Shown: piece after piece, positions 1-64,000 of the stretch | Numbering within the stretch: the stretch's first letter is position 1 | Layout: each line of letters starts with the position of its first letter | Assembly (NCBI RefSeq): GCF_014217805.1 | Contig: NZ_CP055156.1 | Span: 4,036,585 to 4,100,584, forward strand | Direction: 5' to 3' | Source: Adhaeribacter swui | GTDB lineage: Bacteria; Bacteroidota; Bacteroidia; Cytophagales; Hymenobacteraceae | Length of the DNA: 64,000 nucleotides | Made by a program: the position numbers and the translations under genes | The notes under the pieces: generated by a model | Database searches by the model: none | Told to the model about the DNA's origin: nothing | Seen by the model: the letters and a program-made list of their open reading frames with translations, nothing else

Positions 1-873
1 TTTAAATTCTGGCTGTATCAGTGAAAAAGATGTAATAATACCAATAGCCAGGGCAATAACGGGTTCGCCCACAAACGAAAGAATTTGCCAAACTACCTGC
101 TCTTGTACTGCTGCCCCATTAACCAGAAGCAACATCACAGATTTTAAAGCAATTAAAGCAATGGGTAAAATAACCGGCAAAAAAGAAAGGCCCGCCGAAG
201 GCAATTTTTTAAATTCTTCTGTTTCTGTTTCCGCTTTTGGCTGCAGGTAAGCGTGTTCTATGTGTTTGCCGCGTCCCACGCTCCAGAAATAACCTACTAT
301 TGCCGCGGGTATTGCCAGCCCTAAGCCCCACAACATTACTAAACCTAAATCGCCGTTAGCGGTACCCACGGCCGCCGTTATGCCCGGGTGGGGCGGTACC
401 AAACAATGCACCGCGTATAACGAAGTAGCCAAAGCCGCCGCCATCACAGGCATACGGTGGTGTGATTTTTTTACCAACGAATGATTTAAGCCGCTTAATA
501 TAATAAAACCGCTGTCGCAGAAAATGGGAATGCCAATAATAAAACCGGTTAAGGCAATGGCGACCGGCGCATTTTCTTCTTTTACGCGCCGCAGAATGGC
601 ATTGGCCATGCTGATGGTAGCGCCGGTTCGTTCCAGAATAACGCCCAGGGTAGTACCAAAGATAATTAGCAAGCCAATTTTTTCCATGGTATGGCCAAAC
701 CCGGTTTTTAATACCGTAACTATTTCCGCGAGAGGCAAGCCACTAAGCGCGCCTACGCCCAAAGCCGCTAACAGCAAAGCAAAAAACGCGTTTACTTTTT
801 TATAAGCCGTAATCCAGATAATAAAACCAATACTAACAATCAGAAGGGCTAACAGATAATACGTGTTGGTCAT
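1..873 (-). CDS. GntP-family gluconate/organic acid permease, C-terminus cut by window edge
   Basis: Reading leftwards from an ATG at 871-873 gives about 291 residues starting MTNTYYLLALLIVSIGFI, very hydrophobic throughout. The sequence includes segments typical of the GntP gluconate:H+ symporter family: a long conserved stretch with GFIIGIPIFCDSGFIIL and a following VPPHPGITAA motif. Members are inner-membrane proteins of about 430-450 residues with 12-14 helices that import gluconate or related sugar acids, so roughly the last third is missing. The family assignment is firm. The substrate is not determined: gluconate, glycerate and other hydroxy acids are all known in the family. Confidence 0.85.
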   Translation of the reverse strand, partial: MTNTYYLLALLIVSIGFIIWITAYKKVNAFFALLLAALGVGALSGLPLAEIVTVLKTGFGHTMEKIGLLIIFGTTLGVILERTGATISMANAILRRVKEENAPVAIALTGFIIGIPIFCDSGFIILSGLNHSLVKKSHHRMPVMAAALATSLYAVHCLVPPHPGITAAVGTANGDLGLVMLWGLGLAIPAAIVGYFWSVGRGKHIEHAYLQPKAETETEEFKKLPSAGLSFLPVILPIALIALKSVMLLLVNGAAVQEQVVWQILSFVGEPVIALAIGIITSFSLIQPEFK

Positions 874-1044
874 CCGGGTCGGGCTAGGAGGTGAAAAGCG
901 AAGATAGAAATTTGTGTTCTATTCCCTAAACTTCTTCCGGGTTTGCATCTTATCTTGAGGCCGATTCCGCTTCGCCGGCTTAATTAAGTGCTTTTACCCT
1001 GCCATGTTTTATCACAAAATTTGAAAAAATTAAAAAATTAAGCA

Positions 1045-1075
1045 CAAAAAAAGCCGGTTATGAACCGGCTTTTGC
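1045..1075 (-). terminator. Rho-independent terminator of the DUF4199 gene
   Basis: A perfect 9-bp stem (1051-1059 with 1063-1071, 3-nt loop) is followed, read leftwards, by a run of T residues. It lies 30 nt past the stop of the gene at 1105-1569. Confidence 0.75.
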
Positions 1076-1104
1076 TATAGTAATGGGTTGGGTTTTTTAC
1101 TTGT

Positions 1105-1569
1105 TTATTCCGTGGTGCGAGCGCCTGAATTATCGTAGGCCATCATCAGAATGTAGCCCGTCATGGTGCCCACGGCGGTTCCCAGAATGGTAATGGCTCC
1201 GGCCAGCATCATGGGGCTTAATACCGAGCCGTAATAATCCTGGGTGTTAAGTACGGTGGCGTAGTTCGGATTCAGGAATTTGGCATACACGTAAATAAAA
1301 AAGGCGTATACCACCGACCCAATTAAACCCACCAAAAAACCAACGGCTAAGCCGGGTAAGTAGGGTACCGGACCGCGGTAGTTGTTTTTAAAAGAATAAA
1401 TTGCCCACATTACTGCCAGAATAATAAAGATATTACTGGCAAACCGGACAATCTCCACATCTTGTAAATTAATCATGTTAATGAACAGGAAGTAGGCAAT
1501 CATAACCACTGCCGCAATCAGGCCGTAGCGGACGCCGTAACTTTCGGTTGATACTGTGCTTTGAGCCAT
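1105..1569 (-). CDS. DUF4199-type membrane protein
   Basis: A 154-residue protein with four predicted membrane helices (about residues 13-33, 38-58, 70-95 and 118-142) and short polar ends. Length, topology and the pattern of a small N-terminal tail, paired helices and a Y/N-rich loop fit the DUF4199 family, which is nearly confined to Bacteroidota and has no established function. It stands alone, followed by its own terminator. The assignment rests on overall character and not on a catalytic motif, so it is tentative. Confidence 0.65.
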   Translation of the reverse strand: MAQSTVSTESYGVRYGLIAAVVMIAYFLFINMINLQDVEIVRFASNIFIILAVMWAIYSFKNNYRGPVPYLPGLAVGFLVGLIGSVVYAFFIYVYAKFLNPNYATVLNTQDYYGSVLSPMMLAGAITILGTAVGTMTGYILMMAYDNSGARTTE

Positions 1570-1935
1570 AGTTTTTTCAAATTTTAGGTTAAATCCGCAT
1601 TTATTTGCTGTTTGTATAAATACGTAAGAAATAAAAAATAAGATAACTTATTCATTTAAAAACGAGGTACTTACCTGGATTATAGAAAAGTTGTTATTCA
1701 ACCTGATTTTTGAATTTTTTTATTCTTAAGATCTGCTTTTACCTGAGGCCGATGGCAACTGGGCAACAGTAACATACTGATAGAAATGTGGGTAGCAAAA
1801 GCGGTCTGTAAATTGTAAATTTTAAAAAAAACAAGTTTACTCAATTACCGGTTTTTATTAAGCAATAACTCTTTATTTCACCGGCAAATCATTGATTAAA
1901 ATGCAAAAGGGTTTTTACTAAACAATAATCTTGAT

Positions 1936-1971
1936 TATCTTTGTGAGTAAGATATTTAGTAATAAAGATAA
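1936..1971 (+). promoter_or_regulatory. Promoter and probable MarR operator of the marR-arr operon
   Basis: TATCTTTG at 1936-1943 matches the Bacteroidota -7 consensus TAnnTTTG. It overlaps the left arm of a perfect 8-bp inverted repeat, TTATCTTT (1935-1942) and AAAGATAA (1964-1971), that would cover the transcription start. Its position just before the regulator suggests autorepression. The rest of the 1570-1976 spacer is AT-rich with nothing else I can name. Confidence 0.6.
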
Positions 1972-1976
1972 ATTTA

Positions 1977-2435
1977 ATGAATGATCAGGTTATTCAATTA
2001 AGAAAGCTGAGCCAGCAGTACGCCTATACTGCCTTGCAAATGCACGAAACCATTGCCCGGCAAGCTGGTTTTTCCGCGACTGATCATAAGTATTTGGGCT
2101 TTTTTCTGCAAAAGGGAAAACTAACGGCGGGTGAGTTAGCTGAACTGTCGGGTTTAACAACCGGAGCAGTAACGGGCTTAATTGACCGGTTCGAGAAAAA
2201 GCAACTTGTAAAAAGGCAATTTGATAAAACCGACCGGCGTAAGGTTTTTATTGTTCCCGATGAGGAAAAAATACGGGCGCTGCTGCAGCCGTATTACCAG
2301 GATTTCCAAAAAAATACAGAAGAACTGATTGCCACATTTTCGGCAGAAGAGCTACGGGTTCTGGAAACCTATTTTGGCCAATACATTAAATTAATGAACC
2401 GCACCATTAACCAGTTAAATAGCAAAGAATTATGA
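1977..2435 (+). CDS. MarR-family transcriptional regulator
   Basis: A 152-residue winged-helix regulator. The DNA-binding core is around residues 40-100: LTAGELAELSGLTTGAVTGLIDRFEKKQLVKR, followed by a DRRKVFI wing with the conserved D-R of MarR proteins. Flanking helices would form the dimer interface. It overlaps the next gene by ATGA, so the two are translationally coupled, and an inverted repeat over its own promoter is a likely binding site. Its likely role is repression of its own operon with the rifampin-modifying enzyme, relieved by an unknown ligand. Regulator family is confident; ligand unknown. Confidence 0.9.
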   Translation: MNDQVIQLRKLSQQYAYTALQMHETIARQAGFSATDHKYLGFFLQKGKLTAGELAELSGLTTGAVTGLIDRFEKKQLVKRQFDKTDRRKVFIVPDEEKIRALLQPYYQDFQKNTEELIATFSAEELRVLETYFGQYIKLMNRTINQLNSKEL

Positions 2436-2857
2436 AAACTACCGAAGAGACTCCAGTATTAGACACCGGACCTTTTTATCACGGTACCAAAGCCGATTTG
2501 CGCGTAGGTGATTTTCTGACTGCCGGCTTTAAATCTAACTATAACCCGGACATTATTATGAACCATATCTATTTCACGGCTTTAGTAGCAGGAGCAGGTT
2601 TGGCCGCGGAATTGGTGCCGGGAGAAGGACCACCCAGAGTTTACCTGGTAGAGCCAACCGGAAGTTTTGAAAACGACCCAAACGTAACGGATAAGAAATT
2701 TCCCGGTAACCCCACGCGTTCGTACCGCAGCCGGTCTCCCTTAAAAATTGTGGGCGAAGTAACCGATTGGGTAAGATTAACCCCGGAAGAACACCAAAAA
2801 TGGCGCGAAAACATAGCGCGGTTACGGGCCGATCCAAAAGCCGAAATCATTAACTAA
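2432..2857 (+). CDS. arr: NAD+-rifampin ADP-ribosyltransferase (Arr)
   Basis: A 141-residue protein of normal length for Arr, a cytoplasmic enzyme that transfers ADP-ribose from NAD+ to the 23-hydroxyl of rifamycins and inactivates them. Visible landmarks are FYHGTKADL near the N-terminus (NAD-contacting His), IYFTALVAGAGLAAE in the middle, RVYLVEPTG, FENDPNVTDKKFPGNPTRSYR (catalytic Asp region) and a C-terminal IVGEVTDW. The ATGA overlap with marR indicates an operon. Chromosomal arr genes are common in environmental bacteria, and activity against rifampin is inferred from the family. Confidence 0.93.
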   Translation: MKTTEETPVLDTGPFYHGTKADLRVGDFLTAGFKSNYNPDIIMNHIYFTALVAGAGLAAELVPGEGPPRVYLVEPTGSFENDPNVTDKKFPGNPTRSYRSRSPLKIVGEVTDWVRLTPEEHQKWRENIARLRADPKAEIIN

Positions 2858-2985
2858 TTGTAATATTTAATTTATTTGTGCTTGTTCTTGTGCTTATATA
2901 CGCTGACCTTTAGAATAGGAGCAAAGATCTATACTGCAACAACGAATAGTTTACATACAGGCACTTAGGCCAAAATAGCGAAGCC

Positions 2986-3543
2986 ATGTCTAAAACCGGC
3001 AAAAACAAAACAGGCTCTTGGGCGGGCAATCTGCTGATTTTGTCTGGGCCGCCGGGTTCCGGGAAAACCACCCTGGCACAAATGCTCGCCCAGCAACCCG
3101 GTTGTTCTAAAGTGCACTTGCCCGCCGATGATTTCTGGCATTTTATTAAGCAGGGAACCATTGACCCTTACTTACCGGAAGCCCACGAGCAAAACAAAGT
3201 AGTGATGCAGGTACTCGCCAGGGCGGCCGAAGAATATGCCCGGGGTGGATATTTTGTGGTGCTGGATGGCATAATAGGGCCTTGGTTTTTGCCGCTATTC
3301 CGGATACTGCAAGTACCGCTACACTACCTGGTATTACGCCCGCCGCTCGCCCTAGCTATTCAACGGTGCCAGGAACGCGGCGGGAATACTCTTACCAATC
3401 CTGTTGTTATTTCGGCACTTCACCAGCAATTTGTGGCGCTGGGAGAACTGGAGCGGCATGTGCTCCCGACCGCAGAACAAAACCCAGAAGAAATTCGCCG
3501 GATAATTACCACGGCTATAAACCAAGGAACATACCGGATATAG
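2986..3543 (+). CDS. P-loop kinase of the zeta/chloramphenicol-phosphotransferase type
   Basis: A 185-residue protein with a clear Walker A at about residues 21-28 (GPPGSGKTT) and an acidic Asp pair soon after (LPADDFW, residues 46-52), then a FVVLDGIIG Walker-B-like strand near 94 and an R-rich lid (LRPPLALAIQRCQERG). This layout is that of small-molecule kinases related to chloramphenicol phosphotransferase and zeta toxins. No antitoxin gene is adjacent, so a metabolic or resistance role is more likely than a toxin. The substrate cannot be told from sequence. Confidence 0.7.
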   Translation: MSKTGKNKTGSWAGNLLILSGPPGSGKTTLAQMLAQQPGCSKVHLPADDFWHFIKQGTIDPYLPEAHEQNKVVMQVLARAAEEYARGGYFVVLDGIIGPWFLPLFRILQVPLHYLVLRPPLALAIQRCQERGGNTLTNPVVISALHQQFVALGELERHVLPTAEQNPEEIRRIITTAINQGTYRI

Positions 3544-3847
3544 TTTTAATGTTGGCGACTGTAGGGATCAAGTACTTGCCAGAACTAACCTGAATTTAAA
3601 AATTTACCGCAATTTTAGGTTACCAGTCTATTTCAAATTGGTTTAATGTTTTTAGGTCTAAACCAACTTGCTGAGGCGCTCATTTACTTGGAGAGTAATA
3701 ATACGTTTCATTAATCGTAGTAGTGAAAAATTCAACCCACAAAGGTTCAGTAAATTAAAGTAGTGGCATGTTAGCTTTTGCGCTGTTTCACACCTATCTT
3801 ATATTGTAATTTAATAGATTATTTAGGACCCTTGTATTTTAAATCCT
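3544..3847. other. Intergenic spacer with no recognised element
   Basis: About 300 bp of AT-rich sequence between two same-strand genes. I see no open frame of substance, no strong hairpin and no -7 match good enough to name. Confidence 0.6.
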
Positions 3848-4420
3848 ATGACAAACGATTATTTAGAAAGCGTACGCAAGCAATTGGAGTACTACAAATT
3901 GCTGGGTGATAAAACGTTTGCGCAACTAGCAGATGAGCACTTGTTTTGGCAGTATAACCCGGATAGTAACAGCATTGCCACCATTGTAAAGCATTTGTGG
4001 GGCAATATGCTTTCGCGCTGGACCGACTTTTTAACCTCAGATGGCGAAAAAGAATGGCGCAACCGCGATGCCGAATTTGAAAACGACATTACTACCCGCC
4101 AGGAAATGCTGGAAAAATGGAATGCCGGTTGGGATTGTTTGCTCAAGGCCATCAAAGCCTTACACCCCGATGACCTCGACAAAATTATTTACATCCGCAA
4201 CCAAGGCCATACGGTAATGGAAGCCATCAATCGGCAGCTGGCCCATTATCCGTACCACGTGGGGCAAATTGTATTTCTGGGTAAAATGCTCGCCCCTAAT
4301 AGCTGGGTTTCCTTAACCATCCCGAAGGGCAACTCGCAAAACTACAACGCCGACAAATTTGCGCAACCCAAGCAAAAAGCGCATTTTACCGACGAAATCC
4401 TGAATTCCGGAAAAGAATAG
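3848..4420 (+). CDS. DUF1572 / DinB-superfamily protein
   Basis: A 190-residue protein with the features of DUF1572, a branch of the DinB/YfiT four-helix superfamily: an N-terminal helix (DYLESVRKQLEYYKLLGDKTF), IATIVKHLWGNMLSRWTDF with a conserved His, a central Trp-rich helix, and HYPYHVGQIVFLGKML with the second conserved His pair. DinB-fold proteins often bind a divalent metal through three His; two are plain here. No enzymatic role is established. It sits alone and its partners are not evident. Confidence 0.8.
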   Translation: MTNDYLESVRKQLEYYKLLGDKTFAQLADEHLFWQYNPDSNSIATIVKHLWGNMLSRWTDFLTSDGEKEWRNRDAEFENDITTRQEMLEKWNAGWDCLLKAIKALHPDDLDKIIYIRNQGHTVMEAINRQLAHYPYHVGQIVFLGKMLAPNSWVSLTIPKGNSQNYNADKFAQPKQKAHFTDEILNSGKE

Positions 4421-4541
4421 GAGAATGAAACAGTTTACTTACCTGTAGCCAAACCTGGTTTGCCAAAGGAGCATCCGGAAAAATAGCTAGCTTGGCTACC
4501 ATTATGCACATGATTTAAAACGGGAAAAATTTTAAAAATTT

Positions 4542-5285
4542 ATGATAAAGGTTCATACTTTTAAAATTTGCCAGGTGGTACAGGGCCGCGAAGAAATTTT
4601 GTTTCCGACCTTGATAGAACTTAATCAAAAGAAATACCTCGTTGATTGTGGTTACGAGGAAACGTTCACGGAATTTGTTAGAGAATTAGCCAAATTACAG
4701 GTAGCCATAACAGATTTGCACGCTATTTTGCTGTCGCACGATGATATTGACCACCTGGGCGCGCTTACCTTATTTAAAGACCAAAATCCAAATCTTAAAA
4801 TATACAGCAGTTACGTAGAAGCGCCTGCTATCTCGGGTGAATTAAAATCCGAAAGGTTGCAGCAAGCAGAAAATTCATTAATCAATCTGCCTCCAGAGCA
4901 TCAGGAATGGGCGAAAGAATTTATCCGACGGTTACAAAATATTAAACGAACCGCCGTAGATGGACTTTTAAGCGACAACCAAAAGATTGACGAAGAAATA
5001 GAAGTTCTTTTTACGCCGGGGCACACCCAAGGGCATATTTCTTTTTACATTGCTTCGGAGCAGCTACTAATTGCCAATGATGCCTTGGTAGTAGCGGATC
5101 AGGGCTTCGACATTGCCAACCCCGCGTTCACCCTGGACTTACCCCAGGCAATTAAATCGGCGGAAAGAATAAAACAACTGCGACCCAGAAAAATCATTTG
5201 CTACCACGGCGGCATTGTGGAAGAAAACGTTGATGAAAAACTGGCTGCTTTGCTGCAGAAATACGCAACTTCCCCTGGCGCGTAG
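4542..5285 (+). CDS. MBL-fold metallo-hydrolase
   Basis: A 247-residue metallo-beta-lactamase-fold protein. Metal ligands appear in order: SHDDIDHLGAL (residues 65-75), PGHTQGHISFY (about 159), NDALVVAD (about 180) and a C-terminal CYHGG. The first motif is H-x-D-x-D-H where the superfamily consensus is H-x-H-x-D-H, so the second His of the first metal site is replaced by Asp; this variant also occurs in other family members. Substrate unknown: lactonases, thioesterases and glyoxalase II-like enzymes share the fold. Confidence 0.85.
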   Translation: MIKVHTFKICQVVQGREEILFPTLIELNQKKYLVDCGYEETFTEFVRELAKLQVAITDLHAILLSHDDIDHLGALTLFKDQNPNLKIYSSYVEAPAISGELKSERLQQAENSLINLPPEHQEWAKEFIRRLQNIKRTAVDGLLSDNQKIDEEIEVLFTPGHTQGHISFYIASEQLLIANDALVVADQGFDIANPAFTLDLPQAIKSAERIKQLRPRKIICYHGGIVEENVDEKLAALLQKYATSPGA

Positions 5286-5822
5286 ATCGCTTTATCAAGA
5301 TTAATTGTTTTCGGGTTCACCTTGTTAACTAAGGCTCAGATTTCTCTAAACTCAGAAGTAATTAAATATCAACCTGGTAGTTACCAATAAGAAGCAACAC
5401 CAACAGTAACACTGGCGTAGCTTTTGAAAATTTTAAAAAGCTGGAGGTGGTTACTAATTCAGATAACAATTAACGGCAGGCTAGTTACTAAGATGCTCTG
5501 GTGAGTGGCGTAAAACTAGAAATAGTAAGCTGATCGTGCCCCAAATTGTGCCGCAAAGGGTAACGGAGGTTTGTACTTCTATAGGAGATGTCTTCTCTTC
5601 CAACTAACCAGCGACTCAGTTGGCCAAACGAACGTGCAAATAGAACCGAAAAAAATTGCCGGCAGCGCCGCATAAAAGCCTGGAGCCAATGCAGGGACTG
5701 AGTTGCAGGCATTACAGCTTCTATAACAGGTATTTTAATCCTCAAACAACTTCTTAAGACAATCAACTTTTATCAATAACTAAGTAAAAAGTAAAATTGA
5801 TTTATATATGTTTTTTTTAATA
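5286..5822. other. Intergenic spacer upstream of the cassette-like region
   Basis: Some 540 bp without a convincing gene. A 92-codon leftward frame at 5488-5766 is open, but its composition (runs of Arg, Ser, Leu) does not look like a real protein and I match it to nothing. The base composition shifts to strongly AT-rich towards the right end, where the cassette-like genes begin. Confidence 0.5.
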
Positions 5823-5865
5823 TTATTCCATATATCCAGCTATATTTGGAGGATATATGGAATAA
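5823..5865. repeat. 15-bp perfect inverted repeat before the first cassette-like gene
   Basis: TTATTCCATATATCC (5823-5837) is followed after 13 nt by its exact complement (5851-5865). Just downstream, at about 5880, TAGTTAGCTGC resembles the GTTAGCTG box that closes the spacer before the gene at 7663. It may therefore be the recombination-site-like palindrome that opens the array. It is not followed by T residues, so a terminator is unlikely. Confidence 0.5.
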
Positions 5866-5901
5866 CTCCGTTTATCTGCTAGTTAGCTGCAATAAATAAA
5901 A

Positions 5902-6459
5902 ATGAAGAATCAGAATTGCTATATTGAATTTGATATTCCATTAGAGAAAAGCTATGAAGATTTGTATTCAACTTTTGAGCATATAAAGGAGGCAAAAAAT
6001 ACTGGAAGACCTAAAGAAGATAATTTCTGGCTTAAAACCTTTCCTAACTACTCATTAAGCACTTTCTACTTTTCCGACGATGAGCCAAGGCCTAACTTCA
6101 AGACTGCAGAACTAGATGAAGTTACTTGGCACTTTTACTCATTGACAAACTTGTTGCAAACTGATTACGATATTGAGTATATAGATTGCTTTAAAATTTC
6201 GACTGGAAAAGGAAGGCTCGAATACTATCCATTTGGCTATCCATACGGTGGTGTGACAGGCCTGATTGTATTTATTAGCTCATTTGGTTGCAAACCGACA
6301 ACAATAGACGACGGAACTGGAGTTTACTCTATTACTTTTCTGGAAAATGGTGACTTTAGTTTAACAGAAATAAACAGCTCACAAAAACAGGATAGCGCAC
6401 AGCAACCATTTGATGCTGTGGAGTTGCTGAAGAAGTTTGTGAACAGATTAAAAAAATAA
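5902..6459 (+). CDS. Hypothetical protein in cassette-like array
   Basis: A 185-residue soluble protein with no signal peptide or membrane segment. It is acidic and rich in aromatic residues (FWLKTFPNYSLSTFYFSDD; YYPFGYPYGGVTGL). I do not recognise the family. It is the first of a row of same-strand, AT-rich genes, each followed by a palindromic spacer; its own downstream spacer (6471-6536) has the best site-like structure of the array. The codon use (many AAA, TTA, AAT) is much more AT-rich than that of the flanking host genes, which suggests transfer. Confidence 0.6.
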   Translation: MKNQNCYIEFDIPLEKSYEDLYSTFEHIKEAKNTGRPKEDNFWLKTFPNYSLSTFYFSDDEPRPNFKTAELDEVTWHFYSLTNLLQTDYDIEYIDCFKISTGKGRLEYYPFGYPYGGVTGLIVFISSFGCKPTTIDDGTGVYSITFLENGDFSLTEINSSQKQDSAQQPFDAVELLKKFVNRLKK

Positions 6460-6470
6460 AAATTACAGCA

Positions 6471-6536
6471 GCTAACATTGTATAAACGCCAGCATCGGCC
6501 GACGGCCTTCGCCGTCGTTTATACTAACCGTTAGGT
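6471..6536. repeat. attC-like palindromic spacer, site 1
   Basis: The outer boxes are CTAAC (6472-6476) and CGTTAGGT (6529-6536). Inside them GTATAAACG (6480-6488) pairs perfectly with CGTTTATAC (6516-6524), and inside that GACGGC pairs with GCCGTC around a CTTC loop. Nested imperfect pairing with AAC...GTT outer boxes is the known architecture of integron attC sites. No integrase gene is in the window. Confidence 0.55.
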
Positions 6537-6560
6537 ACAATTTAAAAATGGAAAACCTTA

Positions 6561-7037
6561 ATGATAACAGCTATTGTTGCTTTAGTTGGAATACTCCTAA
6601 CAGTTACTTTCCTAATAATAGGTTTATTTAGAAATAGGAAAAGGGCAATAAAGAGAGCAGCACTTACTTTTTTTTCAACAATACTTTTCCTAATTATTGC
6701 ACCTGCCATTGAAAGAAATACTTCTACAGAATCAAAAGAGGAAAAAGAAGTAGTTTTTATTGCTACCAGAGAAGCGCCATTAGGAGGAATAAGCCTAATA
6801 CTTTATGCAGATAGTACATTTAAAATATCTAATTCGGGATTAGCTAATTCAAATAATTATGAATTAAAAGGAGGTTATTCTTTAAAACGGGACACTATTT
6901 TTATTTTCTCTAATGCCCCTAGAAAATTATTGAAAAATGGCAATAAAACCTCTTTTTTAATTAAGAAAAATATTATTGAAGATATTGGGAATTCAGAAAT
7001 TGTGTTTATGGACATAAAAGAAAATAATCTTAAATAA
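6561..7037 (+). CDS. Hypothetical membrane protein in cassette-like array
   Basis: 158 residues. Two N-terminal membrane helices (about 1-22 and 33-50) with a basic linker NRKRAIKRAA are followed by an extracytoplasmic domain of short beta-like strands. ATG at 6561 is used because an upstream ATG at 6548 opens a different short frame. No family recognised. AT-rich like its neighbours and bounded by attC-like spacers on both sides, so it fits a one-gene cassette. Confidence 0.6.
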   Translation: MITAIVALVGILLTVTFLIIGLFRNRKRAIKRAALTFFSTILFLIIAPAIERNTSTESKEEKEVVFIATREAPLGGISLILYADSTFKISNSGLANSNNYELKGGYSLKRDTIFIFSNAPRKLLKNGNKTSFLIKKNIIEDIGNSEIVFMDIKENNLK

Positions 7038-7042
7038 AACTG

Positions 7043-7097
7043 GCTCTAACACAAGCTATATGGCAGCTACGCCGCCACATAGCCTAGTACGTTATGT
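7043..7097. repeat. attC-like palindromic spacer, site 2
   Basis: The outer boxes are CTCTAAC (7044-7050) and CGTTATG (7090-7096). An inner 12-nt arm at 7053-7064 pairs with 7074-7085 with only two mismatches. The plan matches site 1 although the sequence differs, as is usual for attC sites. Confidence 0.5.
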
Positions 7098-7133
7098 GGC
7101 AAATTTGTAGATATAAATAAAAAACCGAAGATT

Positions 7134-7583
7134 ATGTTAAATGTAACGAAATTTACGCGCTTAGTAATTATTTTCTCAATGGCTTTGGCTCTTGCAAGTT
7201 GTAAGAAAGACAGCGAAAGTGCTCCAAATTTATGGAGATCCAAAATTTGGAAGAGAGGCCTTATTGATAAAAACCCATCTACTAATCCACCAGGCGCAAA
7301 TGTTTATTATGCTGTAGCTGATTGTGAAAAAGATGACACTTTCAAATTTGGTTCAGAAGGGAAATTAGAATGGTTTAGAAATAATGACCACTGCGGAATA
7401 AACGAGACACTAAAGGTAACTCAAACTTACACTTTTAACAGAAAGACAAAAGAATTATTCATCGACAGCGATAAATATAGCGATACATATATTGTAGTGG
7501 AAGAAACAAATAGTCAGATTAAATTTTATATTCCAATAACTAGAGCAAATGGAGTTGAGAATATGATTTTTTTATTGCAATAG
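7134..7583 (+). CDS. Hypothetical lipoprotein in cassette-like array
   Basis: 149 residues with a short basic N-terminus, a hydrophobic helix and a lipobox-like LALASC at about residues 19-24, so a lipid-anchored periplasmic or surface protein is likely. The mature part has Cys residues at D-C-E-K-D and H-C-G-I and alternating strand-like segments, like small Bacteroidota lipocalin-type lipoproteins, though I cannot place it. It lies between two palindromic spacers. Confidence 0.6.
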   Translation: MLNVTKFTRLVIIFSMALALASCKKDSESAPNLWRSKIWKRGLIDKNPSTNPPGANVYYAVADCEKDDTFKFGSEGKLEWFRNNDHCGINETLKVTQTYTFNRKTKELFIDSDKYSDTYIVVEETNSQIKFYIPITRANGVENMIFLLQ

Positions 7584-7603
7584 ATGGAATAACAATCTCT
7601 ACC

Positions 7604-7655
7604 CCTAACCACACCTAAAGCACACCAAGGCATACCTTAGCCAAGACGTTAGCTG
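7604..7655. repeat. attC-like palindromic spacer, site 3 (weak)
   Basis: CCCTAAC (7603-7609) and CGTTAGCT (7647-7654) form complementary outer boxes around short imperfect inner arms. The closing GTTAGCTG box is followed about 10 nt later by the next ATG, the same arrangement as before the gene at 5902. Confidence 0.4.
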
Positions 7656-7662
7656 TTATTTT

Positions 7663-8115
7663 ATGAAACAAAATCTACTTTATGCGCTTTTACTTTGTGC
7701 ATTGAGCTTTTCAGCACTATCTGCTCAAACTTACTTTGAACTACAAAATGATTCTTTTGCCAAGGCAGTGAAATTAGTGAAAAGTTATATTAGCCTGGAC
7801 AACAAAAGAATAAGCATCAATCTTACCAATAGTCATAATGGTAGATACATAATTACTTCTTCATTACTAGCAGAAAATGATAGTTTAGAATTAAGAAGCC
7901 ACATTAAAAATATGCTGGGTGGAGCAAAAGATACAATCCTTAGATTTCAAACTCAAGAATTTATACAAAAGCTGGATAATTTATTAGTTAAAAAGAATAC
8001 CCTAAAGATTGCTGGACATTATCAAGCTATAAAAATCTCGAACGGAAAAGAAGAATCAGAATTTGCTACAACAGATGGCCAAGGTTTAATGACACTTTTG
8101 GAATACGGTGAATAG
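7663..8115 (+). CDS. Hypothetical secreted protein in cassette-like array
   Basis: 150 residues. The first 21 form a typical Sec signal peptide (basic MKQ, a hydrophobic Leu/Ala core, cleavage probably after SALSAQ). The mature domain has no motif I recognise. ATG lies 10 nt after the GTTAGCTG box of site 3. It resembles its neighbours in being small, exported, AT-rich and unique. Confidence 0.55.
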   Translation: MKQNLLYALLLCALSFSALSAQTYFELQNDSFAKAVKLVKSYISLDNKRISINLTNSHNGRYIITSSLLAENDSLELRSHIKNMLGGAKDTILRFQTQEFIQKLDNLLVKKNTLKIAGHYQAIKISNGKEESEFATTDGQGLMTLLEYGE

Positions 8116-8123
8116 AAAAAACA

Positions 8124-8180
8124 ACCGTAACAAAACCTAAATGTCAGTCTTCGCCCATCGTTTATCCCAGCCATTAGGAT
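8124..8180. repeat. attC-like palindromic spacer, site 4
   Basis: CGTAAC (8126-8131) opens the spacer; CCTAAATG (8136-8143) pairs imperfectly with CATTAGG (8172-8178). The 10-mer CCTAAATGTC at 8136-8145 recurs exactly in site 5 (8968-8977), with CTTC and CCCAT following in both. This shows that the spacers share ancestry and are not random. Confidence 0.45.
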
Positions 8181-8191
8181 AATAAACAAAT

Positions 8192-8779
8192 ATGAAAAAA
8201 ATAATAAACTTAGTTGTGTTACTCTTTCTGTTTAGTTGCAGCCATGCACAAGAAAGAAGAAATAGCAAATCTTTAACAGGAAATACAAAAGAAGACATTA
8301 TAATTCTCCTGCCAAAAGGACAGTATCATGTCGATATTATAGATAAGATAGAAATGGATCCTAAAGCTCAACTTCTCATGCAAAAGCTTCAAGCTGCGGT
8401 GCAAAAAAATCCTGACTGGTTCATAGAACAACAACGAAAGGTAAAGACAGGAGAGCCACTACCATACAGCAAACAGCTTGGCTTGACAAAAGAAGAGTAT
8501 GAAGAGTTTGTGAACCTGCCAAAGAATCCAAATAGCTTGAATATGACTAAAAGCAGTTCTGAAACCGTTGCAATTAAGTATTCTGAGTGCAAGATAACCT
8601 TTGTAGGCTCTGGTAGATTAAAAGTCCTTGACGAACTATCAATAAACTTAAATGAACTGACTGCAAAATTTGGAAAAATAGAGTTACCTAAACCTGAGTC
8701 TGTAAATATCAATACAGCGGACAATGGATTGAGAAGTAAATGGCAAGGTTTTTCTTGGCGGTTTGAAGAAGCGAATTAG
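8192..8779 (+). CDS. Hypothetical exported protein in cassette-like array
   Basis: 195 residues with a signal sequence ending LFSCSHAQ, where a Cys at residue 16 could make it a lipoprotein. A helical middle part (ALLMQKLQAAVQKNPDWFIEQQRKV) precedes a C-terminal strand-rich half containing ECKITFVGSGRLKVLDELSINL. No family recognised. It is the last sizeable gene before the insertion sequence. Confidence 0.55.
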   Translation: MKKIINLVVLLFLFSCSHAQERRNSKSLTGNTKEDIIILLPKGQYHVDIIDKIEMDPKAQLLMQKLQAAVQKNPDWFIEQQRKVKTGEPLPYSKQLGLTKEEYEEFVNLPKNPNSLNMTKSSSETVAIKYSECKITFVGSGRLKVLDELSINLNELTAKFGKIELPKPESVNINTADNGLRSKWQGFSWRFEEAN

Positions 8780-8824
8780 GAACAAGAGTAAATAAAGACA
8801 GCAGCCGACTTTCAGGATTTACAA

Positions 8825-8953
8825 ATGAAGCTCTACAAAATAACTATTGGAAAGTTAGAGACAACGGGCAAAACATACATAGAAATAAAAGGCACTGAAG
8901 TTGAAGACGGGCAAAGAACTGTCAATTTTCAGGTCCCACTAATCATCCAATAA
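8825..8953 (+). CDS. Small ORF of 42 codons, possibly a cassette remnant
   Basis: ATG at 8825 to TAA at 8951-8953 encodes a basic 42-residue peptide beginning MKLYKITIGKLETTGK. It has sensible composition and lies between the gene at 8192 and site 5, as a cassette gene would. It could instead be the end of a decayed gene. Confidence 0.35.
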   Translation: MKLYKITIGKLETTGKTYIEIKGTEVEDGQRTVNFQVPLIIQ

Positions 8954-8956
8954 GAA

Positions 8957-9003
8957 AATTACCCACGCCTAAATGTCGGCTTCCCATTATTAGAACTGGG
9001 TAA
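8957..9003. repeat. attC-like palindromic spacer, site 5, interrupted by the IS element
   Basis: It contains CCTAAATGTC (8968-8977) shared with site 4, then GCTTCCC (8979-8985). The matching arm GGGAAGC lies at 10170-10176 on the far side of the insertion sequence. Removing the element and one copy of its target duplication leaves a 7-bp stem with a 10-nt loop. Confidence 0.45.
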
Positions 9004-9017
9004 AAGTATAAATTTGG

Positions 9018-9854
9018 TTAAGCAGATAATATTAGTTCTAATTGTTTTTTTCTGGCGTACTCACTGGGTGGCATTCCGGCTAAAGCATCATGTGGTCGTT
9101 TATGGTTATAGTCGTTTACCCAAGTAGAAGTAATTTCTCTTACTTCCTCCAGGTTTTCAAACATGTAGACATCTAGCACCTGCCTCCGGAAAGTGCCATT
9201 AAAGCGTTCCACAAAAGCATTCTGGGTCGGCTTGCCGGGTTGAATATAAATCAACTCAATGCCTTGCATCTGGCTCCATTCCGTCATTAAGCTAGCAATA
9301 AACTCTGGTCCATTATCCATTCGAATCTGTTTTGGTTTTTCCCTTCGCCTGATCAAATGATTAAGTACCCAGACTACCCGATTGCTCTTCAACGAAAAGT
9401 CTACCTCCATGTGCAGTGCTTCTCGGTTAAAATCATCTAGGACATGGAAGGAGCGGAACTTTCGCCCGTTTTCCAAAGCATCACTCATAAAATCAATCGA
9501 CCAAGTGTGGTTCAACGACTCTGGTACTTGCAAGGGCTGTTGAGTGCGGGCGGGTAAGCGCCTTTTCGCTTTGCGCCGGATATTCAATCCAATAGCCTTG
9601 TAAATGCGATAAACCCGTTTATGATTCCAGAGATAACCTTCTTGGCGCAACCGCCTGAAAGCTTTCCAAAAGCCTTCGCGGGGATGCTGCTCGGCTTTCT
9701 GCCGTAAAGCTTCTTCCAGCGGCTGGTTATCTTTAACAACTTGATAGTAGTAAACCGACTTACTTAAGTTCAATACCCGGCACGCCCTACTGATGCCGGC
9801 TTGTGGTTGCTGGTACACCTCTTCCACGAGCTGTCGCTTTTGGCAGGGCTTCAA
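9018..9854 (-). CDS. IS3-family transposase OrfB (DDE integrase domain)
   Basis: About 278 residues in the OrfB frame. An N-terminal HTH_21-like region ([25 protein letters not shown]) is followed by a retroviral-type integrase core: first Asp in [10 protein letters not shown], second in IRMDNGPEF, and Glu in [12 protein letters not shown], spaced as in IS3. It probably has no independent start (TTG at 9852-9854) and is made as an OrfAB fusion by -1 frameshifting from OrfA, with an A-AAA-AAG slippery heptamer at 9857-9863 on this strand. It catalyses excision and insertion of the element. Confidence 0.93.
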
Positions 9855-10117
9855 AGCTTTTTTTCAATGATTTCTTTGGCTAGCTTTAGATCCAAGGCTA
9901 GTTCGGCGTACATGGCTTTCAGCCGTCGGTTCTCTTCTTCTAAGTCCTTGAGCCGTTTGAGTTCCGTGGCATCCATGCCATTGTAGCGCTGCCGCCATTT
10001 GTAAAAAGCTGCCTGGCTCAGGCCATGCTCCCGGCTAATCTCGGCGGCGCTTTTGCCTTCCTCAAACTCCTTAAGGATTTTGGCAATTTGTTGGGGACTG
10101 AAGGTTTTTCTTTTCAT
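9851..10117 (-). CDS. IS3-family transposase OrfA (HTH and leucine zipper)
   Basis: 88 residues from the ATG at 10115-10117; an in-frame GTG two codons upstream is also possible. The N-terminal half is an HTH_Tnp_1 domain ([40 protein letters not shown]), and the C-terminal half is a coiled coil ([32 protein letters not shown]) used for multimerisation. The last codons carry the A6G frameshift site, and the stop overlaps OrfB by 4 nt. It binds the terminal repeats and regulates transposition. The combination is characteristic of the IS407/IS51 branch. Confidence 0.92.
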
Positions 10118-10165
10118 AAGCACTGTTCTAAGTTAAATTTTTTTCTCTTCTCAAACAGTTCTATT

Positions 10166-10473
10166 TTCAGGGAAGCTTACATAAATGCAAAAGTTATGCG
10201 TTGACTTAGCGCGCTTTATGCACTTTGGCGGCGGGTATTAAGCGCCACTTACTTGATAGAAAATTTCAAAATTTAATAATTGTGGTAGCCTAATATTCCT
10301 TTAATGGTAACTCTAACTATTTAAGTGGAAATAAGCTAAATGGCAAAGATTATAATCTGGCATTTACGTCGGATAGATTTAATATTTAGCGGGAAGCATA
10401 TTATTGTAATCAAGAAAATAACTCTATCAATACTTACCAAGTGATCAAGAATCAGGTGAAACTGAACAACAAT
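10166..10473. other. Intergenic host sequence between the IS and the prophage
   Basis: About 300 bp with no open frame of note. The left part contains the right arm of site 5 and an AAGTTATGCGTTGAC segment that could be its closing box. The right part is AT-rich and leads into the terminator of the original tRNA-Pro. Confidence 0.5.
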
Positions 10474-10510
10474 AAAAAAGGCCTTAAACATAAAGTTTAA
10501 GGCCTTTTTT
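10474..10510 (-). terminator. Original host terminator of tRNA-Pro, displaced by the prophage
   Basis: A long palindrome, AAAAAAGGCCTTAAAC with its complement, around a 5-nt loop and ending in T residues on either strand. It abuts the left copy of the tRNA 3' end. Before integration it would have lain directly after tRNA-Pro; a related but not identical hairpin follows the tRNA at 54575-54609. Confidence 0.75.
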
Positions 10511-10534
10511 GTCGGAGTGGCGGGATTCGAACCC
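10511..10534. other. Prophage attachment site, left copy
   Basis: 24 bp identical to 54614-54637, corresponding to the discriminator base, 3' acceptor strand and part of the T arm of tRNA-Pro. Identity stops abruptly at the next base, which defines the core of the recombination. Confidence 0.88.
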
Positions 10535-10624
10535 GTTGCACTATATTGTAAATTGCCTCTAAATAGGCTCTAGGGCACTATTTGAGTTTATTTTTTATGT
10601 TAAAATGCCAATTTTTACCCTGGA

Positions 10625-10649
10625 AACTGACGGCAAAACTGACGGCAAA
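10625..10649. repeat. Putative integrase arm-binding repeats, left end
   Basis: Two back-to-back copies of AACTGACGGCAAA, about 100 bp inside the left attachment core. A related pair lies beside the integrase start at the other end (54535-54557). Repeats near both ends of an integrated phage are the usual arm-type sites of tyrosine integrases. Confidence 0.55.
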
Positions 10650-10674
10650 AATTCACTATTTGGTTATCAATTAT

Positions 10675-10959
10675 TTAGATTTCATCCTTCCAGCCATCTA
10701 CATAATTGCTTGGAGAGTTTGGTACTAATTGCCCATGCTCATTGTATCGTAATCCATCAAAGAAGTAAGCATCCGGAATTCCTAAAGCATCAGAGACGGT
10801 CCGGATGATGGGAGTGCTTATTTCATGATCCGGTGATTCCAGTTTAGAATAAATTTCCAGGAAGGGCATATTTAGCTTTTCTTCTAAATCCTCCATGGTA
10901 AGGCTAGAGTGGTCCAATGCTTCCTGCAGCATTTTTGTCCGGGAGTAGTTATTTTCCAT
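10675..10959 (-). CDS. XRE-type HTH protein, prophage left end
   Basis: 94 residues. A helix-turn-helix of Cro/XRE type spans roughly residues 8-66 (MLQEALDHSSLTMEDLEEKLNM ... IIRTVSDALGIPDAYFF), with a short polar C-tail. It lies next to the left attachment site and reads towards it, downstream of a coiled-coil frame whose stop it overlaps by 11 nt. Possible roles are control of excision or of the lysogenic transcript. A recombination directionality factor is conceivable from the position, but nothing in the sequence proves it. Confidence 0.65.
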   Translation of the reverse strand: MENNYSRTKMLQEALDHSSLTMEDLEEKLNMPFLEIYSKLESPDHEISTPIIRTVSDALGIPDAYFFDGLRYNEHGQLVPNSPSNYVDGWKDEI

Positions 10960-11214
10960 TGGTCAGTTGATTTATTAATTGCTCCTGGGATGTGATGATA
11001 TCTTTTAAAGCAATTTCTTTTTTTAAATATTCGATTTCTTTAATGTATTTTTCCGATAAATATTCGGTATTTGTTATATTTGCTCCCGAACTTGCGCATT
11101 TTGTGCCTGAAGGTGAGCATTGTATATTTTTTGTTCTTTGATGTTGCCAATGATGCCAACACCGGTAATTGCGATTAATGGTACTAAGTTGGTAAGCGGT
11201 ATAAAATGAGTCAT
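10949..11214 (-). pseudogene. Membrane-anchored coiled-coil protein, apparently frameshifted
   Basis: From ATG at 11212-11214 a 46-residue frame encodes a hydrophobic N-terminus and then IKEQKIYNAHLQAQNAQVREQI before a stop at 11074-11076. The -1 frame continues seamlessly as a helical NTEYLSEKYIKEIEYLKKEI and onward to a stop at 10949-10951. The tail resembles the coiled-coil end of the repressor at 12695-13141 (LKKEIALKDII versus LQKEVALKDQI). Either a natural frameshift or decay splits one gene, or these are two tiny overlapping genes. Confidence 0.45.
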
Positions 11215-11299
11215 GAGTTAAAATAAACCTTACTGGTTGGGTTGGTGAGAAATAGTTCTTGTATGGTATAAAGCCAGAGCGTGTAAATGTTTTTTGTTT

Positions 11300-11608
11300 T
11301 TACATCAAATTATTGTTGGGTAAGTCGTTATCATATATATTTATTAATTCATACTGTTCAACCTCCTCTGGTTCTACCTTAAGCTCATAGCGATTGTCTA
11401 AATCGTTAATGTCTTCCTTGTATAAATCCAGGTCTTTGATTACATCCAGGTTAATTTTTGTAGTTGGAGTAAAAGTAGGTTGAGCCGGTTTAAATAAACT
11501 TTTACTGACGCGACGAACATAAATCCAGTCGTCTAGTTCAATTAATTTTAATTTCAAAACCTGATCTTTTTCTAAGTTTAAAAAGTTTACATAATTAAAT
11601 TTCGTCAT
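11300..11608 (-). CDS. Hypothetical prophage protein
   Basis: 102 residues, acidic, with a strand-rich first half (LNLEKDQVLKLKLIELDDWIYVRRVSKSLFK) and an Asp/Glu/Tyr-rich C-terminal half. No recognised domain. Its ATG (CAT at 11606-11608) overlaps head-to-head with the ATG of the next rightward gene in a single CATG, so the two genes, if both real, share a start point. Confidence 0.5.
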   Translation of the reverse strand: MTKFNYVNFLNLEKDQVLKLKLIELDDWIYVRRVSKSLFKPAQPTFTPTTKINLDVIKDLDLYKEDINDLDNRYELKVEPEEVEQYELINIYDNDLPNNNLM

Positions 11609-11825
11609 GGAGAATCCAGTTTATAAATGTGATTTAGTACAACCTGCTAAAGATATTTTTCCGGCATTTCCCTCATTCCAGAGCTGGCTAGTATACACTA
11701 TTAAGGAAGGATTGGCGGAAATTAATATGGAGGTTAATGAAGCCGAAATCGAACAATTTGTGGATGAAAACAGCTTTGTTCAATTTACTTTTCAAGGCAT
11801 CCCATTTACCATCAAGGTTGTCTGA
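11607..11825 (+). CDS. Hypothetical small prophage protein
   Basis: 72 residues, acidic, with Trp and Phe in FPAFPSFQSWLVYTIKEGL and a strand-forming end VQFTFQGIPFTIKVV. No family recognised. The start overlaps that of the divergent gene on the other strand. An internal ATG near residue 41 is an alternative but would remove most of the conserved-looking N-terminus. Confidence 0.5.
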   Translation: MENPVYKCDLVQPAKDIFPAFPSFQSWLVYTIKEGLAEINMEVNEAEIEQFVDENSFVQFTFQGIPFTIKVV

Positions 11826-11859
11826 GCAGAATACAACTAACCTTAAAAAACAATCCTAT

Positions 11860-12195
11860 ATGAATACTGACCAAGCAATTTCGAACACTACTCAAACAGA
11901 ATCTAAATCAATAAAAAAGCGATTGATAGTGATGCAACCTCATAATGTTAGAGAGAATCTTTCTGCGGAGGAGTGGGAAGCATTATTAAACATTATTGAT
12001 ACGTTGTTAGATAAGGGGGTAAAATTGAGCTTAGAATATCATGATTTACCTGGTGCTTCTACTGAAATCCGGAATAAACCGGCGTCCAACGACTTTGATG
12101 AAGAGTTCGGGTTTATTTTGAAAAATGGATACACCGATGAATCTTCTTATTTAAAAGTTAAGGAGTATGCCCAGAAGCATCGGGGTTACTATTAG
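11860..12195 (+). CDS. Hypothetical prophage protein
   Basis: 111 residues from ATG at 11860, chosen over an upstream in-frame ATG that would overlap the preceding gene. It has a Ser/Thr-rich N-terminus, a helical segment (LSAEEWEALLNIIDTLLDKGVKLSLEYHDL) and a charged C-terminus. No family recognised. It converges with and overlaps the membrane protein gene at 12158 by 38 bp. Confidence 0.5.
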   Translation: MNTDQAISNTTQTESKSIKKRLIVMQPHNVRENLSAEEWEALLNIIDTLLDKGVKLSLEYHDLPGASTEIRNKPASNDFDEEFGFILKNGYTDESSYLKVKEYAQKHRGYY

Positions 12196-12685
12196 GTTTA
12201 ATGTGACCTTTTTCAAATGCTTCAATTGCAGTCTTAATAAAAAAACCACTTTTAGGATAAAATTTCAGTTGGTTTTCTCTCTCCTCGTTATTCATCTTAA
12301 TTAATATTCCTATAGGAATGCTTATCAATTCTTCAAAGGCAGCTCCAAAATCTTTATTTACGTCTAAATACAATTCCTTTGAAAAGCTGAAGGTTTTGTT
12401 TACTTCTTCTTGTACTTTTTTCTCGTGAGCCAAAGTTGCCTGCTGTAACTTATCATTATGAATTTTTTCATTCTCTACTTTAGCTTTTTCAACCATTAGT
12501 TCTAAGTACTGGCCTAGCTTTACCGGATCAAACAACTGATTCATTTTACTCATAGAATCCATTGCTTTAGTTAATGAATCAATAAGCTCCTTCTGTCTTT
12601 GGTTTTGATTATAAAGTACAGTGCCTACCAACCCGGTTATTAGTATAGAAACTATACTTAAAATTTCTTGACTGCTTAAAACCAT
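12158..12685 (-). CDS. Hypothetical membrane-anchored coiled-coil protein
   Basis: 175 residues with one N-terminal membrane helix (SIVSILITGLVGTVLY, about residues 10-25), then a long helical region rich in Lys/Glu (NQNQRQKELIDSLTKAMDSMSKMNQLFD ... AKVENEKIHNDKLQQATLAHEKKVQEEV). It lies 9 nt after the putative repressor gene and would be co-transcribed with it, so it is probably expressed in the lysogen. A superinfection-exclusion role is a guess from position and topology only. Confidence 0.55.
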   Translation of the reverse strand: MVLSSQEILSIVSILITGLVGTVLYNQNQRQKELIDSLTKAMDSMSKMNQLFDPVKLGQYLELMVEKAKVENEKIHNDKLQQATLAHEKKVQEEVNKTFSFSKELYLDVNKDFGAAFEELISIPIGILIKMNNEERENQLKFYPKSGFFIKTAIEAFEKGHIKPNSNPDASGHTP

Positions 12686-12694
12686 TGTGGGTAA

Positions 12695-13141
12695 TTATTT
12701 TTTAAATTGTTCAATTAATTGGTCCTTAAGATTAATAATCTGATCCTTTAAGGCCACTTCCTTTTGTAAGCTCTTTATTTCTGCATGCAAGGATTCTATT
12801 TGCTGCAGCAGCTTTTCTTCATCCACTTGGCTAGGTAAGTAATCTGATTCAGCATTGCCGGAATTAGACTTTATACTTTGCTTCTTTATATTTCCCAGAG
12901 TGTTAATTAAACCATGTTGGTTAACTGGACCTGAAGGCACATTTGCGTTTTCTTCTGGGAGAAATTGAGACAGCGGTACCTTTAGCAATTCAGATATTTT
13001 AATTAAATATTTTATTTCAAAAGAATCTTTTTTGTATAGCCTATAAAGATTTACAGAACTGATTCCAATATAATTTGCAACCATCTCTGCACTAAAATCG
13101 GAAGCTTCTACAGCTGCTTTAATCTTTTCGCCTAACAACAT
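12695..13141 (-). CDS. Putative prophage repressor, XRE HTH with coiled-coil tail
   Basis: 148 residues. An N-terminal HTH (residues 6-60: IKAAVEASDFSAEMVANYIGISSVNLYRLYKKDS ... ISELLKVPLSQFL) is joined by a Ser/Asn-rich linker to a coiled coil (EEKLLQQIESLHAEIKSLQKEVALKDQIINLKDQLIEQF). This HTH plus leucine-zipper form is common in Bacteroidota phages and lacks the LexA-type autocleavage domain. It is divergent from the gene at 13281, with a palindrome over that gene's promoter, as expected for a CI-like repressor. Role inferred from architecture and position. Confidence 0.75.
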   Translation of the reverse strand: MLLGEKIKAAVEASDFSAEMVANYIGISSVNLYRLYKKDSFEIKYLIKISELLKVPLSQFLPEENANVPSGPVNQHGLINTLGNIKKQSIKSNSGNAESDYLPSQVDEEKLLQQIESLHAEIKSLQKEVALKDQIINLKDQLIEQFKK

Positions 13142-13199
13142 TTAATTAAAATTTTATTACTGATTATCAAATAGTTAAAATTTTTTATTACATTTTAGT

Positions 13200-13220
13200 A
13201 ACTACATATTTGTAGTTTTG
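13200..13220 (+). promoter_or_regulatory. Rightward early promoter overlapped by palindromic operator
   Basis: AACTACA (13200-13206) and TGTAGTT (13211-13217) form a perfect 7-bp dyad with a 4-nt centre. TAGTTTTG at 13213-13220 matches TAnnTTTG and overlaps the right arm, so a protein bound to the dyad would block transcription of the gene at 13281. This is the natural target of the divergent repressor. Confidence 0.6.
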
Positions 13221-13280
13221 CAACCTATTTGTTAATATTGACTTAAATATTACCACAAATTAGAAATAAATAGTTAAACC

Positions 13281-13604
13281 ATGGTAGCAAGCCAACAAAA
13301 AAATGTAGTTCCTCAAGAGGAAAGGAAATACAACATTAAGCGGCGTTACGAAAGGCTTAATAATCATCAGAAATTGATCTTACAAGAGCAGTTTCAAACC
13401 ACATTCCAGCGAAGCCAGTCAAACTTTTATTACACTTTAAAAGGTGACAATCTATCGGTGGACGAGCTATTTTTCTTTGCTGGCAGCTTTGACTGCCGCA
13501 TTCAAGATCTTCTTACAAAACCAATAGTGAAAGCAGAGAGCGTGAAAGAACTAGAGCGAAAGCAAGAAGGAAACACTTCTAAGCAGGCCGTTATAGATAT
13601 ATAA
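13281..13604 (+). CDS. Putative Cro-like early regulator
   Basis: 107 residues, basic. The central part (LILQEQFQTTFQRSQSNFYYTLKGDNLSVDELFFFAGSFDC) resembles a degenerate XRE helix-turn-helix, with YYTLKGD in place of the recognition-helix end and a following pair of helices. It is the first rightward gene after the divergent operator, the position occupied by cro in lambdoid maps. No close family recognised. Confidence 0.55.
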   Translation: MVASQQKNVVPQEERKYNIKRRYERLNNHQKLILQEQFQTTFQRSQSNFYYTLKGDNLSVDELFFFAGSFDCRIQDLLTKPIVKAESVKELERKQEGNTSKQAVIDI

Positions 13605-13677
13605 AAGTACTATATTTTATTTAATAAATATTGTACCAATCTTAAATAAAAGTTAAAGTTTTTCTAAATATTATTAC

Positions 13678-14022
13678 ATGGCAGCGGAATTTAAATACAA
13701 GCTATGGGCTCAGATGGCCAAAGTGGCACCTTCACCGGAGGAGCAGAAAATTTACCGCGTGAAAATGGCTCAAATTACGAAGCTCACCGCCCGGCAGTTA
13801 ACCACCTATTTTAATCTTAAAACTAATTCCACCAAGGATATTCCTGCGGCCATTTTGATGCAGATAGCTTGCTTATTAGGTACCACGTCCGAAAGCCTGG
13901 TCAATTTCTCTTTGCCAGTCCGGACGCTTGACCAAGAGTTAAATGATCCTCAGCGCCTGGCTGCCCGATTTGGCATGAGTAAAAAATCTTCCACTAAAGC
14001 CATGAAGCCGATGAGACACTAA
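13678..14022 (+). CDS. Hypothetical HTH-like early protein
   Basis: 114 residues with an XRE-like helical core (MAQITKLTARQLTTYFNLKTNSTKDIPAAILMQIACLLGTTSESLV) and basic, Met/Lys-rich ends. It follows the Cro-like gene in the same direction and lies directly before the tRNA-rich stretch. Possibly an early transcription regulator; no motif identifies a function. Confidence 0.5.
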   Translation: MAAEFKYKLWAQMAKVAPSPEEQKIYRVKMAQITKLTARQLTTYFNLKTNSTKDIPAAILMQIACLLGTTSESLVNFSLPVRTLDQELNDPQRLAARFGMSKKSSTKAMKPMRH

Positions 14023-14081
14023 AAACGCATCCGCAGCTGACACTCCGAGGGTGGAGCCAGGCTACATTACAAAGTAATCAA

Positions 14082-14154
14082 AGCGGGGTGGAGCAGAAGG
14101 TAGCTCGCTGGGCTCATAACCCAGAGGTCGGTGGTTCGAGTCCGCCTCCCGCAA
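14082..14154 (+). tRNA. Initiator-type tRNA-fMet (anticodon CAT)
   Basis: A full cloverleaf: acceptor pairs 2-7, T8, G9, D stem GAGC/GCTC, anticodon stem CTGGG/CCCAG around CTCATAA, and T arm GGTGG-TTCGAGT-CCGCC. It shows both initiator hallmarks: an unpaired 1-72 position (A1, A72) and three G-C pairs at the base of the anticodon stem. Most of it aligns with E. coli initiator tRNA. CCA is not encoded (ACAA follows). It lies well inside the prophage and far from the attachment site. Confidence 0.88.
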
Positions 14155-14260
14155 CAAACCCAATGCGTGCACCGGTGAAGCACGAGCAAGACCTGGATAT
14201 TATCACCTTAAAAAAAAGTAGTTGGGCCAGGGCAAAGGAAAGTTGTTAACTAAACCAAAC

Positions 14261-14579
14261 TATCGATTCGCTCAATTGGCAGAGCACCATGCAGTAGTAA
14301 GTAAATGAAGTAACCAACCATCAAGATCAAAAACTATGTCGAAGAAACGATTAGGAAAACGAGAACGAGAGGCTAGAAAACGCCATGGGCGTGGCTTGCT
14401 GCATTATTATTTGACAGAAGCAGCGGAGGGGATAACGTTGAAGCTCGGTCGAAAGAAATTCGGGAGAATGCCCATTTTGAATCTTGATCGAAGTGGTGGC
14501 CGATACCGAAACGTGGGTACACGCGTGAACTAGAGAGCCCCTTTAGGTCGTGTTGCTGGTTCGAGGCCGGCATTGATAG
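14261..14579 (+). tRNA. tRNA-like gene with a ~0.25 kb interior insertion (S1)
   Basis: The 5' part has acceptor TATCGAT (14261-14267), T8, and a D arm GCTC-AATTGGCA-GAGC (14270-14285). The 3' part has a T arm GCTGG-TTCGAGG-CCGGC (14555-14571) and acceptor ATTGATA (14572-14578), which pairs with the 5' strand over 7 bp with one G-T, then a G discriminator. Between them lie 269 nt instead of the normal 23 or so, and I cannot find a proper anticodon arm. It may be an intron-containing tRNA, an unusual tRNA-like RNA, or a tRNA wrecked by insertion. Confidence 0.5.
14336..14533 (+). CDS. Possible 65-residue basic protein inside S1
   Basis: ATG at 14336 opens a very basic frame (MSKKRLGKREREARKRHGRG...). 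It lies wholly inside the tRNA-like gene S1, as a protein-coding intron insert would. Composition is plausible for an RNA-binding peptide, but it may be a chance frame in structured RNA. The segment also holds hairpins such as ACGCC-ATG-GGCGT at 14380-14392. Confidence 0.25.
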   Translation: MSKKRLGKREREARKRHGRGLLHYYLTEAAEGITLKLGRKKFGRMPILNLDRSGGRYRNVGTRVN

Positions 14580-14652
14580 CAAAAGACGGTGTGCTTGTTG
14601 TCACCGCGCCTTAACGGGAAATACCATCGCAATTCGATGTAAACAAGCGGTT

Positions 14653-14811
14653 GACCAGATGGCGGAATTGGAAATACGCTGGAGCGATAGTCATTCAAGT
14701 GAGAAACAAAGGTTGGTCACCAGCCAGCGCCTTTGAATAAAGTGACTTAATACCGGCCGGGTATTAGTGCAAAGCTACTCACACTTGCCGGTTCGAATCC
14801 GGCTCTGGTCG
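14653..14811 (+). tRNA. Leu/Ser-like tRNA gene with an enlarged interior (S2)
   Basis: Acceptor strands GACCAGA (14653-14659) and TCTGGTC (14804-14810) pair perfectly over 7 bp. The D arm TGGCGGAATTGG...TACGC is of the tRNA-Leu type; the T arm GCCGG-TTCGAAT-CCGGC is perfect; the discriminator is G. The total of 159 nt exceeds a class II tRNA by about 70 nt. The interior contains strong hairpins, TAATACC/GGTATTA and GGTTGG/CCAGCC, but none is an ordinary anticodon arm with U33. Same alternatives as S1. Confidence 0.5.
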
Positions 14812-14948
14812 CAAATGAACAAGGATAGGGTGCTAGAACATTGGTGGCAAAAGAAGCGGGGTTCTAGTTGCGAATTTGCTATAAACGCAAACCTAAGCCG
14901 GTCGGGGAAGTGCCGGTATTTTTATTTCCTTCTAACAATTTAAACGGT

Positions 14949-15224
14949 ATGCCTATGAGTCAGCAAGTGCATTATTTTTTTAGGGAGGATATCAAAAAGG
15001 CTGTCATGATCCGAGCGCCGGACCGGCTCCAGATTATCCAGCTCAACCGCCATCCGGAGGATGAGCCAGACGCTTACCAGGTGAATGGCTTTAAAGATTT
15101 AAAGATGGCCAACTTCTTTTTAAAAACCTGGCAAGCATACCGGATTACGCCGGTCCATTATCAAACATTGTGTAAAACCGCCCTGGCCTTAATGGACCAG
15201 GATATTCAAATAGTAAAGTCATGA
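14949..15224 (+). CDS. Hypothetical early phage protein
   Basis: 91 residues from ATG at 14949; the frame is open back to a TTG at 14868, but that extension runs through structured RNA sequence and looks non-coding. Content: VHYFFREDIKKAVMIRAPDRLQIIQLNRHPEDEPDAYQVNGFKDLKMANFFLKTWQAY. No family recognised. It overlaps the next gene by ATGA and begins an early operon. Confidence 0.5.
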   Translation: MPMSQQVHYFFREDIKKAVMIRAPDRLQIIQLNRHPEDEPDAYQVNGFKDLKMANFFLKTWQAYRITPVHYQTLCKTALALMDQDIQIVKS

Positions 15225-15409
15225 AAACAAAAAAGTATTACTACCGCCAATTAACCAGTGGCATGAAAAAGCTTTTCGTGGAAATGCGAGAGGAGCTGGC
15301 TGCCGATCTGAAAGCTGGTACCATCGACCAGGCCACCTTCGATGAATGCGATAAACAGTGTGAGCAATGCTTAACTGATGTTATCCAGGAAATGGAAGCT
15401 TCTAAATAA
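15221..15409 (+). CDS. Hypothetical small early phage protein
   Basis: 62 residues, mostly helical and acidic (KLFVEMREELAADLKAGTIDQATFDECDKQCEQCLTDVIQEM), with three Cys in C-DKQ-C-EQ-C. The three Cys are not enough for a classical zinc ribbon. Coupled to the preceding gene by an ATGA overlap. Confidence 0.5.
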   Translation: MKTKKYYYRQLTSGMKKLFVEMREELAADLKAGTIDQATFDECDKQCEQCLTDVIQEMEASK

Positions 15410-15436
15410 ATTTTTAAATCAAATTCCTATCTGCGC

Positions 15437-15529
15437 ATGGAACTAGCAATTTATAACCCCACTATTTGTGGCACCCGCCACTTTTACCCCAATCTAATCG
15501 CTTCGGCAAAGCCCAATTTTTATGGATAA
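15437..15529 (+). CDS. Possible 30-residue ORF coupled to the next gene
   Basis: ATG at 15437 to TAA at 15527-15529 encodes a 30-residue peptide starting MELAIYNPTICGTRHFYPN. Its stop overlaps the start of the following gene (ATG at 15522), an arrangement typical of coupled phage genes. Too short to judge further. Confidence 0.3.
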   Translation: MELAIYNPTICGTRHFYPNLIASAKPNFYG

Positions 15530-15773
15530 GCACGCTAAGCTCAAGGAGCTCCGGGAACACCTGGCTGCTTTCGAAGAAGAAACTCAAGAAAATAATCGCG
15601 AAGTAGCTGCGATTTGCCAGCGGATGCTGGATGGCAAAGTGTACGGCGATGAGGCTAATGTTATAAGCCAGAAAAATAGCCGGCTAAAATCTTTAGAAGA
15701 GTTAAAAATTAAAAAACGCCGGGAGATAAAAGAAGTCGAAAGCTCCCTGCAGCAACCACTATTTAAATCCTAA
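15522..15773 (+). CDS. Hypothetical coiled-coil early protein
   Basis: 83 residues, almost entirely charged helix (AKLKELREHLAAFEEETQENNREVAAICQRML ... LKSLEELKIKKRREIKEVESSLQ), so likely a small coiled-coil dimer. Between the early small genes and the HD phosphohydrolase; no known family. Confidence 0.5.
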   Translation: MDKHAKLKELREHLAAFEEETQENNREVAAICQRMLDGKVYGDEANVISQKNSRLKSLEELKIKKRREIKEVESSLQQPLFKS

Positions 15774-15785
15774 TTAAGCTTCACC

Positions 15786-16373
15786 ATGTGTTTCATAAAA
15801 ACCTTTACGGGCCGCCAGCTGGATCTGCTGGCCCCCAAACAAGAGCAAATTGATCTGGAAGATATCGCCCATGGCCTGGCCATGAAATGCCGTTGGAACG
15901 GCCAAACTAATCAATTTTACTCCGTAGCGGAGCATAGCATGCGGGTCGCTTATTTGTTGCTGGAAATGTACCAGAATCCACTGTTGGCCATGGCTGGCTT
16001 GATGCACGATGCTGCGGAAGCCTACCTTCCGGATCTGGCCACCCCCTTAAAAAAAGTAATTAAAGGCTTTGATGAAATTGAGTCGGCCTTAATGCTGGCC
16101 ATTACCCAAAAGTTTAATCTGCCGCCAGTATCCGTGACGAAATTTAAAGTGAAGCTGGCCGATAGAGTATTATTGGTGACGGAAGGCCGGGATTTGATGG
16201 CCTGGGATTTAAGCGAAGCCTGGTGCCAGGATTTTCCGCCACCCATTGAAATTGAAATCGTGCCCTTACCCTGGGCGCATGCTAAAAAACTCTTTTTAAA
16301 AACTTACAACCATCTTCAGCAACAAATAAAAAATTTCGAAGCTGAATCGGTAGAAATGGAGCAGGTAGCATGA
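15786..16373 (+). CDS. HD-domain phosphohydrolase (YfbR-like)
   Basis: 195 residues with the HD-superfamily metal site in order: YSVAEHSMRVA (His50), GLMHDAAEAYLPDL (His74-Asp75 and Glu78) and a later KLADRVLL Asp. An N-terminal FTGRQLDLLAP is typical of phage and cytoplasmic HD enzymes related to 5'-deoxynucleotidase YfbR. Phages carry these to adjust nucleotide pools, cleaving (d)NMPs. It overlaps the next gene by ATGA in an early operon. Confidence 0.8.
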   Translation: MCFIKTFTGRQLDLLAPKQEQIDLEDIAHGLAMKCRWNGQTNQFYSVAEHSMRVAYLLLEMYQNPLLAMAGLMHDAAEAYLPDLATPLKKVIKGFDEIESALMLAITQKFNLPPVSVTKFKVKLADRVLLVTEGRDLMAWDLSEAWCQDFPPPIEIEIVPLPWAHAKKLFLKTYNHLQQQIKNFEAESVEMEQVA

Positions 16374-16960
16374 GCGAAGTAAAACCATTCCCGCTCGTGT
16401 GGCCGTTGGGGTATCCGCGAACGGATGACCCACGGCGTTCTCTGTTCTTTGCCCTGACGCTGGCTAAAGCACGGGACGGAATACTTGAGGAGTTGCGTAA
16501 GTGGCGAGCCGAAAACATTGTTATCAGCTCTAACGCCCCTTTGAGGAAAGATGGACTGCCTTATAGTGTAAACACTAAAACGGAAGATGCCGGCGTCGCC
16601 GTGTATTTCACCCGGGGGGAGGAGCAGTGGGTAGTGCCTTGTGATGAGTACGAATCTATAGCCGAGAACATGCAGGCGATTCGCTACATTATTGAATCCT
16701 TTCGAACGATTGAGCGCCACGGTGGCCACCAGGCGTTTCGATCAGCCACATCCAATTTTAAAGCATTACCCGAAAGAGGTACGGGAGCTACTTGCTGGGA
16801 AATCCTCAAGATTGCTCCCGGAGCCAATGCGGCAACCATTCGCGAAGCTTACCACCGGGAGCTGCTGGCCAGCCAGGTCAATGGCCAAATTTCGCACGAA
16901 CAATTAAATTTTTTAAACACGGCCAAAGAGCAATGTATGGCCGCAATTAACCTAAGTTAA
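16370..16960 (+). CDS. J-domain-like protein lacking HPD
   Basis: 196 residues. The first 130 form an uncharacterised domain found ahead of J-like domains in bacteria and phages: WPLGYPRTDDPRRSLFFALTLAKARDGILEELRKW, then VISSNAPLRKDGLPY, GVAVYFT and a basic IERHGG. The last 60 (CWEILKIAPGANAATIREAYHREL ... LNFLNTAKEQCMAAI) follow the J-domain helix pattern, but the HPD tripeptide that activates DnaK is absent. An adaptor role is more likely than true Hsp40 function. Confidence 0.65.
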   Translation: MSEVKPFPLVWPLGYPRTDDPRRSLFFALTLAKARDGILEELRKWRAENIVISSNAPLRKDGLPYSVNTKTEDAGVAVYFTRGEEQWVVPCDEYESIAENMQAIRYIIESFRTIERHGGHQAFRSATSNFKALPERGTGATCWEILKIAPGANAATIREAYHRELLASQVNGQISHEQLNFLNTAKEQCMAAINLS

Positions 16961-16979
16961 ACTGATTAAAAGTACGAAT

Positions 16980-17474
16980 ATGAACGCTAAAAAACAAACG
17001 GTTTTTAAGGTAAATTTTGAAAAAACTTTAAGAAATATTAAGGAAATGATTGATAAGCTGCCGCCCCAGGTGCGCAATGGCCAGGTAAGGCGAGCGATTA
17101 AAGGCAACGTTAATGCCACGGCTTTTCAAATATACCGGCTGTTTATGGCGGGACTTAAAAAAACTAATCGCGTGGTCCGGGCATTCCGGACCACCAACAT
17201 CAGCCTGGCTAAGGTCACTAACAACCACGTGCGCACGATCCAGCGCCACATTCAGAAGCTCATTGATCTGGAGATCATTCAGGGCAAGGTCCGCGTGGGG
17301 AATGGCCTGCAATTAATGCTAAATGAGGCCCTTGTGGCGTTCGATGCCTACGAGGAGACACCAAAACCTGCTGCACCCCTAAAAAGCGGCACAGCGGGAA
17401 GCTTAGCGGGTAAATTGGATAATTTCCTGACCCGGCTCAGTCAAAAATTTTCAACCCAAAACGCGCTCAGCTGA
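16980..17474 (+). CDS. Winged-helix DNA-binding protein, early region
   Basis: 164 residues with a putative winged helix at about residues 35-120: FQIYRLFMAGLKKTNRVVRAFRTTNISLAKVTNNHVRTIQRHIQKLIDLEIIQGKVRVGNGLQLMLNEAL. The shape resembles replication-initiation or transcription factors that read specific DNA. It immediately precedes an unusual spacer with an inverted repeat and a G-rich tract, and then the primase gene, so an origin-binding role is plausible but unproved. Confidence 0.55.
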   Translation: MNAKKQTVFKVNFEKTLRNIKEMIDKLPPQVRNGQVRRAIKGNVNATAFQIYRLFMAGLKKTNRVVRAFRTTNISLAKVTNNHVRTIQRHIQKLIDLEIIQGKVRVGNGLQLMLNEALVAFDAYEETPKPAAPLKSGTAGSLAGKLDNFLTRLSQKFSTQNALS

Positions 17475-17760
17475 TGTTTTAAGGCTGATCGGACAGAAAG
17501 TCTAATATTTGTTCTTATATGAACTACTCATATATCTTATGAATAATAAGAACGTCGATTTTAGGCTTTTTTATCCACTAGCTATTCCACAGTAGTAAAA
17601 ATTTAGGTTATCCGCTGAAAGAAAAAACAAGCGGAGGGGGCTGGGGCGGCTGCGGTGGCGGCGCTGGGCAGTCAAATAGTAATTTTCCGGGCGCAAAAAA
17701 TCGCCCGAAGGTACCTTATTGCATTTTTTTTAGAATGATTCCATTGTAAAGAGTAGAAAA
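17475..17760. other. Spacer with -7 element, inverted repeat, G-rich tract and hairpin
   Basis: TAATATTTG (17503-17511) resembles a -7 box. It overlaps a perfect 8-bp inverted repeat GTTCTTAT (17511-17518)/ATAAGAAC (17546-17553). A G-rich tract at about 17633-17668 has several GGG or GGGG runs, and CGGGCG/CGCCCG forms a hairpin near 17688-17707. Placed between a DNA-binding protein and a primase, this is the best candidate for a phage replication origin or a control region. Confidence 0.4.
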
Positions 17761-18951
17761 ATGAAGCAGAATAAGAAAGAATTAAACGATATTAAATCTA
17801 CATCTATAGTTAGTTTTTTAGCCTCTCTGGGCATTTTCCCGCAGTACAAATCAGGCAACGAGCATTATTATCTTTCTCCCTTTCGCCAGGAGAAAACCCC
17901 ATCCTTTACCGTAAATGAGCAAAAGAATTGTTGGTTTGATCATGGACAGGGAGTAAAAGGCACCGGTGGCGATATTATCAGCCTCCTGCAGCAGGTGCTA
18001 AAATTAGAGTTTAACGAAGCGGTAGAATTAATCACGCAGCTGAAAAGCAATCCGGAGCTGGCCGGCCTGGATCCTAAAAGTTTCCTCAACGTGGCTCCGG
18101 CCGAGAAGGAGTATAAAAGTACTCTTACCCTGACTTACGCCGGCCCGATCGTTAATCCAATTTTAACCAAGTACCTCCAGAGCCGGGGTATCAACTTGGA
18201 TCTGCTCTCAGGTTGCCAGGATTACCTGCGCCAGGTACACTACAAAATAGCCGGCAAAGAAAAAACCTTTTATGGTATTGGATTTAAAAATAGCTCCGGA
18301 GGGTACGAAGTTAGAAGCCACGGATTTCAAAGCTTCATCGGGCCTAAAAAGGATGTTACCTATATCAAAGGCACTCGCCCAGGCATAGCGGTGTTCGAAG
18401 GCTTTCTTGATTATTTATCCGCCTTAACCCATCACAAAAGAACTTCTTTACAATACGACATCCTGATCCTGAATTCGACCCGGATGCTTAAGTCGGCAAT
18501 GCCCATCCTGCTGAGCCATACGCACGTGCATACTTTCCTGGATAACGATTTTACCGGGTTGCAGGCCACGGATCTCATCCAGGCAAAATGTAAGGAAAAA
18601 GGTATTGCCGTGACCCGGCACAATTCCATTTACCAAGGCTACAAAGATTTTAATGATTACCTCACGAAAACTGCTCCCACTAAACCATTACCTGGTACCA
18701 CAAACGACTCCATGAGTGAAGCCAGTAAAGATAAAAAATGGTGGCTTTGGGTAGTTTTTCGGGAAATGCAGTTTACCAAAGAAGGAGTCGGCTTTACAAA
18801 TTTCACCTGGTATTCCTTCAACAACGATCGATCCGGGTACCAGCAGCTGCTTCACCACCGGCAGGATCTGGAGAAAAAAATTAAATACTTCCGGCTTTGT
18901 GAACGGACCAGTGGCCGCAACTTTAAAATTCTGGAGGAGGGCCATGTGTAA
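17761..18951 (+). CDS. Primase-like protein: Cys-less CHC2 domain plus Toprim
   Basis: 396 residues. The N-terminus keeps the CHC2 primase fold (YYLSPFRQEKTPSFTVNEQKNCWFDHGQGVKGTGGDIISLLQ) but the zinc-binding Cys/His positions are replaced, as in primases of many Bacteroidota mobile elements. A Toprim domain follows with Glu in GIAVFEGFLDYLSAL and the D-x-D in HTFLDNDFTGLQAT. The last 85 residues are a Trp-rich extension, possibly a separate module. It probably primes phage DNA replication. Its stop TAA overlaps the ATG of the next gene. Confidence 0.8.
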   Translation: MKQNKKELNDIKSTSIVSFLASLGIFPQYKSGNEHYYLSPFRQEKTPSFTVNEQKNCWFDHGQGVKGTGGDIISLLQQVLKLEFNEAVELITQLKSNPELAGLDPKSFLNVAPAEKEYKSTLTLTYAGPIVNPILTKYLQSRGINLDLLSGCQDYLRQVHYKIAGKEKTFYGIGFKNSSGGYEVRSHGFQSFIGPKKDVTYIKGTRPGIAVFEGFLDYLSALTHHKRTSLQYDILILNSTRMLKSAMPILLSHTHVHTFLDNDFTGLQATDLIQAKCKEKGIAVTRHNSIYQGYKDFNDYLTKTAPTKPLPGTTNDSMSEASKDKKWWLWVVFREMQFTKEGVGFTNFTWYSFNNDRSGYQQLLHHRQDLEKKIKYFRLCERTSGRNFKILEEGHV

Positions 18952-19310
18952 TGTTAGCAGTTAAAGAAAAGTTAGTGATCAGTAAACTTGGGGCCCATGC
19001 TTTGGTGCTGGCCATCGATGATTGGATCGAGGATAATTTTGCGCTGCCGGCAGCCGATGTAAAAGCCCGGGTGAGCATCGAGCAAGTTCTAAGCATTGGG
19101 CATTTGTGGAAATTAAAGAACCGGCTCTTGCTTGCCATTTATACGTGTGAACGGCGCAAGAAACTTGAATTTGCTTTTGCTTTCTCCTTGGAGGAGATTT
19201 TGGCCATCCGGGTTTGCATTTGTTACGAGGGAAGTGATGGCCTGCTCCTCCAGCTCCTGGGCCAGCTGCAGCAACGAAGTTTAAATTTTGATCAAATAAT
19301 AGAATTTTAG
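18951..19310 (+). CDS. Hypothetical early protein coupled to the primase gene
   Basis: 119 residues, starting at the ATG that overlaps the primase stop (TAATG). Mostly helical with hydrophobic faces (LGAHALVLAIDDWIEDNFALPAADVKARV; ICYEGSDGLLLQLLGQLQQ). No motif recognised. Tight coupling suggests a role near replication. Confidence 0.5.
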   Translation: MLAVKEKLVISKLGAHALVLAIDDWIEDNFALPAADVKARVSIEQVLSIGHLWKLKNRLLLAIYTCERRKKLEFAFAFSLEEILAIRVCICYEGSDGLLLQLLGQLQQRSLNFDQIIEF

Positions 19311-19312
19311 CT

Positions 19313-19549
19313 ATGCCACAGTACACATTAGTCACCGATCAGGAAATCGCCGAAGCTATTAAAAAGCAAATTGGCCATAAAGAATTTAAGAAATTGTTTT
19401 CAGTGCAATTAATTGATTATAAACCTCAACCGGACTATGTGGAGGTAATTGTATCCACAGAAAAACCCGAATTTCTCTTTTCCCTTGGCCGGATGGTGGG
19501 TATCCGGATGATGGCACAAAAGGCGGAAAATATGGCTAAAAATCCTTAA
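19313..19549 (+). CDS. Hypothetical small early protein
   Basis: 78 residues following the previous gene by 2 nt. Alternating strands (KKLFSVQLIDYKPQPDYVEVIVSTEKPEFLFSLGRMVGIRMM) suggest a compact alpha/beta fold. No family recognised. Confidence 0.45.
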   Translation: MPQYTLVTDQEIAEAIKKQIGHKEFKKLFSVQLIDYKPQPDYVEVIVSTEKPEFLFSLGRMVGIRMMAQKAENMAKNP

Positions 19550-19622
19550 TTATTGTTGTAAATAACTTGATTGTCAACGCGTTAAGTGCGTACTTAGACT
19601 CATAATAAAACGCGAACCAACA

Positions 19623-20564
19623 ATGACAACTCAAGAAATTTTAAACCAGGCAACCACCAAAACCCACAAAATGCAGCAGCTGTTGCAGCTCGGATTTACC
19701 CGCAAACAAGTAGCCGAAATGATGGGAGTGGGTTACGGGTTTGTGCAGAACGTTTACGCTAAAATGCAGCTTAACCACCCACAGCCTGCTGCTTTAAATT
19801 TTATTCCTTCTGCCTTCACCCGGAGCTTCGGCGTAGAATTCGAAGCCTACGGCGTAACCAAAGAAAAATTAAGTGATGAGCTGGAGCGCCTGGGAATTGT
19901 AGTAGAAATTGAAGGTTATAACCACACTACCCGCAACCACTGGAAAATAGTAACGGACGCATCTTTAACCGGATCTAATACATTTGAATTAGTTAGCCCG
20001 GTACTTCGGGGTGAAGCAGGCCTGGAGCAAGTAGAAAAGGTTTGCAAAGCCCTGAAGAAGTGCAACGCCTTAATAAATAAAAGCTGCGGCATGCACATTC
20101 ACTTTGGCGCCAACGACTTTGAATTAAAGCAGTGGAAGAACCTTTACAAAAATTATTTGAACTACGAAGGCGTAATTGATTCTTTTATGCCCTTGAGCCG
20201 GAGAGGAAACAACAACCAGTATTGCCGCAGCCTGATGCACCACTTCCGCTCCGAACGGGATGCTTTTGCCGCCATCGACGCCGCTCGGGATGTAGAACAA
20301 CTTTCAAGAAAAGTAACGGGTAAAAGCCGGTATTTTAAATTAAACGCCGAGAGCTTCTTCCGCCACGGTACGGTGGAATTCCGCCAGCACTCAGGAACTA
20401 TCGAGATCGACAAAGTATTAAACTGGATTAAATTTTTGAATAATTTAATAGAGTTCTCAAAATCAAACGTTTCCAACTTAAAAAATGTAGAATCCTTTAG
20501 TACTTTTAACCAACCAGAAATAGTATGCTTTTTTCAAAGAAGAATTTCCGCTTTAGCCGCATAA
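19623..20564 (+). CDS. Putative amidoligase with N-terminal HTH-like segment
   Basis: 313 residues. The first 50 include an HTH-like LLQLGFTRKQVAEMMGVGYGFVQNVYAK. From about residue 62 the amidoligase (COOH-NH2 ligase superfamily) signature follows: RSFGVEFEAYG (metal-binding Glu), ELVSPVLRGEAGLEQVEKVCKAL, CGMHIHFGA, and RYFKLNAESFFRHGTVEFRQHSGT. These ATP-dependent enzymes form amide or peptide bonds, and phage versions are proposed to modify proteins or cell-wall peptides. The substrate is unknown; no gamma-glutamyl cyclotransferase partner is adjacent. Confidence 0.85.
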   Translation: MTTQEILNQATTKTHKMQQLLQLGFTRKQVAEMMGVGYGFVQNVYAKMQLNHPQPAALNFIPSAFTRSFGVEFEAYGVTKEKLSDELERLGIVVEIEGYNHTTRNHWKIVTDASLTGSNTFELVSPVLRGEAGLEQVEKVCKALKKCNALINKSCGMHIHFGANDFELKQWKNLYKNYLNYEGVIDSFMPLSRRGNNNQYCRSLMHHFRSERDAFAAIDAARDVEQLSRKVTGKSRYFKLNAESFFRHGTVEFRQHSGTIEIDKVLNWIKFLNNLIEFSKSNVSNLKNVESFSTFNQPEIVCFFQRRISALAA

Positions 20565-20566
20565 AA

Positions 20567-20800
20567 ATGAAAAAATATAAAATCTTTGGGGGAGGCCTGA
20601 TTGAGGCCTCTTCCTTCTTATCCTTGGTGACCCAAATGCAAAACGAAAGCTTTACACCAACTGACTCCTTAACCCAGTTTATGGAAGAAACTTCCCGGCG
20701 TTGTAAAATTCAGCGGAGTGCGGTGATCCGGACCAGCAGCGTGGATGATTTCGCTAAAGATTTAATAACAGCCGGTTTTATAGTTGAAATAGAGGATTAA
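20567..20800 (+). CDS. Hypothetical small protein after the amidoligase
   Basis: 77 residues from ATG at 20567, three nt after the amidoligase stop; a longer frame from 20525 overlaps the amidoligase and is less likely. It contains FTPTDSLTQFMEETSRRCKIQRSAVIRTSSVDDFAKDLITAGFIVEIED. Possibly a partner of the amidoligase by position; no family recognised. Confidence 0.5.
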   Translation: MKKYKIFGGGLIEASSFLSLVTQMQNESFTPTDSLTQFMEETSRRCKIQRSAVIRTSSVDDFAKDLITAGFIVEIED

Positions 20801-20827
20801 TTATTTTTGAATTTTTCTGGGGCAAAC

Positions 20828-20863
20828 GTCCTTTAGAAAGTACCTGGTCTAGGTTAATTTTAG
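20828..20863 (+). promoter_or_regulatory. Late-type bipartite promoter, copy 1
   Basis: GTCCTTTAG (20828-20836) and TAATTTTA-like -7 at 20855-20862, 27 nt apart, 21 nt before the gene at 20884. Most divergent of the eight copies (TAG in place of TCT). Confidence 0.5.
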
Positions 20864-20883
20864 TATATTCAAGACCAGGATAT

Positions 20884-21474
20884 ATGCAGACGACGCCTAC
20901 GGCTCAGGTAAAGAAACCTGAAAAAAAAATTACCCTTTTTATACCCGTTAAATCTTACGTTCAAAAATACTTGGTAAAACGCTACGGCAGTTTATACACC
21001 GTTAGTAAGCGCGATGCCATAGGTATTGTTTTGTTTCAAATGCTGCGCCGGCCTTCCACCGAGGCCCGGGCTACGGAACGCATTAAAACTTACACGGCCA
21101 AATATCCGGTGGTACTATCGCCCAAAGATTTCTGGAAGCGCGGCTGTCGCAATCTGGATGATGCCATGAGCATTGAATGGCACAAGCTGGTAGAAGATTT
21201 GATTTACCAGGAATACTGCGGTTACATTGAAAATTTAGAGGCACACGGGGTGGAGCAACGCTACGCCATTGAAGCCTTTATGGCCAAGTATGATTTTGAT
21301 GAAACGGATATAAAATTCGAAACCATTAAAAAAGCATACCAGCGCTTCCGGGTAGAACAAACTAAACTTGGAATATTACCAATTAAGGTTTCAGACATTC
21401 TTCCCTACCTTTGTGCCTTAAATATGCTCGGCTCACGTAAAAAAATAAAAAAGGTTGTGAAATCGGCGGCCTAG
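20884..21474 (+). CDS. Hypothetical protein, candidate late-gene regulator
   Basis: 196 residues, basic. A Lys-rich N-terminal tail and VSKRDAIGIVLFQMLRR suggest nucleic-acid binding; the rest is helical (KDFWKRGCRNLDDAMSIEWHKLVEDLIYQEYCGYIENLEAHGVEQRYAIEAFMAKYDFDETDI) with a basic end KKIKKVVK. No family recognised. It lies alone between the early genes and the structural genes and has its own copy of the late-type promoter motif, the place where a phage late activator usually sits. That role is inference. Confidence 0.45.
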   Translation: MQTTPTAQVKKPEKKITLFIPVKSYVQKYLVKRYGSLYTVSKRDAIGIVLFQMLRRPSTEARATERIKTYTAKYPVVLSPKDFWKRGCRNLDDAMSIEWHKLVEDLIYQEYCGYIENLEAHGVEQRYAIEAFMAKYDFDETDIKFETIKKAYQRFRVEQTKLGILPIKVSDILPYLCALNMLGSRKKIKKVVKSAA

Positions 21475-21627
21475 TGGTTCCGCATTTGTCCCGTAAAAAG
21501 ACTACTTTACTTGCAATGGTTCCGGAGTAGCTTCGGGTAAGTTTTTCTTTTGATTAAACTGCGCTTACGAAAATTTACTTAATTCGGTTGTACAAAAAAT
21601 TATAGCCCCTTATTCCCTTTATTTCTC

Positions 21628-21662
21628 GTCCTATCTAACGGCTATAGGCCCACTTACTTTTG
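21628..21662 (+). promoter_or_regulatory. Late-type bipartite promoter, copy 2
   Basis: GTCCTATCT (21628-21636) and TACTTTTG (21655-21662, exact TAnnTTTG), 27 nt apart, ahead of the tail/receptor-binding gene block starting at 21681. Confidence 0.7.
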
Positions 21663-21680
21663 CAGAGAGTAAGTGGCACC

Positions 21681-22319
21681 ATGAAAAACATTGAGCAGAT
21701 TACGGATGATAACTTGGGTGGCCTGGCCGTGTGCTTTTACACCGACTGGGACAATATTGATTTTACCCGGTTTCCCAAACTTGATGGCTTACGCTTAATC
21801 GGCGATATTTTCCTGAAGGAAGGTGCTACCTGGGGCATGCTGGTTTTTACTTCCAAAACGGCCGGCTATTCCCAACCTACCAAGCAGGACCGGCGCGGTA
21901 CCATTTACCCGCACGAAATCAAAGGCTTTATTCCCCGGGAAACACCAGAGTTAGCGGCGCATTTATTTGAAATGAATACGCAACGCCGGTACGCCGTGCT
22001 GCACCGCGATCATAACGGCTTCATGCGCCTGAGCGGTGGTCCAGATTACGGCCTTAAGTTCGAGAGTAAATTTAATACGCAGGATTCACCCGATGGCCGC
22101 AATGGCTCCACGGCTAGCTTCAAAGCCGATAGCTTAATGCCGGCACTATTTTACTCTGGCCAGGTAACGGCCACCGATCCGGTAACGCCACCAAGCCAGG
22201 AGCCTAGTGGTTATGTGCGCTTTGAGAAAGGCAATGGCGAACTTATCGCCCTGGTGCCGGCCGGCAGCACCTTCCAAATTCGCTCTGGTTTCAATTTTGG
22301 TTTTAGAATTCTTTCCTAA
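21681..22319 (+). CDS. Phage structural protein of unknown role
   Basis: 212 residues from ATG at 21681; the seven-codon upstream extension starts on a TTG inside the promoter. Features include LGGLAVCFYTDWDNIDFTRFP, a charged loop, and a strand-rich C-terminus ending RSGFNFGFRILS. It starts a block of five genes joined by TAATG or near overlaps, and resembles small structural proteins at the head of tail-fibre operons. No named family. Confidence 0.5.
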   Translation: MKNIEQITDDNLGGLAVCFYTDWDNIDFTRFPKLDGLRLIGDIFLKEGATWGMLVFTSKTAGYSQPTKQDRRGTIYPHEIKGFIPRETPELAAHLFEMNTQRRYAVLHRDHNGFMRLSGGPDYGLKFESKFNTQDSPDGRNGSTASFKADSLMPALFYSGQVTATDPVTPPSQEPSGYVRFEKGNGELIALVPAGSTFQIRSGFNFGFRILS

Positions 22320-23713
22320 TGGCATACTTCAGTAATACCAATTTAAAAAACAAGTGGGTTCCCCGGTTTGCACCGAATGATACCGGCGAAATTGATGAGC
22401 CGGATTTACAGGAGTTTACCACAGATATGGTGGACTCTTTCGTGAATAAAAATGACGTGCCAGTGGGTGATGCAGTGGCCTTATACAGCGAATCATTTCC
22501 GAAAGCCGCCACCCTTACTTTAAAATACAATCCTACGGCCTTAACGCCTTATTCGCCCAATGGCATCTTTAAAATCCGGGTTTACGCACCAGATGGTACG
22601 TATAAACCGATTTATACCATTGCTGGCAAAGTAATTACCATTACCCAGCCTACTAATTGGACCAAAGCCGAAGTAGATTATTGGGTGGGTAGCCCTACCA
22701 GTAATAATCCTGGTGGGGAGGTAGGCATACCGGCTGAGGATCAGGATTACACGCCAGCTGATCCAACCTGGTGGGGGTTGACTAACGGCACTTTAAAAAT
22801 CCAGATCCGCTTAGCCTTTGATTGGCTAGCGACAAAAATTAAATCAGCCATTTCGGATTTTCAACTGGCCGATACAGCTACAAATAACCGGATTACTTTG
22901 CTTCAGGCAGGACTTACCTGGCGTGGCTCCTGGTACGATGGTATGGTTATCAAGTCTAATGATTTTGTTTACCATAACCAGGTGCTATGGCAATCCAACC
23001 GGAGTACTGATTTTACCAGTAATGCGGAACCATCTGATGCAAATACTTACTTCAAGCGGGCTTTTGCACAATCAACTTCTTTTTCAGCTGCATCCGTTGC
23101 AGAAGTAAATGCGGGCACGGAAACTACAAAAGCTATTACGCCATACACCCTGGCTAATTCTGCTTATATCCGTTTTACAACTTTGCTGAGTGGTTATACC
23201 AAAGCGGCCACAAACCGGGCACTTGCTGTTACTGATTCTTTAATGACGGCCATCGGAGTTTTAGAAAAGAAGGCTGATGATAACGCCGAAGGAATCACTA
23301 CTCTAAACGCTATTACTGGCGTTTTATCGAACCTAGTTACTACAGCCAAAACCAATCTAGTTGCCGCTGTGAACGAGCTGTATAACCTAATTGTCGGAGC
23401 ATACGAATTGCCATTTCAGTTAGATTTGAACCCGGATGTGAATACGACTTCCGGATTAATAGCCATTAAAGGCAAGATCGTTTCTTTAACTGTTGACCCA
23501 ATAAACGGTTTTGATGCTACTACTATTGCGGCTACAAGCTACACGTACGAGTACAAATTAAATTTTGCAGCCACCTGGTCCTCGGCTGCCACAGTTGCAG
23601 CTTTGCAAACGGCTATTGCTACCACCTCCGATACGCAAGTAATGTTAGTCCGGGTTATCAATACCGCGACCACGGTTCCAAATTCTTGTTTAATAACGGT
23701 TAAGAAACGCTAA
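22319..23713 (+). CDS. Putative tail fibre / baseplate-associated protein
   Basis: 464 residues, coupled to the previous gene by TAATG. It has an N-terminal domain, then a repetitive helical region with TSFSAASVAEVNAGTETTKAITPYTLANSAYI, the pattern seen in phage tail fibres and side-tail proteins, and a C-terminal IG-like part. Very low Cys and high Thr/Ala/Asn content fit a virion fibre. Exact role inferred from context with the next gene. Confidence 0.6.
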   Translation: MAYFSNTNLKNKWVPRFAPNDTGEIDEPDLQEFTTDMVDSFVNKNDVPVGDAVALYSESFPKAATLTLKYNPTALTPYSPNGIFKIRVYAPDGTYKPIYTIAGKVITITQPTNWTKAEVDYWVGSPTSNNPGGEVGIPAEDQDYTPADPTWWGLTNGTLKIQIRLAFDWLATKIKSAISDFQLADTATNNRITLLQAGLTWRGSWYDGMVIKSNDFVYHNQVLWQSNRSTDFTSNAEPSDANTYFKRAFAQSTSFSAASVAEVNAGTETTKAITPYTLANSAYIRFTTLLSGYTKAATNRALAVTDSLMTAIGVLEKKADDNAEGITTLNAITGVLSNLVTTAKTNLVAAVNELYNLIVGAYELPFQLDLNPDVNTTSGLIAIKGKIVSLTVDPINGFDATTIAATSYTYEYKLNFAATWSSAATVAALQTAIATTSDTQVMLVRVINTATTVPNSCLITVKKR

Positions 23714-26154
23714 TGCAAGCTATACAAATCCGGGACCATCAAACCGCGAAAGATTGGGTTAACGTAGAAAATTTACTAAGCCTGGAGGCGGCCAAGAACC
23801 ACAAAGTTTCTATTCCGAAAACCGATGGACGCTTAGATACTTTTTTTAACCTGGCTAACGGTTTTGCTATTGCGGTCACGGTAGTTTTAAGAAATGGCCG
23901 ATTACAGATTAATCAAATTAGAACTAACGGGGATAACACCGTTACAGGTTGGACTTTCCAATATAGCGGCACTGATTTAATATTTTCTTTACGCAATAAC
24001 TACGGTACGCTCAGTTCCGGCAGGAAAGGTTGGCAAATACCAGTTAATCTATCAAATAATATAATTTACCGGATTGTATTTGTAAACGTTAGTACGAGTT
24101 CGGCATTTTTTTTAGTAAACAATAAATATTACGCAGCAGTTACCGGTGGTACAGGTTCTTTTACTTCCATTACACCGGTTAGTGAAGGGGTTACCATTGG
24201 TCCGAAATACGACAATTCTGAATACAATGATTGCCTCATTGGTGACCTAGTCTTTTTTAGCCGCTCATTAACAGTGATTGAAGCGGAGTTGTTGCGGTTG
24301 GAAATCAGCAATATTCCTAGCCGTTTTCACACTAACTGTGTTGGTTTTTGGACTTTCAATCACCGGTACGGCCGTAAGGCCTGGGATTCAGTGGAAATGT
24401 TTAATTACGCCAAAGGTGATAGAACTTCAGCTCTTGCTCTAAGCGGCTTTACTTATGGTAATAAATGGGCCATTGAAGGCGATAAGGCAGTTTTTAATAT
24501 CAATAGAAGTGCCATTGTCGAAAACGGACATACAGCCTTTGTTCAACTTATTGGTGCCGCGCCTAAAATAAGTGTAACGGATTGGTTTTTTACGACAATT
24601 ACTTTTACGATTGTTGACAGTTTCGACGGCGACGGTGTTTATTTATCCGGCCAAAACAATTACGACCGGTTTGTTGCTAATTCAGGGTATTATAAAAATG
24701 CTGGTACTTACTCTTATACCACATTAGTACAAAACACGCATAATGCCTTGGCAATGTTTCGCCTGGATTTTATTGCTAATGCTAATAATACTACCGGTTC
24801 TATAAATAACATTGTTGTTAGGACTTGGAACACGTTAACCGCCAACCACGGCGAATTAATTAACTATACCGACGATGAAACCAAAATTTACCTTAATGGG
24901 AGTATTGCTTTAATTTTCGGTTCGGCCGGTAAGGCGGCTAGTACTTTTACTGGTTCTATTGGTGACGGTTCGGCTCAATTTAGTCGGGTAGAGGTTGGTT
25001 TTTCAGCGTATAGAAGTTTTTATTTAACATCATCGGCCAATTATTCAATCATCGCGGGACTGAGCAACCAAAGCGGATTTGGAGCCTATTTACGTTTAAC
25101 CGTTAGCGATACCAACGGAAATGTTCTAGCAACGGTAAACGGCCCAAGTACGGGCGGTATAACCGTACCTATGGCAAAAAAGACCTTAGATTTTGTTTCT
25201 CCGGAAAATGGTAATATAATTTTAACGCTTGCGGGTATTGGTTCCACGGCGGGCACTTATGGCATAACCGACCGAATAGATATTGTCCAGAAAAATCCAG
25301 TAAACTATTCGCAATGGGTAGATTATTACCAGAAAAAACCGGTTTTTCGGTTTGATTCCGAACGAAAAGATTTAATTACCGGCTTACCCGAACCGGTAAA
25401 CGCGCTTAAAATGCTAAATAATAAGCGGGTTTTAATTTCGCCTACCCTTAATAACCTTCCTAGTGGAACGTTAATGTTTGCTTTCTATCTGACTGAAAAC
25501 CCGACTAAGACCGAATATCTTTTCGGGAGTTCCCGGATAGATACCGGAACCGGATATACTGACATTTATTTCGATGCAAACGGTGCATTACTATATGGTA
25601 CAAACCGGGCGAATTTAGCAAGTTGCAATTTAAAAACGGCTAACGGGGTAATTACTAAAGGTTTTAATTTAGTAACTATCGGGCATCAAAATACCCGCGC
25701 CGGTTTTGAAAATGCTGGTGGTTTCAAAGTGGCCGTTAATGGCCGGTACATTCCTTTTACTTTATCATCAGTAATTAATAGTACGGTGTACGGGAACCTT
25801 GTTGCTGATTTGGCAACGGCGCAAGGGTTGGGGTTAAAAATTACGGGTACGTCTTTAGGTGGCGTACAGGCGCACGCGTACAGCAATTATTTTACAAGCG
25901 GCTACTTTATTTACTTCGGTTACTATTCCAATGTGTTAAGCCAAGCCGACAACTTAAAGGCCTTCAGAAACTTACTTTTTAATTTTTCGGGTTTCCGGTT
26001 GGTTTCTGGTTTTACCATGAATCAGTTAAATGCCGGCGTAATTAATGGGAGCGGAACCACGGCCCGCACCCTTAGTTTTCCCGACCATACTGCTGCCGAA
26101 TTAGACCCATTAAACCCGGATTACATTTTAACTCCCATAAATAATTTACGCTAA
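23713..26154 (+). CDS. Large receptor-binding / tail spike protein with LamG-like domains
   Basis: 813 residues, rich in Asn, Thr, Gly and Phe and built of beta-strands. Residues about 45-190 have a concanavalin/LamG look (FAIAVTVVLRNGRLQI ... SSAFFLVNNKYYAAV ... NDCLIGDLVFFSRSLTVIEAELLRL); a second similar sandwich near 620-770 ends FIYFGYYSNVLSQADNLKAFRNLLF. LamG-type domains bind glycans, which fits a host-recognition role. It is coupled by TAATG on both sides. Confident as a virion adhesin-like protein; target unknown. Confidence 0.65.
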   Translation: MQAIQIRDHQTAKDWVNVENLLSLEAAKNHKVSIPKTDGRLDTFFNLANGFAIAVTVVLRNGRLQINQIRTNGDNTVTGWTFQYSGTDLIFSLRNNYGTLSSGRKGWQIPVNLSNNIIYRIVFVNVSTSSAFFLVNNKYYAAVTGGTGSFTSITPVSEGVTIGPKYDNSEYNDCLIGDLVFFSRSLTVIEAELLRLEISNIPSRFHTNCVGFWTFNHRYGRKAWDSVEMFNYAKGDRTSALALSGFTYGNKWAIEGDKAVFNINRSAIVENGHTAFVQLIGAAPKISVTDWFFTTITFTIVDSFDGDGVYLSGQNNYDRFVANSGYYKNAGTYSYTTLVQNTHNALAMFRLDFIANANNTTGSINNIVVRTWNTLTANHGELINYTDDETKIYLNGSIALIFGSAGKAASTFTGSIGDGSAQFSRVEVGFSAYRSFYLTSSANYSIIAGLSNQSGFGAYLRLTVSDTNGNVLATVNGPSTGGITVPMAKKTLDFVSPENGNIILTLAGIGSTAGTYGITDRIDIVQKNPVNYSQWVDYYQKKPVFRFDSERKDLITGLPEPVNALKMLNNKRVLISPTLNNLPSGTLMFAFYLTENPTKTEYLFGSSRIDTGTGYTDIYFDANGALLYGTNRANLASCNLKTANGVITKGFNLVTIGHQNTRAGFENAGGFKVAVNGRYIPFTLSSVINSTVYGNLVADLATAQGLGLKITGTSLGGVQAHAYSNYFTSGYFIYFGYYSNVLSQADNLKAFRNLLFNFSGFRLVSGFTMNQLNAGVINGSGTTARTLSFPDHTAAELDPLNPDYILTPINNLR

Positions 26155-26546
26155 TGCTTTACACTTTCTTATACAAAGGCAAAGATTTTACAGCTCAACT
26201 CGGTGAAAAACCCCGGTATATTCAGGTTGATGATCATACTGGCCCCATCACGCGCTACCAGGTTAAAGATGTGCGGATTGGAATGGATTTAGAGACAATT
26301 GTCGTGGAATACATACCGGTGCTGGTAGATATTTTAGGCGAAATTCGATCGGCTTTCGAAATAAAAACTTTCGTGGCCACGAGCCAGGAGAACTGGCAAT
26401 ATTTCTATGAATATGCCCGAAGTGGGGAGCAGATTGAAAAAATGATTATTAATGGCTTGCTCATTCATTTAGAAGGGGTAACCATGTTCAATCCATATAC
26501 CGGAGAACTAGAATTGCCTTTAGATACCGAGCCTACGACCGAATGA
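26154..26546 (+). CDS. Hypothetical virion-associated protein
   Basis: 130 residues, acidic, coupled to the spike gene by TAATG. Contains LYTFLYKGKDFTAQLGEKPRYIQVDDHTGPITRYQVKDVRI and a helical IRSAFEIKTFVATSQENWQYFYEYARSGEQI. Could be a fibre chaperone or small tail component; no family recognised. Confidence 0.45.
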   Translation: MLYTFLYKGKDFTAQLGEKPRYIQVDDHTGPITRYQVKDVRIGMDLETIVVEYIPVLVDILGEIRSAFEIKTFVATSQENWQYFYEYARSGEQIEKMIINGLLIHLEGVTMFNPYTGELELPLDTEPTTE

Positions 26547-26609
26547 TACCTCCCCGAGAATTGCCAGTTAATTAAATTCTTTTTTCTAACCCTAAACCTT
26601 AATCAATCC

Positions 26610-27593
26610 ATGTCCGAAACACCAGAAGTGATTCAGTCCACCACTTCCCCCCAAACTCTTGATGAAATAAAAGCTGCAGCGATGCTGGCAGCTACGAATG
26701 CGCAACAAGCGGCCGTAAATGCTGCTGCTGCCGCTTCCAACGCCGCTCAAGCCATCGCCGATGCCATGGCCCTGCTCAATGGTACTGATAACATGACGCA
26801 ATTCAGTGAAGCGCTTCAGGATTTATCCGAACAGCTTACTAACCTGCCGCCTTTAACCAGAGAATCCCTGCTAATTGACAAAGTAGATAACACGCCGGAT
26901 GCTGCAAAACCTGTTTCAGTAGCGCAGCAATCAGCCTTGGAAGCTAAATCGGATAAGATTAATTCGAAGTATGTAGTTTTAGGAGCTGCCGTAAACGGGG
27001 TGGTGACCATTGCTTGCAATCCGGAAGAGCCTTATGTAAAGTGCACGGTTGGGGCAAATACGGCTATTGTCATTGAAGACATCACCCCGGACCACCGGGG
27101 ATTGTTGAAATTGAAGAAAACCAACGGCAATGAAGTAGTTACTTTTCAAAATGCCTTGCTAGCGCCAGTTGGATTTACGGCTTCTACCGGAGCTGGATCC
27201 ATTGATTTTTATCAGTTTGAACTTGACGAAGATTCCGGCCGCATTTTCGTGTTCCCGGTTCCATTCGGTGCTGTACCCGTAGTAGCGCCCACCAAGTGGT
27301 TACCACCTTTAAACTTTAAAGGAGTTTCCAATGGTACTAATGCCGTAGCATTAACCTGGGAAAAAAGAGCCGGATCCTACCAGGTACACATCTATCGCGC
27401 CACTAAGCCGGATTTCTCCGACCAGGGCACGATTTATCAAAGCAATGGTTCTTCCTACAACGATACCGGCTTTAGTGCTGCGTTCCCGAACGGCACCCTG
27501 GTGGATGGTAAAACTTATTATTACCGCATCAAGACCCGGTCTTACAATGGATTGGATGAGTCAGTGTATGTAAATATTCAGGTAACGGTTTAA
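26610..27593 (+). CDS. Tail protein with C-terminal fibronectin type III domain
   Basis: 327 residues. An Ala-rich helical N-terminus (AAMLAATNAQQAAVNAAAAASNAAQAIADAMALL) probably trimerises. A middle beta domain (VNGVVTIACNPEEPYVKCTVGANTAIVIEDI) follows, and the last 95 residues are a fibronectin III fold with LNFKGVSNGTNAVALTWEKRAGSYQVHIYRATKPDF and a YYYRIKTRSYNG ending. FN3 domains are common on phage tail proteins and often bind surface glycans. Confidence 0.65.
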   Translation: MSETPEVIQSTTSPQTLDEIKAAAMLAATNAQQAAVNAAAAASNAAQAIADAMALLNGTDNMTQFSEALQDLSEQLTNLPPLTRESLLIDKVDNTPDAAKPVSVAQQSALEAKSDKINSKYVVLGAAVNGVVTIACNPEEPYVKCTVGANTAIVIEDITPDHRGLLKLKKTNGNEVVTFQNALLAPVGFTASTGAGSIDFYQFELDEDSGRIFVFPVPFGAVPVVAPTKWLPPLNFKGVSNGTNAVALTWEKRAGSYQVHIYRATKPDFSDQGTIYQSNGSSYNDTGFSAAFPNGTLVDGKTYYYRIKTRSYNGLDESVYVNIQVTV

Positions 27594-27596
27594 GCG

Positions 27597-29396
27597 ATGC
27601 GGGCTATATTATTAGGAAATATATTGCAGGGCAAGCGCAGTATTTCGGGATTTAAGGGGCGTTTAAATACGCCCCCAACCGCTGCGTTTCATGCCAGCCC
27701 GTTAACCGGACCTGTTCCCTTAACGGTGACTTTCGACGCTACTGATAGCTTTGATCCGGATATTAATGATTTCGTGGATGCTTACATGTGGGATTTTGGC
27801 GACGGCAGCACGGCCGTGGTTACTGGTCCGATTGTTACGCATACTTACTCTACTGCTGGTGTAAAGACCGCAACACTTAAAGTGCGGGACAAGTGGCACG
27901 TAGAAAGCACCGCTGATACTGAGTACATCACCGTGGGAACGGTGACACCACCGGAGCCGACTACGTTTAAGACTTCGTTCTGGAATTACGATGCTTTATT
28001 AAAAAACCGGGCTTTGTATCACAACACGCTCACCGGTAAGGCTAATCGCCAAGACATCGTAAAAGCTGTGAGCGATATTACCGCCGAAATTGCTTCACGC
28101 GGTATCCTGACGGCTAAACCAATAGGCATTGCTCCGAAGCCAAGTTCTTATTCGTACACGTTAAACGGTACCTCAGTTACCCGGCCTCTGGTTTTACCGG
28201 CTGGTGCAACTGCCAACGATTACGTGGCTTTGGGAATGTACTGGTGGCCGGATTCTAACAAAACCGATGGCTTGCCTTACATCCGGAAAGATGGCCAGAC
28301 AAATCCGGAAGCTAGTGCCATGCCGGACCATAAAAAACTCCGCAATGTTTGTGAGCAAATTGAGTTGCTGGGTATAGCGCACTTCTTCTCCAATGATCCG
28401 GCGAAGCAAAAAGAATACGCCGAAAAAGCCGCAGCATTGTTGCGGGCCTTCTTTGTAACGCCAGCTACCCGCATGAACCCAAGCTTTAAGTACGTGCAAG
28501 TAATGAAGGGCCATAACAATAATATGGGCACCGAATACGGTTTGGTGGATCTGGAGTACATGCCGGATTTAATCCAAGGTTTCCAGTTGCTCCGTGGCCA
28601 GGTTGGGTTTGATCTGGAGGTGGAATCGGGGTTTGTGCAATGGCTGCGCGATGCCTGGATCTGGTTAACTAAGACCTGGACGAGCACGCCGGCTGATGGC
28701 ACCACGGACTATTATCACTGGCTCATGCTTACCAATATGCGGAAACTTTACCAGAATATCCGGTCGGCTTACGAAGTACAAATTCTTACATTCAGTTTGG
28801 CTTTAGGAGAAAGAACCTGGGCCATTAACCGCATTAATGACGTTATCAAAGATAAAGGTACTACTAAAGGGGTGCTGTCGCGGGTTGTAATGGGCGCCGA
28901 CTACGTGACTAAAGCGGGCGAGATCAAACAAAAGGATAATTCTTCGCCCTCCGTAACCGTTAAGGCTGGCTCGTTGTTTCCGGAAGTAAAACGCACCAAA
29001 CCGTGTACGTATTCGGCTAAAGGCCTGGAAGCCCTGGTGAATCTAACCTTAGTAGCCGAGCACTTGGGTATCGATATGTGGAATTACGTTTCCCCGAGTG
29101 GCTCTAGCATGAAAAAGGCGGCGGAGTCATTGTTGTACTATGCGGCCAATCCAACCCAATGGCCCGTAAAGTCATGGGAGGATTACGCCTACTACAAAAA
29201 TTACATTTACGCCCGCCATACCATGCGCAAAATTTCAGGTGGTTTCCCGGGCGATGCGACGCTGCAAGCAAAGATTCAAACCTACTTAACTGGCCTGAAT
29301 ACTAAATTAGGTACCACCAGCGATCAGTCGGAAGCAGGGTACCGGGCCGGAAAAGACTGGTTTATGTTGTACCAAAAAATAGGTTATACGTACTAG
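27597..29396 (+). CDS. PKD plus alginate-lyase-fold virion protein (putative depolymerase)
   Basis: 599 residues. Residues about 28-113 are a PKD domain (VTFDATDSFDPDINDFVDAYMWDFGDG). From about 125 an alginate-lyase (PL5-like alpha/alpha toroid) domain follows with YWWPD (215-219), PYIRKDGQTNPE (227-238) and TRMNPSFKYVQ (291-301). The Asn-His pair that usually precedes YDVQ is missing: the corresponding region (379-395) reads TNMRKLYQNIRSAYEVQ. It may degrade or merely bind host exopolysaccharide. It ends the fibre block and is followed by a terminator. Confidence 0.75.
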   Translation: MRAILLGNILQGKRSISGFKGRLNTPPTAAFHASPLTGPVPLTVTFDATDSFDPDINDFVDAYMWDFGDGSTAVVTGPIVTHTYSTAGVKTATLKVRDKWHVESTADTEYITVGTVTPPEPTTFKTSFWNYDALLKNRALYHNTLTGKANRQDIVKAVSDITAEIASRGILTAKPIGIAPKPSSYSYTLNGTSVTRPLVLPAGATANDYVALGMYWWPDSNKTDGLPYIRKDGQTNPEASAMPDHKKLRNVCEQIELLGIAHFFSNDPAKQKEYAEKAAALLRAFFVTPATRMNPSFKYVQVMKGHNNNMGTEYGLVDLEYMPDLIQGFQLLRGQVGFDLEVESGFVQWLRDAWIWLTKTWTSTPADGTTDYYHWLMLTNMRKLYQNIRSAYEVQILTFSLALGERTWAINRINDVIKDKGTTKGVLSRVVMGADYVTKAGEIKQKDNSSPSVTVKAGSLFPEVKRTKPCTYSAKGLEALVNLTLVAEHLGIDMWNYVSPSGSSMKKAAESLLYYAANPTQWPVKSWEDYAYYKNYIYARHTMRKISGGFPGDATLQAKIQTYLTGLNTKLGTTSDQSEAGYRAGKDWFMLYQKIGYTY

Positions 29397-29420
29397 AGCT
29401 TGACTTTAATTATTTGCCTT

Positions 29421-29453
29421 TAAAACACCTCTCTTTGGGAGGTGTTTTTTTTT
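29421..29453 (+). terminator. Terminator after the fibre/depolymerase block
   Basis: A 9-bp stem AAACACCTC with its complement around a short loop, followed by nine T residues. The next late promoter begins directly in the T run. Confidence 0.88.
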
Positions 29454-29488
29454 GTCCTTTCCATGGTGCTTCCCTGACCTAATCTTTG
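29454..29488 (+). promoter_or_regulatory. Late-type bipartite promoter, copy 3
   Basis: GTCCTTTCC (29454-29462) and TAATCTTTG (29480-29488), 26 nt apart, 20 nt before the head-protease gene. Confidence 0.7.
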
Positions 29489-29508
29489 CATCGAACAATT
29501 AAGTAACG

Positions 29509-30861
29509 ATGCAAGTCAACCGCATACTTTCTGCTGTCCTATCTCAAGCCTGGCTGATAGATCCCATCGCCGCCGAAGGGCTGCTGCCTATAGTAGTAAA
29601 CATGCTCAAGCAGGGTGCTCCGGCTCAGCTGGGTGAGGAGCCAGAAGAAAGTGAGAGTACCAAGCCTTATGCCCTGGCTTTTGTAAACGGCGTTTCCGTG
29701 GATGCGAAAGCCAGTACCATGATGAGTTACAGTAGCTACGATGACGCGCCGGCCGGATCCATTGCGGTAACGACCGTTTCCGGCACCATGATGCGCAACG
29801 ACTACTGCGGCTCGCCTGGTACCAATACCTTGGGCCAGCGCATTAAAGAAGCTGATGCGCATCCGAATATTGGCGCTCACCTGGTACGCTTTAATACGCC
29901 GGGAGGTACCGTGGACGGTACCGAAGCTTTTGCTTCTATCATCGGGCAAACGCAAAAACCGCTCGTAGCATTCGCTGAATCCATGTGTTCGGCGGGTTAT
30001 TGGGCCGGATCTGGCGCTAACCTGATTGTGGCCGCTGGTAAAACGGCCGGTGTGGGCAGCATTGGCACCATGATCAGCCTGGCCAGCTTTGATAAATATT
30101 ACAAAGAAATCGGCATCGAAGTCCATAATATCCGGGCCACCAAGTCTCGAGATAAAAACCAGGGCTATTACGAGGCCATGGAAGGCAAATACGAAAAGCT
30201 CCGGACCGAAAGCCTGGATCCCATCAATGAAGCTTTCCTGAGCTCCGTGCAAGAAAACCGGGAAGGCAAATTAAATCTTAAAAAAGAAGACGTCCTGACG
30301 GGCAAAGTTTATTACGGTCAAAGTATCGTGGATGTCGGCTTAGCCGATGAAATCGGAAACTTTGATTACGCGGTTCGCCGGGCGCAGGAACTCGCCCAGG
30401 ACCATTCCTCCAGCAACCAAACCTCCATCCATAACCAAGAAATGAGCATTTTTTCTAAAAACAAATTTCCGAAGCTGAGTGCTTTAGCCGGCAAAAAATC
30501 GGAAGAAATCACCGCCGAAGACATTCAGGCCGTGAACGAAGAGCTAACCGCAGCTGGTATTGAAAACGCGGGTGTTATCTCGGCCGCGCAGTTAACTGCT
30601 TTTGAAGCAGCTGAAAAGGATGTTACCCGGTTAACCGCCGAGAACAAGACTTTAACCACTGCTAATACCAAATTGACTACTGATTTGGAAGCGGCCAATA
30701 AAGAAGTTACCCGTTTAGGTGCCTTGGATGGCGCTACTCCAACTGGAACACCGAAAGCTGGTAACGAAATGGGCGAAGAGTCAGCCGATGATGAAAATCA
30801 GAAGTTGATTGATGCTTTACCGCACAACCAGGCTTTAGCCGGTAACCCGCTTTTTAACTAG
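29509..30861 (+). CDS. S49-family prohead protease with scaffold-like C-terminus
   Basis: 450 residues. Residues about 80-300 are an S49 (SppA/phage protein C) serine protease: IAVTTVSGTMMRND, HLVRFNTPGGTV, AFAESMCSAGYWAGSGA (nucleophile Ser region) and GVGSIGTMISLASFDKYYKEIGI. The remaining 140 are helical, acidic and Glu/Thr-rich (LTAFEAAEKDVTRLTAENKTLTTANTKL), like a scaffolding protein. An internal ATG at 30442 (MSIFSKNKFPKL) could start a separate scaffold, as in lambda C/Nu3. It cleaves head proteins during capsid maturation. Confidence 0.82.
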   Translation: MQVNRILSAVLSQAWLIDPIAAEGLLPIVVNMLKQGAPAQLGEEPEESESTKPYALAFVNGVSVDAKASTMMSYSSYDDAPAGSIAVTTVSGTMMRNDYCGSPGTNTLGQRIKEADAHPNIGAHLVRFNTPGGTVDGTEAFASIIGQTQKPLVAFAESMCSAGYWAGSGANLIVAAGKTAGVGSIGTMISLASFDKYYKEIGIEVHNIRATKSRDKNQGYYEAMEGKYEKLRTESLDPINEAFLSSVQENREGKLNLKKEDVLTGKVYYGQSIVDVGLADEIGNFDYAVRRAQELAQDHSSSNQTSIHNQEMSIFSKNKFPKLSALAGKKSEEITAEDIQAVNEELTAAGIENAGVISAAQLTAFEAAEKDVTRLTAENKTLTTANTKLTTDLEAANKEVTRLGALDGATPTGTPKAGNEMGEESADDENQKLIDALPHNQALAGNPLFN

Positions 30862-30911
30862 AACAAACCAACCAACTATTAAAACAATTAATCACCCTTC
30901 ATCTAGCAAAA

Positions 30912-31862
30912 ATGAATATTGCAGACATTAAAGCCGAGTTCGGGGCATACTACCTGAATAACGGTCAGAACTTAGCTCGTTTGTTTAAGTTGCTGAACAT
31001 TACTTCTGTTACCGATTCGGTTTTAACGCCAATCAAAACAGATGAAACAGTATGGCAGGCTTCAAAAGCTTCTATAGGCCGGGTTTTACAACCATTCCAG
31101 AAGGCTTGGACGCCGATTGGTCAAGCGGAATTTAAGCCGTTGAGCATTCAACAGTTTAAAATGAAGATTGACTCGCAGGAGTATCCGGATGATCTGGAAG
31201 CTTCCTGGTTAGGTTTCTTAGCCGGCGAAGGCATCGATCGGAAATCATGGCCATTTGTCCGCTGGTTCGTGGAAACTTTATTAATTCCGCAAGCAGCCGA
31301 GGATTACGAGTTAAATGAGGTATTTAAAGGCGTTCGCGTGGAGCCGACTGCCGGCACCGCTGGTGCTGCAGGTACTTCGATGAACGGTTTACGGAAAGCC
31401 ATCAATGATAACATTACGGCTGGCCGGATCACGCCGATTGTTACCGGTGCGCTATCTTCCGATAACAAAACCTTAGTGGAGCAATTCGAAACTTTTGTGG
31501 ATGCCATTAACCTGCGTTACCAGCACATCCCCATGCAGTTGTGCGTGCAGCCATCGGTGGAGCGTCGCTTTCACCGGGGATACCGGGCTTTGTACGGTAA
31601 AGATACCGATTATAAAGGTTCTAACGGTTCCGTGGACTTCTCCAACATTACCATTATTGGTTTACCGTCGATGATTGGTTCTAATAAAATCTGGTGTACA
31701 CCGAAAGGCAATGCCATTCACATGGGCAAGCGCACCCAGAATAAGAATTCCGTGCAGATTGAAAACGTAGATCGTTTGATCAAAATGTACTCTGACTGGA
31801 GCTCCGGAGTTGGTTTTATCCTGCCGGAAGTTGTGTTTACCAACGATCAGGATCTGACCTAG
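30912..31862 (+). CDS. Putative major capsid protein
   Basis: 316 residues, placed directly after the protease/scaffold gene where the major capsid gene normally lies. It has a helical N-terminus (IADIKAEFGAYYLNNGQNLARLFKLL), an Ala/Gly-rich loop at about 150-162, and a strand-rich C-terminal half with YQHIPMQLCVQPSVERRFHRGYRALYG. This fits an HK97-fold coat protein of the Bacteroidota siphovirus type, though no short motif proves it. Confidence 0.65.
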   Translation: MNIADIKAEFGAYYLNNGQNLARLFKLLNITSVTDSVLTPIKTDETVWQASKASIGRVLQPFQKAWTPIGQAEFKPLSIQQFKMKIDSQEYPDDLEASWLGFLAGEGIDRKSWPFVRWFVETLLIPQAAEDYELNEVFKGVRVEPTAGTAGAAGTSMNGLRKAINDNITAGRITPIVTGALSSDNKTLVEQFETFVDAINLRYQHIPMQLCVQPSVERRFHRGYRALYGKDTDYKGSNGSVDFSNITIIGLPSMIGSNKIWCTPKGNAIHMGKRTQNKNSVQIENVDRLIKMYSDWSSGVGFILPEVVFTNDQDLT

Positions 31863-31910
31863 TCAGATCCTTTACTCATGTTTCATATTTAAAATAAGGA
31901 GAAAATAAAA

Positions 31911-32219
31911 GTGGATAATACCCAACTAACTCCGGAGCAAGAATTAGAAATTCTCCGGAAAAGAAATGCTGAACTGGAGGCCCAGCAAGCCGAGAAGGAT
32001 CAGATCATCGCGGAGCAGCTGGAGCAATTAGATTTAGCCGAAGCGCAAAAAGGCAATACTTTGCCCGTTGTAGCTCACGACAAAAAGAAATACCAGTTGC
32101 TGGCTGCTAAATTTCAGTTTGCTGGCCAGGAGTACAAAGCCGAAGATTTAAAGTCGGATAAAGACCTGGTTAAAAAGTTGATCGAAGCTGGTGCCGGTAT
32201 TCTGCAAGAAATTAAGTAA
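31911..32219 (+). CDS. Hypothetical head-region protein, GTG start with strong Shine-Dalgarno
   Basis: 102 residues starting with GTG at 31911, preceded by AAGGAG about 10 nt upstream, a stronger ribosome-binding site than most genes here have. A coiled-coil first half (EQELEILRKRNAELEAQQAEKDQIIAEQLEQL) leads to a basic domain KKKYQLLAAKFQFAGQEY. Between coat protein and the next structural gene; perhaps a head-decoration protein. Confidence 0.5.
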   Translation: MDNTQLTPEQELEILRKRNAELEAQQAEKDQIIAEQLEQLDLAEAQKGNTLPVVAHDKKKYQLLAAKFQFAGQEYKAEDLKSDKDLVKKLIEAGAGILQEIK

Positions 32220-32249
32220 TCACCATTAAGTAGAAAGGAAACCGAAATA

Positions 32250-32798
32250 ATGGCATTAGATTTATTTGATTTGAAAGGCCCGGATGGCGCCGATAACAAC
32301 GGTGGCGTAAAGACCGTCATGTACGTGGCGCCGGAGCGTGATTTTTTAGCAATTAAAGATACTAAGAAAACAACCGCGCCTGGTGATGAAGTAACGATTG
32401 ATGGTAGCCACACCTTTAAACCAGGCAAAGGTTTTACCGAAGTATACGGCACCCTGGATTCTTCTGAAAACAAACTGGAAGCCGTAGGGGAGCGGGATGG
32501 CCGCAGCCAAAAAGGTACTTTTGAATTTTTCTACCCAGGAAACGCCAAAGAAGCGGCTGTTTTTGCCCGCCGCGTAAAAAATTTAGCGTGCATCCTGATC
32601 GTGGAAGAACTGGACGGTATTAAGCTCCAATTAGGCAGCAAAGGTTTAGGTATTGAGATCGTGGGCAGCTACACTTCCGCCAAAGTATCCGGAGGTAGAA
32701 GAGGCTGGACCTTTAAAGGCGAGTACTATACCAATAAGCAACTGTTCTACGAAGGAGAAATTGTGAAAGTGACTCCGGATGCAGAAGGTGGCGCTTAA
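32250..32798 (+). CDS. Putative virion structural protein (tail-tube-like)
   Basis: 182 residues, beta-rich: KTVMYVAPERDFLAIKDTKKT, GSHTFKPGKGFTEVYGTLDSSENKLEAVGERDGRSQKGTFEFFYPG and RRGWTFKGEYYTNKQLFYEGEIV. Strand pattern, size and position before a terminator fit a tail-tube or similar assembling protein, but the family is not recognised with certainty. A purine-rich AGAAAGGA precedes the ATG. Confidence 0.5.
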   Translation: MALDLFDLKGPDGADNNGGVKTVMYVAPERDFLAIKDTKKTTAPGDEVTIDGSHTFKPGKGFTEVYGTLDSSENKLEAVGERDGRSQKGTFEFFYPGNAKEAAVFARRVKNLACILIVEELDGIKLQLGSKGLGIEIVGSYTSAKVSGGRRGWTFKGEYYTNKQLFYEGEIVKVTPDAEGGA

Positions 32799-32841
32799 AC
32801 CTAAAAGCAACAATAACTTTTTTCATAACTTTACTTTTACT

Positions 32842-32871
32842 AAAGCCTGGCCGTTGGACCAGGCTTTTTTT
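32842..32871 (+). terminator. Terminator after the head block
   Basis: A 9-bp perfect stem (32842-32850 with 32859-32867), then seven T residues, immediately followed by the next late promoter. Confidence 0.85.
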
Positions 32872-32873
32872 AC

Positions 32874-32908
32874 GTCCTTTCTGCTCGGTTGTGCCCTTCG
32901 GAAATTTG
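32874..32908 (+). promoter_or_regulatory. Late-type bipartite promoter, copy 4
   Basis: GTCCTTTCT (32874-32882) and GAAATTTG (32901-32908), 27 nt apart; ATG follows at 32913, so the leader would be extremely short or absent. Confidence 0.7.
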
Positions 32909-32912
32909 AAGC

Positions 32913-33545
32913 ATGAATCTTGAAATTACACAATGGCTCCGCAGTAACCGGGATTATGGTACCGGAGTAGCGTTGTATGATCGCTTGGGCAGTAACCAGG
33001 TGCTCAAGCAGCTGTTTGCCCATGGGGAGTACTCCTTTACCCGGCGCAAGCTCGAAGATGCCTTGCAGGTCTTACTTGATCAGGATCCGGCACCGGTGGA
33101 AGAAAAAATAGCCAAGGTGCCCCAAAAGTTTCCAAAAACGTCCGAAAATACCCCTAAAGCATCCGCAGCTCCGGCATCGGTACGGGATAAAATGCGCCCG
33201 CTCCTGGATGAGCGCACCATGCTCCATAACCGCTTGGGCTTGTACCAGGAGCTTGGTCTTTCGCCAGAAGAAATGAAGCAGATAGCTTTCCGGATCCTGG
33301 CATTGACCCGCCAGATCACGCCGCTGTACCAACAAACGGCACTAGCCGCACCGGTGGTACCAGCACCCGCTGCCGTAGATTTTAGCCAGCTATCCGGCCT
33401 GGAGCAACATAAAAAATTAGCCAACCTCCGGAGCTTACGCACCAAAATCAAAAATAAACCCAACCGTGCTCCGGACCTGCCAGCCATCGAAGCGCAGATT
33501 CAACAACTCGAACAATTAATCCAATCCAGCAAAACCAATGACTGA
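32913..33545 (+). CDS. Hypothetical phage protein before the ParB-methyltransferase
   Basis: 210 residues, Pro/Ala/Lys-rich in the middle and helical at both ends (LEDALQVLLDQDPAPVEEKIAKVPQK; EQHKKLANLRSLRTKIKNKPNRAPDLPAIEAQIQQLEQLIQ). It starts about 5 nt after the -7 element of the promoter and overlaps the methyltransferase start by 8 nt. No family recognised; first gene of the packaging operon. Confidence 0.5.
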   Translation: MNLEITQWLRSNRDYGTGVALYDRLGSNQVLKQLFAHGEYSFTRRKLEDALQVLLDQDPAPVEEKIAKVPQKFPKTSENTPKASAAPASVRDKMRPLLDERTMLHNRLGLYQELGLSPEEMKQIAFRILALTRQITPLYQQTALAAPVVPAPAAVDFSQLSGLEQHKKLANLRSLRTKIKNKPNRAPDLPAIEAQIQQLEQLIQSSKTND

Positions 33546-34809
33546 TTTACAGTGGGAAACCGTTAAACGCCAGGTTAAGGACCTGGTGCCTTATGAGTAC
33601 AATCCGCGCATCCTTACTCCGGAGCGTATTCAAAAATTAAAGGAGTCGTTTGAAAAATTTAGCCTGGTAGAAATACCGGCCATTAACCTGGATAATATTT
33701 TAATTGCTGGCCACCAGCGGATTAAGGTCATGGTGGATCTGGGCTGGTCCGAACAATACATTGATGTGCGCTGCCCTAACCGCATGCTCACCGAAAAGGA
33801 GATGAAAGAATACAACATCACCTCCAACGTGCCGGTGGGTTTCTGGGACCGCGATATCCTGGAAGAAGTTTTTAGCGATATCGACCTGGCCGACCTGGGC
33901 CTGGACCTGAGCGAAATCAAACTGCCCGACTCCTTACTCAAAGAGCTGCACCCGGAAGAAGAGCAGGATTTTGAACCCATCTTGCCCCGGGAGCCAATCT
34001 CGGTTCTGGGTGATTTGTATGAGTTTCAAAGCATCGAAAAGAAGCTGGTACACCGCGTACATTGCGCCTCCAGTACCGACAGCGATGCGGTCGCCAAACT
34101 GCTAGCTGGTAAGATGGTAAACCTGTTGATCACGGATCCACCTTACAACGTCGATTACCAGGGTGGTACTAAAGAAAAGCTGAAGATTGAAAATGATAAG
34201 ATGGATAATGATTCCTTTTATCAGTTTCTCTACGACTTTTACTGCAACTGCTTTTTATTCCTGGAACCAGGTGCTCCGTTTTATATTTTCCACGCTGACT
34301 CGGAAGGGGCTAATTTTCGCCAGGCACTCAAAGATGCGCAGCTGAAGCTGGCGCAATGCCTGATCTGGGTAAAGAACTCTATTGTCATGGGCCGGCAGGA
34401 TTACCATTGGCAGCACGAACCCATTTTGTACGGCTGGAAAGAAGGCGCAGCGCACAAATGGTATTCCGATCGCAAGCAGAGCACGGTGCTGGAGTTTGAC
34501 CGGCCTACCCGCAACGCGGAGCACCCAACCATGAAGCCTATCCCCATTCTGACTTATTTACTGGAACAGAGCTCCCAGCGCCGCGATATCGTGGCTGACT
34601 TCTTCGGTGGCTCCGGCAGCACCCTGATCGCCTGCGAGCAGCTGCAGCGGCAGTGTTATGCCCAGGAGCTGGATCCGCGCTTTGTGGACGTGCATGTGCG
34701 CCGGTGGGTAAAATACATGCGCGATAATAATTTGCCCTTTACTGTCAAAAGAAACGGAGTAGAACTCGATGGAACCGAACTTTCAAGATTCGACGAAGCC
34801 CAAAGCTAA
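33538..34809 (+). CDS. ParB-domain DNA methyltransferase fusion
   Basis: 423 residues. The N-terminal 120 are a ParB/Srx-like domain with LVPYEYNPRILT and AGHQRIKVM (residues 57-65). The rest is an N6-adenine or N4-cytosine methyltransferase of beta class: DPPYNVDYQGG (200-210, catalytic DPPY) and DFFGGSGSTLIACEQLQRQCYAQELDPRF (SAM-binding FxGxG motif). Such fusions are common in phages beside terminase genes and may protect the genome or mark packaging. No restriction enzyme is adjacent, so it is an orphan methylase. Confidence 0.88.
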   Translation: MTDLQWETVKRQVKDLVPYEYNPRILTPERIQKLKESFEKFSLVEIPAINLDNILIAGHQRIKVMVDLGWSEQYIDVRCPNRMLTEKEMKEYNITSNVPVGFWDRDILEEVFSDIDLADLGLDLSEIKLPDSLLKELHPEEEQDFEPILPREPISVLGDLYEFQSIEKKLVHRVHCASSTDSDAVAKLLAGKMVNLLITDPPYNVDYQGGTKEKLKIENDKMDNDSFYQFLYDFYCNCFLFLEPGAPFYIFHADSEGANFRQALKDAQLKLAQCLIWVKNSIVMGRQDYHWQHEPILYGWKEGAAHKWYSDRKQSTVLEFDRPTRNAEHPTMKPIPILTYLLEQSSQRRDIVADFFGGSGSTLIACEQLQRQCYAQELDPRFVDVHVRRWVKYMRDNNLPFTVKRNGVELDGTELSRFDEAQS

Positions 34810-35425
34810 GCTCGACACCCGAATGGACCGGCTCTACTACTCCTACATCGATGAGGAAGTAGAGGCCAGCTTAACGGATAAAGACCGGGAGTACCGTGAG
34901 CAGCTGGAAGCTGCCTGGTCGCTTTTAGTGCAGTACCATTCTTTCGAGCAATCGGTACCCTTGCTCCGGAGCCGCTTTGATATTAGCCGCGCAACGGCTT
35001 ACCGGGTACTCAACGACTGCACCCGGTTGTTCGGCGACGTGACCCAGGTAAGTAAGCAAGGTCTGCGGCATATTCTTTACGAGTACTCCATGAAGGTTTT
35101 CCAGCTGGCTGCGACCCAGAAACCACCGGAACTTGGTCAAATGAACCGGGCCATCAAAAACATGGCTATGCTCAAAGGTCTGGACCAGAACGATGCCGGC
35201 TCCTTCGATGCCGAGTTACTCGAGGCGCATACTTACTTGCTGCAGCTGACGGCCAAAGGCTCCGAAAAGCCCAAAACTTTAAATATAAGCGCCATCAATA
35301 AGCTCCCGGAAACCGAATACCAGGAGGTGCTCGATAGCGTGGAAGAAGAAGGCCTGGGCCATCAATCCATTGATGATATTTTGGATGGAAAGCTTAGCTC
35401 GGACCAGGAGGAAGAAGATGAGTAA
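34769..35425 (+). CDS. Putative terminase small subunit
   Basis: 218 residues overlapping the methyltransferase end by 41 nt and the large-subunit start by 8 nt. It has an HTH-like SFEQSVPLLRSRFDISRATAYRVLNDCTRLFGDVTQVSKQGL, as in small terminases that recognise pac/cos DNA, followed by a helical region and an acidic tail. The assignment rests on HTH plus position. Confidence 0.7.
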   Translation: MEPNFQDSTKPKAKLDTRMDRLYYSYIDEEVEASLTDKDREYREQLEAAWSLLVQYHSFEQSVPLLRSRFDISRATAYRVLNDCTRLFGDVTQVSKQGLRHILYEYSMKVFQLAATQKPPELGQMNRAIKNMAMLKGLDQNDAGSFDAELLEAHTYLLQLTAKGSEKPKTLNISAINKLPETEYQEVLDSVEEEGLGHQSIDDILDGKLSSDQEEEDE

Positions 35426-37076
35426 AATTAAACCGCTGTTTTTTAACCGGCCGCAGAAGCGATTTATTTTATCGATGCTGTCGGCCGCCGTTTCTATCTG
35501 GAGTCGGGCAACCGGGAAATCAACCTTGATTGCCTGGCTCATGAAGTGCATCGTGGAAACCATGCCGCGGAGTAAGTGGGCTTTGGTGGGCAGCACCTAC
35601 AAGCAGATCCTGACCTTAACGCTGCCTTCCACCATCGCCTCGCTGGAGCGACTCGGTTTTTACAAGGATAAACATTATTTCATTGGCCGCAAGTGCCCAG
35701 CCGCCTGGAACGGGGTGGAGCCCTATGAACCGCCACTCAATTATGAGCACTGCATTTATTTTTGGAAGCAAGGCGTCGTTTTTCAAATGGTCAGCCAGGA
35801 TGCCGGTGGCTCCGGCTCCCGGGGGGCTAACTTCGACGGCATTATTTCGGATGAGACGTTACTCTTGAATAAAGAGCGCTACGATAAAGAAGTTTCGGCC
35901 GCAAACCGGGGTAATCTGCGTTTTTTCGCTAAAAATCCCTTGCACCACGGAGAATTCCATTTTTCTTCCATGCCTTACGGCGATCAGGGTAAATGGCTAT
36001 TGGATGTCGGCCGGTATTACCAAAAAGACAACTACGATTTTCTGCAGCTGCAAAATGAGCTGGTAAAACTGCAGCTGGAATTTATTGATAAAAAAGACCG
36101 GGAATTCCGCAAAAAGCAATGGGAAACCATGCAGGAGCTGAGCCGGCAAATCCGCTTTTATCCCAATAAAGAAACCAAGCTGCTTTATTCGGAAGCCAAC
36201 ACGTTTGATAACCTGGAAAATTTAGGTTTAATATACCTGGAAGATCAAAGGGCCACTTTAACGGACTTTGTTTTTCTGGTGGAAATTCTAAATAAAAGAC
36301 CAGGTACCGTAGAAGCCGGTTTTTATCCAACGCTCAATTACCACCGGCACGCTTACGAAAATTTTAATAACAACTACCTGGAAGGCCTGGATTATAATTT
36401 AAAAAAGCTGCAGCAGGTAGATAGTAGGATGGATGGCGATTGTGATAGTAGCTGTGCCTTACGCCTGGCGGTAGACTGGGGTAGCAAAATATCGGTACTA
36501 TCCGTGGCTCAGCACCTGGTGCCCTCCAATGAATATCGTTTTTTAAAGGGCCTGTATGTAAAGCACCCTAAATTAATCAATGATTTAGCTGATTTGTTCT
36601 GTGACTACTATGCCTATCATTTGAATAAAACGCTGGTGTTTATTGAGGATAGTGAGTGGGGTAATGCCCGTAAGCCCGATAGTGATAAGACCTATAATGA
36701 GCAGTTTATTGATCGGTTGAAGTCACGTGGTTGGCGCATAACCCGTACTAACCTGGGCCGGGTGCCTGCTTACCAGACCCGTTACCACCTGGCCCACGAG
36801 ATGCTAGGGGAGACGGATACCCGCTTACCGCGTATTCGTTTTAATAAGCACAACTGCCGTGATATCCTAACGGCTATGGCCATGGCTCCCGTGAAGCAGG
36901 GAAGTAAGGGGGAGATCGAGAAGGATAAGAGCAGTGAAAAGAAGCTGACGGTACCAGGTCAGGAGGCTACCCACTTCACCGATACCGTGGACCTGCACTT
37001 GCTCAGCATTGACAAGCACGTGGTTCGTAAGCAACCAGATTTTAGTCAGTTGATGGTATTGGGGAGTCTTCGTTAG
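35418..37076 (+). CDS. Phage terminase large subunit
   Basis: 552 residues from ATG at 35418; the in-frame extension upstream lies inside the small-subunit gene. ATPase motifs: Walker A RATGKST (residues 30-36) after an adenine-motif-like FFNRPQKRF, and a Walker-B-like FDGIISDE at about 140. The C-terminal nuclease half includes LRLAVDWGSKISVLSVAQ (first acidic site) and LVFIEDSEWGNA (second). It pumps DNA into proheads and cuts the concatemer. Confident from motifs and context. Confidence 0.88.
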   Translation: MSKIKPLFFNRPQKRFILSMLSAAVSIWSRATGKSTLIAWLMKCIVETMPRSKWALVGSTYKQILTLTLPSTIASLERLGFYKDKHYFIGRKCPAAWNGVEPYEPPLNYEHCIYFWKQGVVFQMVSQDAGGSGSRGANFDGIISDETLLLNKERYDKEVSAANRGNLRFFAKNPLHHGEFHFSSMPYGDQGKWLLDVGRYYQKDNYDFLQLQNELVKLQLEFIDKKDREFRKKQWETMQELSRQIRFYPNKETKLLYSEANTFDNLENLGLIYLEDQRATLTDFVFLVEILNKRPGTVEAGFYPTLNYHRHAYENFNNNYLEGLDYNLKKLQQVDSRMDGDCDSSCALRLAVDWGSKISVLSVAQHLVPSNEYRFLKGLYVKHPKLINDLADLFCDYYAYHLNKTLVFIEDSEWGNARKPDSDKTYNEQFIDRLKSRGWRITRTNLGRVPAYQTRYHLAHEMLGETDTRLPRIRFNKHNCRDILTAMAMAPVKQGSKGEIEKDKSSEKKLTVPGQEATHFTDTVDLHLLSIDKHVVRKQPDFSQLMVLGSLR

Positions 37077-37308
37077 ATGATACCTTCTTATTTTCTTGAA
37101 GAAATTTTTTTGTTGCAAAAACTTTAGCAGCGTTAATTTCTATTAACCTTTTATGAAGCTTTAACCTGATAGAATAAAATTTAACCTTATCCTCGGTTTT
37201 CATATTAGGAAATGCTTCTCTAAGATAGTTAAGATGCTCCAAGACGTCAACGTAAGGAAGGTTCTCAATATCTAGATTATTGAATATTGAGTCAAGTAAA
37301 CCCTCCAT
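37042..37308 (-). CDS. Hypothetical small protein antisense to the late operon
   Basis: 88 residues on the opposite strand, overlapping the terminase end tail-to-tail by 35 bp. Clean helical composition (IFNNLDIENLPYVDVLEHLNYLREAFPNMKTEDKVKFYSIRLKLHKRLIEINAAKVF) and AT-rich codons unlike the phage genes around it. It looks like a small lysogenically expressed cargo gene. No family recognised. Confidence 0.5.
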   Translation of the reverse strand: MEGLLDSIFNNLDIENLPYVDVLEHLNYLREAFPNMKTEDKVKFYSIRLKLHKRLIEINAAKVFATKKFLQENKKVSSNEDSPIPSTD

Positions 37309-37724
37309 GTATCTAAATCATTAACTTATATAAAGGTAAATGAAGTTAATTTAAAACGGCTAGGATAAATACGTATTTATCAGGTTTAAATACCCTATTA
37401 TGTATTTGTGTGAGGTAAATATTATAAACTTCAAAGTGCCATGGATTATTTTTTATAGATAAGGAAATTGCCAGTGAAAACCGCCTCAGCGCACCGCGTT
37501 GGGGCTTTTTTATTTCCGGCCCTGTCATATATCCTATTTTTGAGAGGGTGGCAATTGCCAGGGCGCGATAGTGCACGCCGGGGTGCGCATCCGGATTTTG
37601 AGACTGGCGCAATAGTTTTTCGGGCTAAAATCTTTGATTCCAGCAAGTACAGGCACTTTTCACAAAATATTTTTGAGACTGGCTTTTTTCGCCGGCCGCT
37701 TATTCACTTGCCGCTTTATTTTGT
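37309..37724. other. Spacer with direct repeats
   Basis: About 400 bp with no credible gene. The 13-mer TTTTGAGACTGGC occurs twice in direct orientation (37596-37608 and 37671-37683), and there is a GC-rich hairpin-like segment around 37570-37590. It ends with a late promoter. A cos/pac site is possible next to the terminase gene but not demonstrated. Confidence 0.45.
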
Positions 37725-37759
37725 GTCCTTTCTATAGCTTGGCCAGCATCGGAAATTTG
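37725..37759 (+). promoter_or_regulatory. Late-type bipartite promoter, copy 5
   Basis: GTCCTTTCT (37725-37733) and GAAATTTG (37752-37759), 27 nt apart; ATG at 37764. The -7 element and start-codon spacing are nearly identical to copy 4. Confidence 0.72.
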
Positions 37760-37763
37760 ATTC

Positions 37764-38096
37764 ATGACAATGCAAATGGACATTATCCGGTTGAGCGAAG
37801 TGCTAAAAATTATAGGGGACAAAGCGCAGCCTTTTGACCTGGTGTACTGCACAGCGGATTTGAAAAAAGGAACTGGCGGAGAAATTAAAGTACGCAATGG
37901 CTGCCGGTTATCCAGTAAAAATATTAATGAAGAGGCAGCTCCGCAGCCAAACGAAACGGTACCTGCTGGCAAATCTTCTAAAAAACCGAACCACTTCGAG
38001 AATGCTACCCGCAACATAATTAAAGCCAATGGCCAGGTGCGGACCGTCCACATTTTCCTGATTCTGCAATTCAACGGTAAGAAAGTAATTATTTAA
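37764..38096 (+). CDS. Hypothetical protein preceding the portal gene
   Basis: 110 residues, basic, with MDIIRLSEVLKIIGDKAQPFDLVYCTADLKKGTGGEIKVRNGCRL then a Pro/Lys-rich stretch and RTVHIFLILQFNGKKVII. Coupled to the portal gene by TAATG. Unknown function. Confidence 0.5.
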   Translation: MTMQMDIIRLSEVLKIIGDKAQPFDLVYCTADLKKGTGGEIKVRNGCRLSSKNINEEAAPQPNETVPAGKSSKKPNHFENATRNIIKANGQVRTVHIFLILQFNGKKVII

Positions 38097-39442
38097 TGGC
38101 AACAGTAAATAAATCCGGCACCATGGCCTTCAGCTCCCGGTCCGGTGTGATGATGAAAACCAACACGGGTTTTTCTGGTACCAAATCCAGCGAGGCCGGG
38201 GCCGTGCCCACTACTTCGGTGCAAAAAAATGAGGGCAGTTCAGCTATTGAGTTCTGGGGCGATGATAACCTTTTTCCGCAAAACGTGCGGAAGGAAGTAG
38301 AAAAAAATACCATTCTGCCCACGGTGCTGCAACGCCGGGCGGAGTTTTGGTACGGCGGCGGCATTGTTTACGGCACCCTGGAGGGTTACGATGCCAAGAA
38401 CAACGAAATTTTTAGACGCGCTCAGCCCGGCCAGTTTCCGGATGTGGACTTGTTTTACCAGCGCTCTAAAATAAACCGTTATGCTTTCGAAGGCTTTATG
38501 GATTTATCCTGGTGGGCCAACACTTTTCCGGAATTAATCCTGAGCCGCGACCGGAAGAAAATAAATAAAATTACCATCCAGGAAGCACCTTATTGCCGCT
38601 ACTCCAAAGCCGATAAATCCACCGGTGCTTTTAAATATGTTTATGTAAACGCTAATTGGGGTGATGGGGGCAAGCACGATGATGAGTACGCCACGCCGGT
38701 ACCAGTACTGGATCCTTACGCCGATCCGGTAGAAGATTTGCAAAGCCGCACCGATAGCTTTAAATACATTTATCCGGTTTCCATTCCATCGCCGGAAAAG
38801 AACGCTTATCAGCTGGCCAGCTGGAATAGCATTCGCCGTTCGGGTTGGCTGGAAGTAGCCCAGGCCATTCCGGAATTTAAAAAAGCGTTATTTAAAAATC
38901 AGCTCACCATTAAATACGTGGTGGAGGTGCATTCCAGCTACTGGCTCTGGAAATACAAGGATTGGGAAACCAAGACGGATGATGAACGCCGTAAAATTAT
39001 ATCGGATGAGCTGGATGAGTTTGATAAAGTAATGGCGGGTACCGAAGGTGCTGGCAAGTCCATTATGACTACCACCATCACCGTGGATGGCGAAACCATT
39101 GCAGCTTTTAAAGTCACGGCCATCGATGATAAACTTAAGACCGGTCTGTACATCGAAGATTCGCAGGAAGCTTCATCGCACATTTTTACCGCGCTTGGAT
39201 TAGCTCCCACGCTGATGGGTATTAGCCCGGGCAAAGGCATGGGTGCCGGCTCCGGATCGGATGCCCGGGTGGCCTTCAATAACTTTATTTCTACTTCCAA
39301 ATTTCAGCAAGACTTAATCCTGGAACCGCTGCACCTGGTGCGCGACTACAACGGCTGGGATCCTAACCTGGTGTTCCGGATTCAAAATCCTTTAATCATG
39401 ACGCTTGACGCCGGCCAGCCGGTCCAGCAAGAAACCAAATAA
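38096..39442 (+). CDS. Putative phage portal protein
   Basis: 448 residues. It has the portal-like opening of a Thr/Ser-rich tail, then IEFWGDDNLFPQNVRKEVEKNTILPTVLQRRAEFWYGGGIVYG, a middle clip-like region (LPYSKIDK-type basic strands), and a long C-terminal helix region with SHIFTALGLAPTLMGISPGKGMGAGSGSDARVAFNNFI, which matches portal proteins of Bacteroidota siphoviruses. It forms the dodecameric DNA entry ring. Assignment from overall pattern and location. Confidence 0.75.
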   Translation: MATVNKSGTMAFSSRSGVMMKTNTGFSGTKSSEAGAVPTTSVQKNEGSSAIEFWGDDNLFPQNVRKEVEKNTILPTVLQRRAEFWYGGGIVYGTLEGYDAKNNEIFRRAQPGQFPDVDLFYQRSKINRYAFEGFMDLSWWANTFPELILSRDRKKINKITIQEAPYCRYSKADKSTGAFKYVYVNANWGDGGKHDDEYATPVPVLDPYADPVEDLQSRTDSFKYIYPVSIPSPEKNAYQLASWNSIRRSGWLEVAQAIPEFKKALFKNQLTIKYVVEVHSSYWLWKYKDWETKTDDERRKIISDELDEFDKVMAGTEGAGKSIMTTTITVDGETIAAFKVTAIDDKLKTGLYIEDSQEASSHIFTALGLAPTLMGISPGKGMGAGSGSDARVAFNNFISTSKFQQDLILEPLHLVRDYNGWDPNLVFRIQNPLIMTLDAGQPVQQETK

Positions 39443-39444
39443 CC

Positions 39445-40461
39445 ATGGCTTTAATTAAATCGATCGAAGAATTTCAAAAGTGGGTGGGCGTTAACGAAAG
39501 TGCCAGCCTCGAAGCCGTGATGGGCGACATCTTACTAGTGGAAGATGAAATCATTAGCAAGTACCTGGGCCGCAATTTTATGGCGGAACTGGATCAAAAA
39601 TACAACGAAGCTCCGGATAGTTTAACGGAGCTGGAAGTTAAATTGATTGATAAGCTGCAGCAGGCGATCAGCAACCTGGCGCAGGAAAGTTACCTGGATT
39701 TAAACCAGGTGCAAATTTCGGATGGCGGTATTCATATCGAAAGCACCGGCTCCCGGAAAACGGCCTTTCAGTGGCAGATCAACAACCTCCGGAAAAGCTT
39801 TTTGCGCAAAGGCTATAATGGTCTGGAGCGGGCTTTGGAAGTTCTGGAGGTAAATATCGATGCGACCGAGTTTGCCACCTGGGCAGAGTCCTCCTTTGCC
39901 ACCGCTTTTCACCAGTTCTTTATTAATACCGCCCGGGAGTTTTCGCAGGAGTATAACATTTATAACTCGCGGCTTACCTACATGCACTTACTGCATATTT
40001 TAAAAAAAGCTGAGAGTTTCTTCCTGGAGCCGGTGCTGGGCCCAGAACTTTTTTATGAGTTAAAAGACCAGATTAAGGATCGGGACTTGCTGCCGGAGAA
40101 TAAAATTTTACTCGAGGAGTTTATTAGGCCGGCGCTGGCGCACCTGGTGGTTTCCCAGGCCTTAGCTGAAGAAGGTTTCCGGTTAACGCCGGATGGCATT
40201 GAACTGACCTTTGGCCGCTTTGATGATTTAAATAAAGAAAAAGCCTCGGACAGCGCCAGCCAATTAAACCGCAAGATCCGGAACGCGCACCAGGACGGCC
40301 AGGCTTACCTGGTTAAACTCCGTAATTACCTGGACGCAAAGTCCTCCGCAACTGTTTATTCTTCCTACTATGAGAGTCCTTTGTACCAACCACCCGGAGG
40401 ACCAAAAAATATTGTTATCCGCAACACGGATCCAACCGCTAAAACTTTCCGCTTCTTTTAA
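39445..40461 (+). CDS. DUF6712-type head-completion protein
   Basis: 338 residues beginning LIKSIEEFQKWVGVNESASLEAVMGDILLVEDEIISKYLGRNF, the opening of a family (DUF6712) found after portal genes in Bacteroidota phages. The rest is mostly helical. It probably works as a head-tail connector or adaptor. Two nt after the portal stop. Confidence 0.65.
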   Translation: MALIKSIEEFQKWVGVNESASLEAVMGDILLVEDEIISKYLGRNFMAELDQKYNEAPDSLTELEVKLIDKLQQAISNLAQESYLDLNQVQISDGGIHIESTGSRKTAFQWQINNLRKSFLRKGYNGLERALEVLEVNIDATEFATWAESSFATAFHQFFINTAREFSQEYNIYNSRLTYMHLLHILKKAESFFLEPVLGPELFYELKDQIKDRDLLPENKILLEEFIRPALAHLVVSQALAEEGFRLTPDGIELTFGRFDDLNKEKASDSASQLNRKIRNAHQDGQAYLVKLRNYLDAKSSATVYSSYYESPLYQPPGGPKNIVIRNTDPTAKTFRFF

Positions 40462-40462
40462 C

Positions 40463-40876
40463 ATGCCTAATCAATCCACCCTCCACATTAATCGGACGCT
40501 GCATCAGCCTAAACAAACTTTAGGCGTGATGACCGTAAAGCTCGGTAGCCAGGTTATTTACAACTGTAAAACCCTGGAGCTGCCCTGGCTTCAAAATAAA
40601 TCCAAAGTAAGCTGCATTCCCACCGGTACCTACCAGGTGCGAAAACGGAACTCGCCCAAATACGGCGACCACTTCCACGTGCTCGATGTTCCCGGCCGGG
40701 ATTACATCCTGATTCACCATGGTAATTATTACACTGATATTCTTGGATGCATCCTCCCTGGTCAAAACTTTAGCGACATCAATGGCGATGGCCTGCGCGA
40801 TGTGACCAACAGCAAAAACACCATGAAAATGCTTTTAAGCTTGCTCCCAGACTCTTTCACCTTAATTATTACCTAA
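40463..40876 (+). CDS. DUF5675 family protein of the lysis region
   Basis: 137 residues from ATG at 40463, 1 nt past the previous stop; a longer in-frame start would lie inside that gene. Landmarks: LGVMTVKLGSQVIYNCKTLELPW, IPTGTYQVRKRNSPKYGDHFHVLDVPGRDYILIHHGNYYTDILGCILPG. This is the DUF5675 family, usually next to holin-like genes in phages. The conserved His, Tyr and Cys suggest an enzyme, perhaps acting on peptidoglycan, but no activity is established. Confidence 0.75.
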   Translation: MPNQSTLHINRTLHQPKQTLGVMTVKLGSQVIYNCKTLELPWLQNKSKVSCIPTGTYQVRKRNSPKYGDHFHVLDVPGRDYILIHHGNYYTDILGCILPGQNFSDINGDGLRDVTNSKNTMKMLLSLLPDSFTLIIT

Positions 40877-40879
40877 ACC

Positions 40880-41254
40880 ATGCTCGCGATTTTATTACAA
40901 GTGGAACCGGCTATCTGGTCCAAACTCGGGGAGGCTGGTGTTCTGGTACTCGCCATGGCTGCTGCTATTTATTGGTTAGTTCGAAAATTAGATAAATCGG
41001 AAATCAAGTGTGACCAGCTCAATGCTTACATCCAGTCGATGGCCGAGAAAAACATTACCACCCTCAAAGATGTGCAGGTGATGATGGAGAAAGTATTTGA
41101 TAACCAGGTAAACGGCGATGCTGCCATCAAGCACGAGATCTTGGAGCAGAATATTGCTTTGCAGAACAATTTAAAAGATTACATCAAAGATTTATTAGAT
41201 CATACCAATCATAAAAATGAACAAGTTAATTCAAAACTGGCTGTTGGCAATTAA
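40880..41254 (+). CDS. Putative holin
   Basis: 124 residues with one N-terminal hydrophobic helix (GVLVLAMAAAIYWLV, about 20-35) and a charged, helical C-terminal tail. Size, topology and place between DUF5675 and a second membrane protein fit a class III-like holin. It overlaps the next gene by 38 nt. Confidence 0.6.
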   Translation: MLAILLQVEPAIWSKLGEAGVLVLAMAAAIYWLVRKLDKSEIKCDQLNAYIQSMAEKNITTLKDVQVMMEKVFDNQVNGDAAIKHEILEQNIALQNNLKDYIKDLLDHTNHKNEQVNSKLAVGN

Positions 41255-41753
41255 AAAGCATTGGCGCAAACCAATGGTTTCTATTCCTTTCTTACTTATT
41301 CTTTGCTTAACCGTGCAGTTCTGGTTTAGAACCCCTTCGGTACCAGAAGTAAAAAAGGTAACTAAAACCAGAGTAGTCACCAAAAAGAAAGCAGCTCCGG
41401 TAGTAAAGCTTGAGCAGCTGCCGGATAAACCCAAAAAGCTGGAGGTCTATACCAAGCCGGACACGGTTCGGCGTCAGGCCATGGAAAAGGGAACGCTGGT
41501 AAGTGGCGTGAAGCTTCAGAATAAAAAGCTAGTAGTACACCGAATCTCGCCCAAGGGAATAACTGAAGTCAGTACCTTCACCGCTAAAGATTTACCATCG
41601 CTGGCCATCGCCATAGATTCAGCTGGCCAGGTGAATGTGCAACTGGATCCGAAGGAAGCTCGCCGGCAGCGCCGTAAAAGAGTGTGGCGCAAAATTGGCA
41701 ATGGGGTTGTAGTGGTTGCTGCTTTTGTGGCGGGGGTACTGCTGGTTAATTAA
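41217..41753 (+). CDS. Putative spanin-like membrane protein
   Basis: 178 residues with an N-terminal membrane helix (IPFLLILCLTVQFWF, about 24-38), a Lys/Pro-rich stalk, a compact strand region, and a second hydrophobic segment at the very C-terminus (VVVVAAFVAGVLLV). Two membrane anchors separated by a periplasm-spanning domain recall unimolecular spanins, which fuse the membranes in Gram-negative lysis. Inferred from topology and position after the holin. Confidence 0.5.
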   Translation: MNKLIQNWLLAIKKHWRKPMVSIPFLLILCLTVQFWFRTPSVPEVKKVTKTRVVTKKKAAPVVKLEQLPDKPKKLEVYTKPDTVRRQAMEKGTLVSGVKLQNKKLVVHRISPKGITEVSTFTAKDLPSLAIAIDSAGQVNVQLDPKEARRQRRKRVWRKIGNGVVVVAAFVAGVLLVN

Positions 41754-42000
41754 GTTTTTTAATGCCATATTGTTGAAATAAGGGTGGCACCCAGAAATTT
41801 ATTGTTAAGCGCTATAAGGTCACGGAGTCAACGTTAAGCAACTGGATTAAAAAATAAAATGGTTAGAATTTTGATTTTAAGTTGATTTTTTTGCTCCTTT
41901 GAAATGCGAACTAATTAGTGGAACAGATGCCACTTGAAAACTATCTGTAAAGTTTAAGGTGGCAATTGTATTTTATAGGAAAGACGTTTCTATAACGATA
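41754..42000. other. Non-coding leader of the structured region
   Basis: AT-rich with no good frame. It contains an imperfect hairpin with TGCCAC near 41928 and GTGGCA near 41968, and an isolated GCGAACTAA near 41905 that echoes the arms of the pseudoknot downstream. Confidence 0.4.
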
Positions 42001-42121
42001 GCATTGCCCGTAAGGAAGGAGTGGGTTCCCAGTAATGGCCCAGATTAAACCACTAGTTTAGTTCGCAGCTCCGACTCCTTACGGGCAATGTGCTTTAAAA
42101 ACATTACCATGCGAACTAAAC
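42001..42121 (+). ncRNA. Large potential H-type pseudoknot between lysis and tail genes
   Basis: Arm A at 42002-42016 (CATTGCCCGTAAGGA) is perfectly complementary to 42076-42090, 15 bp. Arm B GTTTAGTTCGCA (42056-42067) is perfectly complementary to 42110-42121, 12 bp. B starts inside the loop of A and closes outside it, so the two helices together make an H-type pseudoknot. There is no T run, so it is not a simple terminator. Possible roles: structured ncRNA, mRNA stability element, or packaging/recognition signal. Confidence 0.5.
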
Positions 42122-42218
42122 AAAACACCTCCACAAAAATCCTAGCCCCACTTGGCAATTGGCATTTATTTCCTAAAGAGAAATTTAGAACAGTTCACGC
42201 TCAGCAATCCATTGTATC

Positions 42219-42497
42219 ATGAGCATCTCGGTCAAAAATGAAAATGGCCAGGTGATCATTACCATTAAGGATCAGCCGCAGCTCACTGAACAGACCCTCG
42301 GCGCTTTAGTAGAATTTATTGACCAGGTAGAAGACCCCAATTATCTTTTAAATTATTTAGCTAATTTGGAAGCTACCGCTCTTATTTATGATCCATCGAG
42401 TCGGGATAAATGGGAGAAAGAATTTGATTTAATGCAGTACCTCCGCGATTTTTTAACGGTGATACGGAGGCATCAGGATCCTAGTACTAGTTTATAA
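42219..42497 (+). CDS. Hypothetical acidic phage protein
   Basis: 92 residues, acidic: ISVKNENGQVIITIKDQPQLTEQTLGALVEFIDQVEDPNYLLNYLANLEAT. It begins 98 nt after the pseudoknot. No family recognised. Confidence 0.5.
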   Translation: MSISVKNENGQVIITIKDQPQLTEQTLGALVEFIDQVEDPNYLLNYLANLEATALIYDPSSRDKWEKEFDLMQYLRDFLTVIRRHQDPSTSL

Positions 42498-42511
42498 ATA
42501 GTTTAATATTA

Positions 42512-42913
42512 ATGGAAACAAAAGATTATTTACCTCTAGCCACTGCTTTTGTAGCTTTAATCGCCATCTTTTCTTCTTATTATTTGCTGTCTAAACAGAT
42601 TTTAAAAAATAAGCGATCAGCATGGATTGAAGATTTTAGAAAGGAAATAGCTAATTATTATACTTTGGCAATTTCAATAAAGCGTGATTCCAGTGATGAT
42701 GATTTAATAAAGATTACAAATAGTTCTGTACTTATAATAATGCTATTAGATATTAAAAGGCCCAAACAAAAAGCCTTTGAAACATTTATTGCTTCCACTA
42801 CTAGTTACGTGATTAATCATGATTATAAAGGATTTGATGATTTGGCAAAAACATTAAAAAAAGTCCTAGATGATGCTAGATCAATAATTGATGACGAATT
42901 TAAAAGATTATAG
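42512..42913 (+). CDS. Hypothetical single-helix membrane protein
   Basis: 133 residues with an N-terminal membrane helix (ATAFVALIAIFSSYYLL, about 9-25) followed by a helical cytoplasmic domain (SAWIEDFRKEIANYYTLAISIKRD). Topology and composition resemble small host proteins that accompany defence or stress genes; its AT-rich codons differ from the virion genes. It may be cargo. Followed by a strong terminator. Confidence 0.5.
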   Translation: METKDYLPLATAFVALIAIFSSYYLLSKQILKNKRSAWIEDFRKEIANYYTLAISIKRDSSDDDLIKITNSSVLIIMLLDIKRPKQKAFETFIASTTSYVINHDYKGFDDLAKTLKKVLDDARSIIDDEFKRL

Positions 42914-42920
42914 TGCTTTA

Positions 42921-42951
42921 AAAACTGCGGCTAATATCAGCCGCAGTTTTT
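42921..42951 (+). terminator. Terminator before the tail operon
   Basis: A 12-bp perfect stem, AAAACTGCGGCT with its complement, around a 6-nt AT-rich loop, ending in T residues. Confidence 0.85.
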
Positions 42952-42986
42952 AATACTTATCTTCTATACCCCTTCTATTCATTTAT

Positions 42987-43021
42987 GTCCTTTCTATAGG
43001 TTAGCGCCCTGCTGAACTTCG
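42987..43021 (+). promoter_or_regulatory. Late-type bipartite promoter, copy 6
   Basis: GTCCTTTCT (42987-42995) and a weaker -7 TGAACTTCG (43013-43021), 26 nt apart, upstream of the tail operon at 43041. Confidence 0.65.
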
Positions 43022-43040
43022 CATAGTAATCTCCCTTACT

Positions 43041-43847
43041 ATGCACTTGGTAGAATTAAAATACGAGAATAAGCACCTTAAAAAGCAAGTTCCGGCTTCC
43101 TGGAACGAACTCACCAGCAAGCAGCTGCTCCGGGTGGTGACCGCATTACTCACCATTCGTAATAAATCGCAGCTAAAATTTAACCTGGTTGAAATCCTGC
43201 TGCAGGTAAAAACTTCTTTTTTGATCCTCTGCTCCGATGAGCAGCTGGTAAACCTAATCCGGCTCACCCGGTTTGTCACTTCTGGCGGTTTGCTAACCAA
43301 GCAATTGCTGCCAGTAGTTTCGGTAGGCAAATGGCGCAAGTTTTACGGTCCAGCCTCTAACTTCCGGAACCTGCTCTTTTTAGAGTTCATCTTTGCCGAC
43401 ACCTACTTCATTGCCTGGTCAAAAAAACAAAACGAGGAGCTGCTGAATAAATTCATAGCCTGCCTATACCGGGAACGCACCTGGTTCCACTTTGTCAAGA
43501 AAAACCTGGCCAGCTACACCGGCGATAATCGCCAGGCTTTTAACTCGCACCTGGTCGCCGATCGGGCTCAGCATATTTCTAAACTGCCTCCGGAAGTAAA
43601 GCAAGCCATTGTGCTCTGGTACCGGGGCTGCCGGCAGGAGCTGGAGAAAAACTTCCCACTGGTTTTTTCTGGCGATAACCAGGATAAAGCCCAGAAAAGT
43701 GGCTGGGATGATGTGTTGCGGCACATTGCCGGCAACGTCCACCAGGTAGAGGCTACTGGCCAGGCGATGGCCCGGAATGTTTTTGCCTTTATGGAAGATA
43801 AGCTGGATCAAGCGGAACAAGCACGAAACAAAAACCAAAGATTCTAA
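43041..43847 (+). CDS. Putative tail-assembly protein
   Basis: 268 residues, helical and basic, opening LVELKYENKHLKKQVPASWNELTSKQLLRVVTALL, the start seen in tail-assembly or head-tail proteins of Bacteroidota phages. First gene of the tail operon; TAATG overlap with the next gene. No motif defines its exact role. Confidence 0.5.
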   Translation: MHLVELKYENKHLKKQVPASWNELTSKQLLRVVTALLTIRNKSQLKFNLVEILLQVKTSFLILCSDEQLVNLIRLTRFVTSGGLLTKQLLPVVSVGKWRKFYGPASNFRNLLFLEFIFADTYFIAWSKKQNEELLNKFIACLYRERTWFHFVKKNLASYTGDNRQAFNSHLVADRAQHISKLPPEVKQAIVLWYRGCRQELEKNFPLVFSGDNQDKAQKSGWDDVLRHIAGNVHQVEATGQAMARNVFAFMEDKLDQAEQARNKNQRF

Positions 43848-44380
43848 TGAGAATAAAAGAATACACCACTCTCTTTCGGGAGCTGGCCAGCCGGCACGTG
43901 GATATCCGGCATACGGATAAAGAATGCCGGTTTATGCGAGCAACCTTAAGTGCAGATGGGCTAGGCCGCCACCTGGATTTAAAAGAATTGTATGATAGTC
44001 TCCGGACGAAATTAAAGTCAGGGTATTTTCTGGTGCTCCAATCTTATGAGATCGATTTCGAGGACAATGTTTCCGACAACCTGAAGAAAATATTTCATGG
44101 AGCCATTATCGTACTTGGCAAAGCTAAAACCGGCGATTACGACGGGCAGGAAGAAGTGCTCGATCGCACGGAGGAAATCGGCGAAGACATTATGGGAGCC
44201 GTGCTGCACCGGTGGCAAACGGATTTTACCCCGCCCATTAAAGTGATATCCGCCCGGGATATTACCTCCGAGAAAGTTGGGCCTGTAGGCGACAATTTTT
44301 TTGGTACCCGCTTTAATTTTTCTTTTTCGGAAGCTGCTAATGGAGCTTTAAAACACAAACCTTCTAAATTCTTAAATTAA
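43847..44380 (+). CDS. Hypothetical tail protein
   Basis: 177 residues with a helical first half and an acidic middle (LGKAKTGDYDGQEEVLDRTEEIGEDIMGAVLHRW). The C-terminus is strand-like (VGDNFFGTRFNFSFSEAANGAL). Linked by TAATG overlaps to both neighbours, so it is part of the virion assembly operon. Function unknown. Confidence 0.5.
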   Translation: MRIKEYTTLFRELASRHVDIRHTDKECRFMRATLSADGLGRHLDLKELYDSLRTKLKSGYFLVLQSYEIDFEDNVSDNLKKIFHGAIIVLGKAKTGDYDGQEEVLDRTEEIGEDIMGAVLHRWQTDFTPPIKVISARDITSEKVGPVGDNFFGTRFNFSFSEAANGALKHKPSKFLN

Positions 44381-46404
44381 TGGCCAATAAAGCTTCCTTA
44401 ACTTTTAGTTTTCGACATAATAGCCTGCAAGTAGGCCAATACGTGGAGTTGCGGTTGTTTGGTAATGTGGTCCGCTTTACGGGAGCCACCGTTACCGACA
44501 CTGCCAACCGCCAATTTAAAGTAACCTCCGGCGCCGGACCGGCCGCCATTGCTTTGCAGCAAATCATTCAGGATTACATTGCGGCCAGTGGTGCGGGCAA
44601 GTACACGGTAGAATATTTTCAGGAAGGAGATGGGCCAAGCTCCGAAAACCCCGATGGTTATTGGATTTATATTTTTGTGGTTCAAGCCACGGAGCTGGGT
44701 TCGGCTTACAACTTCACCGGCAGCACCGTTTCCGGTACAACCTGGGTGATCGGCTACACCGATTCCCGTGCCGAATTTTTATCGGCCACTTATACAACTA
44801 GCCTGGTAAAATGCTTTAGTGGCAGCTCCGGTGCCATTGCTGTTACCGTTACGGGCGGAGAAGGACCTTTTACCTTTTTGTGGGCCGATGGTCCTACCAC
44901 TAAAGATCGCGACTTATTGCCTGCCGGCACTTATCAACTTTTAATTAAAGATGGTACCGGCCAGGATTATTCTTTAACGGCGGAGGTAGGCCAAAACCCT
45001 CGGATCGAAGTCCAGGTGATTAAAGGTGATGGCACCTTAGCACTAAATGTTTCGGGAGGCGTAGCGCCTTACACCTATTTGTGGGAAGACGGCAGCACCG
45101 GATCCTCCCGGGAGAATGTTAGTTACGGGGAGTACTCCTGTATCGTAACTGATTCTTTAGGGTGCCAGGTAGAGGTGCCGATTAATTTTGATAAAGAACG
45201 TTTTTTCTTTTCCCGCAATCCGGTTACCCTGGAGCTGGAGGCCGATGAGCTGGAGTTAAAACCAAACCTGACCTTCTTGTGCGAAGTCTGGCTGGAAAAA
45301 GTTTATCTATCCGGTAACTTCGAAAAAATAACCGAGGATCCTTTGGAGCACCCGGCCGACAGCGATGGTAAAACCATTTTTAACGTGCGCCGGCTTCTGG
45401 ATGCGTACCTGGAGCCGCACTTTCCGGAGTTTAAACAGAACACGATTAGCCGGGCCGATAGTTGTTTTAAACGCTTTTACCTGAAGCACACCGAGAAGTT
45501 TGGCAACCCTCCGGTACCTTCTTCCTTTAGCCAAATAGACTACCGGTACGTGTTGATCGGTGGCCTGGACTGGCCGGAGCATTACGCGCAAACCTATTTT
45601 GAAAGCTATTTGCCCCAGCGCCAGCCTTTCTTTACCTGGGATTTACCTACTAAGGCCGTGTTCCCGGATCAACCGGAATACCTGTACTTTATGCCCCTGA
45701 GTATGCTGACTACCAGCTTCACGGTTAAGGCTAAAGTAAATTACCGGGGCGAAGCGCCTGTCACCTACGATTTATTTACCCAGGAAAACATCAACCGATT
45801 TGAGTTGTACTGCGTGCCAGCCGGCCATGACTTGCTGGATTTAGCGGGTAAAAGGCCTGGCAGTACTATCCTGGGCTGGGATATCTACGTGGTAGATCAG
45901 GCCGGCACCCAGATTTCCGAAACCCGGCGCTACGAATTGGACCAGCGCTATTTTCGCCAAAAACGCTACTTGTTGTACACTAACAGCATTGGCGGCATCA
46001 ATACCATTGCGGCTCTCGGCGAAGGCAAAAGTAAGCTGGATCCGGATGTGCAGCAGCTCGAACGCATTATTACGCCGGACTTTAATCCGGCCCGGGGCGA
46101 AGTGGCCATCACGGATAAATACTTGAAGCCCTCCCTGGAGCTTACTACCGGTTACCGGACCCGGAAGGAAATAGCCAGTTTAACGGATTTTGTGCTCGCC
46201 CGGGAGGCCCGGCTCTTTGGCCGTGATCGGTACCAGGCCGGGACTTTCGTTGCTAAAAACGTGGTGCTGGATGATGAAAGCGAAGACTTTAATTACATCG
46301 ATTTTGAGTTTATGCTGGCCAAGCAATACAACTACACGCCGCAGCTAAAGCTGGCCGGCTACCTGGATGAGACGCCCACCACTGACCCGCGCGAACCATG
46401 GTAG
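44380..46404 (+). CDS. Tail protein carrying SprB-type repeats
   Basis: 674 residues. Residues about 145-275 contain two repeats of the SprB/gliding-adhesin type: VKCFSGSSGAIAVTVTGGEGPFTFLWADG ... LPAGTYQLLIKDG, then GVAPYTYLWEDGSTGSSRENVSYGEYSCIVTDSLGC. These otherwise occur in large secreted Bacteroidota adhesins. The rest is beta-rich structural sequence. It overlaps the following gene by 7 nt. Probably a baseplate or central tail protein that contacts the cell surface. Confidence 0.68.
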   Translation: MANKASLTFSFRHNSLQVGQYVELRLFGNVVRFTGATVTDTANRQFKVTSGAGPAAIALQQIIQDYIAASGAGKYTVEYFQEGDGPSSENPDGYWIYIFVVQATELGSAYNFTGSTVSGTTWVIGYTDSRAEFLSATYTTSLVKCFSGSSGAIAVTVTGGEGPFTFLWADGPTTKDRDLLPAGTYQLLIKDGTGQDYSLTAEVGQNPRIEVQVIKGDGTLALNVSGGVAPYTYLWEDGSTGSSRENVSYGEYSCIVTDSLGCQVEVPINFDKERFFFSRNPVTLELEADELELKPNLTFLCEVWLEKVYLSGNFEKITEDPLEHPADSDGKTIFNVRRLLDAYLEPHFPEFKQNTISRADSCFKRFYLKHTEKFGNPPVPSSFSQIDYRYVLIGGLDWPEHYAQTYFESYLPQRQPFFTWDLPTKAVFPDQPEYLYFMPLSMLTTSFTVKAKVNYRGEAPVTYDLFTQENINRFELYCVPAGHDLLDLAGKRPGSTILGWDIYVVDQAGTQISETRRYELDQRYFRQKRYLLYTNSIGGINTIAALGEGKSKLDPDVQQLERIITPDFNPARGEVAITDKYLKPSLELTTGYRTRKEIASLTDFVLAREARLFGRDRYQAGTFVAKNVVLDDESEDFNYIDFEFMLAKQYNYTPQLKLAGYLDETPTTDPREPW

Positions 46405-47837
46405 GATACCGGATAAATAAAACCTGGCTGGATTTACCTCCGGACTTGAGCGTGCAAATGGAAATCTATAATCCGCTGTTTCAAACAGATTACATTCCCG
46501 GCTCGCTCACGTACCCGTTTAATTTGCCGGCCGACAGCAAACTCAATCAGCGGGAGCTTTCCTTCCCGGGAGAGCTGGCGGTGAGCCGCTACAGTAAGAA
46601 GTTTTTCTCGGCGCAAATGTATTTAATGGATCAGCTCTGGCGGGTAGGAAAACTCAATGTGCTGAAAAAAGTTAAAGATTACAGCGTCAATTTTCAAACC
46701 GATATCGGCGACATCGAGAGCCGGTTGAAAGAAGACAATCTGCGGGACTTGAATCTGGGTACCGCTCCCCTGAGCATGCAGCCGGCTGATATTTATCCGG
46801 GTAGTTTGTACGCCTTATTTCCGCTGAAAAATCCGGGTTTTTACGACGGTAAAAAAGAAACTTTTGGCAAGTACCTGAATTATTACGCGGATGGTTTTCC
46901 AGTAGCTAGTGGCATTCATACCCAAACGCCTTTTCCTTACCTGGTGCACGTGCTGTACCAGGTAATGGCGCATTATGGCTACCGCATTCAGGGAGCCTGG
47001 CTGGAAGAAGAGTCTACCCGGCGTCTGGTGATCTATAATAACCAGGTTCCTGCTGGTGCTCCTTTCCCGATCAACCGGCACGTTCCGGATATGAAGGTAA
47101 ACGAGTTTTTGCGGGCGGTTCGGTCGCTGCTGGGCTTGGGATTTATTTTTAATACCACCGCCAAAATAATGCAAGTGGTTAAGCTTAAGGATGTACTCCG
47201 GAGCACCGCTTACGTGGACTGGACCTCGCGTGCCAAGCCCTCTTACGAGTGGGAACCGAATCTCACCAATGGCTTTACGCTCAAGCAAGAGCCGGATGGC
47301 AGTGATGAAATTTATAAAACGCAGCCATCTGGCTTTGGTACTTTCAAAGTAGGAGCGGCCAAAGAAGAAATTACTTACCCGGCCGGCACCTTGCCTACCC
47401 TTTTTCAAGCCGATGAATTAAATACTTCCCGGCAGTGGCTCGTGCCCCAGGCTAATCAAAAAGGGAGTACCCTGGAGATGGATATCGGGGAAAATAAATT
47501 TGCGCTACGCCTGCTTTCTTACGCCGGCATGCAGCCTGACTCCCAAGGCAACTTATATCCGCAGGGTACCAACGCGCCGCTGGTCTGGGATGGTCCGGAT
47601 GGGCTTTACAACCAGGCGCACAAAGAATGGATCGAGTTTCGCGGCACGACGGAGTTGGTGGAAGCCAAGATCAATTTTACGATCGAAGATTTGCTGCGAC
47701 TCAAACCCGATTTAAAAGCCATGATTCGCTACGAAGATGGTACCATCAAAGCGCTGTGGGAAAAAATCACGCTCGGCATTAACAACAAAACCGGCATCCA
47801 GGAAGCCAAAGTCTCCTTGTTTAAAGTGCCATTTTAA
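46398..47837 (+). CDS. Putative baseplate/tail protein
   Basis: 479 residues, beta-rich with many aromatic residues: WLDLPPDLSVQMEIYNPLFQTDYIPGSLTYPFNLPADSKLNQ near the start and FLRAVRSLLGLGFIFNTTAKIMQVVKLKDVLRSTAYVDWTSRA in the middle. The LGLGFIFNTTAKIMQVV part resembles hub/late-control-type phage proteins. Overlaps its upstream neighbour. Confidence 0.55.
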   Translation: MVGYRINKTWLDLPPDLSVQMEIYNPLFQTDYIPGSLTYPFNLPADSKLNQRELSFPGELAVSRYSKKFFSAQMYLMDQLWRVGKLNVLKKVKDYSVNFQTDIGDIESRLKEDNLRDLNLGTAPLSMQPADIYPGSLYALFPLKNPGFYDGKKETFGKYLNYYADGFPVASGIHTQTPFPYLVHVLYQVMAHYGYRIQGAWLEEESTRRLVIYNNQVPAGAPFPINRHVPDMKVNEFLRAVRSLLGLGFIFNTTAKIMQVVKLKDVLRSTAYVDWTSRAKPSYEWEPNLTNGFTLKQEPDGSDEIYKTQPSGFGTFKVGAAKEEITYPAGTLPTLFQADELNTSRQWLVPQANQKGSTLEMDIGENKFALRLLSYAGMQPDSQGNLYPQGTNAPLVWDGPDGLYNQAHKEWIEFRGTTELVEAKINFTIEDLLRLKPDLKAMIRYEDGTIKALWEKITLGINNKTGIQEAKVSLFKVPF

Positions 47838-47839
47838 GT

Positions 47840-48274
47840 ATGAAAACACAAAAACAAACGGCCGAAGAGTGGCTCGTTTTCGCGATTGAAAACTGGAAGA
47901 AAGAGCTCACTCGTTTACGAGCCCGCGATACCGATGAGCTTTTTAACAGCTTCCACGGCAACGTGATCGAGCAGGCGGGAGGCGAACGGATTAAAGTCGA
48001 GATTGCCTACGCCTGGTACGGCCAGATGGTCGATATGGGAGTGGGCCGGGGTACCCGTTCCGGCGAGCAAAAGGACCAGGCCACCGAGCGTAAGTTGATC
48101 GGCCGCTACAAAGGCAACCGACGCCAGGCTAAAAAATGGTACAGCGGCAAAAACCGCAACAGTATTGGCTACCAGACTTCGCGCCTGGGGCAGCTGATGC
48201 AAGAAATAATGGTAATGGCCGCCACCGAGAAAGTGGCCGGCAGCAAAAATCAAAAAATTGTAGTGAATTTTTAA
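47840..48274 (+). CDS. Tail-completion-like protein
   Basis: 144 residues, basic: EEWLVFAIENWKKELTRLRARDTDELFNSFHGNVI, EIAYAWYGQMVDMGVGRGTRSG, and an Arg/Lys-rich RYKGNRRQAKKWYSGKN. The YxWYGQMVDMGVGRG stretch recalls HK97 gp10-type tail-completion proteins. Placed just before the tape measure gene. Confidence 0.55.
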   Translation: MKTQKQTAEEWLVFAIENWKKELTRLRARDTDELFNSFHGNVIEQAGGERIKVEIAYAWYGQMVDMGVGRGTRSGEQKDQATERKLIGRYKGNRRQAKKWYSGKNRNSIGYQTSRLGQLMQEIMVMAATEKVAGSKNQKIVVNF

Positions 48275-51238
48275 ATGGCAACGACAAAAGAACAACGCAT
48301 CGTTGAAATTATTATCAACGGGCAGCAGGCCAATGCTTCCTTAAAAGAAATGAACGCGGCCGCCGCCGTGATGTGGAACCAGCTGCAGAAAATGGGCAAG
48401 GATGATCCCGGCCGGGCGCAACTCAAAAAGGATTTCCAGCAGCTCAAAGAAAATATTAAAGATACCAAGGATGAAATGCTTGGCCTGGAGAAAAACTCCC
48501 TGATGGCCAAACTTGGTTTAAACGGCGTTACCTCCGCTACCGGTTTGCTGAAGGCTGGATTTCAAGCGGCCGTGGCGGCATTTCTGCCTTTGTTGGCGCT
48601 GGACGGTTTAATCGAGTTAGCGAAGGGGTTTCTGGGTTTAGTGGACCACGTCGATGAGGTCCGGGGTAGTATTTCCAGTTTGACCGGCGAGCAGGGAGCG
48701 GCGCTCGATGGCTTATACGTGCAGGTGGAAGCCATCTCCAAAACTTTTGATAAAGACTGGAACGAGGTGATGCGGGCCGGCAACGTGGTGGCCAAAGAGT
48801 TCGGTATTTCTAACGAGCAGGCCTTTGAGTTAATTGAAAAAGGAATCCTGGCCGGAGCTGATGCGAACGGTGATTTCCTGGAACAGCTATCCGAGTACTC
48901 CACCCAATTTGCCACGGCCGGCGCTTCCGCCGAAGACTTTGTGGCGGTTTTAGCCAAGGGTGCCAATGAAGGTATTTTCTCCGATAAAGCGGCCGATACC
49001 GTGAAAGAATTTGGCCTCCGGATCCGGGAGCAAACCAAAGCTACCGGCGAGGCTCTGGATGCCGCATTTGGCCAGGCTTTTACCGATAAAATTTTTAAAG
49101 GTATTAATGACGGTAGTATGACTACCGTCGAAGCGCTGAAGCTGGTGAGTACCGAAATGAACAACACTACTATTCCGGCCAGTGCTTTGCAAACGGTAGT
49201 AGCGGACGTTTTTGGTGGACCTGGTGAAGATGCGGGTATCGAGTTTTTGAAAAGCCTGAAAGATCTGGGTGGCGAAATTGACTCCATGATCGATAAAAAT
49301 AATATTCTTACTTCCGCGCAGATTGATCAACTGGATGCCGAGAAGCAACTGGCGGCCGCGCAGGCAGCCCTTGGTGCTACTTTCTCCGGTACCGGATCCA
49401 CCATCGATTGGTTAATGACGGTTACCAAAGCCTGGCTTTTAAATGCCGTAGCTTGGGCCATTAATGACATGAAAGGCCTCCGGAATGCCGTAGTGGGTGT
49501 TTGGGATGCCATCAAAAGTTTAGGATCCAGCTTCGGCGCGATGTGGGATGCTTTTAAAAATGGTGATTTCTCCGGAATTAAAAAGGCTTTTTCGGATATG
49601 GGTACCAATGCTTCCAAAGCCTACCGGGAAGGCTATAACCATTATGATAAAATTGCGGCCGAAGACAAACTAAAATTAGAAAAGCAGGAGCACGAAAAAT
49701 CGGCCAAGCAGGCGGAGGAGCTTCGAAAAGATCAGGCAGAAAAAACCAGGAAGGAGAAAGAAAAAGAAGCCGACAAAGCGGCCAAAGAAGCTGAACGGAA
49801 ATTAAAAGAGCAACGCGCCAAGGAAAAGCAGGCCCGGGAGCAATTTGAAAAAGAAGAAGAAAAGGCGGCGCTGGAGCTGGCTAAACTTAAGATTGATGTC
49901 ATGGCCGATGGCCTGGATAAAACGCTGGCCAAACTTCGCTTAGCCAATGAGCTGGAGCTGAAGGAAATGGAAAAGCACCGGGATAAAGTGGTAAAAAGTG
50001 CGGTCACTACCCAGGCAGAAAAAGATGCGGCCATTGCCCGGTTTGAAGAGCAGAAAACAGCCAAAGCTCAGGAGCTGGCTAACCAGGAAGCCGCAGCGCG
50101 TAAAAAAGATGAAGATCTGCAGAAAAGTAAAAATCAGAAGTCGAAAGATGAGCAGCTGAAAGAACTGGATGAAAAAGCTGTTATAGCGGCCGAGAGTATT
50201 GAAAATGAGTACCTGCAAAAACAGGCAGCGCTGGATGGCCAGGTGGTCCGGACGATTGAAGCCGAACAGATTCGGGATATGGCATTGTTGGAACAAAAGA
50301 ACGCCACGGCAGCTGCTAAACTTGCCGCATTGGAAGCCGCTGGCCAAGGGGAATCAGCGCAGGCCTTAAAGTTAAAAAATGAAGTCTTGCGCCACGATTC
50401 CGAGCGCACCGCGAAAATGCGTGACAATGAGGAAAAGCTTACCAAAGTAAAAAGTGACCTGGCCCGCATGCAGATCGGCAAAGCGCAGGAGGCTATCCAG
50501 ACCGGTATTGATTTGTTGGGCAAAGATACGGCTGCCCGGAAAGTGGCTGTAACCGCGCACAAAGCTTTTAGCTTAGGTAAAATTGCGGTAGATCTTCGGG
50601 AAGAAATCCAGGCCATCTGGAAGCACGCCAACCAAAACCCCATGAACGCCTTAATTCCCGGATCCGGTAACATTATTGCCGGCGTGCAAACGGCACTGGC
50701 AATTGGCCGGGCTGTAAAGAGTACCAAAGAAGTTACTGCACAGCAATTTTACGCCGGTGGTATGACCAAAAAAGATGGCAATCCGGCCCTTATTAAAATG
50801 ATGGAGCGCAATGGTATCTGGGAAATGGCCAGTGGCCAGAGTGGCGGCAGTATCGGGGCTTTTGCGGAAGGAGGCATGGTAAATGAAGCCCGCCTCGGGC
50901 TGATCGGGGAGAAAGGAGCGGAGCTCGTGATTCCGAACTGGATGATCAAGTCGCCCAAATATGCCAATACAGTAGCCTACCTGGAGGCGGAGCGCCAAAA
51001 AGGCGTAACGGCTTTTGCCACCGGTGGCCCAACCTCGGAAACTTCCCTGCCGGCACCGCGTCCAGTGGAAGAAAACCAGGGCTATACTCCTTACGAACAA
51101 GCCATGCTCAGCCGTTTGGATTCACTTACTGATGAAATTAAGGCCTGGCCTACCAAGCTGCAGGTTTATAATGATGTGGGGCAAACGCAGGAAAAGCTGG
51201 AGCTTTTAAATGAAATTCGGGAAATGTCACGCGGGTAA
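48275..51238 (+). CDS. Tail tape measure protein
   Basis: 987 residues, the longest gene. Helical throughout: residues about 15-80 coiled coil, two hydrophobic segments (LLKAGFQAAVAAFLPLLALDGLIELAKGFLGL near 85-117), a PhageMin_Tail-like region (VMRAGNVVAKEFGISNEQAFELIEKGILAGADANGDFLEQLSEYSTQFATAGASAEDF), then a very long Lys/Glu/Ala coiled coil (470-720) and a compact end with AEGGMVNEARLGLIGEKGAELVIPNWM typical of phage tape measures. It sets tail length. Confidence 0.9.
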   Translation: MATTKEQRIVEIIINGQQANASLKEMNAAAAVMWNQLQKMGKDDPGRAQLKKDFQQLKENIKDTKDEMLGLEKNSLMAKLGLNGVTSATGLLKAGFQAAVAAFLPLLALDGLIELAKGFLGLVDHVDEVRGSISSLTGEQGAALDGLYVQVEAISKTFDKDWNEVMRAGNVVAKEFGISNEQAFELIEKGILAGADANGDFLEQLSEYSTQFATAGASAEDFVAVLAKGANEGIFSDKAADTVKEFGLRIREQTKATGEALDAAFGQAFTDKIFKGINDGSMTTVEALKLVSTEMNNTTIPASALQTVVADVFGGPGEDAGIEFLKSLKDLGGEIDSMIDKNNILTSAQIDQLDAEKQLAAAQAALGATFSGTGSTIDWLMTVTKAWLLNAVAWAINDMKGLRNAVVGVWDAIKSLGSSFGAMWDAFKNGDFSGIKKAFSDMGTNASKAYREGYNHYDKIAAEDKLKLEKQEHEKSAKQAEELRKDQAEKTRKEKEKEADKAAKEAERKLKEQRAKEKQAREQFEKEEEKAALELAKLKIDVMADGLDKTLAKLRLANELELKEMEKHRDKVVKSAVTTQAEKDAAIARFEEQKTAKAQELANQEAAARKKDEDLQKSKNQKSKDEQLKELDEKAVIAAESIENEYLQKQAALDGQVVRTIEAEQIRDMALLEQKNATAAAKLAALEAAGQGESAQALKLKNEVLRHDSERTAKMRDNEEKLTKVKSDLARMQIGKAQEAIQTGIDLLGKDTAARKVAVTAHKAFSLGKIAVDLREEIQAIWKHANQNPMNALIPGSGNIIAGVQTALAIGRAVKSTKEVTAQQFYAGGMTKKDGNPALIKMMERNGIWEMASGQSGGSIGAFAEGGMVNEARLGLIGEKGAELVIPNWMIKSPKYANTVAYLEAERQKGVTAFATGGPTSETSLPAPRPVEENQGYTPYEQAMLSRLDSLTDEIKAWPTKLQVYNDVGQTQEKLELLNEIREMSRG

Positions 51239-51243
51239 GTTTT

Positions 51244-51277
51244 GTCCTTTCTGCCGGCAGTTCTTTCATGATTTTTG
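51244..51277 (+). promoter_or_regulatory. Late-type bipartite promoter, copy 7
   Basis: GTCCTTTCT (51244-51252) and TGATTTTTG (51269-51277), 25-26 nt apart. The sequence continues GCCGGC after the first box and AAACATTCACTA further down, both shared with copy 8. Confidence 0.72.
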
Positions 51278-51319
51278 GATTCTGAAACATTCACTAACCA
51301 TTTAATCATTTAAGAACCA

Positions 51320-52672
51320 ATGGATTTAAAAAGTATTTTAGCCATCATTGTGGCCTTTTTCACCGGCAAATCAGACCAGGAAAAAGCGGAAGTGGCCAAG
51401 CAAATTCAGGATACCCTCCAGGAGCAACTTAAGCCGCAACCGCCCAAAGTAGTGCCTCAGCCACCGGTAACCCCCGAGCCTAAGCCCGAGCCACCGAAAG
51501 CCCCAACTGGCCAAATTAGTGGTTTAACCACTAACCCCAACCGCTTAAACAGTAACAAAGAGGCGGCCAAAAAAGGGGACAAGTTAATGCAGAAAGCCAT
51601 TAACAATGTTATCAAACTAGGTCAGGATTGGCTGAATCAAAAAGTGAGTTACGTAACGGAAAAGACCAAGCTTATCCCGGGCGTAAAAGACAGCTTGCAT
51701 TATTTTATGTCAATGGCCCCTTATTGGCATTTAATTAAAGGCGAGTGGGTAAGGAAAGATGCACAAGCGAACGGCATTTCAGAAGCTATCGGGGACGTTA
51801 CCAGGTTGCAAAAACAATTAATGCCGGCCGTAGAAAATTTATCCAAAGCCTACGTGGCCACCGATGACCAAAACTTAAAAGATAAGTTTGCTAAACGAGT
51901 AATTGATATCTGCACCAGCTTTTTCCTGGATAGTAAAACGGGTATGATGCCAAGTTTTATTTACGCGAACGCTGTACCAGGTCAAGTAAGAGTGGAAAGT
52001 GCTGTTGAGGGACGTCCCTTTATTATAGTGGCTAATTGGCTGTTATTTTTACAGGATAGTAAATTTTATACAGAAGCTTTCCGGAAAGGCATGCAGAAAT
52101 GGTTTGCCGATTTAGCCTACTGGTTAGAATTTAGTGCCACTGGCAAAAAAGCCAATGAAGAAACTGTTGGTAATATTGCTTCGATTTACGAAGCTCAGCT
52201 GGTAGCATTTAATGCTTTTGGAGGCAACATGGATTACGCTGCCAAAAGGCGCGCAAAGGCAATTGCCAGACTATTCCACGATATAGCGCCAGACGGCGGG
52301 CTGCCGGAGGAAAAGAAAAGGGTAAAAGCTTTTATGTATCACTGTAAAGCCATCGATGCCATTTATCTATGTGCCCGGATTTACAACAGCTTGGGGCAAG
52401 GAATCTGGTATGAAGAGCGGAGTGGTAAAATGCCTTTGTTAGAAGTTATCCGCTACATGCTGCCGTACTTCATGGGTAAAAAACGTTTTAATAATAGCGA
52501 GAAAATAACTTACTCTTATTTTGTTCAACCGCTTAGAACCGCATTGTTGGTATACGAGAAGTATTTAACCCAGCAGGAAAAGAAGGATATAAATACGATT
52601 CTGGAAAAAAACGATCCTATCAGAGACGGTGCCCCAGACTTATTTGATGAACCTTTCCTGGATTGGCGCTAA
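51320..52672 (+). CDS. Second alginate-lyase-fold protein, degenerate active site
   Basis: 450 residues. The N-terminus is hydrophobic (MDLKSILAIIVAFFTG) and is followed by a Pro-rich linker (38-63), then an alpha/alpha domain like alginate lyase: PYWHLIKGEWVRKDAQANGIS (134-154), FFLDSKTGMMPSFIYANAVPG (201-221) and EETVGNIASIYEAQ (280-293) where catalytic lyases have an Asn-His. It shares this plan with the protein at 27597. It is a monocistronic unit with its own late promoter, and may be a glycan-binding or altered-specificity enzyme exported or loaded on the virion. Confidence 0.62.
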   Translation: MDLKSILAIIVAFFTGKSDQEKAEVAKQIQDTLQEQLKPQPPKVVPQPPVTPEPKPEPPKAPTGQISGLTTNPNRLNSNKEAAKKGDKLMQKAINNVIKLGQDWLNQKVSYVTEKTKLIPGVKDSLHYFMSMAPYWHLIKGEWVRKDAQANGISEAIGDVTRLQKQLMPAVENLSKAYVATDDQNLKDKFAKRVIDICTSFFLDSKTGMMPSFIYANAVPGQVRVESAVEGRPFIIVANWLLFLQDSKFYTEAFRKGMQKWFADLAYWLEFSATGKKANEETVGNIASIYEAQLVAFNAFGGNMDYAAKRRAKAIARLFHDIAPDGGLPEEKKRVKAFMYHCKAIDAIYLCARIYNSLGQGIWYEERSGKMPLLEVIRYMLPYFMGKKRFNNSEKITYSYFVQPLRTALLVYEKYLTQQEKKDINTILEKNDPIRDGAPDLFDEPFLDWR

Positions 52673-52686
52673 GCAGCTTATTTCTT

Positions 52687-52720
52687 GTCCTTTCTGCCGG
52701 CTAGTTTTTCTGGATTTTTA
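52687..52720 (+). promoter_or_regulatory. Late-type bipartite promoter, copy 8
   Basis: GTCCTTTCT (52687-52695) and GGATTTTTA (52712-52720), 25 nt apart. Extended similarity to copy 7 indicates that the two promoter regions are duplicates. Confidence 0.68.
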
Positions 52721-52759
52721 AATCCTCAAACATTCACTATTAAACTTTTAAAAAAAACA

Positions 52760-53173
52760 ATGAAACACCTTATTGCCATTTTGTGTAGCCTGAGCTTAAT
52801 GCTCTGCCTACACCTTCCCGGGCACAGCTCACCGGTGAAAATCGAAAAAGAAAAGCTGAGTTACCAGGTAAAGCCTGCCGTGGCCACCACGACCATGGCA
52901 GAAGTAAATTTTTTAACCGTGGCCTTCCAACCGCAAGTAACGGCACCAGCCTCGCACCTGGTGATTTGCAAGTCTGGCCAGGAGCAACGCTTAGTAATTC
53001 CGGATCAGCGAACCAGGAATGTTCGAAGTTTCACTGCATTTATTCCCCTTCGAAAGCTCCGAAATTATTTAGCCACCATTTACAAGCCGCATATTCGGAA
53101 GCGATGGCAAGGAGTGGATCCTTACTACCGTTACACTAATGCAAAGCGCTACCATAGTCGGTTAGTCTGTTAA
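52760..53173 (+). CDS. Small secreted basic protein
   Basis: 137 residues from ATG at 52760; upstream in-frame codons include the promoter and are not coding. A signal peptide (IAILCSLSLMLCLHLPGHS) is followed by a basic domain with VICKSGQEQRLVIPDQ, RSFTAFIPLRKLRNYLATIYKPHIRKRWQG and a Tyr-rich end. No family recognised. It is expressed from its own late promoter at the right end of the prophage, which suggests a host-envelope or lysis-related role. Confidence 0.5.
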   Translation: MKHLIAILCSLSLMLCLHLPGHSSPVKIEKEKLSYQVKPAVATTTMAEVNFLTVAFQPQVTAPASHLVICKSGQEQRLVIPDQRTRNVRSFTAFIPLRKLRNYLATIYKPHIRKRWQGVDPYYRYTNAKRYHSRLVC

Positions 53174-53186
53174 TTAGGCAACTTCC

Positions 53187-53225
53187 AAAAAAAAAGCCAA
53201 CGATTTATAAGTCGTTGGCTTTTTT
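53187..53225. terminator. Bidirectional terminator between the late genes and integrase
   Basis: A 10-bp stem (53194-53203 with 53212-53221) with A runs before and T runs after, usable on both strands. The stop codon of the leftward integrase gene lies in the loop. Confidence 0.8.
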
Positions 53226-54533
53226 GTTTTCGGGATCTTCTCCGCCGAACTTCGGAAAATTTATAATAGGATCTTCATCTTGGAGCAAGCCTAAAGCCCG
53301 CAGGTAAGTATCAGTTTGGGCGCTGGTTTTATGCCGGTTTTGCCGCTGGACCGCTTTTAAATCCTTGGTGGCATTGTAAAGGTTTATGTTGCCGGTGTGC
53401 TTATAACCGTACAAACTATAATCCGGCTCGGTAATACCAACCAGTTCTAAAATTTTAGCGTGATTTCGCGGGAAATAATTAATGCCCACCGGCTCTGGTC
53501 CGGGCTTCCCTTTTAAAGTAAATATATAATAATGGGGAGGGTACTCCCGGTAGTTATTTTCTTGAATGATTAACTCCAGCTCCGGAGGAATACCTACGTG
53601 CGCACCGGTGGCATTTTTAGCCCGACTAGCTGGAAAGAAGATTGTTTTGGCGCGGATATCTTTTACTTGTAAAAGGCGCACTTCTTTGCCCGGCCGTCCA
53701 AAAGTATAGTAGAGAAACTGCACAAATGTAAGCAGCTGGTGCGCTTTTTTCTCCAGCATTTTGGCCTTGATTAGTTGGATTTGTTTATTAGTAAAGGGCG
53801 TGTGTTGGTTAGTTTCAGTGTTCTTTTTGTTAAATCTTGCTAATGGATTCTGATGAACGGCTAATAAGCTCCGGTCAATAAAAAAATTATAGAAGGTGGC
53901 AAAGTAAGTCAGGTAATTATTAAATGTTTTGTTGCTGACTCCTTTCTTTTTTTCACCTTTAAATTTTACTTCTTTCTCGTTTTTGAGGTAATCAAAAAAG
54001 GCATTGGCAACGTGCACGTTGAACTCAATAAAAATTAAATTAAGCCAGTTCTTCCCATCTTCTTTTTCTTTTTGTTCAAACCACTCAAAAAGCGCTCGGA
54101 ATAAGGAATTATACCCTTTCTGGGTACCTGGTAGAATAGAGCTGAAGTAAACTTCTTTAAAGTAAACAAAACCATCGAGCAGCGTTCTTCTAGTAACGTC
54201 AAATGGCAGGTGGGCATTTGCCGGATCGGATTCAACTTCCTCCTCCAGCTCCGCACCTGGTTTATTAATAATGTAATCGTTGGCCAGGAGGGTATTGATA
54301 TCTTCAGCGAGTTTCTTGCCAATGGACTTCCGGTCGTTGATGGTTTTGGCAGCATTTATTTCACCTTCTTTGCGCTGGCGTTCGAGCTTGCCGGTAACTT
54401 CGGAGTAAATGTAGTACACCACGTACCAGCTGCGGGAAAGGTCCGGATTGCCGGCAGAATTTTTTGAAATTACGAGTCTGGCCGGTCGATATTGGTAGCC
54501 ATTTTTGGAAGTTTTTAGATCATTTTTTGCCAT
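53205..54533 (-). CDS. int: Phage-type tyrosine integrase
   Basis: 442 residues. An N-terminal arm-binding domain (residues 1-100) is followed by a SAM-like core-binding domain (YSSLFRALFEWFEQKEKEDG-type helices; VSNKTFNNYLTYFATFYNFFIDRSLLA) and a catalytic domain with Arg in FGRPGKEVRLLQ, YKHTGNINLY in place of the usual H-x-x-R-H, RHKTS and the Tyr nucleophile in TDTYLRALG. Lys instead of Arg in box II is frequent in Bacteroidota integrases. It lies beside the right attachment site and catalyses integration into tRNA-Pro. Confidence 0.92.
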   Translation of the reverse strand: MAKNDLKTSKNGYQYRPARLVISKNSAGNPDLSRSWYVVYYIYSEVTGKLERQRKEGEINAAKTINDRKSIGKKLAEDINTLLANDYIINKPGAELEEEVESDPANAHLPFDVTRRTLLDGFVYFKEVYFSSILPGTQKGYNSLFRALFEWFEQKEKEDGKNWLNLIFIEFNVHVANAFFDYLKNEKEVKFKGEKKKGVSNKTFNNYLTYFATFYNFFIDRSLLAVHQNPLARFNKKNTETNQHTPFTNKQIQLIKAKMLEKKAHQLLTFVQFLYYTFGRPGKEVRLLQVKDIRAKTIFFPASRAKNATGAHVGIPPELELIIQENNYREYPPHYYIFTLKGKPGPEPVGINYFPRNHAKILELVGITEPDYSLYGYKHTGNINLYNATKDLKAVQRQNRHKTSAQTDTYLRALGLLQDEDPIINFPKFGGEDPENKKANDL

Positions 54534-54534
54534 A

Positions 54535-54557
54535 AAACTGACGGAAAAATTGACGGC
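54535..54557. repeat. Putative integrase arm-binding repeats, right end
   Basis: AAACTGACGG and AAATTGACGGC in tandem directly upstream of the integrase start, matching the pair near the left end (10625-10649). Binding here could also control int expression. Confidence 0.5.
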
Positions 54558-54574
54558 GAGGGGGTTTGTAAAAC

Positions 54575-54609
54575 AAAAAGGCCTTAAATGAGCTATTTAA
54601 GGCCTTTTT
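54575..54609 (-). terminator. Phage-carried terminator following tRNA-Pro
   Basis: A 15-bp stem, AAAAAGGCCTTAAAT with its complement, around a 5-nt loop, ending in A/T runs. It is similar in core but different in loop from the displaced host hairpin at 10474-10510, so the phage brings its own tRNA terminator. Confidence 0.75.
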
Positions 54610-54613
54610 ACAT

Positions 54614-54637
54614 GTCGGAGTGGCGGGATTCGAACCC
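54614..54637. other. Prophage attachment site, right copy, inside tRNA-Pro
   Basis: 24 bp identical to 10511-10534. It forms the 3' end of the functional tRNA gene, so integration keeps the tRNA intact. Confidence 0.88.
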
Positions 54638-54688
54638 ACGACCTCCAGCACCCCATGCTGGCGCGATACCAGGCTACGCTACACCCCG
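54615..54688 (-). tRNA. tRNA-Pro (anticodon GGG)
   Basis: Leftward cloverleaf: acceptor CGGGGTG pairs with CACTCCG (one G-T), anticodon stem CCAGC/GCTGG with loop ATGGGGT giving GGG at positions 34-36, T arm GTGGG-TTCGAAT-CCCGC, discriminator A, CCA not encoded. Its 3' part is the integration site of the prophage. Confidence 0.93.
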
Positions 54689-54791
54689 ATAAGGAAAGAT
54701 TTTCCTGATTGGTTGGCAAATAAACAAAAAGGTTTGCAAAAGATAAAATGCAAAATGCCGGAATTTTTTAAATTTTTCCGTTTCTACGAAC

Positions 54792-56576
54792 CTAATCCTG
54801 CTCTTCGGTTTGTAATTGCCGCTCGTACAACGATTTATACAAACCTTCTTCCTGCATTAAATTCTGGTGGGTGCCGTGCTGTACAATTTCACCGTCGTCG
54901 AGCACCAAAATCTGGTCGGCCAGTTTTACCGACGAAACCCGGTGCGAGATGATAATAGACGTGCGGTTGTGCATGATGCGTTGCAAATTATTCAGGATAG
55001 CGTTTTCGGTTTTGGTATCTACGGCGCTTAGAGAGTCATCCAGAATCAGAATAGCCGGTTCCCGTACCAAAGCCCGCGCCATGGATACCCGTTGCTTTTG
55101 CCCGCCCGACAGCGTGATGCCCCGCTCGCCCAGTTTAGTATCAAATTTTTCCGGAAAACGCATGATATTTTCGTATACGTCGGCATCTTTGGCAGCCTGC
55201 GCCATTTGTTCTTCGGTCATTTTTTCGGAGCCAAAACCAATGTTGTTGCGGATGGTATCGGAGAACAAAAATACGTCCTGGGGCACGTAGCCAATCTGGC
55301 TGCGCAAGGTAGGTATATGGTAATCCCGGATGTCTACCCCGTCAATTTCAATGCGGCCATTGGTGGTATCGTAGAGCCGGCACAACAAGGCCGCCACCGT
55401 GCTTTTTCCGGAACCGGTATTGCCCAATATTGCCAAGGTTTCGCCGTGTTTTATCCGGAATGAAATGTCTTTTAACGCGTGAATGCCGGTGTCGGGATAT
55501 ATAAAGTTTACCTTGTCAAAAACAATATCGCCCGTAATAGTTTGCTGCACGTTACTCCGGGAAATAATCTCGGTTTTGGTTTCCAGAAACTCGTTAATGC
55601 GGCTCTGGGAGGCGGCCGCTCGTTGCACCAAACTGGTAGTCCAGCCCAGCGAAGTTACCGGCCAGGTAAGCATGTTCACGTAAATTAAAAATTCGGCAAT
55701 GTTACCGGCCGTAATGCTGCCTTTAATAACTTCCTGCCCGCCCACGTACACGGTAATAATGGTACTAAGGCCAATTAAAAATAAAATTAACGGGAAGAAA
55801 AGTGAGTTTACAAAGTTTAAATCCAAAGACTTTTGTTTGTACACGTCGCTGGCCACAGTAAAATTCTGATGCGAATCGTCTTCGCGCACAAACGATTTTA
55901 AAACCCGGATACCCGAAAAAGCTTCCTGCACAAACGTAGTTATGCCCGAAAGGCTCCGCTGAATTTCGTCGGATTTACGCTCGATAATGTTATTTACGTA
56001 GTAAATGCTCACCGATAAAATCGGCAAAGGCAGCAACGTATAAAAAGTAAGCTTGGGGTTAATGTAAAACATATAAGGCACCACCAGTAAAAATAGCACC
56101 ACCAGGTTAATGCCGTACATAATCGCCGGGCCTAGATACATGCGCACCCGGCTCACGTCTTCGGAAATGCGGGCCATTAAATCGCCGGTGTTGTTGCGGC
56201 GGTAAAAGCTGAGGGGCAAGGTTTGGTAGTGTGCGTAAATTTCGTTTTTCATGTCGTTCTCTACCAGCCGCGACATCACGATAATAGTTTGGCGCATGTA
56301 AAACGTAAACACGCCTTTTAATAAAGCCAGCAAAATAATCAGGCCGCCGTACAGCGTTACATTGCGGGCAAATACGTTATAAATTTCGGCTTGCTTGCTG
56401 GTGCCTTCAAACAAGTGGTATTGGTTAATGCCTTCTACAATTAAGTTAAAAGCGTAGCGCACAATCTGCGCCGGAATTATGCCGAAGATGTTGGAGATAA
56501 TAATAAACAGCGTGCCCAGCAAGAGGTGCCATTTATATTTGAGTAAATATTTATTTAAGTAACGGAGTGATTTCAC
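54792..56576 (-). CDS. ABC transporter, fused membrane and ATPase domains (MsbA-like)
   Basis: 594 residues. The N-terminal 310 hold six membrane helices of an ABC exporter. The C-terminal nucleotide-binding domain has Walker A GNTGSGKST (about 380), Q-loop IGYVPQDVFLFSD, signature LSGGQKQRVSMARAL, Walker B AILILDDSLSAVD and switch ISHR. A half-transporter that works as a homodimer in the inner membrane; the substrate is probably lipid or drug. Stand-alone host gene beside the tRNA. Confidence 0.92.
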   Translation of the reverse strand: MKSLRYLNKYLLKYKWHLLLGTLFIIISNIFGIIPAQIVRYAFNLIVEGINQYHLFEGTSKQAEIYNVFARNVTLYGGLIILLALLKGVFTFYMRQTIIVMSRLVENDMKNEIYAHYQTLPLSFYRRNNTGDLMARISEDVSRVRMYLGPAIMYGINLVVLFLLVVPYMFYINPKLTFYTLLPLPILSVSIYYVNNIIERKSDEIQRSLSGITTFVQEAFSGIRVLKSFVREDDSHQNFTVASDVYKQKSLDLNFVNSLFFPLILFLIGLSTIITVYVGGQEVIKGSITAGNIAEFLIYVNMLTWPVTSLGWTTSLVQRAAASQSRINEFLETKTEIISRSNVQQTITGDIVFDKVNFIYPDTGIHALKDISFRIKHGETLAILGNTGSGKSTVAALLCRLYDTTNGRIEIDGVDIRDYHIPTLRSQIGYVPQDVFLFSDTIRNNIGFGSEKMTEEQMAQAAKDADVYENIMRFPEKFDTKLGERGITLSGGQKQRVSMARALVREPAILILDDSLSAVDTKTENAILNNLQRIMHNRTSIIISHRVSSVKLADQILVLDDGEIVQHGTHQNLMQEEGLYKSLYERQLQTEEQD

Positions 56577-57327
56577 AGAATTGCTAAAATTTAAAAATTT
56601 TAAAATAACCCAACAGATTAAAAATCCGGAGCTATTTACGGTTGGTTTCTAGCGGGTAAAACTACCCACATGAACCATTTAAAATAAACCAGAAAAACGT
56701 TGGCAGCGCTTTCCTATATTTTGTCTGAAGCGTTCGGTTTTGCTTTAGAGCAGGTTCTGCTGCCGGATTTATTTTAAAAAATTACTGCCAACCCTGTAAA
56801 TGAATAGGGGTTTTTGTAAAAAATTAAAAAACTAACCCGGGTTGCCGTACCCAGTTGCTTTACGCACTTTAGCAGAAAATGGCGGCATTTTAATGCGGTA
56901 AGTTCAACCCGTACCCGTGCGATTACCAGAAAAAAGCTTAATTTTGCACCGCTTACAGCAACAGCCGGTTTATAAACCGGTTACAAATATAAGCATCGCC
57001 TTTGGTATTCCGGTGCGCGATTTTCCGGAAACAGAAACAAGGCCGGAAGGTGAAATTAAACAAAGCCAAGCCGCTAATTTTTAAGATTACATAAGGCAAA
57101 TAAAACTAAACTACCGGTAGAACAAAAAGCTCCCGGCAGATGTTTGACAAACCAGACCAACTACCAACCGGGTACCGCGTACATATACTTGCGGAAAGCC
57201 CCTGGTTTTAGGCCGGACTAATAAAAAACTGATTTCCCCGTACCGTTTAAGCGGGCTACCAAGTCTGCGGCGGAATGGCAGCTAAATTAAAATTTTTTAA
57301 ATTTTTTACGTTCTTTAACATACTAGA
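56577..57327. other. Long intergenic region between divergent host genes
   Basis: About 750 bp without a good frame. TAATTTTG (56939-56946) is an exact TAnnTTTG -7 element for rightward transcription. Just downstream, CCGGTTTATAAACCGG (56965-56980) is a perfect 16-bp palindrome that could be an operator or a leader hairpin. The nusB start is some 350 nt further on, so a long leader or a small RNA is possible. Confidence 0.5.
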
Positions 57328-58500
57328 ATGCTTAACCGCAGAACATTACGAATCAAGGCGATGCAAGCCATTTACGCCTACATGCAAGCCGAAGGTTCCG
57401 ATTACAACCTGGCCTTAGATAAAATTGAGGCTGATTTTGCCCCCGATTTAAACTCGATGGAAGTGCAGGATCGCAAAAAACTGGAAGGGCAGAAAAAAAT
57501 TGCCACCATCCTCTTTAAAGAATGGTACGATACCCGGCAGTTCGATACCGAAGAAACCGATAAAGAAGTTCTGGCGGCCGTAAATAATGCCGTGCGGTTC
57601 TACGAAACCCAACTCAAAAAAGACTTCCGCACCTACGGTAGCCAAATGGTAAATGCCGTAGAAAAAATCTACGATCATTATTTAAGCAACCTGCAAATTA
57701 CCGAAGTGCTGGTGCAATTAATCGAGGGCGAAGAAGAAAAAAAGGCCACCCGCTTTACCGTTAAAAAAGAATTAAATTTTAAAAATTTATTAGATAACCG
57801 GGTAGTGCAAAAACTGCTCGCCAATAAATCGTACCAGGAGCGCCTCATTCGCCGCAACATTAGCTGGGGCTCCGACATCGACCAGTTACGGCAGTGGTAT
57901 AAAACCGTAGTTAAAAACGATGAAACCATCCAGAATTATCTAGCCACGCCCGAGCATACTTACGAAGAAGACCACGAGCTAGTAAAACACCTCTATAAAA
58001 ATTTAATTTTTAAAGACGAAACCCTGCAAAAATATTTCGAAGAGCAGGACATGAACTGGGTCGAAAACAAAGCCATTGTAAAAAGCCTGGTAAACAAAAC
58101 CATTAAATCCTTAGAAGAAACCGCCGACGAAAATTTACCTTTGCTCGATTTATCGGCCAACTGGGAAGACGATAAAGTTTTTTTCGAAGATTTATACAAC
58201 CAAACCGTTCAGGAAGACGCCACCTACGAAGCCCTGATAAACAGCCATATTAAGAACTGGGACGTAGAACGGGTAGCCCTGCTGGATAAAATAATTTTAA
58301 AAATGGCCCTCTGCGAAATGCATATTTTTCGCAGCATTCCCGTAAAAGTAACCATTAACGAGTACATCGAAATATCGAAGCTGTACAGCACGCCCAAGAG
58401 TAAGCAATTTATCAACGGCGTACTGGATAAAATAGCCCAGGAGCTAGCCGAAAAAGGAGATATCCGGAAATCGGGCCGGGGCTTAATAGACAATAAATAA
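57328..58500 (+). CDS. nusB: Transcription antitermination protein NusB, long Bacteroidota form
   Basis: 390 residues. The opening LNRRTLRIKAMQAIYAYMQAEGSDYNLAL and the C-terminal ERVALLDKIILKMALCEMHIFRSIPVKVTINEYIEISKLYSTPKSKQFINGVLDKIAQEL are the conserved NusB core, which binds boxA RNA with NusE in rRNA antitermination. The middle 200 residues are the insertion usual in Bacteroidota; E. coli NusB has about 140 residues. First gene of a host cluster. Confidence 0.92.
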   Translation: MLNRRTLRIKAMQAIYAYMQAEGSDYNLALDKIEADFAPDLNSMEVQDRKKLEGQKKIATILFKEWYDTRQFDTEETDKEVLAAVNNAVRFYETQLKKDFRTYGSQMVNAVEKIYDHYLSNLQITEVLVQLIEGEEEKKATRFTVKKELNFKNLLDNRVVQKLLANKSYQERLIRRNISWGSDIDQLRQWYKTVVKNDETIQNYLATPEHTYEEDHELVKHLYKNLIFKDETLQKYFEEQDMNWVENKAIVKSLVNKTIKSLEETADENLPLLDLSANWEDDKVFFEDLYNQTVQEDATYEALINSHIKNWDVERVALLDKIILKMALCEMHIFRSIPVKVTINEYIEISKLYSTPKSKQFINGVLDKIAQELAEKGDIRKSGRGLIDNK

Positions 58501-58583
58501 ACCCACAAACCAGTTACCCTTTTAAAGTTTCGATTTAAACCGTAAATTGAGGCTTTAAAAGGCTTAACCGAACTATTATAACT

Positions 58584-58895
58584 ATGAGCAAGAAAATAAC
58601 CTACACGCTTTTGGCGTTTTTATCCGGAGTAGCTACCGGAGCTGCTTTTGGCGTCTTATACGCGCCCGACAAAGGCCAGGGAACCCGTAACCGCTTAAGC
58701 TACCAGTTAGATAAATACCGCGACATGCTGATGGACTTAACCGACGTACTGCGCGAAAACCGCGAACCGCACCAATCAGCGGCCCGCTCCGAAGGCCAGC
58801 GTGTAATTCAGGATGCAAAAGATAAAGCCGAAAAATTATTGGGCGATGTAGACTTGCTAATTAATCAAATTAACAGCCGCCGCGAAGTTATCTAA
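58584..58895 (+). CDS. YtxH-domain protein
   Basis: 103 residues with one N-terminal membrane helix that contains the YtxH signature (LLAFLSGVATGAAFGVLYAPDKGQGTRNRL), then a helical basic domain. Small membrane-anchored proteins of unknown function, often stress-linked, and common after nusB in Bacteroidota. Confidence 0.85.
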   Translation: MSKKITYTLLAFLSGVATGAAFGVLYAPDKGQGTRNRLSYQLDKYRDMLMDLTDVLRENREPHQSAARSEGQRVIQDAKDKAEKLLGDVDLLINQINSRREVI

Positions 58896-58988
58896 ATTTG
58901 GTTGGTATTATTCGTTGTTCCTTTAACCTTGGTTTTTAACTGCTTAAAAACGTATAACGAACAACGCATAACAGACACACTCTAAACT

Positions 58989-59990
58989 ATGAAACAAATA
59001 ACCTTAATACCGGGTGATGGCATTGGTCCCGAAATTACCGAAGCCGTAAAAACCATTTTTGCTGCTGCCCAAGTGCCCGTTACCTGGGAAGTGGAAAATG
59101 CCGGCATTACCACGCACAACGCCGGTGGCCAGTTAATTCCGGTTTCGCTTATTGCTTCTTTAAATAAAAACCGGGTTGCTTTAAAAGGCCCGATTACCAC
59201 ACCGGTTGGGGGCGGCTTTAAAAGCATTAATGTTACCCTGCGCCAGATGTTTGATTTGTACCAGAACGTGCGGCCGGCCAAAAGTACCGTAGGCATCGAA
59301 ACGCCTTTTAAATTTGTAGATTTAGTGTTGTTCCGCGAAAATACCGAAGGCTTGTACTCGGGCCTGGAATTTTACGACGAACGCCACGGCATTGCCGACG
59401 CGATCGCCCGGGTTACCAAAGATGGCTGCGATAAAATTTGTCGTGCCGCTTTTGAATACGCCCGCCAGCATAACCGCAAAAAAGTAACGGTAGTGCACAA
59501 AGCCAATATTTTAAAATTAGCCGGTAGTTTATTTATTAACTCGGCCAAAACCATTGCCCCGGAGTACCCCGAAATTACCCTGGATGATAAAATCATCGAT
59601 AACATGTGCATGCAGTTGGTAAATAAACCAGAGCAGTTTGACGTAGTAGTTACCACCAACCTGTTCGGCGATATTTTATCGGATTTATGTGCGGGTTTGG
59701 TAGGTGGTTTAGGTGTGGTTGCCGGTGCCAACATTGGCAAAGACATGGCTATTTTTGAAGCCGTACACGGCTCGGCGCCCGATATTGCCGGTAAAGGCAT
59801 TGCCAACCCTACTGCTTTATTACGTTCGGCCATTATGATGCTGCATCACATTGGCGAGCACGAACATGCCACCCGCATTGAAGCTGCCATGGACCAAACC
59901 TTTAAAAACCGCGAGCAATGCACCGGCGATTTAGGGGGCAAAGCCAGCACTATGGAATTTGCGCAAAATGTAATTTCGCATTTACAATAA
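58989..59990 (+). CDS. NAD-dependent isocitrate dehydrogenase
   Basis: 333 residues of the isocitrate/isopropylmalate dehydrogenase family: LIPGDGIGPEITEAV, NVTLRQMFDLYQNVRPAKS, LVLFRENTEGLYSG (substrate-binding region), VVTTNLFGDILSDLCAGLVGGLGV (metal Asp) and EAVHGSAPDIAGKG. The short length and the NVTLR and RENTEG context favour NAD-type isocitrate dehydrogenase (isocitrate to 2-oxoglutarate, citric acid cycle) over 3-isopropylmalate dehydrogenase, and no leucine genes are nearby. Confidence 0.85.
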   Translation: MKQITLIPGDGIGPEITEAVKTIFAAAQVPVTWEVENAGITTHNAGGQLIPVSLIASLNKNRVALKGPITTPVGGGFKSINVTLRQMFDLYQNVRPAKSTVGIETPFKFVDLVLFRENTEGLYSGLEFYDERHGIADAIARVTKDGCDKICRAAFEYARQHNRKKVTVVHKANILKLAGSLFINSAKTIAPEYPEITLDDKIIDNMCMQLVNKPEQFDVVVTTNLFGDILSDLCAGLVGGLGVVAGANIGKDMAIFEAVHGSAPDIAGKGIANPTALLRSAIMMLHHIGEHEHATRIEAAMDQTFKNREQCTGDLGGKASTMEFAQNVISHLQ

Positions 59991-60101
59991 TTTTTTAAAA
60001 ATTTGCTTTTACAGGGTAAATCATTATGCTGTAATTTGTTTTAATCAACTAAGCAAGCCTAAAAAAACGCGAACCTAGTATCTTAACTGTAACTTTATAA
60101 A

Positions 60102-60629
60102 ATGAAAATGAATAAACTTTTTGCCGGCTTATTGGCAGTATCGTTACTGGCTGCTGGCTGCAATAATTCTAATAGTAACTCCGAAGGCGACAGCACCGAA
60201 ACTACTGCTTCTGCTTCTACGCCGGCCGTAAATGCCGTTGCTAACCCCAACCTGACCAACGAGCAGGTAATGAGCAACGCCGATGCCCCCGTGATGACGT
60301 TTACCGAAATGGAACACGATTTTGGCGATATTAAACCAGGTGCGGTAGTAAAACATACCTTTACTTTTAAAAATACCGGTAAATCGCCCTTAATTATTTC
60401 CAATGCTTCGGCTACCTGCGGTTGTACCGTGCCCGAGTGGCCCAAAGATCCCGTTGCTCCTGGCGCCGAAGGTAAAATAGATGTGCAGTTTGATAGCCAT
60501 GGTAAAACCGGGCAACAATCTAAAACCATTACAATTGAAGCCAATACCCAGCCATCTACCAATCAGATTGCCATTAAAACAAACATTTTGCCCGATATGG
60601 CAGCTAACGGACCTTTAAGAACGCAATAA
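60102..60629 (+). CDS. DUF1573 lipoprotein
   Basis: 175 residues. A lipoprotein signal with LLAAGC lipobox (residues 15-20) and a Ser/Thr-rich linker precede a DUF1573 immunoglobulin-like domain: FTEMEHDFGDIKPGAVVKHTFTFKNTGKSPLIISNASATCGCTVPEWPKDPVAPG, with the paired Cys of the family. Probably exposed at the outer membrane; no defined function. Eight nt before yajC, so likely co-transcribed. Confidence 0.9.
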   Translation: MKMNKLFAGLLAVSLLAAGCNNSNSNSEGDSTETTASASTPAVNAVANPNLTNEQVMSNADAPVMTFTEMEHDFGDIKPGAVVKHTFTFKNTGKSPLIISNASATCGCTVPEWPKDPVAPGAEGKIDVQFDSHGKTGQQSKTITIEANTQPSTNQIAIKTNILPDMAANGPLRTQ

Positions 60630-60636
60630 CAACAAC

Positions 60637-60945
60637 ATGTATCAACTATTTTTACAAGTAAACACCCCGAGTAATATCTCTAATATTTTGTTTATTGGGG
60701 CTATTATTTTAGTGTTTTACTTTTTTATGATCCGGCCGCAGCAGAAAAAAGTATCTGATGCCAAAAAATTTCGGGAATCGCTTAGCAAAGGCATGAACGT
60801 AGTAACCATTGGCGGCTTGCACGGCAAACTCGTGGACATCAGCGAAACTACCGTTTGGATAGAAGTAGATAAAGGTCTGCGGCTTAAATTTGATAAATCT
60901 GCCATTGCAGTAGAATCTACCACCAAAGCGAACGACAAAGCTTAA
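60637..60945 (+). CDS. yajC: Preprotein translocase subunit YajC
   Basis: 102 residues with a single N-terminal membrane helix (ILFIGAIILVFYFFMIRPQQKK) and the YajC pattern RPQQKKVSDAKKFRESLSKGMNVVTIGGLHGKLVDISETTVWIEVDKGLRLKFDKSAI. Accessory subunit of the SecDF-YajC complex. One nt before the YbbR gene. Confidence 0.95.
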   Translation: MYQLFLQVNTPSNISNILFIGAIILVFYFFMIRPQQKKVSDAKKFRESLSKGMNVVTIGGLHGKLVDISETTVWIEVDKGLRLKFDKSAIAVESTTKANDKA

Positions 60946-60946
60946 C

Positions 60947-61930
60947 TTGCCATTAGCGCCCATCAAAAATATCGTCTTGTGGTTCTTAAAACCATTTCAC
61001 GGCCGGGAACAATACTGGCGGGTAGTGCTGCTGTGCTTTACAGCAGCATCTACCTTCTGGCTGTTAAACGCCCTCAATAAAAATTACACCAACATCCGGG
61101 TTACTTATCCCATTCGTTTTGTTTACGACCAGCGCGAGTACATTCCGCTAAAACCTTTACCCGAAGAAATAACCATTAACGTAAGCGGCAAAGGCTGGAA
61201 ACTTTTGCGCAAATACCTGATGCTGGATGTGCAACCAGCCGATATTCCCATGCAGGGGCTTACCCAGCAAAAGGCGGTTTCCACGAGCATTTTCCGGCCC
61301 AATGTGGCCAATGCCCTGGATGGCCTGCAGTTAAACTTTATTGTAACGGATAGCATCCGGTTTGATTTTGATAAGCAGGTAAAGCGAAAAATTCCGCTGG
61401 TACTGGATACCTTGCATTTACCCATTAACCCGAACTACGCGTTGGTAAGACCCATTACCATTACCCCCAAAGAAGTAGAGTTTGAAGGTCCGGCCTCGGT
61501 GCTGGATTCGCTGCCTAACCCGTTTGTGTTAACTTTGCCCAAAACAAATTTAACCGGGGCATATAATAATTCGGTACCCATTAATTACCCGTTTAAAGAA
61601 CTGGTTAAAAGCGATATTGTAGAAGCCGAAGTTAAATTTAACGTAAAATTGCTGGCCTGGCAAAACTTGTTACTAGCCCCAGCCGTGCAGAACAAGCCCG
61701 AAAAAGATTCTATAGTTTTATACCCGCCTACCGTTACGGTGCGCTACGGGTATTTTCCGGAACAAGCGGCCCAAATAAACCTGACGCAATTTGCCTTATC
61801 GGCTAACCTTTCTCAGGTAAACCCCAAAGATTCTACCGTAGCCTTAGAGTTGTTGCGAAAACCGGCTTTGGTGCGCCGGGTAATTGTGCAGCCCAGTAAA
61901 GTAAAAGTTTTTCCGGGAGTAAAAATATAG
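60947..61930 (+). CDS. YbbR-like domain protein
   Basis: 327 residues starting with TTG at 60947, one nt after yajC; no ATG lies near, and the next residues (PLAPIKNIVLWFLKPFHG) look genuine. One membrane anchor (VVLLCFTAASTFWLLNALN, about 26-44) is followed by YbbR-type repeats (YPIRFVYDQREYIPLKPLPEEITINVSGKGWKLL; VRPITITPKEVEFEGPASVLDSL). YbbR proteins regulate diadenylate cyclases in Firmicutes; in Bacteroidota the role is unclear. Part of the yajC-coaE cluster. Confidence 0.85.
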   Translation: MPLAPIKNIVLWFLKPFHGREQYWRVVLLCFTAASTFWLLNALNKNYTNIRVTYPIRFVYDQREYIPLKPLPEEITINVSGKGWKLLRKYLMLDVQPADIPMQGLTQQKAVSTSIFRPNVANALDGLQLNFIVTDSIRFDFDKQVKRKIPLVLDTLHLPINPNYALVRPITITPKEVEFEGPASVLDSLPNPFVLTLPKTNLTGAYNNSVPINYPFKELVKSDIVEAEVKFNVKLLAWQNLLLAPAVQNKPEKDSIVLYPPTVTVRYGYFPEQAAQINLTQFALSANLSQVNPKDSTVALELLRKPALVRRVIVQPSKVKVFPGVKI

Positions 61931-61942
61931 CGGGTAAATCGT

Positions 61943-62569
61943 ATGCTGAAGGTGGGCGTAACAGGTGGCATTGGTTCCGGTAAAAGTTTGGTTTGCCGCC
62001 TATTTGCCTTACTGGGTATTCCGGTTTATGATTCTGATTTCCGGGCCAAATGGGTGATGCAACACCAACCCGAACTGCAACAGGAACTGCGTGCAGCTTT
62101 CGGGCAAGAAGCTTTTGATGCCACTACCGGCTTGTTAAACCGGGCTTACCTGGCGCAACTGGTCTTTCATAATCCGGAACAGTTAATCTTACTTAACAGT
62201 TTAGTGCACCCACAGGTAAAGCAGGATTTTATCGATTGGGCGGCTGCGCAACAAAATGTGCCTTACCTGATTAAAGAAGCCGCTTTGATGTACGAAACCG
62301 AAGCGCACAAGCAGGTAAACCAAATGGTTCTAGTAACGGCGCCGGAACCGCTCCGTTTAAAGCGCACGCTCCAGCGCGACCCGCATCGCACCATTGCCGA
62401 CATCCAGGCTATTATGCACAAGCAACTCTCTGACGAAGAAAAAATAAAGCGGGTAGATTTTGTAATTACCAACGACGAACAGCAATTAGTTATTCCGCAG
62501 GTATTAGTCATTCACCAACAGCTACTCGCCCTGGCTCCAACGTATAAACCAGAAAACGTAAATTTTTAA
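61943..62569 (+). CDS. coaE: Dephospho-CoA kinase
   Basis: 208 residues: P-loop GVTGGIGSGKS (residues 5-15), then IPVYDSDFRAKWVM with the substrate Asp, and ALMYETEAHKQVNQMVLVTAPEPLRLKRTLQRD containing the lid. It phosphorylates dephospho-CoA at the ribose 3' position to finish coenzyme A synthesis. 12 nt after the YbbR gene. Confidence 0.95.
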   Translation: MLKVGVTGGIGSGKSLVCRLFALLGIPVYDSDFRAKWVMQHQPELQQELRAAFGQEAFDATTGLLNRAYLAQLVFHNPEQLILLNSLVHPQVKQDFIDWAAAQQNVPYLIKEAALMYETEAHKQVNQMVLVTAPEPLRLKRTLQRDPHRTIADIQAIMHKQLSDEEKIKRVDFVITNDEQQLVIPQVLVIHQQLLALAPTYKPENVNF

Positions 62570-62691
62570 AAATTTAAAATTTACAACTCACCTCATAGCC
62601 GGCAAAAGAACTTCTGCCGATAATAGCAAGCTTCATTTATTTTTTAAATAGTTGTTTTGGTAGCATTTGCAAAAGCATTTGCATGTTTGTT

Positions 62692-62832
62692 ATGCGTAGA
62701 GTTCGCGAAAGCGGTCACTACGCATTTTTCGGATAGCCAATCTCTGATTGGCGTAACCTAAAATTCTGGTAAATGCCAATCAGAGATTGGCTGCACAAAA
62801 AGTACTTAGAGCGCTTTGCTAACTCTAAGTAC
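62692..62832. repeat. Cluster of three inverted repeats
   Basis: First, ATGCGTAG (62692-62699) with CTACGCAT (62718-62725). Second, an 18-bp arm (62735-62752) with its exact complement (62775-62792), each arm itself containing GCCAATC/GATTGGC. Third, GTACTTAGAG (62802-62811) with CTCTAAGTAC (62823-62832). The first, followed by T residues, may end coaE transcription. The set resembles a repetitive-extragenic-palindrome element between convergent genes. Confidence 0.6.
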
Positions 62833-62854
62833 AACCAACTTCTTGTTATTTATA

Positions 62855-64000
62855 TTACTCCCAGCCTTCGGAGCGGCAAATGCCTAATTCTAAGCCTCTT
62901 AACTCGGCTAAGCCCCGCAAACGGCCAATGGCCGAATAACCCGGGTTGGTGGTCTTAGCTAAATCGTCGAGCATTTGGTGGCCGTGGTCGGGCCGGAATG
63001 GAATGGGGGCGGCTACCTGCTGCTGAATGGTAAGAATTTCTTTAACCACGGCGTACATATCCACGTCACCGCCTAAATGGTCAGCTTCGTAAAAATTGCC
63101 GTGCTCGTCTTTGGCCACGTTGCGCAAATGCACAAAATGAATGCGGTTGCCAATATGTTTTACCATTTCGGGTAAATTGTTTTTCGGGTTAGCCCCTAAG
63201 GAACCCGTACAAAAACAAATACCGTTCGCCGGACTTGGCACCGATTGTAGGATATAATTTAAATCGTCGGCGGTACTTACCACGCGGGGCAAACCCAGAA
63301 TATGAAACGGTGGATCATCGGGGTGAATGGCCAATTTAATACCCACTTCTTCGGCTACCGGGGTAATCTCCTGCAGAAAATATTTTAAATTTTCGCGCAG
63401 CACATGGCGATCAATGTCTTTATAGCGGGCCAGGTTGTCGCGCATTTGCTCCAGGGTTTGCTTTTTTTCCCCGGGTATCCCAAACATCACAATGTACGTT
63501 AGCAACTCCAGTTTTTCGGAGGTATACTCTTTAAATCGCTTTTCAGCTTCTTGCACCACATGGGCCGGGTAATCTTGCGCCGCATTGGGCCGTTCTAATA
63601 AATGAATATCAAATACCGCCAGGTCAAACCAATTAAAATACAAAGCTTTAGAGCCATCCGGCATTACCAGGTTCAGGTCGGTACGGGTCCAGTCGTTTAC
63701 GGGCATAAAGTTGTAGGTTACAATCTGAATGCCGCAAGCCGCAATATTGCGGAGCGATTCTTTATACAAATCTATGTAATGCTGGTAGTCGCCGGTACGG
63801 GTTTTAATGCTTTCGTGTACGGTTACGCTTTCTACCACGTCCCAGGTTAAGCCATAGGCTTCAATTTCCCGCTGGCGTTTTTTTATTTCCTCCACGGGCC
63901 AAACAGCCCCGTGCGGTACGTGGTGCAAAGCCGTTACAATTCCTTCGGCGCCGGTCTGGCGAATATCTTGTAGCGTTACCGGATCGTTGGGCCCGAACCA
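62855..64000 (-). CDS. uxuA: Mannonate dehydratase, N-terminus cut by window edge
   Basis: The frame runs leftwards from the edge (WFGPNDPVTLQDIRQTG...) to a stop at 62855, about 381 residues. UxuA features: HVPHGAVWPVEEIKKR, VESVTVHESIKTRTG, IAACGIQIVTYNFMPVNDWTRTDL, KLAIHPDDPPF, GICFCTGSLGANPKNNL, HFVHLRNV and FRPDHGHQ, with metal-binding His/Cys residues present. It dehydrates D-mannonate to 2-keto-3-deoxygluconate in hexuronate breakdown. Only a few N-terminal residues are missing. Confidence 0.95.
   Translation of the reverse strand, partial: WFGPNDPVTLQDIRQTGAEGIVTALHHVPHGAVWPVEEIKKRQREIEAYGLTWDVVESVTVHESIKTRTGDYQHYIDLYKESLRNIAACGIQIVTYNFMPVNDWTRTDLNLVMPDGSKALYFNWFDLAVFDIHLLERPNAAQDYPAHVVQEAEKRFKEYTSEKLELLTYIVMFGIPGEKKQTLEQMRDNLARYKDIDRHVLRENLKYFLQEITPVAEEVGIKLAIHPDDPPFHILGLPRVVSTADDLNYILQSVPSPANGICFCTGSLGANPKNNLPEMVKHIGNRIHFVHLRNVAKDEHGNFYEADHLGGDVDMYAVVKEILTIQQQVAAPIPFRPDHGHQMLDDLAKTTNPGYSAIGRLRGLAELRGLELGICRSEGWE

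Follow-up and report, generated by a model that had tools for sequence, protein, structure and literature searches.

The window, the whole 64,000-nucleotide stretch of Adhaeribacter swui DNA analyzed here, contains a 44-kb prophage within the 6.2-Mb genome. Its boundaries are marked by a 25-bp direct repeat with copies at 10510-10534 and 54613-54637, the second of which overlaps tRNA-Pro (54614-54688). An Rfam search returned two tRNAs and nothing else, and a PHROGs scan of the prophage covered 40 of the 50 ORFs listed. The principal features are as follows:

10510..54637, no strand: prophage, bounded by the 25-bp direct repeat
20884-21474, +: gene R, encoding a 196-aa candidate late activator conserved in all 21 related prophages
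21485..21492, +: TTTGTCCC element, 10 nt past the R stop codon
21681..22319, +: gene for a 212-aa protein, adjoining R
29509-30861: head maturation protease, to the right of the 29454 box
38096-39442: portal, the next gene after the ORF (ATG 37764) of the 37725 box
43041-51238: gene block including the tape measure gene (48275-51238), preceded by the 42987 box
53205-54533, -: integrase

The gene for the 212-aa protein, which we infer to be a virion protein, and the gene at 32913-33545 are as conserved as R, each being present in 21 of 21 relatives; R is not the sole unexplained conserved gene.

Eight box pairs and their predicted starts

The first-pass annotation described a bipartite promoter family repeated eight times, at 20828, 21628, 29454, 32874, 37725, 42987, 51244 and 52687. 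All eight positions were right on re-check. Every copy points rightward and lies 5′ of an ORF, and three come after terminator-like hairpins (29422-29448, 32842-32867 and 42918-42953), as had been claimed. The upstream box, GTCCTTTCT, is exact in five of the eight copies; that at 29454 ends in CC, that at 21628 has one change and that at 20828 has two. Between the 9-nt box and the 8-nt -7-like box, the spacer is 18 nt in the first six copies and 17 nt in the last two (51244, 52687). All eight window copies conform to a GTC box, 17-18 nt and NAnnTTYG on the late strand, with 0-2 changes in the box and 0-1 in the -7 element:

20828..20862, +: R promoter, GTCCTTTAG N18 TAATTTTA; predicted +1 at 20867, R ATG at 20884
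21628..21662, +: late box, GTCCTATCT N18 TACTTTTG; predicted +1 at 21667, ATG at 21681
29454..29488, +: late box, GTCCTTTCC N18 AATCTTTG, the latter being the in-register -7 box; predicted +1 at 29493, 5′ of the head maturation protease
29488..29512, +: inverted repeat GCATCG/CGATGC; upstream arm begins in the -7 box, ATG in the downstream arm
32874..32908, +: late box, GTCCTTTCT N18 GAAATTTG; ATG 32913 is the predicted +1 (leaderless)
37725..37759, +: late box, GTCCTTTCT N18 GAAATTTG; ATG 37764 is the predicted +1 (leaderless)
42987..43021, +: late box, GTCCTTTCT N18 GAACTTCG; predicted +1 at 43026, 5′ of the block 43041-51238
43021..43044, +: inverted repeat GCATAGTAA/TTACTATGC, containing the ATG
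51244..51277, +: late box, GTCCTTTCT N17 GATTTTTG; predicted +1 at 51282, ORF ATG at 51320
52687..52720, +: late box, GTCCTTTCT N17 GATTTTTA; predicted +1 at 52725, ORF ATG at 52760

The primary-sigma promoter of Bacteroidota comprises TAnnTTTG at -7 and TTTG near -33 (excerpt of PMC7366714). The candidate late promoters share the NAnnTTTG half and the same overall spacing, but in them a GTC box replaces TTTG and the first T of the -7 box is mostly missing. The earlier view that the -7 half is the ordinary Bacteroidota box is not quite accurate: the AnnTT(T/C)G core is retained, but only 4 of 144 late boxes away from R have the leading T. Of the 22 boxes preceding R, which were identified by a looser box rule, 14 have it. 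The upstream half does differ from the usual -33 element, as proposed: TTTG is absent from the box in all eight window copies, and the boxes of phages L115, FPSV-F7 and laban6 contain no TTT at all at the -33 site.

Among the 153 sites of the phage set, 60 have an ATG 3-5 nt past the -7 box; in 44 the distance is exactly 4 nt, which places the ATG at the predicted +1. These 60 starts, within 1 nt of the AUG, are predicted to be leaderless; at many of 67 other sites, a predicted hairpin would hide the AUG in read-through RNA only. In B. thetaiotaomicron, about 3.7% of 5′ UTRs are shorter than 10 nt (excerpt of PMC7366714). If the 60 phage starts are leaderless, they would represent a second translation route in the phylum, which is worth testing. 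The hairpins resemble those of T4 genes e, soc and 49, where the start codon is hidden in long early transcripts and late-promoter transcripts lack the 5′ arm (excerpt of PMC3014915). As in T4, the start codon would be masked in read-through RNA only; unlike in T4, the predicted hairpins recur across many phages and late blocks, alongside predicted leaderless starts.

Distribution of the pair in the host genome and in related phages

The upstream half alone, with at most one mismatch, gave 18 matches in the window versus 13.2 (sd 3.3) in shuffles. It is weak evidence because 9 of 100 shuffles reach 18, and we rejected the box alone as too common; the rarity resides in the pairing. A search for the pair (at most two changes in the box and one in the -7 element) returned extra matches in the window only at 9925, 60877 and 39746. 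Genome-wide, GTCCTTTCT has 16 copies, five of them inside the prophage, while the exact pair has three, all in the prophage, versus none for the backwards control. A looser pair, GTCCTTT with NANNTTTG at spacer 18, was rejected as a genome-wide marker, since its four matches (three in the prophage) are exceeded by seven for the backwards control. A sigma-70 promoter scan showed no excess over shuffles (25 vs 30.8; 24 vs 24.6) and was not used. The family had been called prophage-specific; for the exact pair this is true within this host, but the candidate promoter system is also found in other phages, extending through Hymenobacteraceae prophages and several cultured flavobacterial phages.

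The comparison across phages is the decisive test, and it demonstrates that the motif family is real. Across 1.30 Mb of sequence from 44 related phage stretches, GTCYTTT followed exactly 18 nt later by NANNTTYR has 171 matches on the late strand and one on the opposite strand; none of the remaining spacers between 10 and 26 nt gives more than three. An unselected set, all 60 viral loci, gave 79 matches on the plus strand and none on the minus strand at spacer 18, and at most two at other spacers. These viral loci were gathered by protease alignment, after a terminase scan of viral contigs had found no relative; a portal scan of genome contigs yielded two loci, from Rufibacter roseus and Luteirhabdus. 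Nine of the 34 contigs fetched by DNA pattern carry no gene of the phage group within the piece examined.

In distant phages the geometry is kept and the boxes have changed, to GTCCTA in L115, GTCTTAA (spacer 17) in FPSV-F7, GTCACAA in laban6 and GTCCTTTTA in Ingeline; each of these phages has an R homologue. The changed boxes of the first three were initially spotted by eye and counted later, with six matches at spacer 17, three at 16 and two at 19 for FPSV-F7, and five at spacer 18 and two at 19 for laban6.

Gene R and its association with the box

The AF2 model of R has a pLDDT of 83. R has no family in PHROGs (E 0.001), Pfam (E 1) or NCBIfam (0.1), no relative in the PDB by profile or fold (best fold match E 2.1) and no recognised DNA-binding domain. 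Its single match below E 0.001 in a viral fold library is the 157-aa Leef_1 protein A0A8E5EBJ1. We take this to be Leef1_39, a protein encoded 5′ of the head genes, because the two are of equal length and Leef1_39 is also matched by the R profile (E 1e-17). The Mor/C, Ogr/Delta and ArpU families are absent among the Pfam, NCBIfam and PHROG matches of the 21 R proteins (E 0.1), which are weak only; phrog_21888, for example, which has no assigned function, matches 4 of 21 with a best E of 0.0077. No MotA/AsiA family appears among the matches of these proteins or of the 40 prophage ORFs.

R and the box occur together. Upstream sequence of 4.5 kb or more is available for 39 viral loci; two or more boxes are present in 19 of the 20 that have R and in none of the 19 that lack it. 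The Luteirhabdus locus (L158) has R and no box series. Family genomes with R (n=43) average 5.02 pattern matches versus 2.16 for the backwards control, and those without R (n=161) average 1.03 versus 2.29; in 15 of the 43, matches are not above control. This co-occurrence is not independent, because the phages share descent.

R and the box also vary together. In partial Mantel tests on 37 phages each, R distance correlates with box positions 4-9 when GC and the distance of any one of five other genes (protease, 212-aa gene, terminase, 32913 gene and MCP) are controlled for (r 0.15-0.33, p 0.0005-0.027). The correlation is weakest against the 32913 gene (r 0.15, p 0.027), and none of the five correlates with the box given R. 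Equivalent tests on the -7 box, also positive for R, were set aside because the protease stays positive given R (core set, r 0.14, p 0.0036).

A candidate late regulon and its alternatives

We estimate a probability of about 0.7 that the eight copies constitute a phage late-promoter regulon read by host polymerase with its primary sigma and a phage protein, most likely R. That host sigma and a phage activator together read a phage late promoter had been suggested from the outset; this is supported as the best reading by the late-strand spacing and the R co-occurrence, and the candidate activator can now be named. The modified polymerase offered beside it found no support, as the PHROGs scan detected no polymerase or sigma family in the 40 prophage ORFs; a phage polymerase or sigma, including a single-subunit RNA polymerase, was rejected on the same grounds.

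In the proposed regulon, R would be made first, from its own promoter copy retaining the host-like TAnnTTTG, and may regulate itself. Gene R (20884-21474) is the likeliest source of the protein that would recognise the TGTCYTTT box, placed by prediction between roughly -39 and -31, replacing the missing -33 contact, while host RNA polymerase with primary sigma would open the degraded -7 box, (C/G)AnnTTTG. Each late block would thereby get its own start, several directly on the terminator of the preceding block. Transcripts would begin either at the AUG or within a hairpin, the upstream arm of which exists only in read-through RNA, and therefore mainly late-promoter transcripts should be well translated.

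The boxes could instead be late promoters read by another phage protein, such as the 212-aa protein encoded beside R, the 32913 gene product or the product of a short early gene, with R doing something else. The equal conservation of the first two genes is compatible with this, as is the unassigned fold of R in the AF2 model and PDB fold search. Given R, however, the box tracks neither the 212-aa gene (r -0.17) nor the 32913 gene (r 0.04); R also occurs within an 11-kb island in which no virion genes were detected and the 212-aa homologue is absent; and no early window ORF is common to all relatives, counting early genes inside the 40-kb stretches only. We regard such a reader as unlikely.

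Lambda O binds iterons within its own gene, and R has been likened to it here through the TTGTC repeats at its 3′ end: R would be a replication initiator or partition protein binding these repeats, and the late boxes would share GTC by chance or via another factor. Of 38 phages, counting that of the window, 33 have TTGTC close to the R 3′ end, frequently as a 21-bp tandem, with 65 copies versus 5.0 expected and 24 of 32 gaps measuring 20-22 bp, and in the islands R adjoins the primase. Yet the late boxes sit 5′ of blocks of virion genes and their variation follows that of R, and we consider this role improbable. Still less probable is repression, in which R would occupy the -39 to -31 box until removed. 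A box at a polymerase contact site fits either sign, and in 22 of 38 phages a box also precedes R itself (none was found in the other 16), but late promoters with degraded -7 boxes (T in 4 of 144) and no host TTTG should need help, not blocking.

Activation by R would resemble T4 middle promoters, where, in sigma appropriation by MotA/AsiA, a MotA box centred near -30 replaces the -35 element beside a host-type -10 and phage protein is bound beside sigma region 4 (excerpt of PMC6755090). Here too the place of the -35 element is taken by a phage box at constant spacing (18 nt, 171 sites), its position relative to +1 being predicted. The differences are a predicted box centre of about -35, a spacer fixed at 18 nt, a degraded -7 box, control of late genes in a temperate Bacteroidota phage, and an R without a match to any described family. 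Mu C/Mor, P2 Ogr, P4 delta and ArpU/RinA are late activators, small phage proteins that switch several late operons. R, as a small phage protein and candidate switch for several late operons, is similar, but the 21 R proteins have no match to such families (E 0.1). Among the literature matches listed, subscription papers lying outside the search, we found nothing on how this phage group controls its late genes and no title or abstract describing the promoter class or R. The host promoters of the group differ from textbook ones, and the promoter class is findable largely by pattern; R provides a named candidate activator to test, and R-box pairs form a natural series for working out recognition.

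More tentatively, and at somewhat less than even odds, R may found a new family of phage transcription activators running the whole late programme in Bacteroidota phages, with a promoter class whose box drifts alongside R, each late start coupled to translation by a leaderless AUG or a read-through hairpin, and carriage by satellite islands, which could turn on the late genes of a helper. P4 delta does so for the late genes of its helper P2. In one island (G003, L156), the piece begins past the integrase and repressor. In another (G000, L154; 4210-15352), no match to window virion proteins was found except at 15074-15352, which resembles 42219-42497, although unrelated virion genes could be missed. 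This second island has an integrase and a primase by Pfam and a repressor at 39% to that of the window, the gene content (integrase, repressor and primase without virion genes) of PICI-like satellites.

The predicted late promoter pair in the prophage and in related phages

The features of the window referred to below are:
10510-54637, prophage, with a 25-bp repeat at tRNA-Pro
9018-9854 (-), IS3-type transposase gene (rve domains), just beyond the left prophage end
14082-14155, tRNA-Met (CAT) gene within the prophage early region
19623-20564, amidoligase-type gene (phrog_2443), immediately upstream of R; its relatives in G059, G101 and G047 lie in the late region, about 26-29 kb into the stretch
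20884-21474, R, encoding a 196-aa candidate late activator
21681-22319, adjoining gene for a 212-aa protein
29509-30861, head protease
32913-33545, conserved prophage gene
35370-37076, terminase

The first-pass annotation described eight rightward copies of a promoter pair, a 9-nt TGTCYTTT-type box followed by a -7-like box, each upstream of an ORF. The sequence bears this out for 8/8 copies, with a spacer to the 8-nt -7-like box of 18 nt in six and 17 nt in two (51244 and 52687). The claim that three copies lie just after a terminator also holds, as terminator-like hairpins end 5, 6 and 33 nt upstream of the copies at 29454, 32874 and 42987, respectively. With one mismatch allowed, the box alone occurs near chance (18 matches versus 13.2). 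The proposed restriction to the prophage stood for the exact pair, found three times in the 6.2-Mb genome, all in the prophage, against none for the reversed pair. A looser pair gave four matches in the genome, three of them in the prophage, against seven reversed.

The scan of related phages upheld the proposed family. Terminase relatives occur in 48 of 204 same-family genomes, the window's own counted. We took about 40 kb around the terminase from 20 terminase-positive genomes, plus 60 kb from G003, and added 26 of 60 viral contigs collected via the head protease (L087-L111 and L115, picked after box carriers were known), four of which were removed as duplicates of the 21 regions. The resulting 44 stretches, including the window's own, were searched for GTCYTTTNN followed by NANNTTYR at spacers of 10 to 26. 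Spacer 18 gave 171 forward matches versus one reverse, and every other spacer at most three on either strand. In all 60 viral loci, unselected, spacer 18 gave 79 forward and no reverse matches and any other spacer at most two; the 34 loci that had not been picked gave none. At least two sites were present in 42 of the 44 stretches, and none in L107 and L115. The boxes form a real, conserved class of predicted late promoters; the kind of system is already known, and its parts are new.

The GTCYTTT letters were imposed by the search pattern and hence are no discovered consensus. Upstream of the box, the T fraction is 0.67-0.83 at positions -6 to -3, a run that, judged by eye, is a terminator tail in many copies. 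Phage-specific extensions before the box were also seen, ACCCT in most late promoters of G190 and G183 and ACACGCT in phage Mea-Yong (L147). Remote phages keep GTC and the geometry, with the remaining box letters altered. Tolerating one -7 mismatch, we counted GTCCTA in L115 (four sites), GTCTTAA in FPSV-F7 (six at spacer 17, three at 16, one at 18, two at 19), GTCACAA in laban6 (five at spacer 18, two at 19), GTCCTTTTA in Ingeline (five), and GTCCTTT in Leef (three) and Mea-Yong (four, one on the opposite strand). The altered boxes of L115, FPSV-F7 and laban6 were noticed by eye and then counted.

The candidate reader R

We consider R the likely reader of the late boxes, at a probability of about 0.72. 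Eleven of 50 window ORFs have a match in all 21 relatives; nine of these fall in the stretch 29509-46404, and the only two that precede it are R and the adjoining 212-aa gene. Several of the nine, including 32913-33545, have no known function, so R leads by its place, without exclusion of the others, and the probability given to R is set slightly lower because the 32913 gene is just as conserved.

Co-occurrence points to R. Among the 39 of 60 viral loci for which 4.5 kb or more of upstream sequence was available, at least two boxes were found in 19/20 loci with R versus 0/19 without (Fisher 3e-10, descent ignored); the exception, L102, has one box. Across the 204 scanned genomes, pattern matches averaged 5.02 in the 43 with R versus 2.16 for a backwards control, and 1.03 versus 2.29 in the 161 without R; in 15 of the 43, matches were no higher than the control. 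Locus L158 carries R (3.6e-26), yet just two stray box matches. In the viral collection, a longer DNA pattern alone found 42 stretches, spread over 34 contigs: 14 contigs already belonged to the protease-derived set, 11 more had genes of the phage group, and nine had no such gene within the piece examined.

Covariation also favours R. Across 37 phages, box letters 4-9 track R distance given GC and each comparison gene: protease (r 0.23, p 0.001), 212-aa gene (r 0.33, p 0.0005), terminase (r 0.21, p 0.0025), major capsid protein (MCP; r 0.25, p 0.0005) and the 32913 gene (r 0.15, p 0.027). Once R distance is removed, the box tracks none of these five.

R shares 25-80% identity with its relatives in best segments. 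Window R matched no family in PHROGs (0.001), Pfam (1) or NCBIfam (0.1), and R has no relative in the PDB. The 21 R proteins gave scattered weak family matches (best E 0.0045, a single member), with phrog_21888 matched by four (E 0.0077). Homologues are Leef1_39, Mea-Yong QXN68052 and FPSV-F7 5722-6258; a profile including these three then finds laban6 gp042 (8e-16) and Ingeline1_41 (4e-6). The AF2 model from 21 sequences (pLDDT 83, pTM 0.73) predicts a small N-terminal portion of alpha-beta type and, towards the C terminus, three helices (93-120, 125-135 and 145-162), which could form a helix-turn-helix, a guess made without any match.

Predicted transcript starts and control of R

If the A of NAnnTTTG is placed at -11, the predicted +1 is position 40. 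At 153 of 171 sites, an ATG within 60 nt begins a reading frame of 50 codons or more. In 60 it lies 3-5 nt beyond the -7 box, 44 of them at exactly 4 nt, the predicted +1. Transcripts of this class would be leaderless, whereas in B. thetaiotaomicron about 3.7% of 5' UTRs are shorter than 10 nt (PMC7366714).

In the 67 sites with the ATG 14-28 nt beyond, the sequence at the -7 box is complementary to the AUG region. The mean longest helix is 4.88, versus 3.93 with partners swapped (maximum of 500: 4.24) and 2.90 with letters shuffled; it has only two pairs in 16/67 sites. By folding, the predicted unpaired AUG fraction is 0.26 in read-through RNA, 0.49 in own-promoter RNA (p 3e-6) and 0.42 once the arm is shuffled (p 3e-5). 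T4 gene e is a documented case of the same hairpin device (PMC3014915).

In the boxes before R, called by a looser rule, the -7 element still starts with the host T in 14/22 cases versus 4/144 elsewhere (p 1e-11), so R could be producible without R itself; this rule gave no R box in 16/38 phages. TTGTC occurs at the R 3' end in 33/38 phages (4.4 expected; window element 21485-21492), with 65 copies near that end versus 5.0 expected and 24/32 gaps between copies at 20-22 bp. The repeats, encoding peptide repeats (LSQKTxx) in some phages and non-coding in others, may be an R operator array.

A satellite-like island with its own R

A second R (72%) in G000 and one of 69% in G003 each lie inside an island of about 11 kb:
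G000 C3:2320210-2331352 (L154 4210-15352), DnaG primase, R, antirepressor, integrase, CI-like repressor
G003 C1 about 6476500-6487600 (L156), primase, R, antirepressor

The integrase and repressor were seen in G000; the G003 piece begins downstream of their position. The island also has a homologue of window ORF 42219-42497, and comparison with the window's proteins found no virion genes in either island. P4 delta is a late activator supplied by a satellite. The island may be a satellite carrying its own late activator, which would then resemble P4 delta, and it may use a helper phage. In G003, the prophage R (L016:14460-14939) is shortened by an in-frame stop, which may be an assembly error; the island R is open, and the prophage late boxes are still in place.
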